Made by a program: the position numbers and the translations under genes
Shown: one piece after another, positions 1 to 64,000 of the stretch
How positions within the stretch are numbered: position 1 is the first letter of the stretch
Layout of the letters: every line of letters begins with the position of its first letter
Assembly: GCA_003132145.1 (NCBI GenBank)
Contig: PKWU01000076.1
Span: forward strand, 1 to 64,000
Source of the DNA: Granulicella sp.
Lineage (GTDB): Bacteria; Acidobacteriota; Terriglobia; Terriglobales; Acidobacteriaceae
DNA length: 64,000 bases
Direction of reading: 5' to 3'
Notes under the pieces: model-generated
What the model was told of the DNA's origin: nothing
Databases searched by the model: none
The model's input: the letters and a program-made list of their open reading frames with translations, nothing else

Positions 1-143
1 GCCGTCGGGTGTGGCGGCCTCTCTCAATTGCGCGATGGGTGCCATGTAAACTGTTTGTTTTCTTATCAATGATCCTTAACCCCTTGCAGAGGACTACTTT
101 GCAGGGATATTCCTGCATCTATAGGAATCTGGCTACTTTAGCT

Positions 144-159
144 GGGGGGGGGGGGGGGG
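144..159. repeat. G16 homopolymer
   Basis: Sixteen consecutive G residues lie about 60 bp downstream of the anti-sigma stop codon, in DNA with no convincing gene (1-220). Such a tract is hypermutable and error-prone in sequencing, so its exact length is uncertain. A purine-rich AGAAGAAAAAA stretch and an ATG follow it, but the frame opened there is the antisense shadow of the anti-sigma gene. Confidence 0.85.
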
Positions 160-220
160 AGAAGAAAAAATGAATAGAAGGCGAAATAATGGCAACTCGA
201 CCACGATTGACCTGAGCCGT

Positions 221-937
221 CTAGCCGTGGACGGAGATTCCGGAGAAGGTCAGCACCACGCGACCGCGCACCGCAACGCCGAAGGCGCTGGCCGGCTGGA
301 AGACGCTGCCCAGCAGTTGGTTGGCGACCTGGGCGCGCGTGGCCTCGTCGCGTGGCCCGCTGACGATGCTGTAGTCGTAGACCCGCCCGGAGTTGTCGAC
401 CGAGGCCTCCACGATGAGGGTGCTGTCGCTATCGGTGTCGAAGGCCCCAGGCGAGGCGGTGGAGTAGAGGAAGTGCGGCGTGGTGAGGGCGCCCAGCGGC
501 TCGTCGTTGGCCAGCACCTGCCGCGGCGCGGCAACCATGCCCAGCATCAGCGCGACCCCGCCCACCAGAGCCACCGAGCCAACCAGCCCGCCGGTGATCT
601 GAAGCAGCATGGGCTGGACGGCGTTCTCCCACGCCAGCGAGAGCCGGTCGCGCAGCCGGGAACTGCGGCGCGCCAGTTCGTGCGAGATGGCCACGCGCAG
701 GCGCAGGGCGAGATCGGCGGGCGCACGCGCCGGGCCGAGCGCGGAGACGGCTACCTGAGTGGCGCGCCAGGCGGCAAGCTCGCGCGCGCAGGACTCGCAA
801 CCGGTGGTTCGGACGCCGCTGTCGTCTTCAAAGCCCTCGATGTGGTGCGCGATCTGCTGCATCCGCAGGCCGCTGATGGCGCCGTCGAGATAGTCGGAGT
901 AGGAAGCTCGAATTGCTCTGCATGGAAGAGACTTCAT
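221..937 (-). CDS. Membrane anti-sigma factor with TonB-C-like periplasmic domain
   Basis: The 238-residue protein is the likely anti-sigma factor for the ECF sigma gene just upstream. The N-terminal cytoplasmic part has H31/H32 and C47-x2-C50, resembling the zinc-binding HxxxCxxC motif of anti-sigma domains but with about 15 extra residues between His and the first Cys. A single transmembrane segment covers about 111-135. The periplasmic tail (about 173-233) has the pattern VDNSGRVYDYSIVSGP followed by a FQPA-type segment and VRGRVVLTF, which resembles the TonB C-terminal fold; this match is inferred by eye. The start is the ATG whose first base overlaps the sigma-factor stop (ATGA), implying translational coupling. 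A longer open frame upstream lies inside the sigma gene and is not used. Confidence 0.85.
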   Translation of the reverse strand: MKSLPCRAIRASYSDYLDGAISGLRMQQIAHHIEGFEDDSGVRTTGCESCARELAAWRATQVAVSALGPARAPADLALRLRVAISHELARRSSRLRDRLSLAWENAVQPMLLQITGGLVGSVALVGGVALMLGMVAAPRQVLANDEPLGALTTPHFLYSTASPGAFDTDSDSTLIVEASVDNSGRVYDYSIVSGPRDEATRAQVANQLLGSVFQPASAFGVAVRGRVVLTFSGISVHG

Positions 938-1677
938 CGCGATACCTCCAGTTCGGAGTCCAGAACGGAATCGGGAAGGGAACTCAGCCGCTTCTCCGGT
1001 GGTGCGTGGTGCGAAGCACGGTGAGAGATGGCGGCGTCTGCGGCGGGGAGGAGCACGGCGCGCAGTGCGGCGCGACCGCGCATCAGCCGGGATTTGACGG
1101 TGCCCAGGTTGACGTGGAGCAGGTCGGCGATCTCCTCGTAGGCAAGGCCTTCGATCTCGCGCAGCACAACGACGGCGCGGAATGCCGTCGGCACCTGGCG
1201 GAGAGCGGATTCGACGCGCTCGCGGTTCTCCTGCTGCGCGGCCTGGTCGAAGGGCGACGGGCCGGAGTCGGCCAGCGTGGAGATGAACGTGTGCTCGTCG
1301 GCGGCATCCGTAGCGCAGCGCGAAGTACAAGGCGCGTCGAGGTCGATCTCGCGGTGCTTGTGGCGCGACCACCAGCGGCGCCGGTTGGAGGCCTCGCGCA
1401 GTGCGATGCGGTAGAGCCAGGTCCTCAGCGTGGATTCGCCGTGGAAGCCGCCGATGCTGCGGAAGACCTTGAGGAAGACATCCTGGGTGATGTCGGCGGC
1501 GTCGCAGGGATCCTGCAGGCTGCGCGCGATCAGCGAGTAGAGAGGCTGGTGGTAGCGGTCGATCAACTGGGCGAAGGCCTGCTCGGAGCCGCTCTGAAGC
1601 TCGGCCACAAAGGCGGCTTCTTCGCTCGGGAGGGCAATCGAGATCGCCAGATCATCCATTGTTGCGCCCGCCTGCAT
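934..1677 (-). CDS. ECF RNA polymerase sigma factor (RpoE-like)
   Basis: This 247-residue sigma-70 family protein has region 2 at about 37-105 (FAQLIDRYHQPLYSLI, then DITQDVFLKVFRSI and TWLYRIALREASNRRR). Region 4 lies at about 165-220, with LREIEGLAYEEIADLL and the helix-turn-helix VNLGTVKSRLMRGR. It would direct RNA polymerase to a small regulon under control of the adjacent anti-sigma factor, whose gene overlaps by 4 bp. An alternative start is the ATG at codon 7 (position 1659). No clear ECF-type autoregulatory promoter was recognised in the 288 bp up to the tRNA-Ala gene. The regulon and inducing signal cannot be read from the sequence. Confidence 0.93.
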   Translation of the reverse strand: MQAGATMDDLAISIALPSEEAAFVAELQSGSEQAFAQLIDRYHQPLYSLIARSLQDPCDAADITQDVFLKVFRSIGGFHGESTLRTWLYRIALREASNRRRWWSRHKHREIDLDAPCTSRCATDAADEHTFISTLADSGPSPFDQAAQQENRERVESALRQVPTAFRAVVVLREIEGLAYEEIADLLHVNLGTVKSRLMRGRAALRAVLLPAADAAISHRASHHAPPEKRLSSLPDSVLDSELEVSR

Positions 1678-1965
1678 CTCCGGGTACCTCTACCTTACGA
1701 CTTCGGTGAAACGGCTGTAAACCTGCGCGGGCTGCGCCGGACGCTTTGCAAAACGCGGCGAAGCCTGTCGCAAACAAACTGGAGCGGCAAGCGGAAGTGC
1801 GCCGCCGGCGGCCGAGTGCTCGCTCACTCTACTGATTTAGACACCGCAGGACAGGCAATTAGTTCCCGCCGATGCACAAATAGGTGCGCGCGGATGCCGG
1901 AGATTCGAGGGAAGTTTGACTCAACGGGCCGCAACCATGAGAATAGGGAATGTCCTTCCGAGAGT

Positions 1966-2041
1966 GGGCCTGTGGCGCAGCTGGGAGCGCGCTTCCATGG
2001 CATGGAAGAGGTCACCGGTTCGATCCCGGTCAGGTCCACCA
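1966..2041 (+). tRNA. tRNA-Ala (anticodon GGC), CCA encoded
   Basis: A full cloverleaf can be folded. The acceptor GGGCCTG pairs with CAGGTCC with one G-U pair, the D stem is GCGC/GCGC, the anticodon stem is CTTCC/GGAAG with loop ATGGCAT, and the T arm is ACCGG-TTCGATC-CCGGT. The anticodon GGC reads GCC codons. The discriminator is A2038 and the CCA end is encoded at 2039-2041. Insertion-sequence debris begins about 30 bp downstream. Confidence 0.96.
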
Positions 2042-2072
2042 ACAACCCATTATAAATCAAATACTTGTGCTG

Positions 2073-2275
2073 CTAAAAACCGTGTGGTAATCGGTCATAT
2101 AGGTGCTGAAGCTTCTTCTTGCCCGCCGGCAGCATCATCTGAACCACCATTGCGTTCGCGTCTCGCTTCTGCTGCGACACCGCCGGCGTGTAGATGGGGA
2201 TGTTCAGCTCTACGATGACCGAGTGGTGGACCAGCCGGTCGATGGCCGCCGCCGTGGTCATCGGGTCCTTGAAGA
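2073..2275 (-). pseudogene. istB: IS21 helper ATPase IstB, C-terminal fragment
   Basis: The frame reads FKDPMTTAAAIDRLVHHS followed by VIVELN, the C-terminal motif of IstB-type AAA+ helpers of IS21 elements. The Walker A and B region is absent. The fragment is in a different frame from the IstA part and joins it at about 2276, which marks an internal deletion. Confidence 0.75.
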
Positions 2276-3297
2276 TACGCGTTGCGGTCCACATAGATCA
2301 GGCTGCCAGAGTCCACCTTCACCCGCTCGCGCCGGGACGACTCCATGCGCCGCTCCGGCAGCTCCTTCATCACCGCCAGCTCTTCGGCCAGCCGCTGCCT
2401 GCGCCCGACGTTCAACCGCTCGAACATCGCTTCGAGAAAATGCCGGTACTCGTCCACGCTGGCGAAGTCCACGCTGCCGCGCAGCATCAACTCCTGCGCC
2501 ACAGCCCGCTTGAAGCGATGATGCCGCTGCTCCACATCACCGTTCTCGTTGCCATGATTGGCCTGCGTCTTCTCGCCCTCCAACCCGTAGAAACGCATCA
2601 GGCCCTGGTAGCGTTCCGTGAACTCAGCCGGATCGCTCATGTTGTTGACCGCCGTCGAAAGCCGGTCGGTCCGGTGCCGCTCAGGCACTTTGCCCAGTCG
2701 CCACAACGCGTTCTGCAACCCTTCGCTCAGGCTCTCGAAGCTCTCCGAATAACACACCGTTCCAGCTTCCCAGTTCGAGTACGTCAGCACGAAGTGATAG
2801 ATCAGGTGCACAAAGCTCTGCCCCTGGATGGTCACCCCAAGCTCTTCCATGTGCGTGAAGTCCGACGCTCCCAACCGCCCCGCTGGATGTTGCTGCGCGA
2901 AGAACACCTCCCGAGCCGGATCTTCGGTCGCTCGCCAACCCTTCACCCGCCGCTGTAGTGTGCGCAACTGCCCGTCCTGGAAGCGGCCGGGGTTCTGCCG
3001 CTGCAAGTACTCGAACACCGTCTTGGCCTCAAGTCCGGCGTTCCCTCGCAGCAACTCAAATACCTCTCCCCATACCTCAACGAACGGGTCTGGCCGTGTC
3101 CGCCAACGCGCCAACGCCGGCAACTCACTCGGCAACCGCCCCAACAGACGATACTTCCGCGCCATCTTCGCATCCATCCCCGCCTTCGCCGCCGCTATCG
3201 CTTGACCCTTCTCCGTATTTATCAACACAAACAACCTCCGTACCTGCCTGTCTGTGACCAATCCGTCTCCCCTCAAATCAGGAATTCGCCTGGTCAA
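2276..3297 (-). pseudogene. istA: IS21-family transposase IstA, C-terminally truncated
   Basis: The frame encodes an IstA-type integrase: an N-terminal region with ARKYRLLG, a central catalytic region with ASDFTHMEELGVTIQG, and the run QANHGNENGDVEQRHHRFKRA, typical of IS21 transposases. Recognisable IstA sequence ends at SGSLIYVDRNAY near 2280. The same reading frame then runs on through istB DNA out of frame to a stop at 2095, so the last stretch is meaningless. The start at 3297 is the first ATG; a start further inside is possible. Loss of the C-terminus makes it non-functional. Confidence 0.8.
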
Positions 3298-3360
3298 ATT
3301 GTCGTCGCCGGTCGGGAATTTTGTTTGTCGTCGCTCGGGAGGTCTAATTGTCGCCCATCA
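3295..3360. repeat. Triplicated terminal repeats of the IS21 remnant
   Basis: Three related blocks occur in direct orientation: AAATTGTCGTCGCCGGTCGG, GTTTGTCGTCGCTCGGGA and TAATTGTCGCCC. IS21-family ends typically carry several transposase-binding repeats of this sort. They separate the istA remnant from the IS1595 fragment. Confidence 0.6.
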
Positions 3361-3364
3361 AACG

Positions 3365-3738
3365 GTTTTATTCGGCAGGCCGTTGCACCGGGCAGCACGG
3401 TCCGAACCGATGGCTGGCCCGCCTATCTGGGGCTGCTCGGATACGTCCATGATCGCCAGGTGCGGAGCCATCAACCGGAGGAGGAACACCTGCTTCCTCG
3501 CGCGCATCGCGTGATCTCTCTACTGAAACGATGGCTGCTGGGAACGCACCAAGGCGCTGTGAGCCCCGAGCATCTGGACGATTACTTGGACGAGTTCACG
3601 TTCCGATTCAACTGCCGCACCTCGAAATTTCGCGGCAAACTGTTCTATCGACTGGCTCAACAGGCCGTGCAGACAGACCCCGTCCCCTTCGCCACCTTGG
3701 TCAAACCACAACCGGTTGTACAAGGTGGCGTCAAGTAA
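3365..3738 (+). pseudogene. IS1595-family transposase, C-terminal fragment
   Basis: The last 120 or so residues match the C-terminal half of ISXO2-like DDE transposases: GSTVRTDGWPAYLGL, then LLPRAHRVISLLKRWLLGTH, HLDDYLDEFTFRFNCRTS and GKLFYRLAQQAV. The N-terminal half is missing, apparently removed when the IS21 element inserted or decayed here. The open frame extends upstream to 3202, but that part lies in IS21 DNA and is not homologous. Confidence 0.82.
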
Positions 3739-3803
3739 ATATCCCTATCAAAGAAAAACAATGGGTGTTGCAGGATGTCTTTGGGTGTTCTGGAATAGGG
3801 GAG

Positions 3804-3891
3804 TGGCGGAGAGACAGGGATTCGAACCCTGGATACCTTGCGGTATACACGCTTTCCAAGCGTGCGCCTTAAGCCACTCGGCCATCTCTCC
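3804..3891 (-). tRNA. tRNA-Ser (anticodon GGA), CCA encoded
   Basis: This class II tRNA has acceptor GGAGAGA/TCTCTCC and anticodon stem-loop ACGC-TTGGAAA-GCGT with anticodon GGA (reads UCC). The long variable arm is GTATACC-GCAA-GGTATC and the T arm CAGGGTTCGAATCCCTG. The discriminator is G and CCA is encoded. With tRNA-Ala(GGC) it brackets the IS debris. Confidence 0.96.
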
Positions 3892-4039
3892 GCGGTCGGC
3901 GAACCTCTATGAATCTACCACACAGAGGCCTGAGTCCAGGATGAGGCTGAAAAGGGAGAGCCTCAAAGTGAGAGGTTCAAGGGGTGAGGTTCAAGTTAGT
4001 TGTTCACAGCATATGGCTCTGTTCCTCCGGCTTGGCTGT

Positions 4040-4059
4040 GTTAGACAATGTCTGATAAC
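4040..4059. promoter_or_regulatory. Inverted repeat, possible operator
   Basis: GTTAGACA-A-TGTC-TGA-TAAC is a dyad built from GTTA/TAAC and GACA/TGTC, followed by AT-rich promoter-like DNA (TATTATGTATAGTT). It lies just ahead of a decayed open frame at 4111. The rest of the 394-bp gap after tRNA-Ser holds only short GAGGTTCAAG direct repeats near 3980. Confidence 0.35.
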
Positions 4060-4110
4060 GGATATTATGTATAGTTAGGCCAGACAAGCCAATGAGGGTA
4101 CTATGTTCCC

Positions 4111-4185
4111 ATGATAATGCCCTCTCGCCATGCCCTGGTGCTGAGCCACGTCGCGTTTGAGAACCTCGGTTCCCTCGAAGCTCCG
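4111..4185 (+). pseudogene. Possible N-terminal remnant of a glutamine amidotransferase-like gene
   Basis: The first codons read RHALVLSHVAFENLGSLEAPL, resembling the start of class I glutamine amidotransferase-like proteins. Similarity fades after about 25 codons, and the downstream DNA is the end of the convergent membrane-protein gene. It is most likely a 5' stub left by a deletion. The match is short and made by eye, so the assignment is tentative. Confidence 0.3.
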
Positions 4186-4285
4186 CTTAAGCTGCCGGTA
4201 GCTCGATCGCCCTCAGTTGATGCTGTTTCGCTTGGGCTGCATATTCCTCACTTGCTGCTGGCAGGTCACGCCTCACCTGCCTTCT

Positions 4286-5773
4286 TCAGGGGTGCTGAGG
4301 ATGCAAGTCGAAGATCATCGTCTGGACTCCCGCAAACGACCAACGCGCCACAGGGGCTTCGCAAAAGTCTGCTTCTAGATGAGAAGAATGCGGTCCAGCC
4401 TGAGCCGGCTCTTTTGCATTGAAACAGCCTGTGAAGGGCTTCTTCGCTGAACCGACATAATAGCGGACGTTGTATCGTTTTAGGACCTCCCGCAGGGGGA
4501 GTTGTTTCCTGATCAGCTCTAGATATGGGGCATCCATCATCAGGCCTTCGGTCTGGATGACGGGCTCGTCCAGAAGATAGCCAACGGCACCACTTCTATC
4601 TCCCATCGCATAGGTGCCCGGATGCGTTAACGAGAACTGTTGAATTTCCCGGGCTGCTGCGACAATCTCGGGCTGCTGTTGGGGCAACTGCACTGTGTGA
4701 ATATCAACGATGGCGACTAGTACGAGCACACCGAGCATCCAAGGAGATTCGGTGAGCCGCTTGAGCCAGGGAGCGCGGAGGAGAAGCACCAAGGCAACGA
4801 CCAGAGCGGGGCGAAGCATATAAAAATACCAGCCCCACAATTGCCAATCGCTGAGCCATGACAGAATCGCGAGGTACACGAAGGCAAATAAAAGCGTCGC
4901 TGGATAAACGGCACGTTCTGACGGGCGCAGGACCTTCCAAAGCCAAGGTAGCGCAGCAATCGCGACGAGTATCGGCACCACGTTGAGCAACTGCAGGGGG
5001 GACTTGCTGAACAGGCTGCTCCATGCCGGTGAAGTAAATCCATGATCCAATCTCAACTGCTTTGCCATCCCTGAAACCGGCAACCATATCCCAAATATGA
5101 ACCTGTTGAAGAGAAAGTACGCTGCGAGCGGCGAGACACCGAGTCCGACTCCAATGAGCAGTCTCAAACGTATCTTCGCGCGCAAAGCCGGCTGCAATAC
5201 GATTCCGAATGCGATGAGCGTTGCAAAGATCACCGTGTCCAGCCGGGAGAGCACCATTAGCGTTGTGATCAGGCCGATAGCGACTCCGTAGATCCAGTCT
5301 TTATCCCCGCCTGATGACCACGTCTCTTGTTGCAGCAAAAGGATAAGGCCCAACATTGCTGGAACGGTGAATATTACTTCCATGCCATAGTTGAATACGT
5401 GCATCGCATAGATGGCCGTGTAAACAGCCAGTGACGCAGCAACCACCGATTCGACATTGACCTTCTTCAGCAGGCTATTGGCCAAAAAATAGCTAGCCAT
5501 GGTCGCCAGCCAGATCGATGCTCCCAGGAAGATCGGAACGAATCGAATGCCATGGCCAATACGAATCATGCCCGCAAGGGCCCACATCCATAACGGGTGG
5601 TAACCATTGGTCGGCACGATGCCGTTGAAGGTCGAACCGTTGCCCGACGCGACATTGGAAGCGACTTTCAGGTAGTAGAAGAAATCGTCTTGTACAAAGT
5701 TCATCCAATCGACATGATGACGAAATGGCGTAGTGACTGCAATCGCGGTCGCGACAGCAAGCGCGCCAGGCAA
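4286..5773 (-). CDS. Polytopic membrane protein, glycosyltransferase-like (GT-C type)
   Basis: This 495-residue inner-membrane protein has about 10-11 hydrophobic segments and a soluble C-terminal part. Near the N-terminus WMNFVQDDFFYYLKVASN and PTNGYHPLWM resemble the first periplasmic loop of GT-C glycosyltransferases, where an acidic pair binds the lipid-phosphate sugar donor. The C-terminal domain (about 380-495) contains GTYAMGDRSGAVGYLLD. The only usable start in the open frame is a TTG at 5773; no ATG or GTG lies between it and the preceding stop. Donor and acceptor are unknown. It is transcribed alone, away from tRNA-Ser. Confidence 0.7.
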   Translation of the reverse strand: MPGALAVATAIAVTTPFRHHVDWMNFVQDDFFYYLKVASNVASGNGSTFNGIVPTNGYHPLWMWALAGMIRIGHGIRFVPIFLGASIWLATMASYFLANSLLKKVNVESVVAASLAVYTAIYAMHVFNYGMEVIFTVPAMLGLILLLQQETWSSGGDKDWIYGVAIGLITTLMVLSRLDTVIFATLIAFGIVLQPALRAKIRLRLLIGVGLGVSPLAAYFLFNRFIFGIWLPVSGMAKQLRLDHGFTSPAWSSLFSKSPLQLLNVVPILVAIAALPWLWKVLRPSERAVYPATLLFAFVYLAILSWLSDWQLWGWYFYMLRPALVVALVLLLRAPWLKRLTESPWMLGVLVLVAIVDIHTVQLPQQQPEIVAAAREIQQFSLTHPGTYAMGDRSGAVGYLLDEPVIQTEGLMMDAPYLELIRKQLPLREVLKRYNVRYYVGSAKKPFTGCFNAKEPAQAGPHSSHLEADFCEAPVARWSFAGVQTMIFDLHPQHP

Positions 5774-5993
5774 TCCTGCCGATAAGAACCGGCGGATCAG
5801 AACTGCTCTACTTGGTCCAGCTTTGTCGATTTTCTCAGCCCTAATGGTCAGATTCTGAAGTCATTCTACTGGACTAAACACTCTCGTCAACCTGGAGCGG
5901 GTTCTGGAGGCTGTGGCTGGACTCCGTCTTGTAGCGGCCAATCTTCGCTGCGCGACTTCCCTTTCGGATCTATGCGCGAGTTCCCTTCCGAAT

Positions 5994-6209
5994 CTAGCCG
6001 CCGCCGACGAAGTGGACGACCTCCAGGCGATCGCCCGTGGCGATGGGGGTGTCGACCCAGCGGGCGCGCTGGACGATCTGGCCGTTGTGCTCGACGGCGA
6101 TGCGGTCTCCCTTCAGGTCCATCGCGGCGACGACCTGGGCGAGGGTGACTGGCGGGGTCAGGTTGTCGAAGCTGCGGTTCTGCCCGTTGATGGCAAGGGT
6201 GAAGGACAT
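5994..6209 (-). CDS. thiS: Sulfur carrier protein ThiS
   Basis: The 71-residue ubiquitin-like protein ends in VHFVGGG. The terminal Gly-Gly is adenylated and thiocarboxylated to donate sulfur for the thiazole ring of thiamine. ITVNG-type N-terminus (FTLAINGQ), IAVEHNGQIV and GDRLEVVHFVGGG are family features, and the length is normal. A good ribosome site, AGGAGATC, precedes the ATG. Its partner thiG lies 24 kb away (30406-31176), not adjacent as is usual. Two 15-bp direct repeats lie 55-90 bp upstream. Confidence 0.92.
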   Translation of the reverse strand: MSFTLAINGQNRSFDNLTPPVTLAQVVAAMDLKGDRIAVEHNGQIVQRARWVDTPIATGDRLEVVHFVGGG

Positions 6210-6264
6210 GATCTCCTAGCTTAGAGCATTTGCCGAGGAAGTGGAATTCTGCCGATGCCCCGCA

Positions 6265-6297
6265 CATGGCATCTCATGAGTCCATGGCATCTCATGA
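6265..6297. repeat. Two 15-bp direct repeats upstream of thiS
   Basis: CATGGCATCTCATGA occurs at 6265-6279 and 6283-6297, period 18 bp, between thiS and the start of the non-coding region. Each unit contains the palindromes CCATGG (partly) and TCATGA. It could be a regulatory repeat in the thiS leader; nothing resembling a TPP riboswitch was found here. Confidence 0.5.
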
Positions 6298-6309
6298 ATG
6301 GTTAATCAG

Positions 6310-6860
6310 TATCTACACACCGACTGCATGTACCCCCCCGTGCTAATAGCGTAAAGTATTCAAAACATGCTCGTTAAGCACGCGCTTAGCGCGTGAGACG
6401 TATTAAAGGCTAAGACCCGGCTAGTTGAGGTTGCTTCGGTCATGCGGTTTTTCCTCTTGTGTGCGAAAAAGTCTGAAAGTCTTCAAAAAAGGCATGTTAA
6501 GTCTGGACTTGGTCTGGATTGGGTCTGGACTAAGTCTGGACTTGGTTGAGACGGTTGAGTGTTATGTTAAATGCGAAGGCCCGGCGGTTGGCCGGGTCTG
6601 TTTGGTTTTGCTTACTGATTTGATTATACGCCGTGGAGGGAAACTATTATGCCAACTATTTTTCCTGTGGAAGTTGTTGGCGAGGCTAGAGTTAGGGGAT
6701 TGTTGGGCACGGTGAGGGCTTGACATGCGATTTTGCTGGGGTTTTTGAGGTATTTTTTTCCGTGGCGAGACAAGGACGCGATGAATTGGATCTCCAGCGG
6801 AGAGATTGTGCCGCCGCCGAAACCCACGTCTCAGAATCGAGACGTGGGGCACACGCCTTG
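6310..6860. other. Non-coding interval with hairpins and short tandem repeats
   Basis: No gene was recognised between thiS and the glycosyltransferase at 6893. The interval holds a C7 run (6334-6340) and a perfect hairpin CACGCGC-TTA-GCGCGTG (6379-6395). An array of TCTGGACT-like units at about 6498-6550 includes TAAGTCTGGACTTGG twice. A terminator-like hairpin lies at 6580-6596, and a 9-bp stem CCCACGTCT/AGACGTGGG lies at about 6823-6849. Open frames here lack ribosome sites and any family resemblance. Confidence 0.5.
6580..6608 (+). terminator. Rho-independent-like terminator
   Basis: The hairpin CCCGGC-GGTTG-GCCGGG is followed by TCTGTTTGGTTTT. It reads as a + strand terminator though no + strand gene precedes it, which leaves room for an unrecognised small transcript in 6400-6580. 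Confidence 0.45.
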
Positions 6861-6892
6861 GTCGCTCATTTCAGATCTGGGCCATCCGCCTC

Positions 6893-8884
6893 TCATTGTG
6901 ACAGCTTCTTCAGACTGGCTTCCAGATCGGCAATGATGCCAGCGCCGACATCCGGTTCCAACTTCCTTGCCGCCTCCAAAGCAGCCATCAATGCCGTGCG
7001 GGCCTCGTCTCTCTTGCCGAGCTGCGCGGCGATATCGCCAAGCGCTCTCTGGGCTTTGACGCCTTGCGGATTGAGCGCGGCGGCCTCGCGGGCCATCGCC
7101 AAAGCCTCGTCGGGTTTGTGCGCGCTCATCAATTCGTATGCGCGCTGCACACGGCCGTAGGCAGCGATTTGGTTGACGCGGAATGTGCCGTGGTAAACCA
7201 GAACGCTGTCGTCGATCATCTCGTCAGGCGGGTCCTGTTGAAAGATGGTGTAGGGATTCAAGCGGCTGCTGATAAACTCGCTGCCCATCAAGTCTCCGGC
7301 GCTGAGCACAACATTTCCGCTGATCACCGGCGGAACCAGATCGGCGCCGCCCAGCCATCCAGTATCCTCATTGGGCAGCACATGGCAGTGAATGCCGTAG
7401 ACAGTGGGATTGATGACCGGAGAAGCGAAGTAGGCAAACCAGCACTCCTCGCCGGGGTGCCGGTCCTGCCACTCCTTGACCTGGTAGAGCTGCTGGCCCC
7501 AGTCCTCATTCGAGTCGCTGAGCAGCTTGTAGACATTCTTCGGTCCGCCCCAGGCCTCGTTGGCGTAGGCCATATCGTTGGGAAAGACGGTGAGCGCGGA
7601 GGCGATGTGGGCCACGATCAGCGCCGCGCCAATGGCTGCCCAGCGGCGGCTGCGCGCGGCCAGAGCGGTGATGCCCGCAGCGGCCATAATCGCGGAGATT
7701 GCATAGAGCGGCAGGATGTGGCGCGCGCCAATGTTCATTCCTGAGAGCATGGTGACGGCTAGATAAACCATTCCGGGCACGATCAGGAAGGCCACTTCGC
7801 GGCCCTTGCGCAAACGGCGGGAGACGATGGCAAAGGCCGTCAGTGCGAGCATCAACAGCAGTCCCAGCGTGGTTTTGATAAGGATCACAGCAGGAAAGTA
7901 CCACCATACGCTGTGCGCATAATTCTTACCGAGAACAAACGTGGGGCACCACTGAGCCACCATCTTCACATCTACCAGTCCCATCAGATACGACTCCGGC
8001 AGCAGATGCAGATGAGCGAGGGCCATCACCGCCATGGAATTGAAGTGGCTCAAGCTCCGGGTATAGTCGGCCAGTGAGGTGCTGAGTACAAGGCCCGCTG
8101 GCCGCGCAGCATAGCGGAAGCCGTAAAAGGCCCAGAGTACCGTAACGCCGATGACGACGATGACTGCAAAAGCTCCGCTCAGCCGAAGAGCAAGACGAAC
8201 TCTGCTTCCCTTGGGAGCAAAAACAATCTCCCCGCCAATCAGCAGCAGCAGCATGGGCGCCAGCAGAATTCCCGAATGCTTGGTGGCCAGCAACAGGCCG
8301 GCTGCAAGGCCCGCCAGCAGCAGGCGAAGCAGCGAAGGCTTCGTGATGTAGCGATAGAAGGCGTAGATGCTGGCCAGAAAGAAGAGCGTGAGGCCCATGT
8401 CGGTGGTGACCAGCGCGGAGTGAGCCAGAAGATTGGGATCAAAGACAGCCAGAGTGAGTGCGATGAGCGCGGCGGGCGTGCCGAACCACTCGCGCGCGGC
8501 AAAAAAGACCACCAGCGATAGGCCCAGCATCAATATCCCGGCGGCGAGCCTCATGCGGAAGACCAGCCGCTGGCTTGCGCCGTCATTGCGGGCTAGCCAA
8601 TCGCGCCCGTCCAGGTAGGCCTCAGCTTTGAATTCCCTGCCCCGCAGCGGCGGAATCCAGAGCTTCTCTCCCAGTAAAGGAAGCGTGGCCAGCAGCTTGA
8701 CCAGCGGCGGATGCTCGGGATTAAGGCCGTAGTCGCCGGTCTTCCACATCATGTAGCCGGCGAACATATGGTCGTCTTCGTCCCAGGTGAGCGACTCGCG
8801 ATGAATGATGAAAACAACTTGAGCTGACTGGATGGCGAGCAGCGCAATTACCGCGAGCGATACCCATCGCTTTGCAATCCTCAT
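6893..8884 (-). CDS. Membrane glycosyltransferase (ArnT/PMT-like, GT39-type) with C-terminal TPR
   Basis: This 663-residue integral membrane protein begins with a signal-anchor. Its first loop carries LTWDEDDHMFAGYMMWKTGDYG and NPEHPPLVKLLATLPLL; the WDE and HPPL motifs are typical of GT39/GT83 enzymes that use polyprenyl-phosphate sugars. About ten membrane helices follow up to about residue 450. A soluble periplasmic region contains DSNEDWGQQLYQVKEW, and the C-terminus (about 585-655) has tetratricopeptide-like repeats (ALAMAREAAALNPQGVKAQRALGDIAAQLGKR). The chosen ATG at 8884 has AGGAGA 6 nt upstream; 16 extra in-frame residues upstream have no ribosome site. The sugar and the acceptor are unknown. 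Confidence 0.8.
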   Translation of the reverse strand: MRIAKRWVSLAVIALLAIQSAQVVFIIHRESLTWDEDDHMFAGYMMWKTGDYGLNPEHPPLVKLLATLPLLGEKLWIPPLRGREFKAEAYLDGRDWLARNDGASQRLVFRMRLAAGILMLGLSLVVFFAAREWFGTPAALIALTLAVFDPNLLAHSALVTTDMGLTLFFLASIYAFYRYITKPSLLRLLLAGLAAGLLLATKHSGILLAPMLLLLIGGEIVFAPKGSRVRLALRLSGAFAVIVVIGVTVLWAFYGFRYAARPAGLVLSTSLADYTRSLSHFNSMAVMALAHLHLLPESYLMGLVDVKMVAQWCPTFVLGKNYAHSVWWYFPAVILIKTTLGLLLMLALTAFAIVSRRLRKGREVAFLIVPGMVYLAVTMLSGMNIGARHILPLYAISAIMAAAGITALAARSRRWAAIGAALIVAHIASALTVFPNDMAYANEAWGGPKNVYKLLSDSNEDWGQQLYQVKEWQDRHPGEECWFAYFASPVINPTVYGIHCHVLPNEDTGWLGGADLVPPVISGNVVLSAGDLMGSEFISSRLNPYTIFQQDPPDEMIDDSVLVYHGTFRVNQIAAYGRVQRAYELMSAHKPDEALAMAREAAALNPQGVKAQRALGDIAAQLGKRDEARTALMAALEAARKLEPDVGAGIIADLEASLKKLSQ

Positions 8885-8974
8885 TGCGGTCTCCTGTGAT
8901 GAGCGACAATTATAACTTCCGACCGACGACAATCAGAGCATTTTAGCCAATGGTCAGCAATTCTAAGTGGAAGC

Positions 8975-9219
8975 AAGATTTCAAGAGCGTAGGGCGGGCC
9001 ACCAGCCGGTAGACCCACTCATCCTCACCCCACCAGCGAAGCTGGCGGGGACCCCGATCGCATAAGACAAAAGCGCGAAGGATGGGGCACCCGTCGCCTA
9101 CACCCCCACCTTAGCCGCGATGAGACTGCGGCGAAGATGGGGCACCCACTTTTTATGGGGGCACCCACTTTTTGTGAGGGATCAAGATTTCAAAAAACTT
9201 AGGGTGGAGTACCAGCGCC
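8975..9219. repeat. Dispersed intergenic repeat cluster (GATGGGGCACCC type)
   Basis: The gap between the glycosyltransferase and cyclophilin genes holds three GGGGCACCC units (about 9083, 9138, 9159), two followed by ACTTTTT. It also holds a hairpin CCACCAGC-GAA-GCTGGCGG near 9032 and two divergent copies of CAAGATTTCAA..TAGGG (about 8979 and 9183). Related GTGGGGCAC motifs occur at about 6846 and, inverted, at about 22702. Confidence 0.55.
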
Positions 9220-9289
9220 GATGTTGCCGCGCTGGCGGTTGTGGGTTAGCCTATGCTCTGTGGCATCTACAGGAACCTCACGCAACGGG

Positions 9290-10198
9290 ATGACGCGACG
9301 CAGCTTGTTTTTCGCGCTGCCACTCGCACTGGTCGCGCGGCATCTTGCACTGATCGCTGCGCTCGCGTTTGCGATGGCTGGCTTCCCTGCCCGCGCGCAA
9401 TCCGCGCAGCCAACCACGGCACAATCCGCGACGCCGGCCGCTTCAGCACAATCCATGCCGCCAGCCGCTGGGCAATCCTCCGCTTCTGCTGGTGCGCAAT
9501 CCTCGACTGCTGCTGCTGGGCAGTCCGCGCAAGCCGCGCCGCCAGCTTCCTCCGCCGACCTGCCGGATGCGCCTGGCGTTGCCGCGGCGGCCAAACCTGA
9601 GCCGGTTCCCAGCGGGCCGACGATTATCATCGACAGCACGATGGGACGGCTGACCTGCAAGACATTCGACCGGCAGGCGCCCAACGCGGTGGCGAACTTT
9701 ATCGGGCTGGCCGGGGGCACGAAGGACTGGACCATCAACGCCACCCACGCCAAACAGCACGGCAAGCGTTTCTACGACGGGCTGACCTTTCACCGCGTGA
9801 TTCCGGGGTTCATGATCCAGGGGGGCGACCCGGTGGGCGACGGGACGGGCGATCCCGGCTACTACTTTGCCGACGAGATCACGCCGGAGCTGACTTTTTC
9901 CGTACCCGGGCGGCTGGCCATGGCCAACACTGGCCCCAACACCAACGGCAGCCAGTTCTTCATTACCGAGGACGCCGTCGCCGAGCTGAACGGCAAATAC
10001 ACCATCTTCGGGCAGTGCGACACGCACACTGCGCTGCTGGCCGCGTCCATCGCACGCGTTGCGCGCGACGCGAACGACAAACCCCTCACCCCGGTCGTCA
10101 TCGGGCGGGTCACGATCGTGCGCGAGGGCGAGGCGATGCCTCCGCTTCCCGCGCTTCCGCCTTCAACCAGCAACCAGCAACCTGCATCCAACAACTGA
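9290..10198 (+). CDS. Exported cyclophilin-type peptidyl-prolyl cis-trans isomerase
   Basis: The 302-residue protein has a signal peptide (MTRRSLFFAL through AGFPARAQ, about 1-38) and a roughly 60-residue low-complexity linker rich in A, Q and S. A cyclophilin domain follows from about 108, with FYDGLTFHRVIPGFMIQGGD, GTGDPGYYFADE and NTGPNTNGSQFFIT, which contain the active-site Arg and the Gln-Phe-Phe core. It should catalyse proline isomerisation during folding of exported proteins. ATG 9290 begins a normal signal peptide; 23 further in-frame residues upstream are not signal-like. A cytosolic paralogue follows after 18 bp, so the two are probably co-transcribed. The last codons fall in a CAACCAG-type repeat also seen near thiG. 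Confidence 0.93.
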   Translation: MTRRSLFFALPLALVARHLALIAALAFAMAGFPARAQSAQPTTAQSATPAASAQSMPPAAGQSSASAGAQSSTAAAGQSAQAAPPASSADLPDAPGVAAAAKPEPVPSGPTIIIDSTMGRLTCKTFDRQAPNAVANFIGLAGGTKDWTINATHAKQHGKRFYDGLTFHRVIPGFMIQGGDPVGDGTGDPGYYFADEITPELTFSVPGRLAMANTGPNTNGSQFFITEDAVAELNGKYTIFGQCDTHTALLAASIARVARDANDKPLTPVVIGRVTIVREGEAMPPLPALPPSTSNQQPASNN

Positions 10199-10216
10199 CC
10201 ACTGGAGTTCAAAAAA

Positions 10217-10738
10217 ATGCCAACCAAGCCCGGAACCTATGCCACCTTCAAGACCAGCGAAGGAACGATTGTCTGCAAGCTCTTTGAGAAGGAGGCGCCG
10301 GAGACGGTGGCCAACTTCATCGGCCTGGCCGAGGGGACCAAGGAGTGGGCGAGCCGCTCCAAGAAGGGGCCCAAGCTGTACGACGGAACCGTCTTCCACC
10401 GCGTGATTCCCAACTTCATGGTGCAGGCGGGCGACCCCGAGGGCACCGGCATGGGTGGCCCCGGCTACAAGTTCGGCGACGAGACCAAGGGATCGCCGCA
10501 CGGCTTCCAGCAGCCGGGCAAGCTGGCCATGGCCAACTCCGGGCCGAACACCAACGGCAGCCAGTTCTTCATCACCGTGGCCGACACAAGCTGGCTGACG
10601 GGCAAACACACCATCTTCGGCGAGGTGGTGGAGGGCTACGCGATCGTGGAGAAGATCTCGCTGCTGCCGACCGCCAGCCAGGACCGGCCCAAGACGCCCG
10701 TGGTGCTGGAGACGGTCATAATCGAGCGCATCGCGTAG
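10217..10738 (+). CDS. Cytosolic cyclophilin-type peptidyl-prolyl isomerase
   Basis: The 173-residue single-domain cyclophilin has no signal peptide. Motifs are YDGTVFHRVIPNFMVQAGD, GTGMGGPGYKFGDE and ANSGPNTNGSQFFITVADTS, with the catalytic Arg in FHRVI. The TKEWASRSKKGPKL insert corresponds to that of bacterial PpiB-like enzymes. It follows the exported paralogue by 18 bp and ends just before a strong hairpin terminator. Confidence 0.94.
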   Translation: MPTKPGTYATFKTSEGTIVCKLFEKEAPETVANFIGLAEGTKEWASRSKKGPKLYDGTVFHRVIPNFMVQAGDPEGTGMGGPGYKFGDETKGSPHGFQQPGKLAMANSGPNTNGSQFFITVADTSWLTGKHTIFGEVVEGYAIVEKISLLPTASQDRPKTPVVLETVIIERIA

Positions 10739-10756
10739 TTATTTCTGTGCGAGAAG

Positions 10757-10790
10757 AAGGCCCGCTCACGTCGAGCGGGCCTTTCTGTCT
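10757..10790 (+). terminator. Intrinsic terminator after the cyclophilin pair
   Basis: The perfect 11-bp inverted repeat AAGGCCCGCTC-ACGTC-GAGCGGGCCTT is followed by TCTGTCT. It lies 18 bp after the stop of the second cyclophilin gene and, being symmetrical, may also serve the convergent universal stress gene. Confidence 0.85.
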
Positions 10791-10862
10791 GATCGATCGA
10801 ACCGGTGTGGATCGGAGTCAGGCGCTTTGCTTGAGTCGCCACGGTTCCCGCGCATGGGCGGG

Positions 10863-11300
10863 TCAGTTCCCTGCCGGGGTGCGGATGATCTGGACGGAGC
10901 ATTTGGCGTGGCGGGCGACGAACTCGGCCACGCTTCCCAGCAGGAAGCGCTGAATGCCGCGCATGCCGTGCGAGCCGAGGACGATGAGATCGGCGCGCCA
11001 CTCGGATGCGCAGTCGAGGATGCGCTCGCGGACGTCTCCAACCTCGACGGCGGTCTCAGCCTTGAATCCCGCGGCGCGGAGTTGCCCGGCGATGCGATCG
11101 ACCAGCTCGTGGGCCAACTGCTTCAGGTCTGCCAGCTCGGGCGCGTAGCCTGCGGCCATCTCCGGCGGCGCGGAGAGCCCCAACGGCTGCAAGACATGCA
11201 GAACCAGCACATCGGTGTTCTCGGCGCGAAACTGCGCGACAAACGCGCGGGCAATCTCAGCCGCGAACTTCGAGTCGTCGATTCCCATCAGGACCTTCAT
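10863..11300 (-). CDS. Universal stress protein (UspA family)
   Basis: This 145-residue single-domain Usp has the N-terminal strand KVLMGIDDS and the ATP-binding signature G-x2-G-x9-G-S as [15 protein letters not shown] near 109-123. ATP-binding Usp proteins act in stress survival through nucleotide-dependent interactions. The gene stands alone, convergent with the cyclophilin pair. The 329 bp upstream (11301-11629) hold nothing recognisable beyond a small TTTTTCTTGAGGAAAAA inverted repeat near 11567. Confidence 0.9.
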
Positions 11301-11629
11301 GGCTCCGCCTCCATAAGCTACCTCAAGAGATACACCGTATCAGACGCGCGCTGGGCGGTTCCAGTTGTGGCTGGGTTGCGAGATTGCCTTAGAGCGAGGC
11401 GGACTGGCAAAAGCTGCGGAGGAGGTGCGTCTGCGCGGCACAGGTTGAACCCCGCCGCACTCAGGAATCGAAGCGTGGCGAGGGCTGTGGGTGAGACGGA
11501 GCGGGACCTGAGAGGCTAGAGCAGAACCAGAGTAACAGTGCCCAAGCGAAGGGCATCAATGGTGGCTTTTTCTTGAGGAAAAAGCCACTCGGAGGGATTG
11601 CCCCCGGGGTATACCTACTCTGGTTCCGC

Positions 11630-11974
11630 TCAGGCGGCGGTGCGTTCCGGCCATAGTTTGTGCAAGAAGAGCTTGAGGCCAGTGCGGGCCGGAGCGACCT
11701 CGCGGCACTCGACGAAGACCTCGCGGCTGAGCCGCATCAGGACCTGCACGGCTTCCACGTCGCTGGGCGAGAGCTCGCCGGAGTTGCGGTAGACCCGCGA
11801 ATCGTAGACGTACTCGATGGCGTGACCGAGCGACTCCAGGGCGTGGCCCTGGACCATCGAAGGCCGGCGGTGAATTGCCTGGCTGGAGGACCGATCGCGC
11901 CGCGAGGCGGACTGCTCGGGCATTGTGTGGACAAGAATTTTTGCGTATGGGCTAGTCGACGGAGCGGTGGACAT
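11630..11974 (-). CDS. Small conserved-looking protein of unknown function
   Basis: The 114-residue soluble protein has a polar, probably disordered N-terminus (1-45) and a helical C-terminal part, ALESLGHAIEYVYDSR and SDVEAVQVLMRLSREVFVE. The composition is that of a real protein, and GAGGTG lies 6 nt before the ATG at 11974. No domain was recognised. It stands alone between the usp and thiD genes. Confidence 0.6.
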   Translation of the reverse strand: MSTAPSTSPYAKILVHTMPEQSASRRDRSSSQAIHRRPSMVQGHALESLGHAIEYVYDSRVYRNSGELSPSDVEAVQVLMRLSREVFVECREVAPARTGLKLFLHKLWPERTAA

Positions 11975-12094
11975 AGAAGCACCTCGCTACAGGACTTCTA
12001 TCGGCAGCTACGCTGCCGGACTTTAGAGCCAGTCGTCAATTTTTTTGAGGAGAAGAGGATGGGCAAGCAATGAGGAGGCGATACGGCACTCATG

Positions 12095-12940
12095 CTATTC
12101 ACCTGATGGTTTATATAATCCCCACAAGTGGTTCATAGGGCCGGTGCCTGTTCCTATCTGAACGGCGGAGCGGAGTGCATTGGCGACATAGAGCTTGGCG
12201 GCCTGGGCGGCCTGGCGCGGCGCGTCGCCCAAAACCAGCCGACTGAGGAATGCGCTGGAGAGCGCGCAGCCGGTGCCGTGGGTCGAGCGGGTGACGACGC
12301 GTTCGCCCGGCAGCCAGAGTCCCTGGCCGGTGGGCAGCAGCAGATAGTCGTCGGGCGGGTCGAGATGGCCCCCGGTGGCGAAGACGCCCAGGCGATGGCC
12401 GTCCGGGCTGATTGCGGTGCGGGACTGCAGGGCGCGGCAGGCGCGGGGCAGATCGTCGCGGGTTGCGACCACGACTCCGGAGAGAACGGCAAGCTCGGCC
12501 AGGTTCGGGGTGATCCAGTCGACCTGGGGAAGCAGGCGGTCGCGCACGAGCGTCACAGCGGCTGGTTCGAGCAGTTCCCTGCCTGAAGTGGAACGCAGGA
12601 CAGGATCGAGAACGACGGGGAACCAGCCCTCGGACCGATGCCAATGTTTCAGTTGATGTTTTTCCAGATAATCGCAGATTATAAATGCGTTATCTTCCGT
12701 TGCCAGCATTCCTATTTTGATTCCAGCGGGAGGCAGGTCCTGCTCCAGGCAATCGAGCGTGGCACGGAGGACGGCGGGGGATGTGGGGTGGGTGGAACGG
12801 ACACCCAGGGTGGATTGCACGGTGAGCGCGGTGATGCATGCGGTGCCGAAGAGCGAGTGGGCGGCGAAGACCATCAGGTCGGCGGTGACTCCTGCTCCGG
12901 AGGAAGGATCGAAGCCGGCGATGGTGAGGACGGTTTGCAT
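12095..12940 (-). CDS. thiD: Hydroxymethylpyrimidine/phosphomethylpyrimidine kinase ThiD
   Basis: The 281-residue ribokinase-fold enzyme phosphorylates HMP and HMP-P for thiamine synthesis. Motifs are TIAGFDPSSGAGVTADL at the N-terminus, ALTVQSTLGV, the kinase motif TPNLAELAVLSG, and STHGTGCALSSAFLS, which holds the anion-hole GTGC and is typical of ThiD. Length is normal for the family. ATG 12940 begins at MQTVLTIAG; 25 extra in-frame residues upstream are not conserved-looking. It is separate from thiS (6 kb) and thiG (17 kb). Confidence 0.93.
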   Translation of the reverse strand: MQTVLTIAGFDPSSGAGVTADLMVFAAHSLFGTACITALTVQSTLGVRSTHPTSPAVLRATLDCLEQDLPPAGIKIGMLATEDNAFIICDYLEKHQLKHWHRSEGWFPVVLDPVLRSTSGRELLEPAAVTLVRDRLLPQVDWITPNLAELAVLSGVVVATRDDLPRACRALQSRTAISPDGHRLGVFATGGHLDPPDDYLLLPTGQGLWLPGERVVTRSTHGTGCALSSAFLSRLVLGDAPRQAAQAAKLYVANALRSAVQIGTGTGPMNHLWGLYKPSGE

Positions 12941-13149
12941 GGTCGGCGGAGAGGGAAAATGGCCAAAAGCTGCATTTTTGAAAAAAATGTCGAATTTCCG
13001 GCAAACAGGCAGCAAGCAGTCCGCATCTAAGGTTTCTGCGCCAAAAATGCTAACTTTGGGGCAGTTTCACGGGCTGCGACCGCACATCTCCTATATCACA
13101 GAAGGAGTGGTTCGGCAAGTCCTGACACCCAATAAACGCTTACAGATGA

Positions 13150-13178
13150 TTGACTTGAGTTGTTCCGTCAAAGACAAT
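13150..13178 (+). promoter_or_regulatory. Sigma-70-type promoter for rlpA
   Basis: TTGACT and GACAAT are separated by 17 bp, ending 18 bp before the rlpA ATG at 13197. The leader would therefore be very short. This is sequence inspection only. Confidence 0.5.
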
Positions 13179-13196
13179 AACAGATAGAGCGTGCCA

Positions 13197-13721
13197 ATGA
13201 AAAGGACTTTTTTTAGAACTGCATCAACAGGGACAGCCCGTCGGTTTGGGGCTGGCGTCCTGCTGATGGGCCTGGCGCTCAGCGCCTCGGCCAAGGACGG
13301 TTCCCTTTCGGGCACCGCCCCTCCTGCCCCGGCAATGAAGGCGAAGCCAGGCGCGAAGGCGAAGCACTGGTTCCAGGTCGGCGTGGCGTCATGGTACGGG
13401 ACGAAGTTCCAGGGACGCAAGACGGCCGGGGGCGAGCCCTTTGATATGAATAAGATGACGTGCGCTCACCGCAGCCTTCCCCTGGGCACATGGCTGCGTG
13501 TGACCAACCTGAAGAACCACCGGACGGCCTACGTTCAGGTGAACGATCGCGGGCCTGTGTTGCAGGACCGGATCGTGGACCTGTCGTTTGCGGCGGCCCG
13601 GACGCTGGGTCTCTCCGGCGTCGGCCAGGTGAGGTTGGAGCCGGTGAGCAACAACGATCCCGCGATGGCGCTGGCAGTGGTTGCGCAGTTGCAGATCCCG
13701 GTGCTGCCGCCTGGACGCTGA
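13197..13721 (+). CDS. rlpA: RlpA-like septal ring lytic transglycosylase
   Basis: The 174-residue exported protein has a signal peptide (about 1-30, ending LALSASAKD) and a double-psi beta-barrel domain from about 58. Motifs are GVASWYGTKFQGRKTAGGE, MTCAHRSLPLGT, VTNLKNHR and VQVNDRGP, followed by DLSFAAARTLGL. The catalytic pair of RlpA enzymes is in the FxGRKTAxGE and VNDRGP regions. No C-terminal SPOR domain is present. GTG at 13191 in the same frame is an alternative start two codons earlier. A polypyrimidine tract (13757-13790) follows the gene. Confidence 0.9.
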   Translation: MKRTFFRTASTGTARRFGAGVLLMGLALSASAKDGSLSGTAPPAPAMKAKPGAKAKHWFQVGVASWYGTKFQGRKTAGGEPFDMNKMTCAHRSLPLGTWLRVTNLKNHRTAYVQVNDRGPVLQDRIVDLSFAAARTLGLSGVGQVRLEPVSNNDPAMALAVVAQLQIPVLPPGR

Positions 13722-13894
13722 GCCTGCCTGGCTTGCGATTTAGTGTTGCAGTTGATTTTTTCCCCTTCCCTCCCTCTCCCTCTCCCTGCGGTTAATCTGC
13801 CTGTAGGTTTGCAGAGGCGTCGGCGATTTCGCCGGCCATGCGCTGCCTGCGGTAAGGCAAGCGCAAGGGCGGAGAACAGGCAACGGCGGGGACT

Positions 13895-15124
13895 CTACTT
13901 CATGGGGATGGGAAAGAGGAGGCCGCCGTGGGTGGCAAGGCGGTTCTGGGCGCGCGGGAGATCGAGCGGGGATTGGGGGCCGAGGGTGCGGTTGTAGAGC
14001 TGGCCATAGTTGCCGACGGCGGAGATGACGCGCGTGGCCCATGCGTTGTCCAGGCCGAGGCGGGAGCCGATCTCGCGGGTCTGGCCGGTGAGGATTGCAA
14101 CGATGGGATCGGAATTGGCGGAGGAGGTGGTGAGAGAAGCAGATCCCTCCGCTGCGCTACGGGATGACACCAAAGGGGCGCTACGGGATGAGGACAAAGC
14201 TGAGGTGTGGGACGACAAAGATGGATCGCTGCGGGATGAGGACAAAATGTTTTGTTGGGTGAGGCCGTGGGCTTCGGCCTGGAGGAGGACTTCGAGGGTC
14301 CAGCGGACGATGGCGGCGAAGGCGGGGTCATTGGCGCGCGAGGCGGCGGCGAGCGGGTCGTCGGAGAGCTGGTCGGGGAGAAGCGCGTAGCGGGCGGCGA
14401 GCGGGCCGAAGGCGAGACGGGTGGTGACGAGGCGAGTGCGGTCTCCGGCCAGCGCGGAGCAGTTTCCTGTGACGAAGGCGGCTTCCATCTCGCCTTCTTC
14501 CTGAAAGGGAAATGGGAGAAACTTCATGTGTTGCTGCAAGAACCAGGCGCGCAGGGCGACTTCGACCTCGGTTTCGGCGAGGAAGCAGATTTTTTTGTTG
14601 GCGAGCTGACTCGCGCGGGTGAGGCGGGCGGAGAGCGGGACGAGGAGGCCGACGCCGTCGTAGAGAATGGGCGGGCTGAAGGCGAGGTCGGGCGCGGAGG
14701 CGTGGGTGAGGTCGAGGGTGAGGGTGGGGAGAAGATCGACCGCATCGGCGCGGAGGGCGGCCATGGCGGCGACGTCGTCGGGGTAGGTGGTGACGGCGAC
14801 GCGGGCTTCGGGGCCGAGGATGGCGACGGCGACGGCGCGGCAGAGGCCGGCGTCGAAGGCCTGGCGTGGGCCGTGGTCGTCGGTGGTGGAGTACTCCGGG
14901 GTTTCGATGTTGATGCCGCAGCGGAGGGTTTTGGTCTGGCGGATGTGGGCGAGGGTTTGGGCGGGGGCTACGGATGCTGAGAGTAGCAGCAGAAGAAAGA
15001 CCAGAGGCGCTAATTTTTTGGGGAGAAAGGTGCGGGCGGTTGTGGTGGGCCGGAGTCCATCGGGGTCCTTCGACTCGCTGCGCTCGCTCAGGATGACAGC
15101 GTTTGAATTTTGAACTGTCATCAT
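13895..15124 (-). CDS. Amino-acid ABC transporter substrate-binding protein (AapJ-like) with repeat insertions
   Basis: The 409-residue periplasmic binding-protein fold (SBP_bac_3) has TLRCGINIETPEYS, AFDAGLCRAVAVAILG, VDLLPTLTLDLTHAS and the tail DNAWATRVISAVGNYGQLYNR, typical of general L-amino-acid binding proteins. The signal peptide starts only at about residue 36 because codons 8-22 translate a REP-like repeat (VILSERSESKDP). A second low-complexity Ser-rich segment at about 293-330 is also repeat-derived and lies in the second lobe. The ATG overlaps the upstream phosphoesterase stop (ATGA), and no other start precedes the signal peptide. No permease or ATPase gene is nearby, so it is an orphan. 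Confidence 0.82.
   Translation of the reverse strand: MMTVQNSNAVILSERSESKDPDGLRPTTTARTFLPKKLAPLVFLLLLLSASVAPAQTLAHIRQTKTLRCGINIETPEYSTTDDHGPRQAFDAGLCRAVAVAILGPEARVAVTTYPDDVAAMAALRADAVDLLPTLTLDLTHASAPDLAFSPPILYDGVGLLVPLSARLTRASQLANKKICFLAETEVEVALRAWFLQQHMKFLPFPFQEEGEMEAAFVTGNCSALAGDRTRLVTTRLAFGPLAARYALLPDQLSDDPLAAASRANDPAFAAIVRWTLEVLLQAEAHGLTQQNILSSSRSDPSLSSHTSALSSSRSAPLVSSRSAAEGSASLTTSSANSDPIVAILTGQTREIGSRLGLDNAWATRVISAVGNYGQLYNRTLGPQSPLDLPRAQNRLATHGGLLFPIPMK
14137..14247. repeat. Tandem REP-like units inside the substrate-binding-protein gene
   Basis: Three to four degenerate units of GATCGCTGCGGGATGAGGACAA type (for example CGCTACGGGATGACACCAAA, CGCTACGGGATGAGGACAAA, CGCTGCGGGATGAGGACAAA) occupy 111 bp and keep the reading frame. 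They add about 37 Ser-rich residues absent from related proteins. Confidence 0.7.
15058..15100. repeat. REP-like element (SERSESKDP type) in the 5' end of a CDS
   Basis: GGGGTCCTTCGACTCGCTGC and the following GCTCGCTCAGGATGACAGCG form the dispersed repeat common in soil bacterial genomes. Here it supplies codons 8-22 of the binding-protein gene, ahead of the signal peptide. Confidence 0.75.
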
Positions 15125-17187
15125 GGGGTCCAGTGGCCGGAGGTGGGGATGCCGGGGGTGGTGTCTGGGCGTGGGTTGAAGTCGGCGGGGATGGGGTTGG
15201 GCAGGCCGGTGTCTGTGGGGCGGATGTGGAGGACGCGGCAGCCCTGGGCGTTGTAGTGGGGGAAGGCGGCGATCTCGGCTTCGGGAATCACGGCATAGCT
15301 GGCGGGGAGCGGGGCGGCGCGGCCGAGCAGGCGGGCGTTGGAGAAGCCGGAAAGGAGGTCGCCGACGCCCGCGACTTTATCGTCGGCGGGACCGAGGTCC
15401 GGCTGGTGGTACTGGGCGAGGCCGATGGCGCGGGCGCGCTCCTCGTCGGGGAGATCGGCGAGGGGGATGAGATTAAATAGCTCATCTACGAGCTTGATGA
15501 TGGAGCTGTGCTCGGCGGGCTCGTGCGAGACGCCGTGGGCGACGGCGTAGGGCGAGATGAGAATGGCGGGGATGCGCGGGCCCTGGTCGAGCGGCAGGCC
15601 GGCGGGATCGTGCGAGCGGACGCGGGGACAGGCGTGGTCGTACTCGCCGTCGGACTCGTCGTAGGCGATGAGGATGACGGATTGCGGCCAGTAGGGGCTG
15701 GCGGCGATGGCGTTAATCTCGCGGGCGAGGAGCGCCTCGGAGAGCTGCGAGTCGGAGTAGCCGGGGTGGTCGTCGTCGCCATTGAAGACGGTGGCGAGGT
15801 CGGGATTGGGATCGAGGGGCTTGAGGCTGAGGATGTTGCCGTAGCCGCCGCGGACGTAGAAGACGCCGGAGGCGGGCAGGCGGCGGCGGGAGACGTCGGC
15901 GAAGAAGTCGCCCAGGCCGCGCATGTGAGCGCTGGCGTCGGGGTTGTTGGCGACGTAGCCGAAGTACTGCGGGGCGTTGTGGTGGACGACGTAGGTGTCG
16001 TGCGTGGCGGCGGCCGTGGGGTCGGTTGGCTCGTGGTCGTATCCCTGCTGGTACCAGGCCCAGTTAGTGGCGGGCGTGCCGTGGCCGGCGATCTTCTGTA
16101 TGTCTTCGCGGACGTCGGCGAGGTCGATGGCGGGATCGAAGTCGGCGGCGGTGGTCTTCTCTATGGCGGTGCCCATGAAGGAGAGCGGGAGGGTGGCGAA
16201 GGTGAGGTTGGGGGCTGGCTTGCCGGTGGGCTTCGGCTCCGGCTGCTTGAGCTGGCCGTGGGGCTTGGTGTCGAGCAGCGAACCCCAGAAGGGGAAGGGA
16301 TCGTTGACCAGGGGAAGCTGGGTGTAGAGCTTGCCGGTGGGATCGGCGAGCGAGGGATGGAGCATCCACTGGGTCTCGCCGGACTGGCCAGAGATCATGG
16401 CGATGGCGTTGGGGGTGGATGGGCCGATGACCGTGTCCATAAAGTGGTCGAAGAGGGTGAAGCGGTCGGCGTACTGCCAGAGGAAGGGCGCGGCGTCGCA
16501 GTCTATGTGGGCGAGGACGAGTTCGCCAAACTGCTTGCGCTCGAGGGAGGGGATTTTGGAGGGCTTGCCGCGGGCGTCGAGCGTGACTCCCTCCTCGGTG
16601 AGGGCGTAGCGGTCGTTGCGCGCGACGAGGTTGGGATCGAGGTCGAGCTTGGCGGCGATGCCGGTGTGGGTGTGGTTCACCGAGGCGATGTCGGAGGGGT
16701 AGAGGGGGACGGTGCGGCCTTTGGCATCGGTGACGGTGAAGGGGATTTTGAAGGGAGAGATGGTGGCGACGGAGCCGTCGAGGTTGACGATGGGCTGAGT
16801 GAATCCGGCGGGCGGATCGCCGGCGGCGTGGGAGTAGAGGCCGTCGGCGCCAGGGTAGGTGCTGAAGTAGAAGTCGAAGGAGCGGTTCTCCTGAAAGAGG
16901 ACGAAGACGTATTTAATCTTTTCGCGCAGGAGCCGGAGCTTGGCGGCGTGTGTGAGCGCGGGTTCGCTGGCCGCGGGGAGGGTCTGGCGCTGGACGGCGG
17001 GGCTGGAGGGCGGTGCGATCTCGACGGTCGGCTGAAGGGCCAGCGGCTGAGATGTGACGGGCTGCGAATGGCCGGAGGCGCTGCGCGGCTTGACGGACGC
17101 GCTCTGCGGGTTGGCTGAAGCGCTCTGCGCGCGGCAGAAGGCGGAGGAGACGAGCAGGAGCAGCGCGAGGAGGCGGGCGGCTTTCAT
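15121..17187 (-). CDS. Exported phosphoesterase (phospholipase C / acid phosphatase family)
   Basis: The 688-residue protein has a signal peptide (MKAARLLALLLLVSSAFCRAQ) and a polar linker to about residue 80. A phosphoesterase domain follows, opening with YVFVLFQENRSFDFYFSTYP, the metal-binding N-terminal motif of PlcC/AcpA-type enzymes. Further motifs are HMDTVIGPSTPNAIAMISGQ-like and ILIAYDESDGEYDHACPR, where Asp/His ligands of the active site lie, and ISPYAVAHGVSHEPAEHSSI. It should release phosphate or head groups from phospholipids or phosphomonoesters in the periplasm or outside. ATG 17187 is preceded by GGAG at 9 nt. The gene is ATGA-coupled to the binding-protein gene downstream. Confidence 0.87.
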   Translation of the reverse strand: MKAARLLALLLLVSSAFCRAQSASANPQSASVKPRSASGHSQPVTSQPLALQPTVEIAPPSSPAVQRQTLPAASEPALTHAAKLRLLREKIKYVFVLFQENRSFDFYFSTYPGADGLYSHAAGDPPAGFTQPIVNLDGSVATISPFKIPFTVTDAKGRTVPLYPSDIASVNHTHTGIAAKLDLDPNLVARNDRYALTEEGVTLDARGKPSKIPSLERKQFGELVLAHIDCDAAPFLWQYADRFTLFDHFMDTVIGPSTPNAIAMISGQSGETQWMLHPSLADPTGKLYTQLPLVNDPFPFWGSLLDTKPHGQLKQPEPKPTGKPAPNLTFATLPLSFMGTAIEKTTAADFDPAIDLADVREDIQKIAGHGTPATNWAWYQQGYDHEPTDPTAAATHDTYVVHHNAPQYFGYVANNPDASAHMRGLGDFFADVSRRRLPASGVFYVRGGYGNILSLKPLDPNPDLATVFNGDDDHPGYSDSQLSEALLAREINAIAASPYWPQSVILIAYDESDGEYDHACPRVRSHDPAGLPLDQGPRIPAILISPYAVAHGVSHEPAEHSSIIKLVDELFNLIPLADLPDEERARAIGLAQYHQPDLGPADDKVAGVGDLLSGFSNARLLGRAAPLPASYAVIPEAEIAAFPHYNAQGCRVLHIRPTDTGLPNPIPADFNPRPDTTPGIPTSGHWTP

Positions 17188-17365
17188 CGGATGATTCTCC
17201 ACTTGCACAGACGGTGCGGCCTGCGGGGATTCTGCGAAGGTCATTCCTATCTTCGCAGAAAGCGGCTGCGGAACGATGCGGTGTAAGGTCTTTTCCGGGA
17301 GCCCAGCATATTCATGGGGCAGAACTATAGTCAGTTTTACTCCCCTGCATTTATTTTGCATTCTC

Positions 17366-17414
17366 TTGAATTCCCTTTTTGGAACTGGATTTTGAATTCC
17401 CTTTTTGGAACTGG
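17366..17414. repeat. Two 23-bp direct repeats, period 26 bp
   Basis: TTGAATTCCCTTTTTGGAAC plus TGG occurs at 17366-17388 and 17392-17414, with a decayed third unit (CTGAATTGCCCC) after it. It lies in the 395-bp divergent gap between the phosphoesterase and response-regulator genes, where no other feature was recognised except the G9 tract at 17567-17575. Confidence 0.7.
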
Positions 17415-17566
17415 CCCCTGAATTGCCCCTATGTATTAGTTGCATCCATCTGTGGAAAAACCATCCAAAAAGGTGGATTCTAGACACTCACCGAACGCGA
17501 TAGTTATCGGGCGGCTGTAGAGAACCACACTGTTGCCTTGTGTCTGGTTAGCGAAACCGAATTTTT

Positions 17567-17575
17567 GGGGGGGGG
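17567..17575 (+). promoter_or_regulatory. G9 tract in the ribosome-binding region of the response regulator
   Basis: Nine G residues followed by AAATATC lie 7 nt ahead of the ATG at 17583 and form the only Shine-Dalgarno-like sequence. Slippage here would alter SD strength and spacing, a possible phase-variation device. This is an inference from position only. Confidence 0.45.
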
Positions 17576-17582
17576 AAATATC

Positions 17583-18323
17583 ATGAGAGTGCTGATTGTG
17601 GAAGACGATCGTTCTCTGGGGGCATTTCTAAAATCAGGTCTGGAGCTGGAGGGCCACCAGGTGGAGTGGGTGGAGGATGGGGAGGCTGCGCTGGTTCAAA
17701 CCGCAGCGGAGCATCCGGAGCTGGTGCTGCTGGACCTGGGGCTGCCCAAACAGGACGGCATGGAGGTGCTGACGGAGATGCGGGCGCGGCATGACGACGC
17801 CCTGGTGATGGTACTGACCGAACGCAGCGATCCTCATGTGCAGGAGAAATGTCTGGATATGGGCGCGGACGATTGCCTTCTGAAGCCGTTCAGCTTCTAT
17901 GTGCTGACGGCGCGCTGCAGGGCGCTGCAGCGGCGGCGCGAGCAGTATTCCAACCCGGTGTTGCGCCATGGCGACCTGGAGCTGCACCGGATCGAGCACA
18001 CGGTGGCGCGCGCGGGGCGCGCGATCGGCCTGACGGCGAAGGAGTTTGCGCTGCTGGAGTTCCTGATGCTGCATCGCGGCGAGTGCGTCTCGCGCAGCCA
18101 ACTGCTGACCGAGGTGTGGCAGATGCCGGCCCAGACGAACCAGAACGTGGTGGATGTGTACATCAATTACCTGCGGGGGAAGCTGGAAGGCGCGGGCCTT
18201 CACGGTGCACACGACGGCTTGATCGAGACGGTGCGCGGAATGGGATACATGCTGGACGGCCTGGGTCGCAAGCCCGTGGCGCGAGATCCAGACCTGTTGT
18301 CCGCTATCTCCAGGGCCGCGTAA
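17583..18323 (+). CDS. OmpR/PhoB-family response regulator
   Basis: The 246-residue protein has an N-terminal receiver domain (1-117). It shows the acidic pair in VEDDRS, the phospho-acceptor Asp in LVLLDLGLPKQDG (about D51), the conserved Thr in MVLTERSDP, and the Lys in CLLKPFSF. A C-terminal winged helix (about 128-225) has GLTAKEFALLEFLMLHRGE, QNVVDVYINYLRGKLE and IETVRGMGYML, which bind DNA. No histidine kinase gene is adjacent. The start is ATG 17583 behind the G9 tract. A sigma-54 activator gene follows after 175 bp on the same strand. Confidence 0.93.
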   Translation: MRVLIVEDDRSLGAFLKSGLELEGHQVEWVEDGEAALVQTAAEHPELVLLDLGLPKQDGMEVLTEMRARHDDALVMVLTERSDPHVQEKCLDMGADDCLLKPFSFYVLTARCRALQRRREQYSNPVLRHGDLELHRIEHTVARAGRAIGLTAKEFALLEFLMLHRGECVSRSQLLTEVWQMPAQTNQNVVDVYINYLRGKLEGAGLHGAHDGLIETVRGMGYMLDGLGRKPVARDPDLLSAISRAA

Positions 18324-18498
18324 TCCCAGGCGCCGCGCTGGCGCGCGTAAGTTCACACACTGCGGATTCTTGCTCGCTCGCGCGCTTCCATTGGCTGGGT
18401 CGCGGGCGAGCGGATGGAGAGGGTACGGCGATTCTGGCCGGGCAACATGAGATTCCTGAGTGATCGGAACACAGAGCGGTAACCGGCAGGGAGTTTAT

Positions 18499-19893
18499 AT
18501 GGGGTACGGACTGGGCAGAGAGAGCGTGGGGAACAAGGCAGCGGCGAGAACGGTGTTGCTGGCCAGCGCGGATGCGGACCTCCGGACGCGTCTGAGGCAG
18601 GAGCTGACGGCGATGCGCTGGCGGGTGCGCGAGGCGTCTGGCGGCGCGGAGGCGATGGAGCTGCTGGAGGTGGAGGGTGCGGAGGCGATGGTGCTGGACA
18701 GCGCACTGTCCGATCTGGAGGTGGATGAGTTCGCCGAAGAGATGCGGACCCGGCATCCAGTGATGGAACTGCTGCGGATCGATGGAATCGTGGACGAGGC
18801 GGGGGCGCGCAGTCCTCGCAGGAACGAACTGCTGCAAGCGTTGCGCCAGGCGCAGGCGGACTCGCACGGCCCGCGCGGCGTGGGCGAGAGCGCGGCGTGG
18901 ACGCTGTCGCCGGTGGCGGTGCCGCATAGCTCCGCGGCGGACCGGCTGGCCCCAAGGGGTACGCGCACCTTCGCCGCGGAGGAGGTGGCGGCGATGCTGC
19001 GCGGGCGCAGTGCGGCACAGCCCGAGAGCATCCTGCATGGGACCGGGAAGGAAGAGAACGGGCCGGCAATAGCCAGTCCGCAGCAGGCGCCCATCTCCGG
19101 CGAGGAGAGAGAGGAGAGAGTGGAGACGTTGCCTCGAGATCTGACGTTGCCGCTGCCGGAGATGGTGGGCGAGAGCCCGGGGATGCAGGAGTTGGCTCGG
19201 CTGATCCGGCTGGTTGCGCCGCGGACGACGACGGTGCTGATCGAGGGAGAGACGGGCACGGGCAAGGAGTTGGTTGCCCGCGCGGTGCATCAGTTGAGCC
19301 CGCGCGCAGGCAAGCCTTATGTGGTGCTGAACTGCGCGGCAATCCCCGAGTCGCTGCTGGAGGCTGAGGTCTTCGGGCACACGCGGGGCGCATTCACCGG
19401 GGCGATGCAGTCGCGCACCGGCATGATCGAATCGGCCCACGGAGGCACGCTATTTCTGGACGAGATCGGCGAGATGCCGCTTTCGATGCAGTCCAAGATA
19501 CTGCGCTTTCTGGAGTCGGGCGAGCTGCAGCGCGTGGGCAACAACGAGGTCGTGCGCGTGGACACGCGTGTGCTTGCGGCCACCGACGAGCCGCTACAGC
19601 AGCGCGTCGCCGAACACGCGTTCCGGCTCGACCTGTATCACCGGCTGGCCGTTTTTCCGGTCGCGCTGCCGGCGCTGCGCGAGCGGATGGAGGACGTGCT
19701 GCCGCTGGCCACGCACCTGCTCGCCAAGTTGAGCGATAAGATGCCGGTGAAGCGGCTTTCGGCCGGCGCTGAGGCGAAGCTGATGGAGCACAACTGGCCC
19801 GGCAATGTGCGCGAACTGGAGCATGTGCTGGAGCGGGCAAGCATTCTGGCCGAAGACCGCCAGGAGATCGCGCGCGAAGATATCCGGTTCTAG
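18499..19893 (+). CDS. Sigma-54-dependent activator without DNA-binding domain
   Basis: The 464-residue protein has a degenerate receiver-like N-terminus (about 12-95; VLLASADADLRTRLRQE, VLDSALSDLEVDEF) without an evident conserved Lys, a linker, and a complete AAA+ domain from about 222. The AAA+ motifs are Walker A GETGTGKE, the sigma-54 contact loop GAFTGA, Walker B GGTLFLDEIGEM, the second-region motif RFRLDLYHRL-like (AFRLDLYHRLAVFPV) and NWPGNVRELEHVLERA. The chain stops at DIRF directly after the AAA+ C-subdomain, so the usual Fis-type helix-turn-helix is missing. It would act on RNA polymerase from solution or through a partner. ATG 18499 is preceded by AGGGAG; a GTG 13 codons upstream is weaker. 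Confidence 0.9.
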   Translation: MGYGLGRESVGNKAAARTVLLASADADLRTRLRQELTAMRWRVREASGGAEAMELLEVEGAEAMVLDSALSDLEVDEFAEEMRTRHPVMELLRIDGIVDEAGARSPRRNELLQALRQAQADSHGPRGVGESAAWTLSPVAVPHSSAADRLAPRGTRTFAAEEVAAMLRGRSAAQPESILHGTGKEENGPAIASPQQAPISGEEREERVETLPRDLTLPLPEMVGESPGMQELARLIRLVAPRTTTVLIEGETGTGKELVARAVHQLSPRAGKPYVVLNCAAIPESLLEAEVFGHTRGAFTGAMQSRTGMIESAHGGTLFLDEIGEMPLSMQSKILRFLESGELQRVGNNEVVRVDTRVLAATDEPLQQRVAEHAFRLDLYHRLAVFPVALPALRERMEDVLPLATHLLAKLSDKMPVKRLSAGAEAKLMEHNWPGNVRELEHVLERASILAEDRQEIAREDIRF

Positions 19894-19965
19894 CAAAGAC
19901 GTGCCACGGAAGCCGGTATCGTCGATGTCAGGCCATTTTCCCGCCGCTTCGTTTATCCTGTGTGA

Positions 19966-21060
19966 ATGACAGACAAGCCCGCAATCTGCTGGCACGGCAA
20001 GCGCGTCTTCCTCACCGGGCACACCGGCTTCAAGGGCGGATGGCTGGCGCTGTGGCTGGCGCGGCTGGGGGCGGAGGTCCGCGGCTACTCGCTCGACCCC
20101 GCAACCGAGCCCAACCTCTTCACCGTGGCGCGCGTCGGGTCCGTGGTGGACGATGTGCGCGGCGACATCCGCGACGCAGCAACGCTGGAGTCCGCGATGC
20201 GCGACTTCGCGCCCGAGGTTGTCTTCCACCTGGCCGCGCAGCCGCTGGTGCGCCTCTCCTACGACGACCCGATTGGGACATACGAGACGAATGTGATCGG
20301 CACGGCGCGCGTGCTGGACGCCATTCGCCGCACGCCGTCTGTGCGCGCCGTCGTCTGCGTCACCACGGACAAGTGTTACGAGAACAAGGAGTGGATCTGG
20401 GGCTATCGCGAGAACGACCCGCTGGGCGGCTACGACCCGTACTCCAGTTCGAAGGCATGCGCGGAGATTGTAGCGGCGGCCTATCGCCAGTCATTTTTCC
20501 CAATTGCAAAACTTCCTGAACACAAAGTTGCCCTGGCCACCGCGCGCGCTGGAAATGTGATCGGCGGAGGCGACTGGTCGGCTGACCGGCTTATCCCGGA
20601 CCTGGTGCGCGGCTTCCTCTCGGGCGAGGCTGTGCGCATCCGGCGACCGAAGGCGATCCGCCCATGGCAGCATGTGCTGGAACCGCTGCACGGCTACATC
20701 CGGCTGGCCGAGCAACTGCTCACGCACGATCCGAAGTTTGCCACGGCATACAACTTCGGGCCATCGGACGACGACGCGCGGCCGGTGGCGTGGATCGCAG
20801 AGAAGATGACGGGGTTCTGGGGCAACGGAGCGCAGTGGTTTCTCGACCCTGAACCCGGAGTCCATGAGGCGGGCAACCTGAAGCTGGACACCAGCCGCGC
20901 GCGAGGCGATCTTGGCTGGACGCCGCGGATGCATCTGGAGACCGCGCTGGAATGGATCGTCGAGTGGACGCGCGCGTGGCGGGCTGGCGCGGAGATGCAC
21001 GCCTTCACGCTCTCGCAGATCGAGGCTTACGAATCGCAGCTGCAACCGGTCAAGAAATAG
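19966..21060 (+). CDS. rfbG: CDP-glucose 4,6-dehydratase
   Basis: The 364-residue extended short-chain dehydrogenase converts CDP-glucose to CDP-4-keto-6-deoxyglucose, a precursor of dideoxyhexoses in O-antigen. Motifs are the NAD-binding GHTGFKGGWLALWL, FHLAAQPLVRLSY, the active-site TTDKCYENKEWIWGY, the YSSSK pair (Tyr-x3-Lys) and ARAGNVIGGGDWSADRLIPD. Length is normal. The genes usually clustered with it (rfbF cytidylyltransferase, rfbH dehydrase) are absent here. A metallophosphoesterase gene follows after 14 bp. Confidence 0.94.
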   Translation: MTDKPAICWHGKRVFLTGHTGFKGGWLALWLARLGAEVRGYSLDPATEPNLFTVARVGSVVDDVRGDIRDAATLESAMRDFAPEVVFHLAAQPLVRLSYDDPIGTYETNVIGTARVLDAIRRTPSVRAVVCVTTDKCYENKEWIWGYRENDPLGGYDPYSSSKACAEIVAAAYRQSFFPIAKLPEHKVALATARAGNVIGGGDWSADRLIPDLVRGFLSGEAVRIRRPKAIRPWQHVLEPLHGYIRLAEQLLTHDPKFATAYNFGPSDDDARPVAWIAEKMTGFWGNGAQWFLDPEPGVHEAGNLKLDTSRARGDLGWTPRMHLETALEWIVEWTRAWRAGAEMHAFTLSQIEAYESQLQPVKK

Positions 21061-21074
21061 GCCAGCCCATCGCC

Positions 21075-22574
21075 ATGAAAACCCTGCGCCGCAACCCGAT
21101 CTTCCTGCTGGCCGTCTGCGCGCTCACGCTGCAGCTTGGTCTCAACGCGCAGTCCCCTGCCCTGGGCAATGCCGCGGTCGCTGCCAACGCCAGAGTTCCT
21201 GCACTCTTTCTGTCGGACGTACACCTGGACCCATTTGCCGATCCGGCGAAGGTTGCACGGCTGAATGCCGCGCCCACCAGCGAGTGGCCGGCGATCCTCA
21301 GCGCGCCCGACTCGCCAACGCGGGTGCAGGAGTTCGCGGCGCTAGAGGAGGTCTGCCCCACGCGCGGCAACGACACGCCGTGGGTCCTCTGGCTGTCGAG
21401 CCTGGCGGCGATCCACGCCGATGCCGCGCACGCGCGGTTCATCACCCTGAGCGGCGACCTGCTGGCGCACTCGTTCGACTGCAAGTACAAGGCGCTCGTG
21501 CCCGGCGCAACTCCCGCCGATTATCTGGCATTCACGGAGAAGACGGTGCGCACCATCGTTGGCACGCTGCGCGCGGCGCTGCCCGGCGTACCGCTGTACG
21601 TTGCGATGGGCAACAACGACTCCGGCTGCACGGACTACGCGCTCGACGCCGCGCACGATGCGTTTCTCGGGCTGGTGGCAAAGATCGCCGGTGAAGCGCT
21701 GCCAGCCGATCTCTCGGCGACCGAGCGCGCTACCGCCGTGCGCGACTTCGCCGCCGGCGGCACCTACAGCGTTCCGCTGGCCGGTGTGCCGCACACGCGG
21801 CTGCTGGTGATCGACGACATTTTTTTCTCCGGCAAGTACGCCACCTGCTCCGGTAAGCCGAGCACACTGCCCGCCGCAGCACAACTGGCGTGGCTCGCCG
21901 GCCAGATTGCCGCAGCGCGGCAGCAGGGCGATCTGGTCTGGGTGATGGGACACATTCCTCCCGGCGTGGATCTCTACTCCACGGCGCGCAGGTTTACCAA
22001 CGTCTGTGCGGGAGGCAGACCGCAGATGTTTCTCGCCTCCGAATCGCTGGCCGAGCTGCTGGCGCAGAACGCAGACATCGTCCGCCTGGCGATCTTCGGG
22101 CACACGCACGCCGACGAGATGCGCCTGCTGACGGTCGAGTCCAGTTTGGCCAAGGCAGGCGCGCAGACCAGCTTCGGAGTCCCGCTGAAGATTGTTGCGT
22201 CGATCACGCCGATCAACGGCAATCGCCCGACGTTCACGCTGGCATCGGTCGATCCGGTTACGGCGTCGATGGTCGATTACACGGTTGTAATGGCCTCGAA
22301 CCGGACTGGCGTTGGCACGACCTGGGCTCCCGAGTACACCTACTCGACTACATACCACCAACCGGAGTTCGACTCCGCATCGCTGGCGAAGCTGATTCCA
22401 GAACTGGAGGGCGATCCCGCCGCGAAAACCGCCGCCAGCCAGGCCTACCTGCGGAACTACTTCCCCGGCGACATCTCCTCCGTGATCCAGTTCGCGTGGC
22501 CCGAGTACGCCTGCTCTCTGGAGCACGATTCCGCGCGGAGCTTTGCCGCCTGCGCCTGCGCTGCTGGAAAGTGA
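21075..22574 (+). CDS. Exported metallophosphoesterase (acid sphingomyelinase-like)
   Basis: The 499-residue protein has a signal peptide (about 1-26, ending LGLNAQ) and a calcineurin-like domain. The metal ligands are in FLSDVHLDPF, LSGDLLAH, YVAMGNNDSGC, VMGHIPPGVD and IFGHTHADEM, in the order of the family. The C-terminal part with multiple Cys (TCSGKP, VCAGG, CSLEHDSARSFAACAC) resembles extracellular acid sphingomyelinase-like phosphodiesterases. The substrate is unknown. The start at 21075 is the ATG that begins the signal peptide; the upstream open frame is the rfbG tail out of frame. A short open stretch (22578-22673) after the stop has no recognisable product. Confidence 0.85.
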   Translation: MKTLRRNPIFLLAVCALTLQLGLNAQSPALGNAAVAANARVPALFLSDVHLDPFADPAKVARLNAAPTSEWPAILSAPDSPTRVQEFAALEEVCPTRGNDTPWVLWLSSLAAIHADAAHARFITLSGDLLAHSFDCKYKALVPGATPADYLAFTEKTVRTIVGTLRAALPGVPLYVAMGNNDSGCTDYALDAAHDAFLGLVAKIAGEALPADLSATERATAVRDFAAGGTYSVPLAGVPHTRLLVIDDIFFSGKYATCSGKPSTLPAAAQLAWLAGQIAAARQQGDLVWVMGHIPPGVDLYSTARRFTNVCAGGRPQMFLASESLAELLAQNADIVRLAIFGHTHADEMRLLTVESSLAKAGAQTSFGVPLKIVASITPINGNRPTFTLASVDPVTASMVDYTVVMASNRTGVGTTWAPEYTYSTTYHQPEFDSASLAKLIPELEGDPAAKTAASQAYLRNYFPGDISSVIQFAWPEYACSLEHDSARSFAACACAAGK

Positions 22575-22782
22575 CCCCGTGAAGCCAGACCCGTTCGCCA
22601 CGTTCTCGCTGCCCGCTACGCCGATCCAGAGGCAGGAAGACCCAACGCAGATCCCGCAGGCTAACCTGAAGTAATCGTCAGCTATAGGTCGCGTTAAAAC
22701 GAGTGCCCCATAATCTGCATCTTAGATGTGGGGCTTTCCGCATGTACTACACACAATATCGAGAACTTGTTATCCTGATACC

Positions 22783-23268
22783 GTGTTATTTTGGCTAAAA
22801 ACGATCACACGTTATGCGCTCACCGCAATTGCGGCGTTCTTGTCCTCAATTGTTCTTTCCTTTCTAACTATTCTCCCCTTTGTGCCGAAAGATGATGACG
22901 CACCCGGCGGTGGTATTGTCTTGATTTTGCTCGTTGTATTTGAGGCAAGTCTGCTGATTCCTCTAAGCCTCGCCGTGACTGCCGAAATGATTCAACGAAA
23001 AATACAGGCTCGGCGTTTTCAATGGTCCAAGGCACTCTCACGATATTTGCTTGCTTTACCAGTTGCAATCGGACCTGTATATGCCACCATATGGGTTGCT
23101 CCCTTAATGGAGAGTTACCGACCGACTCATTATCTCTTGAAGGAAGCATTTTTCTATTGTGTGTCTGGAATCTTTGCGTTCTTTGCTCTACGCATTAGAA
23201 GGCAACCACCTCTCAGCTCGACAACCACTGTCGTCACCAAATATTTGCCACTACTTCCCCACAAGTGA
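22783..23268 (+). CDS. Small integral membrane protein, unknown
   Basis: The 161-residue protein has four hydrophobic segments (about 10-32, 42-62, 85-108, 120-140) and basic loops ([14 protein letters not shown]). No family was recognised. The GTG at 22783 puts the start at [13 protein letters not shown]; an ATG 19 codons earlier (22726) is in the same frame but would precede the likely -10 (TATCCT) at about 22771. Base composition is less GC-rich than the neighbours, which may indicate recent acquisition. The 3' end overlaps the convergent glycosyltransferase gene by 18 bp. Confidence 0.55.
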
Positions 23269-24543
23269 GCGATACAGCTCGACGGTCTGGGCGGCGATTG
23301 CCTCCCAGGCGAAGGTTTGCTCGACGCGCTTGCGGCCTGCGGCGCCCATTCGTTTGCATCGGGCCGCATCGCTCATCAGCTCGGCGATGCGCGCGGCCAG
23401 ATCGCGGGCGAAGCGGTCGGCATGAATTGGGAAGCCGGTGATTGGATCGGCGTCGAAGGGAACAAGCAGGCCGGTCTCGCCATCGACAACAACCTCAAGA
23501 ATGCCGCCCACCGCGCTGGCCACGACGGGCGCGCCGCAGGCCATTGCCTCCAGGTTGATGATGCCGAAGGGCTCGTAGACCGAGGGGCAGCAGAAGACCG
23601 CGCAGTGCGAATAGAGCTGGATGGCCTCTTCCTTGGTGACCATCTGCTCGATCCAGACGACGTTGTGCCCGGTTCCGGTGGGGTCTCCGGTGGCGATGGC
23701 GCGACCTCCATCGCGCGTCATCTGCTCGTGACCGGCGGGCTTGCTGCCGGGCGTCTCACGTCGCAGGGCCTCGACCTTTGCGCGCATCTCGGCCCCGATC
23801 TCGGGTGTGTCGGGCGCGCCCGCACAGAGAACGACCTGAGTTCCGGGCTCGAGGAAGCGAACCGCATCGACCAGGTGCGTGACGCCCTTCTGCCGCGTGA
23901 TGCGTCCCACGAAGAGGACGTAAGGCTTCGCCGGGTCCACGCCATACTTTGTGAGCGCGCCGGTCTGCGGCGTGTACTGATATTGCTTCAGGTCGATGCC
24001 GTTGTAGATGACATGCACCTTGGCCGCATCGACCTCGGGGTAGGCGCGCAGAATGTCGGCCTTGGTTCCATGCGAGACGGCGATGATCGCGTCCGCGTCG
24101 AGAATCGCCGTGCGCTCCATCCAGGAGCTCATCGCGTAGCCTGAGCCGAGCTGTTCGGCCTTCCACGCGCGCAACGGCTCCAGCGAGTGCGTCGTCAGCA
24201 CAAACGGAATGCCGTAGAGCTTCTTGGCCAGAAATCCAGCCATCGCCGCGTACCAGGTGTGGGTATGGACGATGTCGATTTTGCCCAGATCCTTCATCTG
24301 GGCCAGGTTGAGGGCCAGCGCATCGACGGCAGCGCTGAACTTAGCATCGCTGCCCGCCGAGACCTCCGGCGGCGGCAGCTCGCCGCGCACATGCAGATTG
24401 CCCTCGTCCGAGCGCTGCGTTCCCCAGCAGTGGACCTCAACCTCGATGCGACGGGCCAGTTCCCTGCTCAGATACTCCACATGCACGCCCGCGCCGCCGT
24501 AGACTTCGGGCGGATACTCCCGTGTGATCAAGCCAACCCGCAT
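23251..24543 (-). CDS. glgA: Glycogen synthase / maltose-1-phosphate synthase-type glycosyltransferase
   Basis: The 430-residue GT-B glycosyltransferase has [20 protein letters not shown] at the N-terminus, [48 protein letters not shown] and the donor-binding [20 protein letters not shown] (E-x7-E). This pattern is that of the actinobacterial-type GlgA, which includes ADP-glucose-dependent GlgM enzymes. It extends alpha-1,4-glucan or makes maltose-1-phosphate from ADP-glucose. The ATG at 24543 begins MRVGL; four extra residues are possible upstream. A polar loop at about 290-320 ([16 protein letters not shown]) looks like a lineage insertion. No other glycogen genes are adjacent. Confidence 0.85.
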
Positions 24544-24833
24544 CGCGCTCTCCAATCTGAAAATCTCGTTTTCCTCGCAACAGAATACGCCTTGAAAGAT
24601 TCATCCCAATGAACTACCGTGATTCGGCAGAAGATCGACCTTGCGGTGCCGCGCGCCCAATCCTGGAAGTGAACCCTCCCGACTGCCCATCCACGACAAG
24701 ACTACCGTCAATCGTGAATAATGGGCAGCGCCGAAACTCATGACGCGCGGCAGGCGTCTCTCCATCGAAGGCCGCCGCACAGGAAACGACGATCCAGCTT
24801 GCAACAGACTCAACCGCCATCCCAGAGAACCCC

Positions 24834-27800
24834 GTGAACCAGCATCCGAACCCGCAAGTCCTGCGCAGCTTCGCCCTTCGCACGCTTTTTGCCATTCTGC
24901 TCACTTCGACCACACTCGCACTGGTGCTTGCTCCCGTGTGCAGCGCCCAGGCCACGGCGAAACCGGCCGCGCAGAAGCCCTCGGCATCGGTCGCGCAGAC
25001 GGGTGCGCCCTCCATCGCGGCACTGCGCGCGGGATTTGCCAATCCGCCGAATGAGGCGCGGCCGATGGTCCGCTGGTGGTGGTTCGGCCTGGCGGTGGTG
25101 AAGCCGGAGATCCTGCGCGAGTTGCAGCAGATGAAGGCCGACGGCATTCAGGGCGCGGAGCTGGCCTTCGAGTATCCCCAGGTGCTTGACGACCCTTCCA
25201 AGGGATTGAAGAACCTGTCCTTCCTCTCGCCGGAGATGCTGGACGACGTGGCCTACGCGCAGGCGGAGGGACGCAAGCTGGGGCTGCGCATCGACCTGAC
25301 GCTGTGCTCGGGCTGGCCGTACGGCGGCCCCACGACGACGCTGGCCGAGGCGGTGACCCGGATTCGCATCGACGAGGTCGCCATCCCGGCGGGCGCAAGC
25401 AGCGTTCCCGTCCCCACGCTCGCGGCTGGAAAATTGCTGGACGATCTGGCCAAAGTGAAGTACCGCATCGGTGGCCTCCCGGTGCTTGCCGCAGGCGATA
25501 GCATCGTCTACGCCTCCATCGCCAACGCAACGGGTAGACCCGCGAATGCAGCCAATCCCGCCGAAACTGCAGAGACCGAGACTGCAGCCACAACTCCCGC
25601 CCCTCGAGGGCGCAACGCAGGCCCGCGTCCGCCCGCTTGGGACGCAGCGTCCGCCAAGCCGCTCACCGTCTCTGCCAACGCCATCGCCGTCACACCCTCC
25701 GACAAGCCGCGCGTCGCTCTCTTCTTCATCCAAAGCCACACTGGGCAGCAGGTGAAGCGGGCCGCCGTGGGGGCGGAGGGCTACGTCCTCGATCCCTTCT
25801 CGCACGATGCCGTCGCCAACTACCTTCAGAAGGTCGGCAAGCCCCTGATCGGCGCCTTCGGCCCGACGCCGCCCTACGCCATTTTCTCCGACTCGCTAGA
25901 AGCCTACGGCGCGGACTGGACCCCCAACCTGCCCGCCGAGTTCCAGAAGCGGCGCGGCTACGACCTGCTCCCACACCTGCCGGAGCTGGCCGCCGGAGGC
26001 AGCATTGCCGCCGATAACGTGCGCCACGACTACGGACAGACGCTGACCGAGCTGATCGACGAGAACTACCTGACGCAGATGACCGCCTGGGCAGTGGCGC
26101 ACCACACCAAGTTCCGCTCGCAGACTTATGGCGAACCGGCGGTGGACTTCTCCAGCCAGAACCTCGTGTCGCTGGCCGAGGGCGAAGGCCCGCAGTGGCG
26201 CGCCTTCTCCACCTTGCGCTGGGCAACCTCCGCAAACCACGTCTACAACCACGTTGTCAGCTCCGGCGAGACGTTTACCTGGCTGCACTCGCCGGTGTAC
26301 CGCGCCGTCCCGCTGGACATGAAGACCGAGGCCGACATCGACTTCATCATGGGCGAGAACCAGATCATCTGCCACGGCTGGGGCTACTCCCCGCCCGACG
26401 GCGAGGTTCCCGAACCCGGCTGGAGCCTATACGCCGCGGCGTCGTTCAACAACCACAACCCGTGGCACCCGGTGATGCCCGCCGTGACCGCATACATCGG
26501 TCGCATGAGCTATCTCCTGCGTCAGGGTCAGCCCGCCAACCAGGTCGCCATCCTGCTCCCCACCGACGACGCATGGGCCAGCTTCGCGCCGGGCCGCACC
26601 TCGGTGACTGGTGACATGGGCTGCTACGTCACTCCGGCGCTGATGTCCGCCATCCTCTCGGCGGGCTATAACGTCGACTTCATCGACGCTGACGCCATCA
26701 ATAAGGTAGGCCTCGGCACCCACCAGATCCTCGTCATCCCCCCCACCGACCGCATCCCCGTCGAAACCCTCAAACGCCTGCACCCGTGGTACCGCACCGA
26801 AGGGCAAGTCATCTGTTACCAGCGCTGCCCCTCGATCGATCCAGAAAGCAAGCCGCTTCCAGGCATGACGGGATCCTTCATCGTCGCCGACGACGCCGCT
26901 GCGCTAGTCCAAGACCTGAATGATGTCGCCAAGCCCGACTTCCAGATCAGCGCCACGGACGACGCAAGCCGCAACGCGATCGGGTTTATCCGCCGCAAGC
27001 TGGCTAATGCCGACATCTACCTGGTGGTCAACACATCCAACCAGCCCATCGACACCAGCGCAACCTTCGCCACCACGCACAAGTTCGCCGAAGAGTGGGA
27101 TGGCGACAGCGCGGCTGCCTCCGCTGCCTCGGCAACGGCCCAGCCCATCCACCTGGCCGCCTACGGCTCGCGCGTCTTCGTCTTCAGCGACACGCCGTCC
27201 GCCGCCAAGCCCGCGCCCACTCCATCGAAGCAGATCGCCGACCTGAGCAACGACTGGAAGGTCAACTTCACGGGCCTCAACAAGAGCGTCGATGAGGCCA
27301 CGCCAACCGACTGGACTGCTGACCCCTCCACCATCCACTACTCCGGCGAAGGAATCTACACGCGCGACGTCACGCTAGCCGCCGCGTCCACTGGGCCGGT
27401 CTTTCTGGAGGTAGAAGGTGGCAAGCCGCTGGCCATGCCAACCCCACGCAGCCCTCGCCCCAACGCTCCCGACCCGCGCGATCCAACACAGCGTCCCGCT
27501 GGCGCTCCACTTCCGAATCCACTCGTCACCGGAACCGGCCCTGGGATTCACGCTTACTTCGATCCCCCCATCCACGAAGCGGCTCTGGTCGTCATCAACG
27601 GAAAATCGGCGGGAGCGCTGTGGCACCCGCCCTATCGCCTCGATGTCTCCAAACTGCTCAAGCCGGGCGTGAACCACATCGAGATCGATGTCTACAACAC
27701 CGCGCTCAACGCCTGGTCCGCGCTGCCGCCGCACGACTACAAGCCGCTGATTGCCAAGTACGGCGACCGCTTCCAGATGCAGGACCTCAACCTGGTGGCG

Positions 27801-27854
27801 CCCGTTAGCTCCGGTCTGCTGGGGCCGATTCACCTCGTTACGGAGGCTAAATGA
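24834..27854 (+). CDS. GH106-type alpha-L-rhamnosidase, exported
   Basis: The 1006-residue protein has a signal peptide (ending VCSAQA near 41). The N-terminal signature PPNEARPMVRWWWFG and GIQGAELAFEYPQVLDD belong to the GH106-like rhamnosidase family, which removes terminal rhamnose from rhamnogalacturonan or glycosides. ATMAWAVAHHTKFRSQTYGEP and HVVSSGETFTWLHSP lie in the catalytic barrel. C-terminal beta-sandwich domains with NGKSAGALWHPPYRLDVS are usual for the family. The start is GTG 24834, the only signal-peptide-compatible start. A 53-codon remnant of another polysaccharidase overlaps its stop by ATGA. Confidence 0.88.
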   Translation: MNQHPNPQVLRSFALRTLFAILLTSTTLALVLAPVCSAQATAKPAAQKPSASVAQTGAPSIAALRAGFANPPNEARPMVRWWWFGLAVVKPEILRELQQMKADGIQGAELAFEYPQVLDDPSKGLKNLSFLSPEMLDDVAYAQAEGRKLGLRIDLTLCSGWPYGGPTTTLAEAVTRIRIDEVAIPAGASSVPVPTLAAGKLLDDLAKVKYRIGGLPVLAAGDSIVYASIANATGRPANAANPAETAETETAATTPAPRGRNAGPRPPAWDAASAKPLTVSANAIAVTPSDKPRVALFFIQSHTGQQVKRAAVGAEGYVLDPFSHDAVANYLQKVGKPLIGAFGPTPPYAIFSDSLEAYGADWTPNLPAEFQKRRGYDLLPHLPELAAGGSIAADNVRHDYGQTLTELIDENYLTQMTAWAVAHHTKFRSQTYGEPAVDFSSQNLVSLAEGEGPQWRAFSTLRWATSANHVYNHVVSSGETFTWLHSPVYRAVPLDMKTEADIDFIMGENQIICHGWGYSPPDGEVPEPGWSLYAAASFNNHNPWHPVMPAVTAYIGRMSYLLRQGQPANQVAILLPTDDAWASFAPGRTSVTGDMGCYVTPALMSAILSAGYNVDFIDADAINKVGLGTHQILVIPPTDRIPVETLKRLHPWYRTEGQVICYQRCPSIDPESKPLPGMTGSFIVADDAAALVQDLNDVAKPDFQISATDDASRNAIGFIRRKLANADIYLVVNTSNQPIDTSATFATTHKFAEEWDGDSAAASAASATAQPIHLAAYGSRVFVFSDTPSAAKPAPTPSKQIADLSNDWKVNFTGLNKSVDEATPTDWTADPSTIHYSGEGIYTRDVTLAAASTGPVFLEVEGGKPLAMPTPRSPRPNAPDPRDPTQRPAGAPLPNPLVTGTGPGIHAYFDPPIHEAALVVINGKSAGALWHPPYRLDVSKLLKPGVNHIEIDVYNTALNAWSALPPHDYKPLIAKYGDRFQMQDLNLVAPVSSGLLGPIHLVTEAK

Positions 27855-28012
27855 ATAGCCGTACCATGAAGTTTCGCGCAGCGATCTTTGCCAGCGCGAT
27901 GGCAATCGCATCCACAACAATGGACGCACAGAAGATATTACTGGTCAATGATTTCGGAGCTAAATGTGACAGTGTTGCTTTAGGTACCGCTACTACAGCA
28001 GCAGTCAAATAG
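27851..28012 (+). pseudogene. N-terminal stub of a GH28-like (pectin-type) enzyme
   Basis: An ATG overlapping the GH106 stop (ATGA) opens 53 codons: a signal peptide (MKFRAAIFASAMAIASTTMDAQ) then LLVNDFGAKCDSVALGTATTAA. The last part resembles the first beta-helix turn of GH28 polygalacturonases and related pectate enzymes (DFGAKGDG..DTAAIQ). A TAG follows and rsmA begins 51 bp later, so the remaining body of the enzyme has been lost. It shows the GH106 gene was once the first gene of a longer rhamnogalacturonan operon. Confidence 0.6.
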
Positions 28013-28063
28013 CATCGTTAAAACTCGCTCAATTACGTCCGTCATACGGGCGCGAAACGGAAG

Positions 28064-28891
28064 ATGATGCGCAAGCCAAAGCTCGGCCAGAACTTTCTGA
28101 TTGACGACGAAGCGCGCAACGCGATTGTGGACGCGCTGGGCGCGCTCGGCGAGCGGACTGTGATCGAGATCGGCCCCGGCCACGGCGCGATTACTTCGAT
28201 TCTGGCTGCGCGCTGCCGACGGCTGATCGCCATTGAGCTCGACCCTGCGCTGGCCGCGGAGCTGCGCTTCCGCTTTCGCGCTGCTCCGCAGGTTGAGGTG
28301 ATAGAGGCCGATGTTCTCGAAGTGGATTTCGCCGCGCTGGTTCCTGCAGGCGAGAGCGCCGACGTGGTGGGCAATCTTCCGTACTACATCACCTCGCCGA
28401 TCCTGCTGCGGCTCTTCGCCGCGGGAGCGCGCGGTCTGCTGGCGCGCGCCGTGGTGATGATGCAGCGCGAGGTCGCGGACCGGTTGAGCGCCGCGCCCGG
28501 CTGCCGCGAGTACGGGCTACTGTCTGCCACTACGCAGATCAATGCGCGCGCGGAGAGTCTGTTTACGCTGCCGCCTGCGGCCTTCTCGCCGCCACCGGAT
28601 GTTTTTTCCACCGTGCTGAGGCTGGAGTTTGCGCCTCGCTTTGTCGAGCTTGGCGTGGACGCCGCGGGCTTCGACGCGTTTCTGCACCGGTGCTTCGCGC
28701 AGAAGCGCAAGACGCTGGCCAACAATCTTCGCGCGGCCAGTCACGCGGGCGCGCGCGGCTATACAACAGAGGAGCTTCATGCAGCGTGGCCGGCTGAGAT
28801 TCCTGCGCTGGCCCGCGCCGAGTCGCTTGCGCTGGAGCCGCTGGCTGCGCTCTACCGCGCCCTTGCCCCACTGGGCCAGAACGCAGAATAA
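28064..28891 (+). CDS. rsmA: 16S rRNA dimethyltransferase RsmA (KsgA)
   Basis: The 275-residue SAM-dependent enzyme dimethylates the two adjacent adenines in the 3' hairpin of 16S rRNA. Motifs are KPKLGQNFLIDD, the SAM loop VIEIGPGHGAIT, IAIELDP, EADVLEVDF and catalytic NLPYYITSPIL, followed by VMMQREVADRL and the C-terminal AQKRKTLANNLR. Length is normal. A neighbouring Met codon allows the start to shift by one residue. Confidence 0.96.
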   Translation: MMRKPKLGQNFLIDDEARNAIVDALGALGERTVIEIGPGHGAITSILAARCRRLIAIELDPALAAELRFRFRAAPQVEVIEADVLEVDFAALVPAGESADVVGNLPYYITSPILLRLFAAGARGLLARAVVMMQREVADRLSAAPGCREYGLLSATTQINARAESLFTLPPAAFSPPPDVFSTVLRLEFAPRFVELGVDAAGFDAFLHRCFAQKRKTLANNLRAASHAGARGYTTEELHAAWPAEIPALARAESLALEPLAALYRALAPLGQNAE

Positions 28892-28895
28892 GCAG

Positions 28896-29615
28896 CTACT
28901 GCGCGGCCTGCCGCGTCTCCACCGAAACCATCGTCAGCAGCGCGCGTGCCTGCGTTCGCACCCGCTGCATCAGGTCCGCGTCCTCGGCAATGGAGCGCAG
29001 CGTCGAGGCAATCGTCCCCAGCTCCACGGCGTGCCCCTCGGCAACCTCGCGGCTGAAGCTCTGCAACTCCGCGTCCAGGCCAAGTCGGTCGTAGCGATGC
29101 AGGTGGTCCAGCGCGCGTCCCTCGTCCATGGTCTCGGCGATGGCCTGGAAGAGGACGGTCAGCGCGGAGACATTTTTGTTCTCGGTGTAGTTGTAGGTGC
29201 AGGAGTGCGTGGTTCCGGGAGCAGCATAGGTGAGAGTTTTTGCGCCTGTATCCGCCGCGTTCTTCGCCTTCGAGGCGCACGCAATGTTGAAGTGATCGAG
29301 TTCCTCGGCCAGCGCGAAGATTCTGCGTGTGGTCTGACTGGAGAGCGCAAACTTTTGCTCAAAGGCCACGGTCTCAGGCTGCTCCAGAACGCTGCGAACC
29401 ACCGGCTCAGCCTGGTCGCCCTTGTAGGTTCCCCGGCCATTCTGGTCGACCGCGAGGGTGAATCGCGGCACCGGCAGCCCCGTCCGCTCAAAGGCGAAGC
29501 TGACCTCGGCTGCCGTTTCCGATTCCGAAGACCGCTGCGCTTGCAGGGTTGCGCCGCAGAGCGGAAAAAGCAAAACGAGTGCGGCGGAGATTGCGCTGCG
29601 ATGGATGCGGCTCAC
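28896..29615 (-). CDS. Exported protein of unknown function
   Basis: The 239-residue protein has a signal peptide (about 1-27, ending ATLQAQ). The mature part alternates beta (VSFAFERTGLPVPRFTLAVD) and helical regions. A short Cys-containing stretch (IACASKAKNA, THSCTYNY) could form a disulfide. No domain was recognised. The gene is ATGA-coupled to ruvC upstream and convergent with rsmA with only 4 bp between them. Confidence 0.7.
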   Translation of the reverse strand: MSRIHRSAISAALVLLFPLCGATLQAQRSSESETAAEVSFAFERTGLPVPRFTLAVDQNGRGTYKGDQAEPVVRSVLEQPETVAFEQKFALSSQTTRRIFALAEELDHFNIACASKAKNAADTGAKTLTYAAPGTTHSCTYNYTENKNVSALTVLFQAIAETMDEGRALDHLHRYDRLGLDAELQSFSREVAEGHAVELGTIASTLRSIAEDADLMQRVRTQARALLTMVSVETRQAAQ

Positions 29616-30121
29616 CGGTTGGCTCCTTGCAGGAGGAGCGTCTGCGCGGTGTGGATGTGGCAGATGGCGATGGCCAGCGCGTCGGCCGCGTCGGGCGAGT
29701 CGGGCGGAGCGTCGAGCGCGAGCAGGCGCGTCACCATGAACTGAACCTGCTCCTTTGCGGCGAGTCCGTAGCCGGTGACGGAGGATTTGATGGAGAGCGG
29801 GGCGTACTCGGCGACGGTTAGATTGCAGGTTGCGGCGGCCAGCATTGCCACTCCGCGCACCTGGCCCAGCTTGAGCGCGGACTTGGCGTTGGCGGAGAAG
29901 AAGACCTCTTCGATGGCGATGCAGTCTGGCTCATACTGCGTGATGCGCGCGATCAGCTCGGCGTAGACCTGCGCGAGGCGTAGCGGCGTCTTCTCTTTCT
30001 TGTTGAGGCGAATAGTTCCTGAGGCGACGTGGATCAGCCGCGGCGTACGCGCCTCGTGGTCCATCTCCACCACGCCGTAGCCGGTGAACTCCGTCCCGCA
30101 ATCGATGCCAAAGGCGCGCAT
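29612..30121 (-). CDS. ruvC: Crossover junction endodeoxyribonuclease RuvC
   Basis: The 169-residue RNase-H-fold resolvase cuts Holliday junctions with RuvAB. Catalytic acids are visible in FGIDCGTEFTGYGV (first Asp), AIEEVFFSANAKSALKLGQ (Glu), and SPDAADALAIAICH (Asp pair). YAPLSIKSSVTGYGLAAKEQV matches the substrate-binding region. It follows a small membrane protein and thiG on the same strand; ruvA and ruvB are not in the window. Confidence 0.95.
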   Translation of the reverse strand: MRAFGIDCGTEFTGYGVVEMDHEARTPRLIHVASGTIRLNKKEKTPLRLAQVYAELIARITQYEPDCIAIEEVFFSANAKSALKLGQVRGVAMLAAATCNLTVAEYAPLSIKSSVTGYGLAAKEQVQFMVTRLLALDAPPDSPDAADALAIAICHIHTAQTLLLQGANR

Positions 30122-30130
30122 GTTGGAAGT

Positions 30131-30409
30131 CTAACGCAAGCTCTTTCTGGCTTTCAGTTGCTGAAATCTTGCCCAAATAGCCAACGCGATGGCCGCAACC
30201 AATAGCAATGGCGCGAAATACATCTCCCAACGAGCCTCCACGGACAGTTGTCGCATATGGACCTGACAGGCAGCGTCGCACCACTTCATCCAGGAGGCGT
30301 CGCCTGCATACATTCCCAGACCTATACTTCCATACACTGCGAGGCAAGCCGCGACGAGGCAGGCCAAAGACAGTAAATAAAGCCACGCAGTGCATGACCA
30401 ACGCTTCAT
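30131..30409 (-). CDS. Small two-helix membrane protein, unknown
   Basis: The 92-residue protein has two transmembrane segments (about 8-32 and 63-84) and a loop with two cysteines ([11 protein letters not shown]). Its ATG overlaps the thiG stop (ATGA), so it is translated with thiG. It ends 9 bp before ruvC. No family was recognised. Confidence 0.65.
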
Positions 30410-31176
30410 CGCGAGACTCCATCCAATGGCGAACTCGCGGTGGCGTAGAGGCGGCGGGACATGCGGCCGGAGAGGAAGGCCTGGCGGCCGGCGAGGACTC
30501 CGTGCTGCATGGCTTCGGCCATGAGGATGGGGTCTTGCGCGGCGGCGATGGCGGTGTTCATCAGGACGCCGTCGAAACCGAGTTCCATGGCGAGGGTGGC
30601 GTCGGATGCAGTGCCTACGCCTGCGTCCACGATGAGCGGGACCTCGGTGATGAGCTCGCGTAGGATGCGCAGGTTGGCGGTGTTCTGCAGGCCGAGGCCG
30701 CTGCCGATGGGCGCGCCGAGAGGCATGACGGCGGCGGCGCCCGCGTCGATGAGGCGGCGGGCGTAGACGATGTCGTCGGAGGTGTAGGGCAGGACGGTGA
30801 AGCCCTCCTTGACGAGGACGCGCGTGGCCTCCAGCGTGGCCTGAATGTCCGGGTAGAGCGTGGCCTTGTCGCCGATGACCTCGACCTTGACCCAGTCGGA
30901 GAGGCCGACCTCGCGGCCGAGGCGCGCGGCGCGGATGGCTTCGTCGGCGGTGAAGCAGCCGGCGGTGTTGGGCAGCAGGAAGAAGCGCTTGGGATCGATG
31001 AAGTCGAGCAGCGACTCGCTGGTGCGGTCGAGGTTGACGCGGCGCACGGCGACGGTGACCATCTCCGCGCCGGAGGCTTCGATGGCGGCCCTGGTCTCGG
31101 GGCCATCCTTATACTTCCCTGTTCCAACAATGAGACGAGACTTGAACGCGCGACCTGCGATGACGAGAGATTCCAT
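30406..31176 (-). CDS. thiG: Thiazole synthase ThiG
   Basis: The 256-residue TIM-barrel enzyme makes the thiazole phosphate moiety of thiamine from DXP, dehydroglycine and ThiS thiocarboxylate. Motifs are [42 protein letters not shown] with the Schiff-base Lys, [16 protein letters not shown] and [14 protein letters not shown]. Length is normal. A candidate structured RNA, terminator-like hairpin and CAACCAG-type repeat lie in its leader. Downstream a small membrane gene is ATGA-coupled, then ruvC. Confidence 0.96.
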
Positions 31177-31188
31177 GGGGATAGTTTA

Positions 31189-31225
31189 CAGGTTGTTGGG
31201 TGTTGGTTGCTGGTTGCTGGTTGAG
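31189..31225. repeat. CAACCAG-type heptad repeat in the thiG leader
   Basis: Read on the minus strand it is CAACCAGCAACCAGCAACC, five bases, then CCAACAACCTG. An almost identical block lies at 10163-10196, where it forms the last codons of the exported cyclophilin. The two copies differ mainly in the five-base spacer. Confidence 0.65.
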
Positions 31226-31262
31226 AAAGACAAGATGGAAAGGAAGCCCGTTGCAGAAACAC

Positions 31263-31291
31263 AAAGCCCGCACCAATGGGGCGCGGGCTTT
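31263..31291 (-). terminator. Intrinsic terminator-like hairpin upstream of thiG
   Basis: The 9-bp stem AAAGCCCGC/GCGGGCTTT with an 11-nt loop is followed on the minus strand by TGTGTTTCT. It lies 87 bp ahead of the thiG start and 21 bp after the structured element at 31313-31409, so it would either end a small RNA or act as an attenuator for thiG. Confidence 0.6.
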
Positions 31292-31312
31292 GCGGCGGTG
31301 AGCTGTTGAGAT

Positions 31313-31409
31313 TGACCTGAGGCGTCCTTGCCCGGACGGCCCTCGGCGTAGGATTACGAAATCGCCGAACTACAGATAGCCAAGAGCAGGACGCTCTAAG
31401 CCTCAGTCA
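31313..31409 (-). ncRNA. Candidate structured RNA upstream of thiG (small RNA or leader)
   Basis: A 97-nt segment closes on itself. TGAC-(C)-TGAG pairs with CTCA-GTCA (8 bp with one bulge), then GCGTCCT pairs with AGGACGC across a 7-nt one-sided bulge, then CTTG/CAAG and TCGGCG/CGCCGA inside. The long, bulged, rod-like fold and the terminator behind it recall 6S-type small RNAs or a riboswitch with expression platform. The CTGAGA and CCTGAT cores of a TPP riboswitch are not present. The strand is inferred from the terminator. No family assignment is made. Confidence 0.5.
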
Positions 31410-31423
31410 CCTCACGTAACGTT

Positions 31424-31438
31424 TTGCAACTGTTGCAA
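31424..31438. promoter_or_regulatory. Perfect 15-bp palindrome, possible operator
   Basis: TTGCAAC-T-GTTGCAA is a perfect dyad 15 bp ahead of the structured element. It may be an operator for the small RNA/thiG transcript. The remaining DNA up to the LacI gene (31439-31817) holds a direct repeat ATCGTACAC (31548 and 31559) and short open frames of no recognisable family. Confidence 0.45.
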
Positions 31439-31817
31439 TCAATTTTCATAGGCTGAACCATCCTCCTTTCCCGTGTCCGGTAAGGATATCAATGGTTTAT
31501 GCGATTTAGCAAATCTCAGAAGACTCAAAATGCCCAGAATTACGGTTTTATCGTACACGTATCGTACACAGAATCGTCGCTGACCGATGGATACCAACGC
31601 CGCTCTCACCGCCAAAGTGGCCACACGACTTCAGCCCTTCTGGCGAAAACAATACCACGGGTTCCTGCGTGGACGTCTGCTCATCTGCTCTCCTCATCCC
31701 AGCCATTTTAGGCTGCGGACGAACAGAACTCCCACTTATCCCCCTGTCCGAATTTGCGAGACCATCTCTATCTCTCATTTTCAGATGGATTGATCCAGCA
31801 GCGGCGTTCAAATCATC

Positions 31818-32918
31818 TCAGTTCTTGGCCGCGCCACCGGAACGCGTGGCCCGCGCCTTCATTCGTGAGCGCAAGATGGGCAGCCGACGCGCCGCCCCGG
31901 TAGATTCGCGCACCATCAGTTCCGGCTCAAACGTCACCATCTCAGGATATGCCTCGTGGGGAAACTGGATCCGGTGCAGCAGCATCTGCGCCGCAGTTTC
32001 TCCCATTCGGTGCAGAGGCTGCCTCACGGTCGTCAAGCTCGGCGTTTGGTACATGGCGCTCGCGATGTCGTCGAAGCCAACCACCGAGAAGTCTTTTGGG
32101 CAGGAAAAGCCGGCGTCCGCCAGGGCTCGCACCGCGCCAATTGCCGCAATATCGTTGAAGCAAAAGATCGCGGTGAAGTCCTGCGTCCTCTTCAAAAGGT
32201 CACGCACAATCGGATACCCAAGCTCCGGCGACCAGGAATTCTTCTCCAGATACATGCAGAGTTCCGGGAAGATCGTTATGCCCATCTTCCGCGCAATCGA
32301 CGCAATGCTCTCCCAACGCGTATCCGAGTCCAGCGCATGGCGCTGGCCCTTCATAAACGCGATTCTCCGATGGCCCAGTTCATACAGATGCTTCAATGCG
32401 AGGGTTGCCGAGCGGTCATGGTCCAGGACCACGTTGGTCACGCCGGGCATGCGCCGATGCCCGGAAATCGACACCACCGGCTGATTCACCGGCTCGTTCA
32501 AGGAAGTATTGACCAGCAGGAACCCATCGACAGAGCGCTTCAGCAACATCCTCGGATATTCATCGATAAGGTCCGTCCGGCCTTGGTGGCAAACCACATA
32601 ATGCAGGTAGCCCGCCTGCATCAGAGACTGCTCCACGCCGTTCATCACCATTGTGAAGTAGCCTTCGCTGAACTCCGGCACGATCACACCGATCGTAAAG
32701 GTCTGCCGGGTACGCAGGGAGCGGGCAATTGTGTTCGGCCGATAGTCCAGTTTCTTGGCGGCCGCCAGCACCCGGTCGCGCGTAGCTAGCGTAATCGATT
32801 TAGCACCGGGGGCGTTATTCATGACCAGCGATACCGTCGCCGGCGAGAGATCGAGATACTCTGCCAACACCTTCAAGTTAACCGGTTTGTCATCGAGCCG
32901 CTCAGTCTTCCGTGTCAT
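31818..32918 (-). CDS. LacI/PurR-family transcriptional regulator
   Basis: The 366-residue protein has an N-terminal helix-turn-helix (LKVLAEYLDLSPATVSLVMN, about 14-34), hinge helix (DYRPNTIARSLRTRQT) and a periplasmic-binding-like sensor domain (TIGVIVPEFSEGYF, NVVLDHDRSATLALKHL, AIFCFNDIAAIGAVRALAD, VVGFDDI). It probably represses the neighbouring polysaccharide genes and responds to a released sugar. A dyad GTA-TCAGTTG-TAC immediately upstream of its ATG suggests autoregulation. It is the only specific regulator within the cluster. Confidence 0.92.
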   Translation of the reverse strand: MTRKTERLDDKPVNLKVLAEYLDLSPATVSLVMNNAPGAKSITLATRDRVLAAAKKLDYRPNTIARSLRTRQTFTIGVIVPEFSEGYFTMVMNGVEQSLMQAGYLHYVVCHQGRTDLIDEYPRMLLKRSVDGFLLVNTSLNEPVNQPVVSISGHRRMPGVTNVVLDHDRSATLALKHLYELGHRRIAFMKGQRHALDSDTRWESIASIARKMGITIFPELCMYLEKNSWSPELGYPIVRDLLKRTQDFTAIFCFNDIAAIGAVRALADAGFSCPKDFSVVGFDDIASAMYQTPSLTTVRQPLHRMGETAAQMLLHRIQFPHEAYPEMVTFEPELMVRESTGAARRLPILRSRMKARATRSGGAAKN

Positions 32919-32922
32919 CGCG

Positions 32923-32940
32923 TCAGTATCAGTTGTACCA
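32923..32940. promoter_or_regulatory. Possible LacI-family operator at the regulator start
   Basis: TCAGTATCAGTTGTACCA contains GTA-N7-TAC and lies 5 bp from the LacI start codon. Part of the block (TCAGTTGT and CCTGACGCTA) recurs at 48063-48081 upstream of the GH44 gene in the same orientation. No third copy was confirmed. Confidence 0.35.
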
Positions 32941-33032
32941 CCCTGACGCTACCTCGGAACAGGTGAATCGAGCCGGCGGGCGATCCGTTGGCACATATTG
33001 CTCGCTGTCAAGGCTGGTTGCGCGCCGTTGCA

Positions 33033-35543
33033 TCAAGCAGAAGGACGCGGCACAACCGCTTTCGTGGCGATTCGCAGCGTCGTCGACGGCAACTTCGGCC
33101 CCGGCCAGTCTTCCGTATACGCTTCCACCACGATCGTTCCCGGAGTCTTGGTCGCCTGCACGATCACCTGCGCCAACCCGTTGAACAGGCTCCGCCTCGG
33201 CTCCTTGTCCGATTCCTGGCAGTTGGGATCGCCATTGCCCACACCGATCAGCGCACCCTCGCCGCTGACCTTGAAGCTGATCTGATCCTCCGCCGTAGGC
33301 ACGCTTCGCCCCGCATCGTCCAGCACCTCGACGCGCAGCATCGCAACGTCTTCTCCGTCGGCATCGATATCCATCCGATCTGCCGTAAGCTTGATAGTCG
33401 CCGCATTGCCTGTCGTCTCGCGCCGTTCGGTCAACACTACCTTGCCATCCTTGCTGCCCCGCGCTTCGATCGCACCCGGCTCGTATTTAATCTTCCACTC
33501 CAGGTGCCCCAGCGGCAGCACCTTCTTGCTGCCCAGGCTCTTTCCGTTCAGAAACAGCTCCACCTCGTCCAGGTTGGAGTGGACCCATACCGGCACGATC
33601 TCTCCCACCCGCTCTTCCCAGTTCCAGTGCGGGAAAAGGTGCAGTACCGGATCGGCGCCCCACCAGGCCTTGTAGTAGAAGTAGTTGTCCTTGGGAAAGC
33701 CGCACACGTCCACGATGCCGAACTGCGAGTTAATCGACGGCCACCCATAAGGAGTCGGCTCGCCACGATAGTCGAAACCAGTCCACGCAAACCCGCCGGC
33801 AAGCCACGGGCGCGCCGCATAGAACTGCCACCACTCCTCGGCAATCTCGGACCATTGCGTGTGATTTACGTCGTACGCGCTGACCCAGTTGCGCAGCTTG
33901 TCCGTCGAGTAGATGCCGCGTGTCGACACGGTACTCGCCGTCTCCGTGCCGATCGAAGGCTCCTTCGGATGCGCTGCATGGTACGCATCAATGTCCTTCA
34001 GCGTGTAGTTGAATCCCTCAACATCCAGCGACCTCGCCACGTTGTTGTTGAACGGCGAGGTCGTCGCCGCCGTGCACAAACGCGTCGGATCGAGCTCGTG
34101 CGCGCGCGCCACCATAGCCGCCACCACATGCTCGCCATGCTCGGTCGATTGCAGCGGCCACTCTTCGTTGCCCACGGACCACAGGATAATCGCCGGAGAG
34201 TTCCGGTAGCGCTTCACCATCAGCTCCAGTTGCGTCAGTCCTTCGGGATTGGAACTCATCATGCGTGTCTCGCACAGCATCATCATGCCCATGCGGTCGC
34301 AGGCTTCCACCCACTCCGGAGTCGGCATGTTGTGCGAAGTGCGCACAGCATTCGACCCCATCTCCTTCAACACCGCAAGCCGAAACCACTGCAGCCGGTC
34401 CGGCAACGCGGCGCCAACACCGGCGTGGTCCTGGTGGTTGCAGGTCCCCTTGATCTTTACCGACTTTCCATTGAGAAAGAAGCCCTTGTCCGCATCGAAC
34501 AGAACGCTCCGCACGCCGAACTGAACCCGCTCTGCATCTCGCGCTTTGCCGTCCGCCTCGACAGTCACCGTCGCCGAGTGCAACTCCGGCGACTCGAGAG
34601 ACCACAGCGCCGGATTCGCGATCGTCGCCGTTGCTTCGAAGCTCCTCGCGCTACCGGCTATAATGATTTGCGGCGAGGCGTCCGCGGTCGCAACCGATTT
34701 GCCCGTCGCATCGAAAATCTGCCAGTGGACGCGACAAGTCTCTGCCTGCAGGCCTTCGTTTTGCACAATTGTCCCCAGGCTCAGAGTTGCCGAATTGCCC
34801 TTGGTTTTGTTGTTAATGATCTCTGTACGAACGTAGCTCTCCCACTGGCCAAGGTGCAGCGCGTCGCTCTTGGTCAGCCACACATGCCGGTAGATGCCGG
34901 CGCCCTCGTAGAACCAGCCGTCGCCGAAGCTCGCGTCCATGCGAACAACCAGAAAGTTCTTATCGCCGTAGTTGATGAAGTCGGTCAGATCGAAGCTGAA
35001 AGGAGCATAGCCGTTGTCGTTTCTGCCAATGAAGTATCCGTTCAGAAAGACCAGCGCGTCGCGGAACCCGCCGTCGAACTCAATCGACACTCGACGCCCG
35101 CGATCGCTCTCCGGAATCTCAATCGCACGGCGATACCAACCCACGCTGGTCTCCGGATAGCGGCGGCCGAGTGGCTTGTAGCCGTGCCCCTGCAACGCCT
35201 CGTCATGCACGAACGGCAATTCCACCGCCCAGTCATGCGGTAGATTCAGCGAGCGCCACTTCGAATCGTCGAACTTTGCCGTGGCAAAGTCGAAACTCCC
35301 TGACTTGGCAAAGTCTCCCTGCCCCGCGCCAAAGCCGAGATCGCGGTACGGATCGCTGCCATGGCCCTGAAAGAACTTCCAGCCAAAATCGAGTAGCAAT
35401 CGCTCGCGCGGAGCAACGGCCGCTACAGCCGAACTCGCTTCGGCCAGCGCCGCGGCGCGCGCTATTGCGCTCCCAGGGAAAAAAGTGGACGCGACAGACG
35501 CGGCCCCGCAATAAATCAGAGTACGGCGAGTTAGTAATGGCAT
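33033..35543 (-). CDS. GH2 beta-galactosidase, exported
   Basis: The 836-residue protein has a Tat-like signal (LTRRTLIYCGAASVAS then AIARA). A sugar-binding jelly-roll follows (RLLLDFGWKFFQGH, LNLPHDWAVELPF, DGGFRDALVFLNGYFIGR), then the immunoglobulin-like middle domain and the TIM barrel with IKGTCNHQDHAG, SHNMPTPEW, acid/base Glu in ILWSVGNEEWP and nucleophile Glu in SIGTETAST. C-terminal Ig-like domains follow. In a xyloglucan pathway it would remove galactose from side chains. ATG 35543 has GGGGAGA 10 nt upstream. It lies 26 bp after the GH31 gene on the same strand. Confidence 0.9.
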   Translation of the reverse strand: MPLLTRRTLIYCGAASVASTFFPGSAIARAAALAEASSAVAAVAPRERLLLDFGWKFFQGHGSDPYRDLGFGAGQGDFAKSGSFDFATAKFDDSKWRSLNLPHDWAVELPFVHDEALQGHGYKPLGRRYPETSVGWYRRAIEIPESDRGRRVSIEFDGGFRDALVFLNGYFIGRNDNGYAPFSFDLTDFINYGDKNFLVVRMDASFGDGWFYEGAGIYRHVWLTKSDALHLGQWESYVRTEIINNKTKGNSATLSLGTIVQNEGLQAETCRVHWQIFDATGKSVATADASPQIIIAGSARSFEATATIANPALWSLESPELHSATVTVEADGKARDAERVQFGVRSVLFDADKGFFLNGKSVKIKGTCNHQDHAGVGAALPDRLQWFRLAVLKEMGSNAVRTSHNMPTPEWVEACDRMGMMMLCETRMMSSNPEGLTQLELMVKRYRNSPAIILWSVGNEEWPLQSTEHGEHVVAAMVARAHELDPTRLCTAATTSPFNNNVARSLDVEGFNYTLKDIDAYHAAHPKEPSIGTETASTVSTRGIYSTDKLRNWVSAYDVNHTQWSEIAEEWWQFYAARPWLAGGFAWTGFDYRGEPTPYGWPSINSQFGIVDVCGFPKDNYFYYKAWWGADPVLHLFPHWNWEERVGEIVPVWVHSNLDEVELFLNGKSLGSKKVLPLGHLEWKIKYEPGAIEARGSKDGKVVLTERRETTGNAATIKLTADRMDIDADGEDVAMLRVEVLDDAGRSVPTAEDQISFKVSGEGALIGVGNGDPNCQESDKEPRRSLFNGLAQVIVQATKTPGTIVVEAYTEDWPGPKLPSTTLRIATKAVVPRPSA

Positions 35544-35569
35544 TTGAGCTTTATCTCCCCTGCACAACG

Positions 35570-38377
35570 TTAGTGAACAGCAATAGTCAGTTGCTTTCCT
35601 GCGTAAACCGCACTGGCTGACAGGGCCGGCGATGAAGACGCAGGCGAAGGATGCCCCGGCGCCACCAGCACGATCCGCAGATGATCCTCTGCGGGCATGT
35701 CGGGATACCCTCCCTTGCGGTCGCCGACGGTCAGTATGCGGTCGCGATCGTTCCAATGCAGCGGAATCTCCGCGAAGGCGCCCTTCTCATACCCGAAAGT
35801 GAGGCCGTCGTCCCGATACAGCGTGAAGTCAGCATCCGCGCCGCTGTAAATATACAGCGTCAATGGATCGGCCGTCTTTTCCGACACATATTGCAGGTCA
35901 GGGCCCATGGGCACGATGGACCCGGCGCGCACAAATAGAGGAATAGCGTCGTACGGCGCGGCCGCGGTGGCTTCGCCGGCCGCAACTGATTTGCCCGTCC
36001 AAAAGTCGTACCACTGCGCGGCGGGCGGCAGGTAGACTTGGCGTTCGCGCGCCTTGTAGGTCGTGATCGGAGCGACCAGCAGCGCCGGGCCAAACAGATA
36101 TTCGTCGGTCAGTTCACGCGCCTTCGCGTCACCGGCGAAATCCATCACCAGCGGCCGCATCAACGTCGCATCGTGCTGCGTCACCGCGCCAGCGAGCGAA
36201 TAAATATATGGCAGCATGCGATAGCGCAACTGATCGAACTTCAGCTCAGCCTGATACGCGGGAGAGCTTTCGTCTCCCAGCGTCCACATTTCGCGAGACC
36301 GCAGCTCTCCATGCACGCGCAAGAGCGGAGTAAAGGTGCTCAGTTCGAACCAGCGAACGTTCAGTTCGCGCCACTCCTCCGCGTCCGCGGGCTTCATCGG
36401 CTCGGCCGCGAAACGCTGCTGCATCGTGTAGCCGCCTGTATCCATGGTCCAGTAGGGCAGTCCCGAGATGCTCATCCCGAGTGCCGCAGGAATCTGCTTG
36501 GTGAGCGCTGTCCAAGTCGAGGTTATGTCTCCCGACCAGGTGACTGTCGAATACCGTTGCTCGCCGGCATATCCCGAGCGGGTGAGGATGAACACTCGCT
36601 GATTCTCTGCGGCCGGATGCTCGGCTGAATCCGATGCGCGCTGGCCGCTGTAGACGCCATCGCTGTTCATCAGCGCGTATCCGTTCAGCACCTCCGCGCC
36701 GGTGCCAATTGCCGTTGGGCTCAAATGCGCGCGTTGGGCGGCAATCGTTGGAGGCGATGGCAAAAGGTCCGGTTCGCTCGCATCCATCCACCACGCATCC
36801 ACGCCCTTGCTGAAGAGCCCCTTGTCGATCTGCGACCAGAACAGCTTTCGCGCCTCGGGATTGAACGCGTCGTAGAAGCTGTAGGGATAACCGATCCAGT
36901 CCAGCAGATGCTCATCGAGGTTTGGCTTGTAAAGGAAACCGCGCTTCTGCATCTCTTTGCCGTTCGCGGTCTCCGGATTGAACTTACCCCACACCGAGAT
37001 CATCAGATGCGCATGCAGGTCGTGAATCTGGCGGATCCAGCCATCGGGATCGGGAAAGCGCGTGGGGTCGAACTCGTGCGAGCCCCAGGAGTCAGGACGC
37101 CAGTATTGCCAGTCCTGAACGATGGCGTCGAATGGTATTCTTCTGCGGCGAAACTCGCTGACTACGTCGAGACTTTGCTGCGCCGTCTCATATCGCTGGC
37201 GCTACTGCCACAGTCCGAAGACCCAGTTCGGCAACATCGTTGCCTTGCCGGTCAGGGTGCGGAAACCCGCGATCACATCGTCGATGCGCGGCCCATACAG
37301 GAAGTAATAGTCCACGCCGCTGCCCGCCTCGGACCACAAGGATGTGTCGTTGCTCGCCGCGGGCGTCTTCCACTCAAAGTGCATGGTGGACTGCTGCTCG
37401 GCGTCTGTCTCCACTGCGACCGTGTACCGTTTACCGGCCTCCATCGGGAGCCGAACCTGGTCATATTCAGTCAGCCAGTTCTGCCGCCAGTGGTTGATAA
37501 CCAGCTTCCCATCCAACCATACCTTGATGCCGCCGTTCGAGTAGGTACGGAATTGATACATCCCGGTTGAGGGGGCTTCGATTGACCCCTCCCAGCGCAG
37601 GCTGCGCAGAGCCTGTCGACCGCCCGGCGGAACGTCGATCACCGGTATTGACGCGGGCGACAGCAGTACAGTCGAGCCAATCACATGCAGCGACAGCCCA
37701 CCCCGCGTGCCCTCGCGATTCAGAAGCGCGCTTGCGGGCACCGGCACGAACGGCCGCAAATCGCCGAACCGCGTGAATGAGAGGTTGTCCCAGAAGATTC
37801 CATAGCCTCTGCTTGACACCAGCAGTGGAACGACGACATTCGTATTGCGTTGCCAGAGGTCCAGGTCGTATCCCTTGATGTCGACGGTCCCAAGTTGTTG
37901 CTGACCGAGTCCGAACAGCGACTCGTCTGGATTGGCCGTCCACATCTGCGCCACATGTCGTTCTGCGTGTCCATCTACCATCGCCGCTTCGATCGTGCGG
38001 CCGTCCTGTCTTTCTGCCAGGACCTCGCGACCGCTTTTATCGAGAAAGCGCACGCGGGCGGTATGTTTGTCGATCTCAACTCGAAGCTTGCTTGTCTCGA
38101 GAATGGCCAGATTGGCTGTCTCGTTCAACGTCCACGCGGACTGAACACCCGCAAGTGGAACGATAGCCGGAGAACTTTGCGGAAGAGAGGAGGGGGTTCT
38201 GGCGAAGGAAACGCGGACGAGTGCAGCGCCAACCACACGGACACGCAAGGTGCCCGAACTGGTCTGGAGCTGCACCCCGTCGGGCTGGCGCGTAATGGAC
38301 TGAGCCAACCCTTGGGCTGAAGTCAATGCCGTGGCAACCGCAGCGGCCGTCGCCCATCGTCGAATCCACAGGATCAT
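35570..38377 (-). pseudogene. GH31 alpha-xylosidase with PA14 domain, interrupted by one in-frame TAG
   Basis: One reading frame of 936 codons runs from a signal peptide (MILWIRRWATAAAVATALTS) to the stop at 35570 and is broken only by TAG at 37202-37204. The N-terminal part has a GH31 galactose-mutarotase-like domain, an inserted PA14 domain (GSIEAPSTGMYQFRTYSNGG, WLDGKLVINHW) and DYYFLYGPRIDDVIAGFRTL. After the TAG the same frame continues RQRYETAQQSLDVVSEFRRR, PFDAIVQDWQYW, nucleophile Asp in DAWWMDASEPD and acid/base Asp in TWSGDITSTW. PA14-bearing GH31 enzymes act on xylosylated xyloglucan oligosaccharides. The expected residue is probably Ser or Cys. GGAG precedes the ATG. Confidence 0.88.
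37202..37204 (-). other. In-frame amber codon within the GH31 gene
   Basis: Context on the minus strand is CTG TGG CAG TAG CGC CAG CGA TAT. Frame, codon use and domain order continue on both sides, so a single base change (TCG or TGC-type codon to TAG) or a sequencing error explains it. No stem-loop suggesting programmed readthrough was noticed. Confidence 0.85.
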
Positions 38378-38518
38378 TTTTCTGCTCCAACCCTCATGTC
38401 GGAAGACGCTGCCACCGATAGTGCGGCAAATTCCATTGGACACAACCGGTACCGATATGGTCTTCTGGTTTCGAGAAAATAGCAAGGATTACCGGATATA
38501 AAACGATTCAGGTGAAAC

Positions 38519-40786
38519 ATGTACAGAAGACAAGAAACTGATCCAGTCCCTCTTTCCCCACGTCATTTTCGTTGGAGCCGGTTTTGGAAACGGCTCGATT
38601 GGCTGCCTGCTCTGCTGCTCTTCGCCGCAACAGTACATGCCCAGCAGCAACCGGCGCAACCGTGGATGGATTCCGCGCTTCCCGCTGAACAGCGCGCACA
38701 TTTGGCGCTGCAAGCCATGACCCTCGATGAAAAACTGCAATTAGTGCATGGAACTGGCTGGGGAGTGCTGCGCGACGGCGACCCAGTCGCTCCCGGGCAC
38801 AACGGCGGCGCCGGATTCGTTCCGGGCATTCCACGCTTGCATATTCCGGACATCAATCTCGCCGATTCCGCCGTCGGTATTCGCATGGCGGCGCGGGAGA
38901 GCCGCTATGCCACGCTGCTGCCGTCGGCGCTCGGCCTGGCCGCCACCTGGGACCCTGACGCGGCATACCTGTACGGCTCGGTCATCGGACGAGAACTGCG
39001 CGATCAGGGCTACAACATGTCCATCGGCGGCGGCGTCAACCTGATGCGCGAGCCGCGCAACGGGCGAAACTTTGAGTATGCAGGCGAGGACCCGCTGCTC
39101 GCCGGCACCGAGGTTGGGAACCTGATACGCGGTGTTCAGTCCAACCAGATTATCGGCGACGTCAAACACTACGCGCTCAATGACCAGGAAACCGGCCGAA
39201 ACACGATCAATGTCCTGTTGAACCAGCGCGCCATGCGGGAGACGGACCTCCTGGCATTCCAAATTGCCATCGAAATCGGCCATCCCTTAGCCGCCATGTG
39301 TTCCTACAACCGCATCAACGGCGACTACGCGTGCGAGAACAGTTACACATTGAAGGATGTCCTCAAGCACGATTTCGGCTTCAAAGGCTTCGTCCTCTCC
39401 GATTGGGAAGGCACACATAGCACTACAAAGGCTGCACTTGCAGGTCTCGATATGGAACAGCCCGGATCAGATTTCTTCGGCAAGTCGCTGCTACAGGCTG
39501 TCGAGAACGGATCGGTGCCTCGGTCGCGTCTTGACGATATGGCCGAAAGGGTGCTCTACAGCTTGTTTGCCTCGGGCGCCGTCGATCATCCTCCCGTGCG
39601 GCGCGTCGTAAATCCCTTTCTCGGGCTCAAGGATGCGCAGCACATCGCGGAAGAGAGCGTTGTTCTGCTGCAGAACGAGAAGCAGGTATTGCCGCTCAAC
39701 AAGAATCAGAACGGCATCATCGCCATCATCGGATCGCATGCCGACGTCGGCGTTCTCTCGGGCGGCGGTTCGGCACAGGTCGACGCGCCGGGCGGAAATG
39801 CGATCGATGCGAGCGAGGGCGCGGCCGTATGGGGTAAACCGGTTTACTTCCCGTCGGCTCCTTTGCAATTCGTTTGCGAGAAAGCGCCTCATGCAAACGT
39901 GCTGTTTGATTCCGGCGACAACCTGCAAGCGGCAACCACACTCGCCGCCAAAGCGGATATCGCTATCGTGTTCGTGCATCAATGGATGACTGAGGGGCAG
40001 GACGCTGCCAGCCTGTCCTTGCCCGAAAAGCAGGACGCTTTAGTCGAAGCAGTCGCGACCGCAAACAAGAAGACGATCGTAGTCTTGGAGACAGGCGGCC
40101 CCGTGAGTATGCCCTGGGCCCCGCGGGTAGCGGCCATTCTCGAGACTTGGTATCCCGGCATTGGCGGTGGAGAGGCAATCGCGAACATTCTCTTTGGCGA
40201 TGTCAACCCCTCCGGTAAACTCCCTGCAACCTTTGCCCGCCAGGATGCCGACCTGCCGTATCCTCATGTCCCGGCCTTGACGGAAGCCACCGGAAATAAT
40301 GGCATGAATGCGCACGCCGACGGGACGAAGTCCGAACCTGAGTCTGCTACCGTCGACTACAACCTGCAGGGTCTGAAGGTCGGGTATAAGTGGTTTCAGA
40401 CGGAGCACAAACAGCCGCTCTTCGCCTTCGGTCACGGCCTTTCGTACACCAACTTCGCCTACTCCGCTTTGCAGTGCGACTCGCCATCAAAGGCCGTGAC
40501 ATTTCAGATTCAAAACACAGGACAACGTAGCGGAGATGAGATCGCCCAGGTCTACGCGACGCTTCCAGCTTCCTCCGGTGAACCCTTCCGCCGCCTGGTA
40601 GGGTGGAAGCGCGTGGCCCTGGCCCCCGGAGAGACAAGAATGGTTTCGATTACGCCGAATCCTGCCTTAATGTCCGTCTTTGATGTGAAGTCCGACAGCT
40701 GGAAGCTGGAACCGGGGATGTATCGCATTGAAGTCGGCGCTGCATCGGATGATTTGAAGCTGCAGACGACGGTCGGGCTTCCGTAA
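38519..40786 (+). CDS. GH3 beta-glucosidase, exported
   Basis: The 755-residue protein has an N-terminal signal-anchor (LPALLLFAATVHAQQ, about 29-43). A GH3 barrel follows (MTLDEKLQLVHGTGWG, GVNLMREPRNGRNFEYAGED, VKHYALNDQETGRN, nucleophile Asp in GFVLSDWEGTHS), then the alpha/beta sandwich (EESVVLLQNEKQVLPL, GQDAASLSLPEKQDALV) and a C-terminal fibronectin-like domain (GDEIAQVYATLPASS, GWKRVALAPGE). It should release glucose from the non-reducing end of cello-oligosaccharides in the periplasm. It is divergent from the GH31 gene over a 141-bp promoter region containing CCGGTACCG. CAGGTGAAAC precedes the ATG. Confidence 0.93.
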   Translation: MYRRQETDPVPLSPRHFRWSRFWKRLDWLPALLLFAATVHAQQQPAQPWMDSALPAEQRAHLALQAMTLDEKLQLVHGTGWGVLRDGDPVAPGHNGGAGFVPGIPRLHIPDINLADSAVGIRMAARESRYATLLPSALGLAATWDPDAAYLYGSVIGRELRDQGYNMSIGGGVNLMREPRNGRNFEYAGEDPLLAGTEVGNLIRGVQSNQIIGDVKHYALNDQETGRNTINVLLNQRAMRETDLLAFQIAIEIGHPLAAMCSYNRINGDYACENSYTLKDVLKHDFGFKGFVLSDWEGTHSTTKAALAGLDMEQPGSDFFGKSLLQAVENGSVPRSRLDDMAERVLYSLFASGAVDHPPVRRVVNPFLGLKDAQHIAEESVVLLQNEKQVLPLNKNQNGIIAIIGSHADVGVLSGGGSAQVDAPGGNAIDASEGAAVWGKPVYFPSAPLQFVCEKAPHANVLFDSGDNLQAATTLAAKADIAIVFVHQWMTEGQDAASLSLPEKQDALVEAVATANKKTIVVLETGGPVSMPWAPRVAAILETWYPGIGGGEAIANILFGDVNPSGKLPATFARQDADLPYPHVPALTEATGNNGMNAHADGTKSEPESATVDYNLQGLKVGYKWFQTEHKQPLFAFGHGLSYTNFAYSALQCDSPSKAVTFQIQNTGQRSGDEIAQVYATLPASSGEPFRRLVGWKRVALAPGETRMVSITPNPALMSVFDVKSDSWKLEPGMYRIEVGAASDDLKLQTTVGLP

Positions 40787-40809
40787 TCCAGTGCCTGCAG
40801 CAGAAGCCG

Positions 40810-42009
40810 TCATCGACGTGCGGTTCGCGGCATCAATACACTCAAGGTCAACAGCACCACTGCGGTAAACATCGACATTGCCAGTCCCACCCGGAGCGAT
40901 CCCGTCCACGTCGAGACAAATCCAGTTACTGAGGGCAGAATAGTTGCCCCCAGGCCGGTGATCGCCAGCGCCCATCCAACCTGCCGCGGCCGCGCACCCC
41001 GCGCCATCAGCAGAGCGCACATCGCAGGGAAAATAGGCGCCAGAAACAGTCCGGTCAGTAAAGCCGCGCCGACAATCTGTTCACCGTTGCGGGCAACGAT
41101 CACCATCCCCAGTGACAGGACCGCCGCGGTCAGGCAAACATTCTGCATCAGACGCTCATCGACGAACCGTAGCAGCCCTGCAGCGATAGCGCGTCCGGAA
41201 GTAATCGCAATCCAGAAGGCCGCGACGCTCGCCTGGCCGAACCACAGCGCGGAATTGCTGTGCCGCACCGTATATGTGGTGATCCATGCGTTGACGCTCG
41301 CCTCCACAGCTCCATAGAGAAAGAACATCGCCGCAAACAGGAGCCACTGGCTGAATGATATTCCACCAGGCTCATTCGCAACTAACGGCGACTCTTCAGA
41401 ACCGGGCCGCTCCGTCGCATCGCCGGCCTGCTGGCCGCGCAGTATATGGAACAGGAACCCGGCCAAAACGCAAAGAGAACACCCTGCGAACCCCAGCAGC
41501 ACCCTGACCAGTGAAAATCGTAATACCAGGTTGCCAATTGCCAACGACGACAGAATTGCCCCAAAGCTCCAGAAGGCATTGAAGAGCGAAAGGCCTGAGC
41601 CACGCCTCTCTTTATGAGTGCGCCCCACAACCAGATTCATCGCGGACATCATGTGGCCCGCGCCAAATCCAGCGATCAGCAAGGCTGCAGGCGCGAACCA
41701 AAGTCCGCGCAGGCTGGCCAACGCAAGCGCAAAGGCCATCCATCCCGTGGCGAGAGCGGACGCACCTAGCAGGAGCGCTCTGCGCAGGTGCCGAGTCACC
41801 AGTATGCTGCCGGCAAAGCACCCCAGGAACTGTGAACTCAACAGCAGCCCTGCTTGACTGTCCTTAAGCTGCCATCGTTGCATGATGGCAGGCAAAATGG
41901 GACCAAGCACTGTGACGGCGATGCCGGTAACGGCAAAGCCGAGGCAAAGCAGCCACCCAGAGGGATACCTTTTCGATGAGGATTGCGCTGTTGTTCTCCG
42001 AAGCTCCAT
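40810..42009 (-). CDS. MFS sugar transporter
   Basis: The 399-residue inner-membrane protein has twelve hydrophobic segments. It shows the MFS pattern of a polar loop after helix 2 (TRHLRRALLLGASAL) and GAGHMMSAMNLVVGRTHKERRGSGL after helix 4. It is in the FucP/FPLP-like group of sugar importers by general appearance. It is convergent with the GH3 gene (23 bp apart) and would import monosaccharides released in the periplasm. The substrate is inferred from context only. Confidence 0.85.
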   Translation of the reverse strand: MELRRTTAQSSSKRYPSGWLLCLGFAVTGIAVTVLGPILPAIMQRWQLKDSQAGLLLSSQFLGCFAGSILVTRHLRRALLLGASALATGWMAFALALASLRGLWFAPAALLIAGFGAGHMMSAMNLVVGRTHKERRGSGLSLFNAFWSFGAILSSLAIGNLVLRFSLVRVLLGFAGCSLCVLAGFLFHILRGQQAGDATERPGSEESPLVANEPGGISFSQWLLFAAMFFLYGAVEASVNAWITTYTVRHSNSALWFGQASVAAFWIAITSGRAIAAGLLRFVDERLMQNVCLTAAVLSLGMVIVARNGEQIVGAALLTGLFLAPIFPAMCALLMARGARPRQVGWALAITGLGATILPSVTGFVSTWTGSLRVGLAMSMFTAVVLLTLSVLMPRTARR

Positions 42010-42440
42010 CTGGCGAGCGAGTGTTTGACGATTTACCTACTCCCAATGTACCCGAGTTGCAGCGGACCAACCGTAATTGGGATATAAAGCGCTTGCACGA
42101 GTGACAGCCCATCCCGTCACGGAACGCCTTTGACGGAGCGCGAGTAAGAAAGAAGCTCAGACTTATGCGTCATGCCCGATGTGGGTCGACGCAAAAGTCT
42201 GAACTTGGCCAGTAAATTTTTCAATAACTTAGGGTAAACCATTCAAGTGGAAACACCAGCTGGATCGAATTTCAGAACAAGATGGATGTACCCTTCTTCA
42301 CAAGCAGCAGACTCAACTGGAAGGCACCGATAGGGACACAATCGAGCCGTATGAGCCGTACTCAACGCACAATGACCCCCACCCAATGGAAACTCGCGAG
42401 CAGTTCGTCGCGGAGTGGCTCGTCCCGATAGTGGCGGGGA
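42010..42440. other. Intergenic gap without a recognised gene
   Basis: The 431 bp between the MFS gene start and the GH74 gene end contain an AT-rich patch (AAATTTTTCAATAACTTAGGG near 42211). No open frame with a ribosome site or family resemblance is present. GGATATAAAG near 42074 resembles GGATATAAAA ahead of the GH3 gene. Confidence 0.5.
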
Positions 42441-44681
42441 TCATCGACCCGCCATCCCGCCCGCACTCCCCGCAGGCTCACCGTAGACGATGCCCCGCCC
42501 GCCGGTCGCCAGGTACACGCGCCCATACACCCGAGGGTCGCCAATGACCTCGTTCTGCCACCCAAACTGGTGCTCCGGGTCGTCGATTCTCACCCAGCTC
42601 GCGCCGCCGTCATCGGAGCGGAAAGTACCCTCCGTCCCGGCCGCCGTGCCGTTTATGTAGATCGCCGGGGTCTTCTTACCAGGCGCCGCCATGCCAAATC
42701 CAATGTGCGCTTTCTTCATCCCCTCCAGTTGGACGAAGGTCGCTCCAGAGTCTGTGCTGTGGTAGACCTTCTCCCGCGTCGCAACCCAGATGTCCCCTTC
42801 TATCCCCCGAGTGGCTGCAATTGCGGCATAGTCCCCTTTCGTGCTGACCGGCTCAGCGCGCGGCGTAAAGTTCTGCGCCCCATCCAGGCTCTTTAGCAGC
42901 TGCCCTGTTTCGGTGTTGTAGCTGTAAAACTTGGCGGCGTTTACTCGGTCGCTCACTACGAGCATCTTTTCAGTCAGGTCGCGGCAAGGCAACCAGCTCT
43001 TTCCCCAATCCATCGTCAAATACGGCCGCCCCTTGTCCGGACTCCACACCACGATCTTCCCGTCCGCCGAGATCGCCACCGATCCGCCGCCATGCTGACT
43101 GCTCGGCGGCTCATTGCCGAATGGCGTCCAAGTCACGCCGTTGTCCAGCGAGTAGCCGCCCCGAACCACTTTGCCGTCGCCGTCCCCCACGCGCACAACG
43201 ATCGCGGGCACCAGGGCGGCAAAATCGAGCCCTCTATTCGTGTTCATCTGGGGGTTGGTAAAGAATCCGTCTTTGGGAGAGCGAGTGAGGTCTTCATGAC
43301 GGAAGCCGCCGATGTCGCCCACTGCGCTGATCAGGTGCGCGCCCTCCGGCGGACTGATGATCGCTAGCGGCACCGTCTCCTCCAGGCCAACGTCCGGGAA
43401 GCTCCAGTGCGTCTTCTTGCCTGCATCGGCGGCGGTAACGTCCGTGCTTCCCCATATTCCTTCGCCTGTGGTGTACAGCACGCGGCCGGAGTCGAACGGG
43501 TCAATCAAGATGTCGCTCATCCATCCATGGCCGCCGGTCGTGGGCCTGTGCCAGTATGTCCACGGAGTCTCCGGCGCCGCGTACACTGACAGCGGCTCCA
43601 TGTCCTTCCACGTCTTTCCGCCGTCGGTCGTACGGAAGATTTTATCTCCCGGCCCCCACCGGTCAATGGTGCCCGCCATCAACGTCTGCGGGTGCTCCGC
43701 GTCGATTCCAAGGCTGGCATATCCAAAACTCCCCACGCCCTGGGAGTTCGGCTTCAGCGGCGTAATGTCCTTCCATTTCCCGTCCGCTGACGTATATTTC
43801 CAGATTGCCCCATTCTTGATCCCGTTCGGTCCAATGTTGTCGGCGTAACTGAAGTAGATCGCTCCGCCGGGCTGGAACACCACATGGTTCGGAAACATCT
43901 CCTTCGGAGCGCCGGGCACCGGTTCCCACGTCTTCCCTGCATCCTGGCTGCGATATAAACCGTTGCCTGTTTGCGCCACTCCCGCATAGATCGTCTTGGT
44001 CGCACCGCCCTTGGTGCCCGTGCCGGCGTCGAACACCACAAACGTGATCCCCGCGAGCGCACCCACCCCAGTCAGCCTATCCGGCACGGGGAACGAATCC
44101 ACATGCTTCCACGTCACCGCACCGTCGTCGCTCTTCCACAGCCCCGCCTTGCGCGACCCGAAGTACAGCACAGAACCCAGGTTCGGATCTACCGATAGCC
44201 GAGGCCCCACGCCACGCCCATCGTCGTTGCCCCCCATCTTGAACGGCATCGCCGCCTTCTCGAACGTCCTGCCTCGGTCATTCGAGCGGAAGATCGCGGA
44301 AGGACCGCCCCAGTCCCCGGTATACATACCCTCGGCCAAATACAGCTTGTTCCCGTCTTCCGGGTCAAGCCCGATCCCCTCGATTCCCAGATACGTCACA
44401 TCGTCCCGCCCAAAGCGGTCGTTCAACGGAGTCCAATGCCCGCCTGCGTCCTCGCTGCGATAGGCGCCGCCCACATCCGTGCGCGCATAGACCAATCCCT
44501 TCACCTTCGGGCTGAATTCCAGCCCGCTCACAAAGCCGCCCGCCCGGATTACAACATTGTCCCAACGGTATGGCTGCGAGGGAGGAACGCTGGTAATCTC
44601 CGGTAACTTCGGGGTCTGCGCCGGCAGATTACCGCACGCCAGCATCAGCAACAGCCCAATTCCGATCGTTATGCTTCTCAT
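42441..44681 (-). CDS. GH74 xyloglucanase
   Basis: The 746-residue protein has a signal peptide ending LPAQ (about 1-22; LLMLACG may also be a lipobox). Two seven-bladed propellers are built of BNR-like repeats (YRSEDAGGHW, FRSNDRGRTF, WKSDDGAVTW, YRSQDAGKTW, FRTTDGGKTW). The catalytic acids correspond to D69 in VYARTDVGGAYR and D456 in SAVGDIGGFRH, the two conserved Asp of GH74 enzymes. It should cut the xyloglucan backbone. Length is that of a one-domain GH74 with no carbohydrate-binding module. It follows the GH44 gene by 20 bp. Confidence 0.93.
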   Translation of the reverse strand: MRSITIGIGLLLMLACGNLPAQTPKLPEITSVPPSQPYRWDNVVIRAGGFVSGLEFSPKVKGLVYARTDVGGAYRSEDAGGHWTPLNDRFGRDDVTYLGIEGIGLDPEDGNKLYLAEGMYTGDWGGPSAIFRSNDRGRTFEKAAMPFKMGGNDDGRGVGPRLSVDPNLGSVLYFGSRKAGLWKSDDGAVTWKHVDSFPVPDRLTGVGALAGITFVVFDAGTGTKGGATKTIYAGVAQTGNGLYRSQDAGKTWEPVPGAPKEMFPNHVVFQPGGAIYFSYADNIGPNGIKNGAIWKYTSADGKWKDITPLKPNSQGVGSFGYASLGIDAEHPQTLMAGTIDRWGPGDKIFRTTDGGKTWKDMEPLSVYAAPETPWTYWHRPTTGGHGWMSDILIDPFDSGRVLYTTGEGIWGSTDVTAADAGKKTHWSFPDVGLEETVPLAIISPPEGAHLISAVGDIGGFRHEDLTRSPKDGFFTNPQMNTNRGLDFAALVPAIVVRVGDGDGKVVRGGYSLDNGVTWTPFGNEPPSSQHGGGSVAISADGKIVVWSPDKGRPYLTMDWGKSWLPCRDLTEKMLVVSDRVNAAKFYSYNTETGQLLKSLDGAQNFTPRAEPVSTKGDYAAIAATRGIEGDIWVATREKVYHSTDSGATFVQLEGMKKAHIGFGMAAPGKKTPAIYINGTAAGTEGTFRSDDGGASWVRIDDPEHQFGWQNEVIGDPRVYGRVYLATGGRGIVYGEPAGSAGGMAGR

Positions 44682-44701
44682 CTCTCAGACCTGCTTTCGG
44701 A

Positions 44702-47700
44702 TTAGTTAGCAGCTTCTGTGAAGGTGACCGAGGCTCCGCCGAGTGCGAACTGGTCCTGCGCGGTGACAGTCACAGTTCCCTGGGACGAGGGCAGTGTCAG
44801 GGTGACCGAGGCGGTGCCCGACGAGTTGGTTTGGGCAATCACGCTGGTCGCGCTCGTTGTTCCGTTGGAGAGCACTCCAGCGGACGTGGTGAATCGAATG
44901 CCGGCGCCGCTTGCCGAGCCTCCGGACTGGCCGGGAGTCAACGTAACGGTCAGGGATTGCGACAGAGCTGTTCCAGCGCTGCCCGATTGGTTGTTGCCCG
45001 ACTGGGTGAGCGTGGCAGGGGGATTGCCGACAACAATCCATCCTCCCTCGGTCTGGGTTGCCGTGCCGTCATTGCCCGTGACGGTAAAGTGGCAAAAACC
45101 GGGAGTGCCGCCCGCGTTCACGGTGATGGTTCCCGGCTGTGTCGTGGTGATGGTGGCGTCGCTGAGCGTGAGCGAGCCGCTGCATGCTGGGGCACCCTCG
45201 AAAGCGTCGAAGACCGCCGAGGAGAGCGTCACTGAACCGCTGCCGCTGCTGATCGCCGGATGCAGGGTTGCGGTTCCCGAGGCGGGAATCATCAGGTCGT
45301 CGGGGTTGAGGTACCACGCCGACGCGGGTGTGGAGGCCTCGCTACCGCTGATCACCAGCAGGGTAATGCTGTAGGGGGCGAAGCTTTGTGAGGAGTTCCA
45401 TGCAGCCGAATTGGAGGCGGAGATCGAGCCGGATGCGGTCGAGGCCAGTGTGTAGGCCACATAAGTGGATGCGTTAAATCCGGACAGGTCGAAGGTTACC
45501 TGCGCCGCGTTGCCCGGATCTTTGTTCAGGACCATGATGGTCATCGTCGTGCCGGTTGAGTTGAGCGTGGCGTAGCTGGAAAAGAGATTCGAATTTCCGT
45601 TATTCGTGTCAGATACAGACACCGTGCCGAATCCATCGTGCGCGCCGTCGTAGTTGGTGTACATCTTCCAGGCCAGGTATTCAGGAGTGCCAGACGACGG
45701 CCCCCCCCAGCGCGAAGCAAAGCTAAGTCCCTCGCGTCCGAAGACGCCTAAGGTATCCGCGTCGGCGATCGCCGTTGAAAAGTCCGTCGAGGCGTTTTGG
45801 GCAAAGCCAGCGCCCCACTCGGTAAAGGACAAGGGCGTTCCGGGGTAGATGGCGTTGACCATGGCCTTGAAGCGCGGAATGATGAAGGGGATGCTAGGAT
45901 TGGGCTCCTCGTTGGTCGTATAGGTATTGTTCGTGTCCTGGTTCACAGTGGCCGGGTCCCAATAATATGCAGCGACCTCGGCCGTTTCCGCCTGAAGCTG
46001 TGCGTTGGTTAATTTTCCGTCGGTGCAGTTATTATCGATGCCGCAGTCGCCGTAGGCATGGATGTCGAAGACATCGAGGGTGCGCGCGCCGTTGATCTGA
46101 TCGAACCAGTAGATCTGATTCAGCCACCAGGGCAGGAAGTCGACGCCGCCGTGAGCGGACTTGTCGCTTGGGATACCGTTGCCACCGCCGTTGGCGCCGT
46201 TCCAGTAGTACCACCAGCAGCAGAAGACCGGACCAAAGCGCACTGCCGCCGGGTCCCACGCCTTGAGATTCGTTGCTTCTGCCTCATAGAGATTGGCGAT
46301 CTCGTCGTAGCCCGTCGGGTTCGGGTGAACGTCGCGATGGGTGCCATTCCAGATCTCGGGTTCGTTGTCCATGTCGTACAAGTGGCACGAGGTGATGGTG
46401 GAGTAGGGGAGGGAGCAAGCACCGGAGCCGAAGGCGGGAGCCAGCGCCTTCGCCCACGTTTCGCGGTCGATGCAGGTGGTTCCATCCGTGGTTCCCGACG
46501 GGCACTGCTGTGCGGTGTCTACCAGCGGGTAGTAGGCCGTGGTGATGGCGTTAGTCGTCACGGGCACCGTACTTGTACTGCAGTTGCCGGTCGAACCAGC
46601 GACCAAACCGTTGCCGGCGTCTGTGTTGTAAGGGTCAACGGAGCACTGAGGTCCGAATTCTTTGACGGAGAAGCTCCAGCCGGATGTCTGGGCCACCCAG
46701 TCCATCATCGCCATCGTAGTCAGCGCATGGCTGCCGGCATTTTGGGTATCCGTAATAAGTTGGACCTGGTCGCCCGCGCCTCCATAGTCCTCGAAGTAAT
46801 AGTCTGAGGCGGCATTGCGGGTTTGCAGCAGGTAGTTATAGTTCGAGGAGTCATTGCCGCCCCATCGTGAATAGGTGTAGCCCACGTCTAATATGTCTGC
46901 GATCGTCTGGTCATTATTCCCGTAAATAAACGGGCTGATCTGATGGCGATTGGCCAGAACATTGATGTCGACCGCAACGGCGGTGCTCGCGGTGACGGTC
47001 ACCGAGGCGGTTCCGGAAGCGCTGTTGTAGGTCCCGGCGCTGGCGCTGTCCGGCGTGAAGTTGGCGGTCAGTGTGTCGGAGCCTGCTGCCAGCGATCCTG
47101 CCGGAACCGTAATGGTCGCCGAGCCGGAGCTGAGGGTGGTCGCGGCGGAAGTATAGTTGCCGTTCGAGAGAACCACCGAGCCGGTCGGCGTACCACTCGA
47201 TCCGGAGACCGCAATGGCGACTGAGAGCGATTGCGCGGTCGTAATGCTGCTGGATGCCGGTGTGACGGTCACCGTGGGCGTCGTCGTGGGCGCCGTAACG
47301 GTAACAGAGGCGGTTCCGGAGGCGCTGATGTACGTTGATGAGCTGGCGGAGTCCGGTGTGTATTTGGCGGTCAGCGTGTCGGAGCCTGCCGCCAGCGATC
47401 CTGCCGGAACCGTAATGGTCGCCGAACCGGAGCTGAGTGTGGTTGAGGCTGAAGCGTAACTGCCGCTCGAAAGAACTACGGATCCGGTTGGCGTGCCACT
47501 GGAGCCGGAGACTGCAATGGTGACACTGAGGCTTTGCGCAGTGGTAATGCTGCCGGATGTAGGTGTGACGGTGACTGTGGGCGTGACTGCAGGCGCCGTG
47601 ACGGTCACCGAGGCGGTTCCGGAGGCGCTGTTATACGCCGCGGAGCTGGCGCTGTCCGGCGTGTACTTGGCGGTCAGCGTGTCGGAGCCGGCGGCGAGCG

Positions 47701-48001
47701 ATCCTGCCGGAACCGTAATGGTCGCTGAGCCGGAGCTCAGCGTAGTGGTGGATGAGGTAAAGCTTCCGCTGGAGAGAACCATTGAACCGGTCGGTGTGCC
47801 ATCCGATCCCGAGACCGCAACGGTGACGGAGAGCGCCTGCGCGGTAGTAATGCTGCCGGATGCCGGCGTGACTGACACGGTGGGCGTAGTGGGATTCGGG
47901 CTGGTCCCCCCACCTCCCTGGCTTCCAGAGCCGCATGCGCCGACTGAAAGAGCAAATGCGGAAAAGAGAAGAACGAGGAATGGCTTTGCTGATCGATTCA
48001 T
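44702..48001 (-). CDS. GH44 endoglucanase/xyloglucanase lipoprotein with Ig-like repeats
   Basis: The 1099-residue protein has a lipoprotein signal (LLFSAFALSVGAC, Cys23) and a Ser/Thr-rich stretch of three near-identical 101-residue Ig-like repeats (about 40-335). A GH44 catalytic domain follows: HQISPFIYGNN, YTYSRWGGNDSSNYNY, acid/base Glu in DMDNEPEIWNGTHRDVHP, LDVFDIHAYGD, and nucleophile Glu in LSFTEWGAGF. Beta-sandwich domains follow, ending in an Ig-like module (GTASVTLTLPSSQGTVTVTA). GH44 enzymes cleave beta-1,4-glucan including xyloglucan. The ATG at 48001 has AGAGGA upstream; the longer open frame runs through the GH39 gene and is not used. The Ig-like repeats probably hold the enzyme away from the membrane. 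Confidence 0.9.
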   Translation of the reverse strand: MNRSAKPFLVLLFSAFALSVGACGSGSQGGGGTSPNPTTPTVSVTPASGSITTAQALSVTVAVSGSDGTPTGSMVLSSGSFTSSTTTLSSGSATITVPAGSLAAGSDTLTAKYTPDSASSAAYNSASGTASVTVTAPAVTPTVTVTPTSGSITTAQSLSVTIAVSGSSGTPTGSVVLSSGSYASASTTLSSGSATITVPAGSLAAGSDTLTAKYTPDSASSSTYISASGTASVTVTAPTTTPTVTVTPASSSITTAQSLSVAIAVSGSSGTPTGSVVLSNGNYTSAATTLSSGSATITVPAGSLAAGSDTLTANFTPDSASAGTYNSASGTASVTVTASTAVAVDINVLANRHQISPFIYGNNDQTIADILDVGYTYSRWGGNDSSNYNYLLQTRNAASDYYFEDYGGAGDQVQLITDTQNAGSHALTTMAMMDWVAQTSGWSFSVKEFGPQCSVDPYNTDAGNGLVAGSTGNCSTSTVPVTTNAITTAYYPLVDTAQQCPSGTTDGTTCIDRETWAKALAPAFGSGACSLPYSTITSCHLYDMDNEPEIWNGTHRDVHPNPTGYDEIANLYEAEATNLKAWDPAAVRFGPVFCCWWYYWNGANGGGNGIPSDKSAHGGVDFLPWWLNQIYWFDQINGARTLDVFDIHAYGDCGIDNNCTDGKLTNAQLQAETAEVAAYYWDPATVNQDTNNTYTTNEEPNPSIPFIIPRFKAMVNAIYPGTPLSFTEWGAGFAQNASTDFSTAIADADTLGVFGREGLSFASRWGGPSSGTPEYLAWKMYTNYDGAHDGFGTVSVSDTNNGNSNLFSSYATLNSTGTTMTIMVLNKDPGNAAQVTFDLSGFNASTYVAYTLASTASGSISASNSAAWNSSQSFAPYSITLLVISGSEASTPASAWYLNPDDLMIPASGTATLHPAISSGSGSVTLSSAVFDAFEGAPACSGSLTLSDATITTTQPGTITVNAGGTPGFCHFTVTGNDGTATQTEGGWIVVGNPPATLTQSGNNQSGSAGTALSQSLTVTLTPGQSGGSASGAGIRFTTSAGVLSNGTTSATSVIAQTNSSGTASVTLTLPSSQGTVTVTAQDQFALGGASVTFTEAAN
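46980..47900. repeat. Three 303-bp tandem repeats within the GH44 gene
   Basis: The motif GTGTCGGAGCC begins at 47073, 47376 and 47679, exactly 303 bp (101 codons) apart, and long flanking blocks are conserved. They encode the Ig-like repeats. High DNA identity implies recent duplication or ongoing homogenisation. Confidence 0.85.
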
Positions 48002-48111
48002 AGAAGGGTCCTCTTTGACCTGTTGAAGAATCCAGCCAGGCAGGTTGCGGGCGGTGCTCGCAGTCAGTTGTCCTGACGCTAGATCCTTTTCCCGCCGCGA
48101 CGGCGTTTCCT

Positions 48112-49710
48112 CTACTTGTTGGCCCGACCGCGCGCCAGCTTGACGAGCACAATGTCGTTGCTGTTCATCGGCACAGAAAACTCGACGGTGCCCGTGGGCC
48201 CACTTCGCATCACCTTGTCTGTCTCCGGCAGATCCCGCGTCAACTCCTTCAGATGCGCAATCTGCGCTGGGGTCAATTCCTTGGGAGAGCCCATCTCGAT
48301 GTATGCAGAATAAGCATCGTTGGCGTGATACCCAACGCGACGTACTTCCAGGCGGTAGGCAGTATTCGGCACAAGATGCGTTAACTGTAGATGTACGGGC
48401 GCCGCCGGATGCGCGGGAATCACCTTTGTATAAAAGGGCCGATTGCTGACCTTCTGATCCGGCTGCTCGAAGTCCCAAATGACAGCCGTGACGTTTCCCT
48501 CCTTCGCAGAGAGCATTGCCTGAGGATCGCTCGTGGCCAAGCTCTCTCCCTGGAGTGCGTGAAGGTACTTGTAAGCGAAGAACGCCGGCTTGCGAATTCC
48601 CTGCGGGTTCAGGAGCCCGAATCCTCCTTGAAATGGCGCCGTCGGAGGTCCGGGTTCCTCGAACAGATCGGTGTAGGTCCAGTAGCTCATGCCCTGCACC
48701 AACCCCTGGCTGGCTTTGAGCTTGGTCAGGATGTAGGGTGCGCTGATGTAGGAATCGTGAACCGCGTCGCGCGGCGTATAGCTTGTGCTCCACTCGGAAA
48801 AGTACAGCGGAAGCCCCGGAAATGGTGAGGCCGAAATCTGCTCGCGAACACGCCGCACGTCACCGACGATCGCGTTTGGTGACGGATCGAGCTTTGTATC
48901 GGATTTCCCCTCTTCATCGAGAAAGCCTCCTTGAACGCCATACGTATGCGTGGTTACGAAGTCGACGGCGGCACCGCTTTGCTTGACGTGCGCCAGGAAT
49001 TCGGGGATCCAGGCCGCTCCGGCGGTCGAGGGCCCTCCCACTCGCAAAGCGGGATCGACGGACTTGATCGTCTTCGAGGTCAGATCGTAGAGTTCGAAGT
49101 ATGCCTTCTGATCTCCACCTTCCCAGAATCCGGAGAGGTTGGGTTCGTTCCAGACTTCGAAAAACCAGGTATGCACTTCGTCTCTTCCGTACCGAGCTTC
49201 GATGTGTCGGATGAAAGCATCGATGAGGTCGCGCCAACCTTCCGGTCGGGGATGAGATGTGTTGCCCTTCCAATAAAAGATGCTGTTCTCAGAGGTGGCA
49301 AGCGCCTTCGGAGTGAACCCTAGTTCGACGAACGGCCGGATGTGCCGGGCCAGCAAGTCGTCATATAGTTGGTCAATCTTCGACCAGTTGTAGACGGTCT
49401 TCCCATCTTCGATGCGCACTGTACCTAACACGTCGTGAAAGATAGCGTGGAATCTTACATAGCGAAAACCAAGCTCGTCGGCGGTCGTCTTGAGTTGGGC
49501 CTGGCTGTCATCACGAATCAGTGTGCCTGGATAATCGGACCCAACCGACAGATCGAAGAAGCGATCCACCGGCCCAGTCGGTTGGTCGAGATTCACGACA
49601 ATGGTTCGGGATGGAGCCTGTTGCGATTGAGCAGCAGGAGACAAGACGGATGAAGCCACCAAGAAACCGGTGGCAAGGATTGAAAATCGCCTCAGAAGTG
49701 AACTAAACAC
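48112..49710 (-). CDS. GH39 beta-xylosidase-like enzyme, exported
   Basis: The 532-residue protein has a signal peptide (ending LSPAAQSQ near 30) and a TIM barrel with GFRYVRFHAIFHDVLG, acid/base Glu in FFEVWNEPNLSGFW, THTYGVQGGF and nucleophile Glu in YFSEWSTSY. A C-terminal beta-sandwich (APVHLQLTHLVPNTAYRLEV) follows. GH39 includes beta-xylosidases and iduronidase-like enzymes. Here it could process xylose-containing oligosaccharides, although its exact substrate is not readable. It precedes the GH44 gene by 110 bp on the same strand. Confidence 0.87.
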   Translation of the reverse strand: MFSSLLRRFSILATGFLVASSVLSPAAQSQQAPSRTIVVNLDQPTGPVDRFFDLSVGSDYPGTLIRDDSQAQLKTTADELGFRYVRFHAIFHDVLGTVRIEDGKTVYNWSKIDQLYDDLLARHIRPFVELGFTPKALATSENSIFYWKGNTSHPRPEGWRDLIDAFIRHIEARYGRDEVHTWFFEVWNEPNLSGFWEGGDQKAYFELYDLTSKTIKSVDPALRVGGPSTAGAAWIPEFLAHVKQSGAAVDFVTTHTYGVQGGFLDEEGKSDTKLDPSPNAIVGDVRRVREQISASPFPGLPLYFSEWSTSYTPRDAVHDSYISAPYILTKLKASQGLVQGMSYWTYTDLFEEPGPPTAPFQGGFGLLNPQGIRKPAFFAYKYLHALQGESLATSDPQAMLSAKEGNVTAVIWDFEQPDQKVSNRPFYTKVIPAHPAAPVHLQLTHLVPNTAYRLEVRRVGYHANDAYSAYIEMGSPKELTPAQIAHLKELTRDLPETDKVMRSGPTGTVEFSVPMNSNDIVLVKLARGRANK

Positions 49711-50180
49711 GGATCCGCACTTTCTTCAAATAAATGGCTGGCGAGATTGAATACTCGTCTTGTATCAGCATTCGCAACTGCACCCCAATCGGCGCCCCTC
49801 AGGGCGAGAATCAAGACCTGCGTGGCTAGTTCGCATTGGTTTCCCAGATAATTACCCTTCCGCCAGCCGTCCCCGGCGATTTTGGCGCATCCCGGAAATC
49901 TCAGCCGATTCCGTGACACGCAGCCATTCTTAATTGGGTCGGCGGGCGTTGTGCTGTTCTCTGGTCGGCATTGTGCATGATGCCATGCTGCAATCATGAA
50001 CCACTTGCCCGCGAGCGCTTCCCATCTGAGCTTTTTGTCGCGCACCCCCAAATCGACCTTCTGCACGCTCTTGGGGTCGCGTTGCAAGGACCCTTGAGGC
50101 GAGAAAGGCGGTAACTGCCTGGGAGTGGCCGGCTACAAGGACACTGAGAAGCGCCTATCTGCGTAAAACAGCGGATTGAT
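49711..50180. other. Intergenic gap without a recognised gene
   Basis: The 470 bp between the GH74 gene end and the GH39 start contain a small hairpin (CGCCCCTCAGGGCG near 49793). They also contain overlapping open frames on the minus strand (to 50087 and 50260) whose translations show no family features. It may contain the GH39 promoter. Confidence 0.45.
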
Positions 50181-53100
50181 TTACTGGCTGTCAGCGTAGG
50201 CGATCCCTCGTCCCCCGGTTCCGATGTAGAATCTGCCGAAAGTCCGTGCGTCGCCGACAATCTGATTTACAGTACCCAATAAGTGAGCCGGATTGCTGAC
50301 ATTGACCCATGTGAGACCATTATCTATGGAGCGATAGAAGCCATACCCTGAAGCGCCAATTGCAGCGGTATAGACAGCCGGCATGGAGTAGGCAGGGGTG
50401 GCGCTACTGGTCGCCGGGGCGCCAACACCGACAGCATACGCCTGGGTGAACGACCCGGCTTTCGTAAGCGTCGTCCCGGCGTTCGTTGAATAATACACGC
50501 CGTTAGCGGAAGCAAGGCTTGACCCATTGATAGCGAGCCAGATGTTGCCGGCTCCTCCAAACGAAGCGGTCAGTTGCCCCGGCGAGTTAGCGGGCAAGGT
50601 CGACTGTGTGTTGAAGGTCAGGCTGCATTTGAAAGCATTGGCACTTGTCACCGGGCTCACCGTCGCGACCCCCATCAACAGCTTGCCTGACGTGGAGTCG
50701 TACATATAGTACTGCCCGGGCGTGACGCGATCGGAGACAACCTGGGCACCGATGATTCCGTTGACAGCCGGTGTCCATGTGTTGCCGCCGTCTCCTGAGC
50801 AGGCCGGCGGAAAATCAACGGTCGCCCAGACGATCGACGAAGCGTCGGCCGCGATGGCCACTGTGCCGCCGCCTAAGCTGAACTTGGTCGTGGGGGTGAC
50901 GCTTTGCAGATTAGCCGCGTCAGAGAGGGCGGGATATCCTACCCACGCATCTTGGGCACCCTGGGTAGCGGTGGTGGCCAGAAGCAGCGGGACTTGTACC
51001 TGGGTACATGTGCTTCCGCTAGGAGTGGGGGGGCAGAGCACAGGCGCCCCGCCGCCGGTTGGAGTGTAATACGACGGAGCGGTGGTGGAATAGCCAGTGG
51101 TACCATTAACTCCCGTACCCACTCGGACCACCGTCAGCGACGCGTTCTGCGCAAAGTCCACGCTCGTGCCGTTCGTGAAGACTGGAGCGGAATCCGCGCC
51201 CTCCACAGGGGACAGGTCGAGCGAAATATGAACGAAGGTACCCACATCGGTACCCACATCACCGTCAGCGCTAAGAAGCGGCGCCCCAGTCGGCGGACTG
51301 GAGATTGCGTTAACAACGGCCTCTTCAATACCGCTGCCGCCGTCCACCTGCTGGACCCCCGATGGCGCCGAGCCGTAGGCTCCTACGCTAAAGATGGGCT
51401 GCTGATTGATGTCGATGGCCAGAAGATCCTGCGTGTCCCAAAGCGTATCGCTAGTACCGAAGACCGCGTGGTTGGAATTGAAGGGATCGATCGCCAGAGC
51501 GGAGGGCCAGGTCTCTATTGCTACCTGCTTTGCCACGGCTCCGGGGCTGAGCCACGGCGCAAACGCCACGTCATTGACGGATTGGCCCTTTTGATCGGCG
51601 ATCTTCCATGTCTGGCCATAGTTCAGGCTGCGATAGATGGCGTCGCCGTTGGTGGTGTCGTCGATGGTGGAAACCATGATGATCCCAGGAAGTTCGGCGT
51701 CCAGCGTAATGCCGCTATATCCGCCGACGTCGGTGCTGCTGCGAACGGAGCTGGGGCTGATGTTCGTCCACGTTCCCGGCCCGTTCGGTGTACCGACAGT
51801 GGGGGTATATTCGTAGACGGCCCCGGCGCCTGCATTGCCGAGGAGACCTGAATTGTTTGTGAGTGGCCCCTCGTCGCTGAAATAGGTGATATAGAGCGAA
51901 CCCTGGCTATTGCTGACGCCGTCCGGCCCAAAGACTGCATGGATGGGTGTGAGGTTATAGTTCGCTGGAGTTGATCCGCCACTAGAAATCGGTGGAGGCT
52001 CGTTTGGGATCGCTTGCCAGGTTGCGCCGGAGTCTACGCTGCGGTAGATGCTCGAATAAACGGGCGTTCCATTGTTGCTTCCGTTGGCGTTGTAGTAGTT
52101 ATAATCCGACACTCCCGCGTAGAGAACCGGTGTCGCCGTTCCCGATACTCCACTGCTCGGATTGAAGATAATGAACACCACGCCGGCCCCTGCCGTCTTG
52201 CCGGTCACGGGGAAGGTTGTGACCTGGTTCCAGGTCATGCCGCGATCCAGGCTCTTCCATAGACCCGCTGTGCGGGACCCATAATAGATGGTAGTTCCAA
52301 GATTTGGATCTACGGCAAAGCGTTCGCCTGCATCTCGCCCGTTGTCGTTGCCATTGATGGGAAACGGTGCGTTCACCTGGGTAAACGTGGCACCCTGGTC
52401 GTCGGAGAGGTAAAAGTGGTTCTGCTGGGTGGGGTCATTGTTGTAGTTCAGCCCGGTGCTTAGATAAAGCCGCTGCGGGTCACTTGGATCCAGGCCAAGC
52501 GACTCCACTCCCATGTCGCCTGCATTCGCGCGTCCCAGGAAGTCCAGCAGGGGCACCCAGTAGCCGCATTCCAAGAACTCGGCATTGTTGCCCTTGGCCG
52601 CAGTTTGCGTCCCGTCCGCCTTTACATATCCCGGGCAAGTGGCCGTTGCTCCCGTGGTTGTCGTGGTGCCTTCCTTCACCCATCGGTACGCTCCGCCCAC
52701 ATCGGTCCGGACATAGCGCAAATATTGCTGCATAGGATGAAAGAAGACACCATCTATATACCCCCCGCCGACGATTTGCACCGACTCTGGAACGAGCGCG
52801 GCCAGACCGGCTGAGGAAGTGGGACCGAGTACATTGATCTGCACCGAATCTTTGGTGACTGCATAATGCGTCGTGTCGTTCGGCGTAAACGTAACTGACA
52901 GCGTCTGCGTGCCGGGACTGAGCAATGTGCCCTCAGCGGGGCTGTAGACGAAGGTGCCGGGAGTGTCCGCCGTTGCGTTCAGTTCTGCCGGACCCAGCGG
53001 GGTGGTGCTGAGGATGGTGCCAAAGACCGTCGGTGCAGGCGCTGCGGGAATCACCGGGTCGGGATTCGTCGGATCGGGGGCGGGTGGGACAAAGGACTGC

Positions 53101-53258
53101 GCCGGCCCGTTGGTATTCCACAATATCTGGGCGGGCTGCGGCGTAATGCCCACTTTGTTGTCGTACTGTGCAGCGCAGCCGGCAAGACCGAGTGAAACGA
53201 ACGATGCAAGAACCCAGACCATTGATGAGAGGCGGCGGGGGGAAGCTGTCATGAGCAT
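50181..53258 (-). CDS. GH74 xyloglucanase lipoprotein with N-terminal Ig-like domain
   Basis: The 1025-residue protein has a lipobox (LGLAGC, Cys28), a Pro-rich linker and an Ig-like domain (about 78-145; PADTPGTFVYSPAEGT-like). A GH74 double propeller follows from about 160. One catalytic Asp is D186 in YVRTDVGGAYRW; the second lies in the loop SADGDVGTDVGTFVH near 664, where the usual GD-x-G-x-F-x-H is lengthened by four residues through a 12-bp tandem duplication. BNR repeats (DQGATFTQ, DRGMTWNQ, DSGATWQ, GGNTWTP, DNGLTWVN) are intact. It probably sits on the outer membrane and attacks polymeric xyloglucan. It is next to the TonB-dependent receptor gene. Confidence 0.88.
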   Translation of the reverse strand: MLMTASPRRLSSMVWVLASFVSLGLAGCAAQYDNKVGITPQPAQILWNTNGPAQSFVPPAPDPTNPDPVIPAAPAPTVFGTILSTTPLGPAELNATADTPGTFVYSPAEGTLLSPGTQTLSVTFTPNDTTHYAVTKDSVQINVLGPTSSAGLAALVPESVQIVGGGYIDGVFFHPMQQYLRYVRTDVGGAYRWVKEGTTTTTGATATCPGYVKADGTQTAAKGNNAEFLECGYWVPLLDFLGRANAGDMGVESLGLDPSDPQRLYLSTGLNYNNDPTQQNHFYLSDDQGATFTQVNAPFPINGNDNGRDAGERFAVDPNLGTTIYYGSRTAGLWKSLDRGMTWNQVTTFPVTGKTAGAGVVFIIFNPSSGVSGTATPVLYAGVSDYNYYNANGSNNGTPVYSSIYRSVDSGATWQAIPNEPPPISSGGSTPANYNLTPIHAVFGPDGVSNSQGSLYITYFSDEGPLTNNSGLLGNAGAGAVYEYTPTVGTPNGPGTWTNISPSSVRSSTDVGGYSGITLDAELPGIIMVSTIDDTTNGDAIYRSLNYGQTWKIADQKGQSVNDVAFAPWLSPGAVAKQVAIETWPSALAIDPFNSNHAVFGTSDTLWDTQDLLAIDINQQPIFSVGAYGSAPSGVQQVDGGSGIEEAVVNAISSPPTGAPLLSADGDVGTDVGTFVHISLDLSPVEGADSAPVFTNGTSVDFAQNASLTVVRVGTGVNGTTGYSTTAPSYYTPTGGGAPVLCPPTPSGSTCTQVQVPLLLATTATQGAQDAWVGYPALSDAANLQSVTPTTKFSLGGGTVAIAADASSIVWATVDFPPACSGDGGNTWTPAVNGIIGAQVVSDRVTPGQYYMYDSTSGKLLMGVATVSPVTSANAFKCSLTFNTQSTLPANSPGQLTASFGGAGNIWLAINGSSLASANGVYYSTNAGTTLTKAGSFTQAYAVGVGAPATSSATPAYSMPAVYTAAIGASGYGFYRSIDNGLTWVNVSNPAHLLGTVNQIVGDARTFGRFYIGTGGRGIAYADSQ
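51237..51260. repeat. Perfect 12-bp tandem duplication at the GH74 active site
   Basis: GGTACCCACATC occurs twice head to tail. On the coding strand it doubles the four residues DVGT immediately after the predicted catalytic Asp. The neighbouring GH74 (42441-44681) has the single-copy arrangement GDIGGFRH. Confidence 0.9.
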
Positions 53259-53360
53259 AATTAAATCACCTTGTGGAACTTCAATTGCAATAGAGCTTTG
53301 TCGTCTATTTCGTCGCTGCTCCCTACAGCCGCAGCAACTTTTGTGTTGATAGGCACTGGA

Positions 53361-56300
53361 CTAGAAGGAGTACTTGAAGCCCACTTCAACAATACGCAAG
53401 CTGGACTTGTATGGCGTCGAGCCAAAGTTGTTGCTGGTTTGCACCAGGCTAGCGCGCGCGGCCGCATCGGACGTCGGATAAATAATCGAGCCGCTCGGTG
53501 TTTTCTGCAGATTTTGTCCGAAGCCCAGGCCGAGCCCCGCAGCTGGACCACCATAGAGTTGCCAGTTGGGATGGTTCAGGAAATTGAACGCGGCCAGCCT
53601 GAACTGCATGCTCTGCTTTTCTTTGATATGGACATTCTTGATCAGGGTAAGGTCGGAATTGAAGTACATCGGGCCATGAATGTCCGGCAGCTTGAAGGAA
53701 CCATTTGTACCCGGAGCCGGCAGAGTGAAGCAACCCGCATTGATGAAGGTCTTCGCGCCGTTCTCGATACCGGGGAGATTGAACTTGGGATCGCAGGTAA
53801 TCAGAGGTTGAACCGCCACGCTGGGCGTTCCCAACTGGGTGATTGAGTCAAAGTTGACGCCGATGGGGACGGTGGTTCCAGCCGGCTCGTATTCATATCC
53901 GCCACCGAGGCCAAAGTTCGAGTTGAATGCCGCAACATCTGGACCGCTCTGAATCGCGGTGATGCCAGAGATCTCCCACTGATTCAAGACGCCGCCCACA
54001 ATCCTGTTGCCGTGATACTTCGTTCCTTCCTGGTAGGAGAAGGTAATATTGACGGCCTGTTTGCGGTTGTAGGGAAGCATCCCGTAATCGTTGCCCATAT
54101 TCAATGAATCGCCTACAGCACCGTTGCCCCCCGTGCCGCGGACGCCGAGCGCCTTGCTCCATGTGTAGTTCAAGTTATAGGTCAACGCTCCAGTCTGCTT
54201 GTTGAGACTTAATTGCATCGCGTTGTAGTTCGAATAGGAGATGTGATTTTCGACAATAATGTCCGTGTAGTTGGGATAAGGCCTCCAGTCCTCCTGATTG
54301 TAGTAACCCACGTCAAGGAAGTTGACGGGAGCGATGACACCATAATTCAGGGAGGAGGTATTGGGATCTGGCTTGTACATTCCGCCCAGCGGAATCGCAT
54401 TTTGGTTTGAAAGGTCGCGGTCGGCCCCATCTCCCCCCGTCAAAGCATGCTGCGTTTGGTTGCCGACATAGCTTATTTCGAGCAGGCTGCCATGGCCCAA
54501 CCGCTGGTCTACCGTGAAGTTATAGTTATAAGTGACCGGCTGTTCGCTGTCGTGCTTGTCCGCTGCATGGATCGAGAACGCGCTGTAGGTGTTGGTGGCA
54601 TTGTTGCCGCCACAGGTTTGGCCGATCAGATTCACAAACGGACCAGACCCGAGAGTCACCGTGGGCCGGCCGGCACTGATATCCCCCGAGTTGCCGACTT
54701 GAGCGAGGGTGCAGCCGCTAGCACCTCCGGGAGGGTTATAGGTCGCGACGCCGAGCGATGTCAGCAGCGGACCATCCGAGGTGTAATAGGAGTCGTGATA
54801 GCGATAAGCGCCCCAGCCTCCTCGAAAAGTAGTCTTGCCGTTCCCATACAGATCGTACGCAAGGCCGGCGCGCGGGGAGTAGAACATCGCTGTGCTGGGG
54901 CTTCCTGAAAGAGGAAGGCTGGAGTCCAGCGTGATGCCCTTTCCGTTGTGCCAGGCAATGCCGGGCCAAGTGGTGGGATCGTTGGGGTCCAGGCTGTACT
55001 GGATGTTTTGTTTGATCTTTTCCGGTTCCCACACCGCGAGGCCCTGGCCATGGGAATCCACCCACGGGCCGAGATGATCGAAGCGGACGCCAAAGGTCAG
55101 AGTAAGCCTCTTGGTAGCCTGCCAATCATCTGTGATGTAGCTGTCTATCGTCGTGTACTTCATGTCGCCACTTTGAAACTTGTTCACCTGCGTAAAGCTG
55201 CCGCAACCGTTCAGGAAGTTGCCTACATTGTTGCCTATAATGGTAGTGAGGCCGTAGGTCGAGGGGCCGGAACCGTAAACATTGCAATCATTGTACTGCG
55301 TGTAGCTCATGTTGCCCTGCGGATCGTTATACGATGCATCATACTCGTTGTTGGCGGCCTGCTCAGCATAGAAGCCCACCTTGATCGAGTGCCTCTGAAG
55401 CTGCTTCGTCAGGTTGTCCGCGGCGTTAATCGAATACTTGCGCTTGGGAGCGCCCCGGCTGGGGTCGAAGTAGCCCATGCCAAAGCCGGGAACGCCAGAT
55501 GAATAGCCGGTGTTCTCGGGCAGTTGCGTATACCCATTCTGGTAATAGCGGGGCCCGACAAATCCCGTGTTCGCATCCTGTAGCATGCTGTTGTTCTGGA
55601 GTTGCGCGGGAGAGTAAAAGTAGACGCCGGCGAATATGAGCTCGTTGGTCAGAGTAGGGCCAAATGTATGCGTATTGTTGATACTTAACCGGTGCGAGTG
55701 GGCGTACGTGAGTTCTCCTGTGGGCGAGGGGATGACGTCCCCGCCGCTGTAGCCGGTGCTACTGGTAGGGTTCTGATCGCTCACATGTTCGTAGTCATAG
55801 GTCACATAAAGCTTGGTGGCGTCGCTAAAGTTCTCGTCTACCCGGCCGTGGAACTGGTAGCCATTGTGCTGGGCAAAGATATTGGTGTCATAGTTGATGG
55901 TGTCGGAGCACATCTGGCCAGGTTTCGCGAGGGCTGTTCCCGTAACTTGATTCCAGAGCAATGACGGGTCCGTGCATGTGGCCGGCGAGATCCCCCCTTG
56001 AGGCTGCGGCACCCGATTGATCTTCGGATAGAAGCGCGTGTAGGCACTCACATTGGGGTCAAAGTCCGCAGCCGGAATTTGCCCGCCGATGATATCGTGC
56101 CCCTGGACGTCCACCGTATTGCTGGTGGGGGAATAAGCGCCTTGGAAGCCGTTGAGGGCTGTGCAGCCGTATGAGGTGGGACAGAGGGCGCGCGAGGCCC
56201 CGCTTGGAAGATTCAGCGCGCTTTCGATAGAATTCGTGCTGAGATCGCCGCTCAACATGCGCGCGGTGGGAATGAAACTAAGGGTTGCCGTATTGCCATA

Positions 56301-57302
56301 CAGGTTCCTCTGGTCGTATACCTCTCCAGCGGCAAAGAAGGTCATCTTCTTGCTGCGATTGAAGCCAGTGCCGGGGATCTTGACTGGACCGCCAACATTG
56401 GCACCGGGGAAGTAGTTGTAGGTGCCCGCACGCGGATTATTGAAATAATTATCCATCCAGTCGTTGGAGTTGAGGGCACTGTTGCGCGCATATCCGTAGA
56501 CGGAACCGTGATAGCTCGATGCACCCGACTTAGTGACGGCATTGATCACCACCGGTCCGTTGGCGGTGTCGGCACCGAAGTTCGACGTCTGGACCTTCAC
56601 CTCGGCGACCATCTCCATATTAATGTTACTCATCGAACTGGTGGCGTCGGCCGGGTCGGTTGTGCTGGCGCCGTCGGAGACGACCGCGACCGCGCCCGCG
56701 CCGGGGGCGGCGCCATTGGCTGCAAAGCTGCCAATCGAGCTGCCGCCGAATCCAGCGACCTGGCTGCCGTTGTTGGTGGAATCGTTATTGAGTCCTGCTG
56801 AAGCGACCGCAAAGCCGGGCAAGATACGAATCAGCTCGGTTGCATCGCGCCCTACGGTGGAGAGACGCTTGATGTCTTCCTCCGTGATGAGATAACTCTT
56901 CTCCGGCGAATCAAGTTCGACTCCGGCCACACTTGAGGTCACTGTGACCGACTCTTCAACCCTGCCGATCTTGAGCGTGATGTTTTCGATATTCCTGCTG
57001 TCACCCGGATCCATATGGATGCCCGTAATGACGTACGTCTCAAAGCCCTTGGCGGTCACATTCAGGTTGTAATCGCCCGACTGTACCGCTGCAAACGAGA
57101 AGAAAGCGCTGCTGCTGCTCATGCTCGAGCGCACCGACTTGTCGTCCCTGTTCACTAGCGTTATCTTCGCGCCGGGAACAATTGCGCCCGCGCTGTCTTT
57201 GACCACACCGGTCAGGGTGCCGGTCGTCTGGGCGAAAAGATGGTACGGGCCGAACAGCATGAGCGCCAAAGCGAGACCGGTCAGAAAGTGCTTCAAGTTC
57301 AT
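53361..57302 (-). CDS. Oar-like TonB-dependent receptor
   Basis: The 1313-residue outer-membrane protein has a signal peptide (MNLKHFLTGLALALMLFGPY..FAQ). A carboxypeptidase-regulatory-like domain follows (about 28-110; GTLTGVVKDSAGAIVPGAKI, YNLNVTAKGFE), then a plug (ITEEDIKRLSTVGRDATELI) and a large beta-barrel ending in VEVGFKYSF with terminal Phe. This architecture is common in Acidobacteriota and takes the role that SusC has in Bacteroidetes loci; no SusD-like gene is visible. It should import xyloglucan oligosaccharides with TonB energy. ATG 57302 starts the signal peptide; 16 extra in-frame residues upstream are not signal-like. A GH74 lipoprotein gene follows after 102 bp. Confidence 0.9.
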   Translation of the reverse strand: MNLKHFLTGLALALMLFGPYHLFAQTTGTLTGVVKDSAGAIVPGAKITLVNRDDKSVRSSMSSSSAFFSFAAVQSGDYNLNVTAKGFETYVITGIHMDPGDSRNIENITLKIGRVEESVTVTSSVAGVELDSPEKSYLITEEDIKRLSTVGRDATELIRILPGFAVASAGLNNDSTNNGSQVAGFGGSSIGSFAANGAAPGAGAVAVVSDGASTTDPADATSSMSNINMEMVAEVKVQTSNFGADTANGPVVINAVTKSGASSYHGSVYGYARNSALNSNDWMDNYFNNPRAGTYNYFPGANVGGPVKIPGTGFNRSKKMTFFAAGEVYDQRNLYGNTATLSFIPTARMLSGDLSTNSIESALNLPSGASRALCPTSYGCTALNGFQGAYSPTSNTVDVQGHDIIGGQIPAADFDPNVSAYTRFYPKINRVPQPQGGISPATCTDPSLLWNQVTGTALAKPGQMCSDTINYDTNIFAQHNGYQFHGRVDENFSDATKLYVTYDYEHVSDQNPTSSTGYSGGDVIPSPTGELTYAHSHRLSINNTHTFGPTLTNELIFAGVYFYSPAQLQNNSMLQDANTGFVGPRYYQNGYTQLPENTGYSSGVPGFGMGYFDPSRGAPKRKYSINAADNLTKQLQRHSIKVGFYAEQAANNEYDASYNDPQGNMSYTQYNDCNVYGSGPSTYGLTTIIGNNVGNFLNGCGSFTQVNKFQSGDMKYTTIDSYITDDWQATKRLTLTFGVRFDHLGPWVDSHGQGLAVWEPEKIKQNIQYSLDPNDPTTWPGIAWHNGKGITLDSSLPLSGSPSTAMFYSPRAGLAYDLYGNGKTTFRGGWGAYRYHDSYYTSDGPLLTSLGVATYNPPGGASGCTLAQVGNSGDISAGRPTVTLGSGPFVNLIGQTCGGNNATNTYSAFSIHAADKHDSEQPVTYNYNFTVDQRLGHGSLLEISYVGNQTQHALTGGDGADRDLSNQNAIPLGGMYKPDPNTSSLNYGVIAPVNFLDVGYYNQEDWRPYPNYTDIIVENHISYSNYNAMQLSLNKQTGALTYNLNYTWSKALGVRGTGGNGAVGDSLNMGNDYGMLPYNRKQAVNITFSYQEGTKYHGNRIVGGVLNQWEISGITAIQSGPDVAAFNSNFGLGGGYEYEPAGTTVPIGVNFDSITQLGTPSVAVQPLITCDPKFNLPGIENGAKTFINAGCFTLPAPGTNGSFKLPDIHGPMYFNSDLTLIKNVHIKEKQSMQFRLAAFNFLNHPNWQLYGGPAAGLGLGFGQNLQKTPSGSIIYPTSDAAARASLVQTSNNFGSTPYKSSLRIVEVGFKYSF

Positions 57303-57428
57303 GCATGCCAGTAAACCTTGGAACCGGAAAAGATCGTTATTTCGAACCACAATAGCCTCCGAATGAACAAATGGAGAGAACGTATAAGCAGGTTTACTCC
57401 GCGCTCTCTGAGTACTAGAACGAGGTCG

Positions 57429-60400
57429 TTACTTGACGGTAAGGGTGAATACCATCGGGTCGGGCACGTCAGGACGGAAGGTTTCCCAAGCGTACTGGCC
57501 ATCGGGATCGATTTGCGCGCCGGTCATCACCAGATGAAAAGAATAGGTTCCCGGCGGGGTAACGACGGAGGAGGAGGAGGTGCCCGAGCTGCAGCCTGAA
57601 GAGCCTGCGATCCCAGCAACCAGGAGCAGTGCGAGCCCGACGATGGTCAGACCGCCCGCGGCTTTCCGGAAATGGCGGCGGCTAAGGATAAGCAGGAATC
57701 CCAGAAGCACAGATGACAGCCAGAAGAACCCGCTCTGCGTTGTTGCGGTGGGAACATAGGGCGGAACATTGGTGGTAACCGTCAACACCACCTGGGTTGG
57801 CAGCAATGTTGCTCCCAGCGTACTGGGGCCCACGGTGTTGTCCTCCCCCGGATTGGTGGTACACGTAGCGAACTGAGGCAGATCGGGACAGGAAAATTCG
57901 ACGGCTCCATTCCAACCGCCAAGGGAACTGATGGTCAAGACAGTCGTACCCGGTGCGCTGGCAGAAGAGGTGATGCTGGTGCTGGATGCCGTAACCGTAA
58001 AAGTAGAAGGATCAGCGGGCTGCGAAGTCGTTATCGTCGAGGAGGCGGTGCAGTAGGGTGCTGGGCCCATGGGCGTTAGCGGCAAGATTATCGGCGTAAA
58101 CGCCGTCGCCTTCTGCGCGGTCTGCGCACTTAGCGACACCGCAGTTCCAGAGGCCGTTGCGGCCGCTGAGAGCGTGATAGTGCCGCTGCCGATGGCCGTG
58201 ATGGTGGTTCCGGCGGGGATGCCAGGGCCAGTAACAAACTGGCCTACACCGAGGGCGGCGGTGATGGTGACTGCGGTTACAGAATTACTGGAAGTCGCCG
58301 TCGTGCCGGTAAAGCTGGTAATAGTACTTACATCGACGACGGTGACGATGGTTGCAGCCGATGTGGAGGGAAGATAGTTCTGGTCTCCGCTGTAGACCAC
58401 GGTGATGACGTGAGGCCCTACCAGGACATTGTTTTCGCCCAAGGTGGGGGGCGCGCCCTGTGCTTCCAGGGTATCGGCGTCCGAGCTCATATTGCCCGAA
58501 AAGAGTCCGCCCGGATATGGGAGCACCGCGGTAGCACTGGGAATATCCGTCAGGCCCGTGATTGGATCCAGACCCTTTGTTTGAGTGGACAATGACCCCG
58601 TGGTCGTTAGATTGGGCGTACCGTTGATCTGCTTGCCGTCACTGTAGAAGGTCAGGGTTCCGCTCGGCACGCCGACTCCCGGAGAGCTAACCGACGCTGT
58701 GAAGTCTATGGGATCGTTCGGGATAGCCGGCCATGAGGGGGTGTTGCGATCGACGTCCAGAATGCTGCAGCTTCCATTGTTGGAGTGGCGCAGGCTGTAC
58801 GGGTTATTGTAAGGAATCTTCGTGATGGTCAAGGTTGGAGTGGTCGGCGCCTTGGCTATGGTGACGGGCATCACGGCGGAGGAGCTTGCATTGTCGGCAG
58901 TATCTCCTTTGTAATCGGCGTAGATACTATGCAGTCCGCCGGTCAGGCCGCTGTTGAGCTCGAGCGTTGCCACTCCTTTGACAACGGACACTAATGCGAT
59001 CTGCGTACCGTCCAGGACAAATGACACAACCCCTGTAGCGGTAGCCGGTGCGATGGTTGCCGTATAGGACAGAGGCTCCCCATAGAAAGGTGCCCCCGCC
59101 ACGGAAGTGATAAGGGCCAGCGTCGTAGTGGTTGCGCTGGGGGTTACGCCTGATCCGGTCAGCGTCACCTGCGGTGCATTCGCTGCATTGCTGGCAAACA
59201 CTATAGTCGCCGACCGGGAACCTGCCACCGTTGGCGTGAATGTGGTCGCCAGGTCGCAGTTGGTCCCGGTAGGCAGCGTGAGGCTGTTCGCACAAGCGCC
59301 CGTCGGGGAGGTAATCGCGAAGTCGCCCGCGTTGCCCGTCTCCGTAAAGTACGGCTCATTGAAGACCAGCGGCAGGTTGCCGGCGCTCTCCACCGTAAGT
59401 GGAAGCGCGGTACTTGGCGTCCCCACGGCAAGGTCTCCAAAAGCAAGCCCGATCTGGGAGCGCGCGATCGTATAGGCCGCGGCATTGGTTCTGTCGGTTA
59501 CATACAGATTGGACAGGGCGTCGATCGCGACGCCGTAGGGGCTTGCGACCCCCAGTCCAACCTCCGCAGCGCCATTGGGATTGAGCGTGCCCTGCACAGA
59601 AGGAATTCGCAGAACGCGGAAGTTGCCCTGGTCCACTACAAAGAGCGAGCCTGAACTGTCCGTCGCAAGCGCGGACGGATTGAGGATATCGGCGGCGACG
59701 ATCTCCTGACCGGCCCCGAGAGGATATTCCAAGATCTGGTTGTTGCCCGAGTCCGCGATGTAGACGTCCCCAGGACCGTCTACCGTGACGGCGAGAGGAC
59801 CGGACAGGCCCACACCAAGGTTGATTGGCGCACCAAAAACGGCGCCATTGTTGGTGGTCCCGGCGAAGCTCGGGTAGACCAGGACCGTATTAGCCCCTGT
59901 GTCGGCCACGTAGAGGTCCCCGTTGGTATGTACAAAGACGGAAGCAGGACTCTTCAACCCGCTGGCGATAACCGTACTCCCCGCTGGGCTCAGGGCGCCA
60001 TTCACGGACGGCACCTCTACCACGCGGTTGTTTCCCGTGTCGGCAATGAAGACGTCGCCCGCACCGTCAACCGCAACGCCCGCTGGCGCCGAGAGAGGGG
60101 GCTGTAGTGTCCCAATCGACACTGGAACTGCCGCACCGCCGCCTGCCGGGAATTCCGTGACAGCGTTATTGCCGGGGTCGGCGATGAAGGTGTTACCTGC
60201 GCCGTCCACAGCAATGCCCTCAGGCGACTTGAGGCCACTGCCGGCGGGCGTCACCGTGCCCGGGTCGAGCGTGAGCAACGCTCCCTGGCCGATACCTTCC
60301 ACGAAGGCGCTTATGGTTTGGGTAGCACTGCCGGCGGTATAGCTGAGAACAACCGCGCTGGATTGCTTGCTCACGGTCGTCGGCATGAATCCGATGGTAA

Positions 60401-61649
60401 TCTGGCAGCTCTGGACCCCTGTCGGTCCATAAGATGCCCCTTTGGTGCAATTAGTGGTTCCGGCGGCGGGGGCCAGGATGCTGAAGGCACCCGACGGAGC
60501 CTGGATGCTCGTCAGCGTTGCCGCAGCGTTGAACTGGAAGTTTATGACCCTGGTCGCGCTCTGCCCTATGGTCACCGCGTTGAAGTTTGAGTTGCCGAGA
60601 GTCAACTCCGAGATGCTCGTTGCGCCTTCTGAGGTGTAGTACATGTCTCCGCGCTGATTGACCGCAACCGCAACAGCGATCTGGAGGCCGCTGGCTACGA
60701 CGAACTGGTCCTTAAGGTTCAGCCCTGCCGATTCATTCGGAATCTCGTAGATAGCTCCAGCGCTTGAATCCGCAACATACAAATTGCCCGCCAAGTCCAC
60801 GCTGAGACCGACCGGATTTATGTATGACCCATAGGGAACGGGTGCCGCCGCATACAGCCCCGGCGCCCCGGCATATGGCAGTTCATAGACAACGCCGGAT
60901 TGGATGAAATACACGTTCTCGAGCTTGTCGATGGCTATCGACATGATTTCTGGGTCCGAAGATCCGCCGAAGGAGCTAAGAAGGATGGTGCCGTTGCCGT
61001 TGATCTCGCCGTTGACCTCTTCTGTAAGGTAGGTCCCAGAGGATACGCAGCAGGGATCGTTTGTGGACACGAAAACGTTGCCGGCGAAGTCCGCGGTCAG
61101 GGTTTGAGCATTGAACCAATACCACAAGGCCCCATTGCCGCCGCCAGCACCGTGGCCTTGCCCAACCTGCATCACGCAGTTGACTATCGGATACACCGTG
61201 ACACCCGTGTTCCACCAGAAAGACTCCAGCAGGCTGTTGTGGGCTTCATCCTGCCCTATGTATTCGGAGAAGGAGGTTAGGTTGGTCGCTGATCCCCCGC
61301 CTGCAGGAACCTCGAGAATATTATTCTTCGTCGTTTCCGCCACGTAGATGTTTCCGCAGGCGTCCACGACGACCTGGGTAGGCGTAAGGACGTTGGCCTC
61401 GGTGCCAGTGGGGTTTGCGTAGACCGTCGTGGGCACGGTGGTGACCGAAGAAGAGACCACAGGCGGCACGTACTGCAAGGTCTGGGCGCGGGCCGGAAGA
61501 CACAGGAGCGTCGCGCATGCTATTGCAAGCAAAACCATGGCCGCCCGGCGAAGCGGCGATCTGTCGAAAGGACGCGCAACAAGCGTCTTTGACGTATTTC
61601 CAATGCCAGGCAGCGGACGACGAGATTCAAGTACCACATTGGGCAGCAT
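57429..61649 (-). CDS. Giant surface protein with NHL and Ig-like repeats
   Basis: A roughly 1406-residue exported protein. A signal sequence (AAMVLLAIACATLLCLPARAQ) precedes NHL beta-propeller repeats (TPTQVVVDACGNIYVAETT, SVDLAGNLYVADSSAGAIYE, AVDGAGDVFIADTGNNRVVE, TVDGPGDVYIADSGNNQILE). A choice-of-anchor D-type domain (ITSPTGACANSLTLPTGTNC) and several Ig-like domains follow. The C-terminal membrane segment (SSVLLGFLLILSRRHFRKA, LTIVGLALLLVAGIAGSSGC) acts as an anchor. The open frame begins at 61799, but a good promoter overlaps that point, so a start further in is needed. ATG 61649 is chosen; 61673 and an ATG nearer the signal are alternatives. Function is unknown; adhesion or carbohydrate contact is possible. 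Confidence 0.75.
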   Translation of the reverse strand: MLPNVVLESRRPLPGIGNTSKTLVARPFDRSPLRRAAMVLLAIACATLLCLPARAQTLQYVPPVVSSSVTTVPTTVYANPTGTEANVLTPTQVVVDACGNIYVAETTKNNILEVPAGGGSATNLTSFSEYIGQDEAHNSLLESFWWNTGVTVYPIVNCVMQVGQGHGAGGGNGALWYWFNAQTLTADFAGNVFVSTNDPCCVSSGTYLTEEVNGEINGNGTILLSSFGGSSDPEIMSIAIDKLENVYFIQSGVVYELPYAGAPGLYAAAPVPYGSYINPVGLSVDLAGNLYVADSSAGAIYEIPNESAGLNLKDQFVVASGLQIAVAVAVNQRGDMYYTSEGATSISELTLGNSNFNAVTIGQSATRVINFQFNAAATLTSIQAPSGAFSILAPAAGTTNCTKGASYGPTGVQSCQITIGFMPTTVSKQSSAVVLSYTAGSATQTISAFVEGIGQGALLTLDPGTVTPAGSGLKSPEGIAVDGAGNTFIADPGNNAVTEFPAGGGAAVPVSIGTLQPPLSAPAGVAVDGAGDVFIADTGNNRVVEVPSVNGALSPAGSTVIASGLKSPASVFVHTNGDLYVADTGANTVLVYPSFAGTTNNGAVFGAPINLGVGLSGPLAVTVDGPGDVYIADSGNNQILEYPLGAGQEIVAADILNPSALATDSSGSLFVVDQGNFRVLRIPSVQGTLNPNGAAEVGLGVASPYGVAIDALSNLYVTDRTNAAAYTIARSQIGLAFGDLAVGTPSTALPLTVESAGNLPLVFNEPYFTETGNAGDFAITSPTGACANSLTLPTGTNCDLATTFTPTVAGSRSATIVFASNAANAPQVTLTGSGVTPSATTTTLALITSVAGAPFYGEPLSYTATIAPATATGVVSFVLDGTQIALVSVVKGVATLELNSGLTGGLHSIYADYKGDTADNASSSAVMPVTIAKAPTTPTLTITKIPYNNPYSLRHSNNGSCSILDVDRNTPSWPAIPNDPIDFTASVSSPGVGVPSGTLTFYSDGKQINGTPNLTTTGSLSTQTKGLDPITGLTDIPSATAVLPYPGGLFSGNMSSDADTLEAQGAPPTLGENNVLVGPHVITVVYSGDQNYLPSTSAATIVTVVDVSTITSFTGTTATSSNSVTAVTITAALGVGQFVTGPGIPAGTTITAIGSGTITLSAAATASGTAVSLSAQTAQKATAFTPIILPLTPMGPAPYCTASSTITTSQPADPSTFTVTASSTSITSSASAPGTTVLTISSLGGWNGAVEFSCPDLPQFATCTTNPGEDNTVGPSTLGATLLPTQVVLTVTTNVPPYVPTATTQSGFFWLSSVLLGFLLILSRRHFRKAAGGLTIVGLALLLVAGIAGSSGCSSGTSSSSVVTPPGTYSFHLVMTGAQIDPDGQYAWETFRPDVPDPMVFTLTVK

Positions 61650-61798
61650 TCCCCGGAGGGGAGAAGCCGCCATGGGCCGCGTGGAGCAGTTGAGAATGAT
61701 CTTGAACAAGTGGTCCTCCAGAAAATCGGTCCCCATTTCGTTTCTACTGAATCGATTTAGCAGAACAACCGAAACGGGGCATTTAGAGTAGAGTTGCA

Positions 61799-61827
61799 CT
61801 TGTACTAAAATGATCGGCGGTTGTCAA
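61799..61827 (-). promoter_or_regulatory. Sigma-70-type promoter for the NHL protein gene
   Basis: On the minus strand TTGACA and TACAAG are 17 bp apart. Transcription would begin near 61792, which excludes the first ATG of the open frame (61799) and supports an internal start. Confidence 0.5.
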
Positions 61828-61850
61828 ATACTTTTTTGCAAACCTATTCT
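61821..61850 (+). promoter_or_regulatory. Divergent sigma-70-type promoter
   Basis: TTGTCA and TATTCT are 18 bp apart on the plus strand, and the -35 overlaps that of the opposite promoter. The next plus-strand gene starts at 62182, giving a leader of about 325 nt in which nothing else was recognised. Confidence 0.35.
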
Positions 61851-62181
61851 TTAGGGGAATATGATCGCCCTCGCGGCCGCCAAAGTCCCCTAGCCCTTCT
61901 GTCACATTGAACGTTCGTAAAAATACATAAGATGTAGTACAAGAGTCATATACAGGCGGGTTAACCAGTGTCGTTTGGCCGTATCCGATCAAGCCCGGCT
62001 TAATGCATCTGCGAACCGATTTCGCCAGTGTCTACCGTTGGAACTTGCAGCGCAAAGCGTCTGTTCCCCGCACATACTGGGTGGCGCCGAGCAACAGCAT
62101 CTGCGATAAATAGAGATTCGGTGCCACGTACACTTATTGATCGAGAGGCCACGCAATGCAACGTAACTCGAGAAGCGAACA

Positions 62182-64000
62182 ATGATGGGAGTCAGTCGAT
62201 CCATTTCTTCCGCGCTGTGCTTTTTTTCTTTGATTGGCGCCCTCGAGGCGCAGGCCCCGCAAACGCCTTTGCCGACTCAATCTTCCGCGCCTTCAGATAG
62301 CCCAGGAACACAATCTCCCGGATACCAACTCACGGTTAAAGTCAGTCGCGTGGTCCTCGATGTCGTCGTGACGGACGCCAAGGGCAAGCCTGTGGAAGGC
62401 CTGAAGCAGGACGACTTCAAAGTGCTTGAGAACGGAGTGGTCCAGCGACTCCGTTTCTTTGACGTGCACACTGCCTCACTCGCGGGCTCAACTCAGCAAG
62501 CACTCGATCTCCATTTGCCCCCGGACACCTTCTCCAACCTCACCCTGGCCCCGCCGGACAGGCCGGTGACCATATTGCTTTACGACATGCTGAACACGCC
62601 TCTGTCGTCGTTGCCCTCCGCCCGCCGGGCATTGGTAAACTTCATCAAAGATCAGAAGAACTCGTCCAGCATCGCGATCTTCGCGCTGACCGACCGCCTG
62701 CACCTGTTGCAGGGGTTTACCGACGACGAAACCCGGCTGATGGAGGCCGTCGATTCGAAAAAAATAAAGTCTTCCGTTTCGCAATTGCGCGTCGCGGATA
62801 CGGGTGATGACGCGGCGTCCCTGCTTGCCGCAGACCCAGCCGCAACCGCATTGGCCCAACAGGCGCCGGTCAGCGCCGGAACCATACCCGTTGGCGCGGA
62901 CGCCGTCCTCGCGCAGTTGAGTAACGCCGAGGCCCAGGAAAGTGCATTCTTGCTGCAGCAGCGCCTCGAGATCACGGTTGATGCCTTTACCGACATCGCA
63001 CGATTCGTCTCGGCGCTGCCTGGACGCAAGAACCTCATCTGGATGTCCGGTTCCTTCCCCTCGCAGGTCTTTCCCGACAGCACGCAGCTCACTGGCTCGC
63101 AGAATGAGTTCAACAATGCGGTCTATCTTGAAGCGGATGTGCGAGCCGCGCAGGAGGCTCTCAAAGAAAGTCGGGTAGCGGTCTACCCGGTGGACGTTCG
63201 CGGTCTCCAGACCGACACACAATTCAGTGCCGGCACCCGGTACACGGGGCCGCCGAAGGCGAGCACCTTCGGCGTGCAAAAGGGGGCTGAGCACGCCACC
63301 ATGGACGCCGTCGCCGACAGCACAGGTGGACGAGCCTTTTACAATACAAACGGCTTACAGGAAGCCATGAACGCTGCGATCCGCCAGGGCTCCGAGTATT
63401 ACACGCTGACCTATGCGCCGAGCAATAGCAAAGCGGACGGCGCCGAGCGGAAGGTCAAGGTCGTGGTGAACAATCCAAACTACCAATTGTTCTACCGCAG
63501 ACGTTATCTCGCTGACGATGCCAAACACCCGCGTCCTGCGCTTTCACTCGCGCTTGATATGAACATGCAGCACGGCGCACCCAATTCCTCGGAATTGTTC
63601 TTTGAAGCCAAGGTGAACCCAGTGGGCGGTGCGGTGGCAGCCTCAACGGACGAAGTCGAGACTCTCAACACGTTTCTTCAGACAAAGGCCAAGGGCATGC
63701 GCACGAAGGTTGCAAATGGCCCGGAAAAGGTTCAGCACTACGACATCAACTTCGCCATCATCGGAAGGCTGCTCAGTATGCCGCCGACACAAAATGGAGA
63801 GTACGCCACCAACATGCGGTTTGGTCTGGCGGCATACACGCAGGATGGTGAGTTGTTGAACGGCATGGAGGTCAGCATCAAGAACGCGATTCCGCAAGCC
63901 CAGTACCAGAAGATTGAATCTGAGGGATACCATGCATCCATGATCTTCGTGGTTCCCGAAGAGGCTGTTTCGCTGCGCCTCGCTGTCAGCGATGAGATTG
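62182..64000 (+). CDS. VWFA-related Acidobacteriota protein, 3' end outside the window
   Basis: At least 606 codons run to the edge of the window without a stop. A signal peptide (SRSISSALCFFSLIGALEAQ) and a short linker precede the VWFA-related domain of the type frequent in Acidobacteriota. Its motifs are VSRVVLDVVVTDAKGKPV, LKQDDFKVLENGVVQRLRFF, PPDRPVTILLYDMLNTPL and LPGRKNLIWMSGSFP; the strict MIDAS DxSxS is replaced by LLYDMLNT. Later residues (GSEYYTLTYAPSN, YQLFYRRRYLADDA) are family features. The chain ends in SLRLAVSDEI. Two adjacent ATGs allow 62182 or 62185. The role is probably an extracellular protein interaction and is otherwise unknown. Confidence 0.88.
   Translation, partial: MMGVSRSISSALCFFSLIGALEAQAPQTPLPTQSSAPSDSPGTQSPGYQLTVKVSRVVLDVVVTDAKGKPVEGLKQDDFKVLENGVVQRLRFFDVHTASLAGSTQQALDLHLPPDTFSNLTLAPPDRPVTILLYDMLNTPLSSLPSARRALVNFIKDQKNSSSIAIFALTDRLHLLQGFTDDETRLMEAVDSKKIKSSVSQLRVADTGDDAASLLAADPAATALAQQAPVSAGTIPVGADAVLAQLSNAEAQESAFLLQQRLEITVDAFTDIARFVSALPGRKNLIWMSGSFPSQVFPDSTQLTGSQNEFNNAVYLEADVRAAQEALKESRVAVYPVDVRGLQTDTQFSAGTRYTGPPKASTFGVQKGAEHATMDAVADSTGGRAFYNTNGLQEAMNAAIRQGSEYYTLTYAPSNSKADGAERKVKVVVNNPNYQLFYRRRYLADDAKHPRPALSLALDMNMQHGAPNSSELFFEAKVNPVGGAVAASTDEVETLNTFLQTKAKGMRTKVANGPEKVQHYDINFAIIGRLLSMPPTQNGEYATNMRFGLAAYTQDGELLNGMEVSIKNAIPQAQYQKIESEGYHASMIFVVPEEAVSLRLAVSDEI

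Follow-up and report, generated by a model that had tools for sequence, protein, structure and literature searches.

The endo-enzymes of the xyloglucan utilization locus (XyGUL) of Bacteroides ovatus belong to families GH5 and GH9 and, to our knowledge, that locus holds no GH74. It encodes a pair of binding proteins at the cell surface as well as a hybrid two-component regulator, and shares with the locus described here a TonB-dependent receptor (TBDR) accompanied by endo- and exo-enzymes for each linkage, according to the available part of its description (PMC4285296). CUT loci, as described for Xanthomonas campestris, are defined by a TBDR gene next to genes for degradative enzymes, an inner-membrane transporter and a regulator; the available part of that description states that a SusD-like protein was not detected in the Xanthomonas genomes, and names an Oar-like subclass of TBDR (PMC1790865).

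The locus analyzed here lies in a stretch of 64,000 nucleotides (hereafter, the window) of a Granulicella sp. draft genome, which consists of 89 contigs with 3.7% contamination. Few bacterial groups are as common in soil as the Acidobacteriota, and no study of xyloglucan capture by these organisms was found in the literature searched. The locus is probably a CUT-type xyloglucan locus, damaged at the α-xylosidase gene, of an Acidobacteriota species.

Gene content and layout

Between 31.8 and 57.3 kb, Pfam (and phmmer against solved structures for GH74) identified genes for LacI, GH2, PA14-GH31, GH3, MFS, two GH74, GH44 and GH39 proteins and an Oar-like TonB-dependent transporter (TBDT), so that every family listed in an earlier note on this DNA was recovered at the same positions. 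The E-values are such that the assignments are not due to chance. The features, including the gene adjoining the TBDT, are as follows.

31818–32918, − strand: LacI-family regulator, 366 aa (Pfam Peripla_BP_3, 3.8e-32; LacI HTH, 7.7e-9)
33033–35543, − strand: GH2 β-galactosidase of the GalA type, 836 aa (Pfam GH2 domains; NCBIfam NF041462)
35570–38377, − strand: GH31 α-xylosidase gene, interrupted (Pfam on both halves: Gal_mutarotase, PA14, TIM barrel and DUF5110)
37202–37204, − strand: in-frame TAG in the GH31 gene (codon 392 of 935, where the barrel begins, within a conserved stretch)
38519–40786, + strand: GH3 β-glucosidase-like protein (Pfam GH3 N, C and Fn3-like; best solved relative 8j9f, a β-glucosidase)
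40810–42009, − strand: MFS transporter, 399 aa (Pfam MFS_1, 3.2e-20)
42441–44681, − strand: GH74a, predicted xyloglucanase (phmmer 2cn2, 5.5e-178; 7kn8, 1.2e-167)
44702–48001, − strand: GH44 protein with three Big_3_5 Ig repeats (Pfam GH44, 7.3e-50)
48112–49710, − strand: GH39 β-xylosidase-like protein, 532 aa (Pfam GH39, 3.4e-92)
50181–53258, − strand: GH74b, a diverged second GH74 (phmmer 6mgj, 1.3e-78)
53361–57350, − strand: Oar-like TBDT, start at 57302 or 57350 (Pfam OMP_b-brl_4, 2.5e-118; CarboxypepD_reg; Plug)
57429–61799, − strand: NHL β-propeller/Big_3_5 protein adjoining the TBDT, positions of the open frame, true start perhaps near 61538 (Pfam NHL, 1.9e-25; Big_3_5, 6.2e-17)

The GH3 gene is the only + strand gene of the named set and is divergent from the GH31–GH2 genes. 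Overlaps of the GH2 with the GH31 frame and of the GH44 with the GH39 frame in the list of open reading frames are artefacts of mechanically chosen starts and disappear when later starts are used. The arrangement corresponds to that of a CUT locus, in that a TBDR gene lies beside genes for degradative enzymes together with genes for an MFS protein and a LacI protein, which would serve as inner-membrane transporter and regulator, respectively. The LacI protein reached the cut-off of no NCBIfam model, and the intergenic stretches contain no palindrome or 12-mer in common that could be a LacI operator; the imperfect palindromes at 49967 and 61744 each stand alone. The Ig-repeat lipoproteins proposed earlier are borne out as to the Ig repeats, of which the GH44 protein has three and the NHL-repeat protein two (all Big_3_5); as to the lipoprotein character, inspection by eye found a lipobox-like N-terminus in the GH44 protein and GH74b and a doubtful one in GH74a.

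Substrate of the locus

In Pfam, both GH74 proteins yield BNR/Sortilin repeat matches only, and they match solved GH74 xyloglucanases over most of their length (GH74b in three stretches), so that both are predicted to have this activity. The GH2 protein scores 1129 bits against the GalA model NF041462, the cut-off of which is 900, and its nearest solved chains are GH2 β-galactosidases. The best solved relatives of the GH31 protein are 7kmp, 5jou (BoGH31A) and 2xvg (CjXyl31A); 7kmp and the GH74 structure 7kn8, both among the best solved relatives of the window enzymes, are presumably Xanthomonas enzymes. With two GH74 proteins, a GH31 protein near α-xylosidases and a GH2 protein of the GalA type, xyloglucan is most likely the main substrate, in agreement with the original proposal. 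Whether the GH44 protein is a xyloglucanase is uncertain, as its nearest solved relatives are 3ii1/3fw6, labelled 'cellulase' (214 bits), followed by 2yih/2ykk (125/124 bits), of which 2ykk is also labelled xyloglucanase.

The GH39 protein is nearest to the solved β-xylosidases 4m29/4ekj, 8i0x and 6uqj, and contains Glu189 (in the motif NEP) and Glu306. These two residues are probably the catalytic pair and are invariant in 32 aligned sequences including that of the window. Genes of xyloglucan type often lie near members of its group, at 10 of 13 loci (three of which, the window, G034 and G036, were already known from the earlier note or from GH74 searches) vs one of 20 controls drawn from the next 22 ranked GH39 matches, G117 and G102 being left out (p = 3.0e-5). 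The GH42 query was picked after the neighbors of the GH39 loci had been seen; without it, the count is 9/13 (p = 1.6e-4), or 7/11 (p = 8.6e-4) when the window and G034 are also dropped; the ten loci from the GH39 search alone give 7/10 (p = 4.2e-4) with GH42 and 6/10 (p = 2.1e-3) without. No neighbor of xyloglucan type was found at L147, at L149, where GH116 and GH59 are present, or at L151, where GH1, GH5 and esterases are present. A dedicated xyloglucan function of the GH39 protein is not claimed, since the group holds close relatives of solved β-xylosidases and one solved GH39, XacXynB, is described as releasing xylose from X2–X6 in the available part of its source. By its gene neighborhood, the group is a candidate for removal of the β-1,2-linked xylose (U side chain) from the xyloglucan of Ericales, plants common on many acid soils.

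The locus might instead serve the breakdown of β-glucans and hemicelluloses in general, with xyloglucan as one substrate among others, the GH44 and GH5 enzymes acting on cellulose or mixed glucans and the GH39 enzyme on xylo-oligosaccharides. The cellulase label of the nearest GH44 relatives and the activity of XacXynB are consistent with such a role, as are a GH5 gene and a second GH44 gene farther along the contig (at about 67.8–71.4 kb), which are 74% and 70% identical to a GH44–GH5 pair beside another TBDT–NHL set in a congener (G009). It is nevertheless decidedly unlikely, given the occurrence of two GH74 genes together with a GH31 gene of xyloglucan type in one locus and the preference of the GH39 group for such surroundings.

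The interrupted GH31 gene and side-chain genes elsewhere

The GH31 protein has the PA14 domain and both catalytic-Asp motifs, and is nearest to solved xyloglucan α-xylosidases, but its coding frame is not intact. The family assigned earlier stands, the gene consists of two in-frame halves with a TAG between them, and the claim of a complete pathway is not upheld on the sequence given. The motif was located in 79 of 81 GH31 relatives, every one of which has a sense codon at the position of the TAG, and none of the 80 best-ranked named relatives (out of 574 confirmed) has a stop within the tblastn alignment. The TAG is the single interruption in a frame otherwise undamaged across 935 codons, and third-position GC hardly differs between the part upstream of it (0.71) and the part downstream (0.72). 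A lone stop in an undamaged frame fits either an error or an event of very recent date. In a draft genome, it may stem from a mistake in the assembly or the consensus, or be a minor variant among strains; the locus would then be intact, and the pathway first proposed, minus the fucosidase, would stand within it. These features and the intact relatives speak for such an error, which is possible, if on balance unlikely: the errors of draft assemblies do not usually take the form of base substitutions, and a locus of G009 with MFS, GH74 and GH3 genes like those of the window holds a decayed GH31 remnant together with TBDT remnants. The pieces of the GH31 remnant (residues 273–331, 533–643 and 640–907) lie in different frames, with seven stops in the last and nothing clear before residue 273 or for residues 332–532; decay at several places indicates that loss of the GH31 gene does happen in the genus. 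Readthrough of the TAG, yielding some full-length enzyme, would fit the intact half downstream, but is highly improbable, because the GH39 and TBDT genes of this locus also end in TAG, which thus serves as a stop here, and because the two tRNA genes of the window, within which a suppressor was looked for, are those for Ala and Ser. Recoding of TAG is rejected on the first of these grounds. These readings are partly compatible with one another, and their probabilities need not add up to one.

If the locus is damaged at the α-xylosidase, as we consider probable, the local gene cannot yield a whole enzyme and removal of xylose would require other GH31 genes. Three GH29 genes and one GH95-like gene were found in the genome, all on other contigs, so that the proposed restriction to a non-fucosylated substrate, drawn from the lack of a fucosidase in the locus, does not hold genome-wide. 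Three of these four genes are clustered with GH31 genes: one contig (C73) carries GH29, GH29, GH2 and GH31 genes, and another (C4) an acetylesterase-like SASA gene, a GH95-like gene, an esterase gene and a GH31 gene. The two GH31 proteins are 38% (C73) and 42% (C4) identical to that of the window and retain both catalytic-Asp motifs, and the C73 copy, the one compared with solved structures, has the same best relatives (7kmp, 5jou and 2xvg). Because PA14 is not detectable by Pfam in the C73 protein and the segment is absent from the C4 protein, they may not replace the local enzyme.

The NHL/Ig-repeat protein and comparison with known systems

SusD_RagB (PF07980), the one SusD family searched, gave no match in the whole genome, with a positive control in Bacteroides ihuae. 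The proposal of an Oar-like receptor without SusD is therefore confirmed for this family, and the SusD-like protein characteristic of Bacteroidetes PULs was not found by this profile. Beside the TBDT lies the NHL/Ig-repeat gene. Relatives of this gene at seven other loci, found in 40 further genomes with at most 15 candidates scored per genome, adjoin an OMP_b-brl_4 TBDT in 7/7 cases, with polysaccharide-degrading enzymes nearby in six. NHL-family frames lie at most 200 bp from a same-strand TBDT gene in 10/14 cases, as compared with 23/1335 other frames of at least 250 aa at the same loci, but because some of these loci had been picked for GH74, GH39 or TBDT, the 7/7 from the NHL search is the cleaner number. 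The frames not counted as adjacent are, at L200, the second of two neighboring NHL genes, that of L180 (truncated by the edge of the retrieved stretch), that of L191 (TBDT 3.2 kb away) and that of L201, where a TBDT truncated by the contig edge, missed by the profile and recognized by Pfam, lies about 1.1 kb off.

In a structure model of residues 1–900 (mean pLDDT 76, pTM 0.50), the arrangement of strands can be read as a pair of propellers accompanied by Ig-type parts. The 50 Foldseek matches listed include designed six-blade propellers, PknD, LRP-type and Sevenless receptors and Bacteroides sensor domains, with no SusD among them, a likeness of fold that is silent on ligand binding. The protein is a candidate counterpart of SusD. 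That it forms with the Oar-like TBDT the Acidobacteriota counterpart of SusD–SusC, a dedicated outer-membrane glycan-capture complex in which a β-propeller replaces the helical SusD and which is reused for xyloglucan, other β-glucans or mannans, is a tentative idea that we think unlikely; if true, the pair would provide a simple genomic marker of polysaccharide loci in Acidobacteriota and a defined protein pair for testing.

In the proposed working of the locus, xyloglucan would be cut by the GH74 enzymes, and perhaps the GH44 enzyme, secreted or anchored at the surface, and the oligosaccharides would be imported by the TBDT, perhaps with the NHL/Ig protein as surface partner. Galactose would be stripped by GH2 and glucose by GH3, the removal of xylose would fall to other GH31 genes, two of them in the side-chain clusters of C73 and C4, and the MFS protein would carry small sugars into the cytoplasm, with the gene set under LacI control. 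One pathway appears to be spread over several places in a genome, with its local α-xylosidase decayed in a relative.

BoGH31A of Bacteroides ovatus is a close relative of the window GH31. The Cellvibrio japonicus XyGUL has in common with the window a TBDR, a GH31 α-xylosidase and a β-galactosidase, with genes elsewhere completing the pathway; it differs in having no endo-xyloglucanase, β-glucosidase or regulator, and GH35 and GH95 in place of GH2, and SusD is nowhere named in the main text (PMC4285296). A bgl35A mutant of that species has a severe growth defect on xyloglucan, 'likewise' a xyl31A mutant (PMC4285296, in part), which suggests a possible cost of the GH31 loss if nothing compensates. 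The Xanthomonas campestris CUT loci belong to another phylum, and an NHL partner is not mentioned in the available part of their description (PMC1790865). The Xanthomonas citri XyGUL shares with the window the TBDT, GH74, PA14-GH31 and adjacent MFS genes, in a layout unlike that of Bacteroidetes, and the acetylesterase of that locus originally carried the annotation of a sialate acetylesterase, which may be compared with the SASA gene on C4 (PMC8245568, in part). In the window, by comparison with the available account of that locus, GH2 replaces GH35, GH3 and LacI lie inside the locus, GH44 and GH39 accompany two GH74, other contigs hold the fucosidase and acetylesterase-like genes, an NHL/Ig protein stands beside the TBDT, and GH31 is interrupted (PMC8245568). 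Since the same outline is described for Proteobacterial CUT loci and the Xanthomonas XyGUL (PMC1790865; PMC8245568, both in part), the earlier description of the locus as built in a way proper to Acidobacteriota is not sustained: by this analogy, the SusD-less TBDT with an MFS importer is not peculiar to that phylum and resembles the uptake layout of Xanthomonas, and the trait peculiar to Acidobacteriota may be the NHL/Ig protein adjoining the TBDT.

Gene content of the locus and its surroundings

Together with the gene for the NHL/Big_3_5 protein, the probable xyloglucan locus spans 31.8 to 61.8 kb of the window. The gene list of the earlier note stood, every family that it had named being found where it had placed it, and its reading of xyloglucan as the likely substrate was supported; what it had overlooked is an in-frame stop codon in the GH31 gene. 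The contig (73,630 bases) continues to the right of the window, and L043 below denotes this continuation.

Genes of the locus and its surroundings, from left to right
24834-27854: GH106 alpha-L-rhamnosidase gene, left of the locus, with other genes between
28064-28891: rRNA adenine dimethylase, left of the locus
30406-31176: ThiG, left of the locus
first gene of the locus, minus: LacI regulator
second gene, minus: GH2
35570-38377, minus: GH31, third gene
after GH31, plus: GH3
after GH3, minus: MFS transporter
42441-44681, minus: GH74a
next, minus: GH44
next, minus: GH39
50181-53258, minus: GH74b
53361-57350, minus: Oar-like TonB-dependent receptor (TBDT; OMP_b-brl_4)
57429-61799, minus: NHL/Big_3_5 protein
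62182-64000, on to L043 4083: protein without Pfam match
L043 4215-6170: second protein without Pfam match
L043 7767-8903: GH5
L043 8999-11356: second GH44 (with GH5, about 67.8-71.4 kb in window numbering)

The two proteins without Pfam match are related (about 640 amino acids, 36% identity to each other), and a relative (34%) lies near a TBDT-NHL pair of another genome (G003:C4). The GH5 and the second GH44 show 74% and 70% identity to their counterparts adjoining a TBDT-NHL-NHL set of G009 (L200), a genome of the same genus, and their sequences suggest a second, glucan-directed module.

The interrupted GH31 gene and side-chain enzymes

The locus had been called a complete pathway, which is overstated, because the GH31 gene is interrupted by an in-frame TAG (37204-37202). 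The stop divides the gene into two halves in one frame, the first with Gal_mutarotase and PA14 and the second with most of the catalytic barrel (Pfam). Because the next ATG, GTG or TTG is at 37003, 66 codons downstream, a restarted product would be without the start of the barrel. With the stop ignored, the protein has three alpha-xylosidases as its best solved relatives (7kmp, E 7.7e-240; BoGH31A, 5jou; CjXyl31A, 2xvg). No stop was found in the alignments of the named homologues (best 80 of 574 confirmed), and the motif at the interrupted position could be located in 79 of 81 relatives, all of them with a sense codon there. TAG also terminates two other genes of the locus. Since third-position GC is alike on both sides of the stop (0.71 before, 0.72 after), the TAG reflects either a recent loss or an error in the 89-contig draft assembly.

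A search of 61 genomes gave internal stops in some more distant GH31 matches (G047:C263, G002:C3, G002:C2, G036:C5, G024:C8 and a remnant in G009), the G009 and G024 matches being the two inspected. Contig C54 of G009 carries an MFS gene (38% identity to that of the window), a GH74 gene (43%) and two GH3 genes (28% and 65%), with TBDT remnants between MFS and GH74. Ahead of MFS lie remains of the same GH31: a PA14 fragment, immediately after it one that starts just past the nucleophile motif, and then a third that is in a different frame and contains 7 stops. The GH31 of a related locus in the genus has therefore been lost. Another GH31, in G024, looks split by frameshifts and stops (G024:C8, L056 5411-7577). 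Decay of GH31 may be recurrent in the genus. The close sister locus in G034 (TBDT 94%, GH74b 82%, GH39 88% over 179 residues) lies on a contig that stops short of the GH31 position, and the top-scoring GH31 match of this 84%-complete genome, at 42% identity, is not an orthologue. The peat acidobacterium MAG SbA5 has a PA14-type GH31 relative (61% identity), aligned free of stops and followed by GH74 (L062/L158).

The missing fucosidase had been taken to suggest a non-fucosylated substrate, which goes too far: the genome has three GH29 matches (one on C71, two on C73) and a single match to the GH95 catalytic domain (on C4, with 78.8 bits against a cut-off of 27, covering part of the profile), so that the absence from the locus is uninformative on the substrate. 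The gene order on C73 is GH29, a 119-aa frame, GH29, GH2 (62% identity to the GH2 of the window) and GH31; on C4, GH31, an esterase and the GH95-like gene run opposite to a SASA acetylesterase-like gene. Seven GH31 matches were counted in the genome, those listed being on C53, C4 (twice), C73, C78 and C48, of which the C78 and C48 matches cover the barrel part of the query alone. Catalytic motifs are kept in the C73 and C4 GH31 alike, and the best solved relatives of the C73 protein are the same three alpha-xylosidases. No PA14 is detectable by Pfam in the C73 GH31 and that segment is missing from the C4 GH31; among the three copies scanned, a recognisable PA14 is confined to the interrupted one.

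GH39 and a candidate receptor partner

Among 300 family genomes searched, close relatives of the GH39 protein occur in 10 (63-80% identity), the next ones having 46% and less. At least one of GH74, GH31, GH29, GH95, GH2, GH42 and GH44 lies within 8 kb at 10 of the 13 loci of the GH39 group (the search loci with the window, G034 and G036); among 20 control loci this holds for 1 (p 3.0e-5). For the ten loci from the search alone the count is 7 (p 4.2e-4), or 6 when GH42 is left out (p 2.1e-3), and no GH10 or GH11 xylanase was found among 20 proteins scanned at nine of them. Ericales are known to have a beta-1,2-xylosylated xyloglucan, from which BoGH43A removes that xylose (PMC10952531; its main text does not mention GH39). 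GH39 could possibly have a role there. That it acts as an ordinary beta-xylosidase is no less likely, because XacXynB, a solved GH39 relative, works on xylo-oligosaccharides (PMC7242879).

The NHL/Big_3_5 gene directly adjoins the TBDT gene. Eight further copies were found at seven loci in four genomes (41 genomes including that of the window, E-value limit 1e-40, no more than 15 candidates scored in each), and an OMP_b-brl_4-type TBDT adjoins the NHL gene at all seven. Six of these receptors were recognized by searches with the TBDT of the window and the seventh, which lies at the edge of its contig, by Pfam. The NHL gene is ahead in the window, G034, G006:C131 and G009:C35 and the TBDT gene in G006:C123, G003:C4, G003:C2, G019, G009:C83 and G297, so gene order is variable.

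Neighbours of TBDT-NHL pairs in other genomes
G006:C123: GH74
G003:C4: GH44, GH26
G003:C2 and G019: GH16 with CBM6
G009:C83: GH44, GH5, GH1
G006:C131: GH3, GH39
G009:C35: respiratory-chain genes (the two other genes scanned)

A same-strand TBDT lies at most 200 bp away from 10 of 14 NHL frames versus 23 of 1335 other frames, in a set of loci selected in part because they carry genes of this kind. A TBDT does not always have the partner in turn, an NHL gene being present at 9 of 17 TBDT frames of high profile score. Two TBDTs of the same subgroup without it have TPR and FG-GAP/ASPIC (UnbV) genes (G022:C1, L202) or FG-GAP/ASPIC genes (G001:C2, L203) in their neighbourhood, along with sugar-nucleotide genes, perhaps a different partner system. 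A model of 900 residues of the NHL protein reads as two propellers with Ig-type parts. By eye, 7 of the 9 NHL proteins whose C-terminus was inspected have there two hydrophobic stretches that flank a basic cluster, after which come a motif containing C and then a TPxG segment; this may be an anchoring signal. We hypothesize that the NHL protein is a candidate for a SusD-like role; no paper linking NHL repeats to TonB-dependent receptors came up in literature searches on Acidobacteriota.

Comparison with known utilization loci

The absence of SusD was supported, with no SusD_RagB match in the genome, but the layout is not peculiar to Acidobacteriota, as the earlier note had implied it to be: a TBDR gene beside degradative enzymes, an inner-membrane transporter and a sugar regulator is the definition of a CUT locus, and a SusD-like protein was likewise reported as not found in Xanthomonas (PMC1790865). 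The Xanthomonas XyGUL comprises two TBDTs, GH74, GH31, GH35, GH95 and an esterase originally annotated as sialate acetylesterase, with MFS adjacent (PMC8245568), and the Cellvibrio locus comprises a TBDR, an alpha-xylosidase, GH35 and GH95 (PMC4285296). GH74 is counted among the families of peat Acidobacteria in a MAG study (PMC6018796). In the literature searched on Acidobacteriota with xyloglucan, GH74, SusC/TonB-dependent receptors or utilization loci, no study of such a locus was found, and the type is apparently undescribed in this phylum. The locus is best read as a CUT-type locus, probably for xyloglucan.
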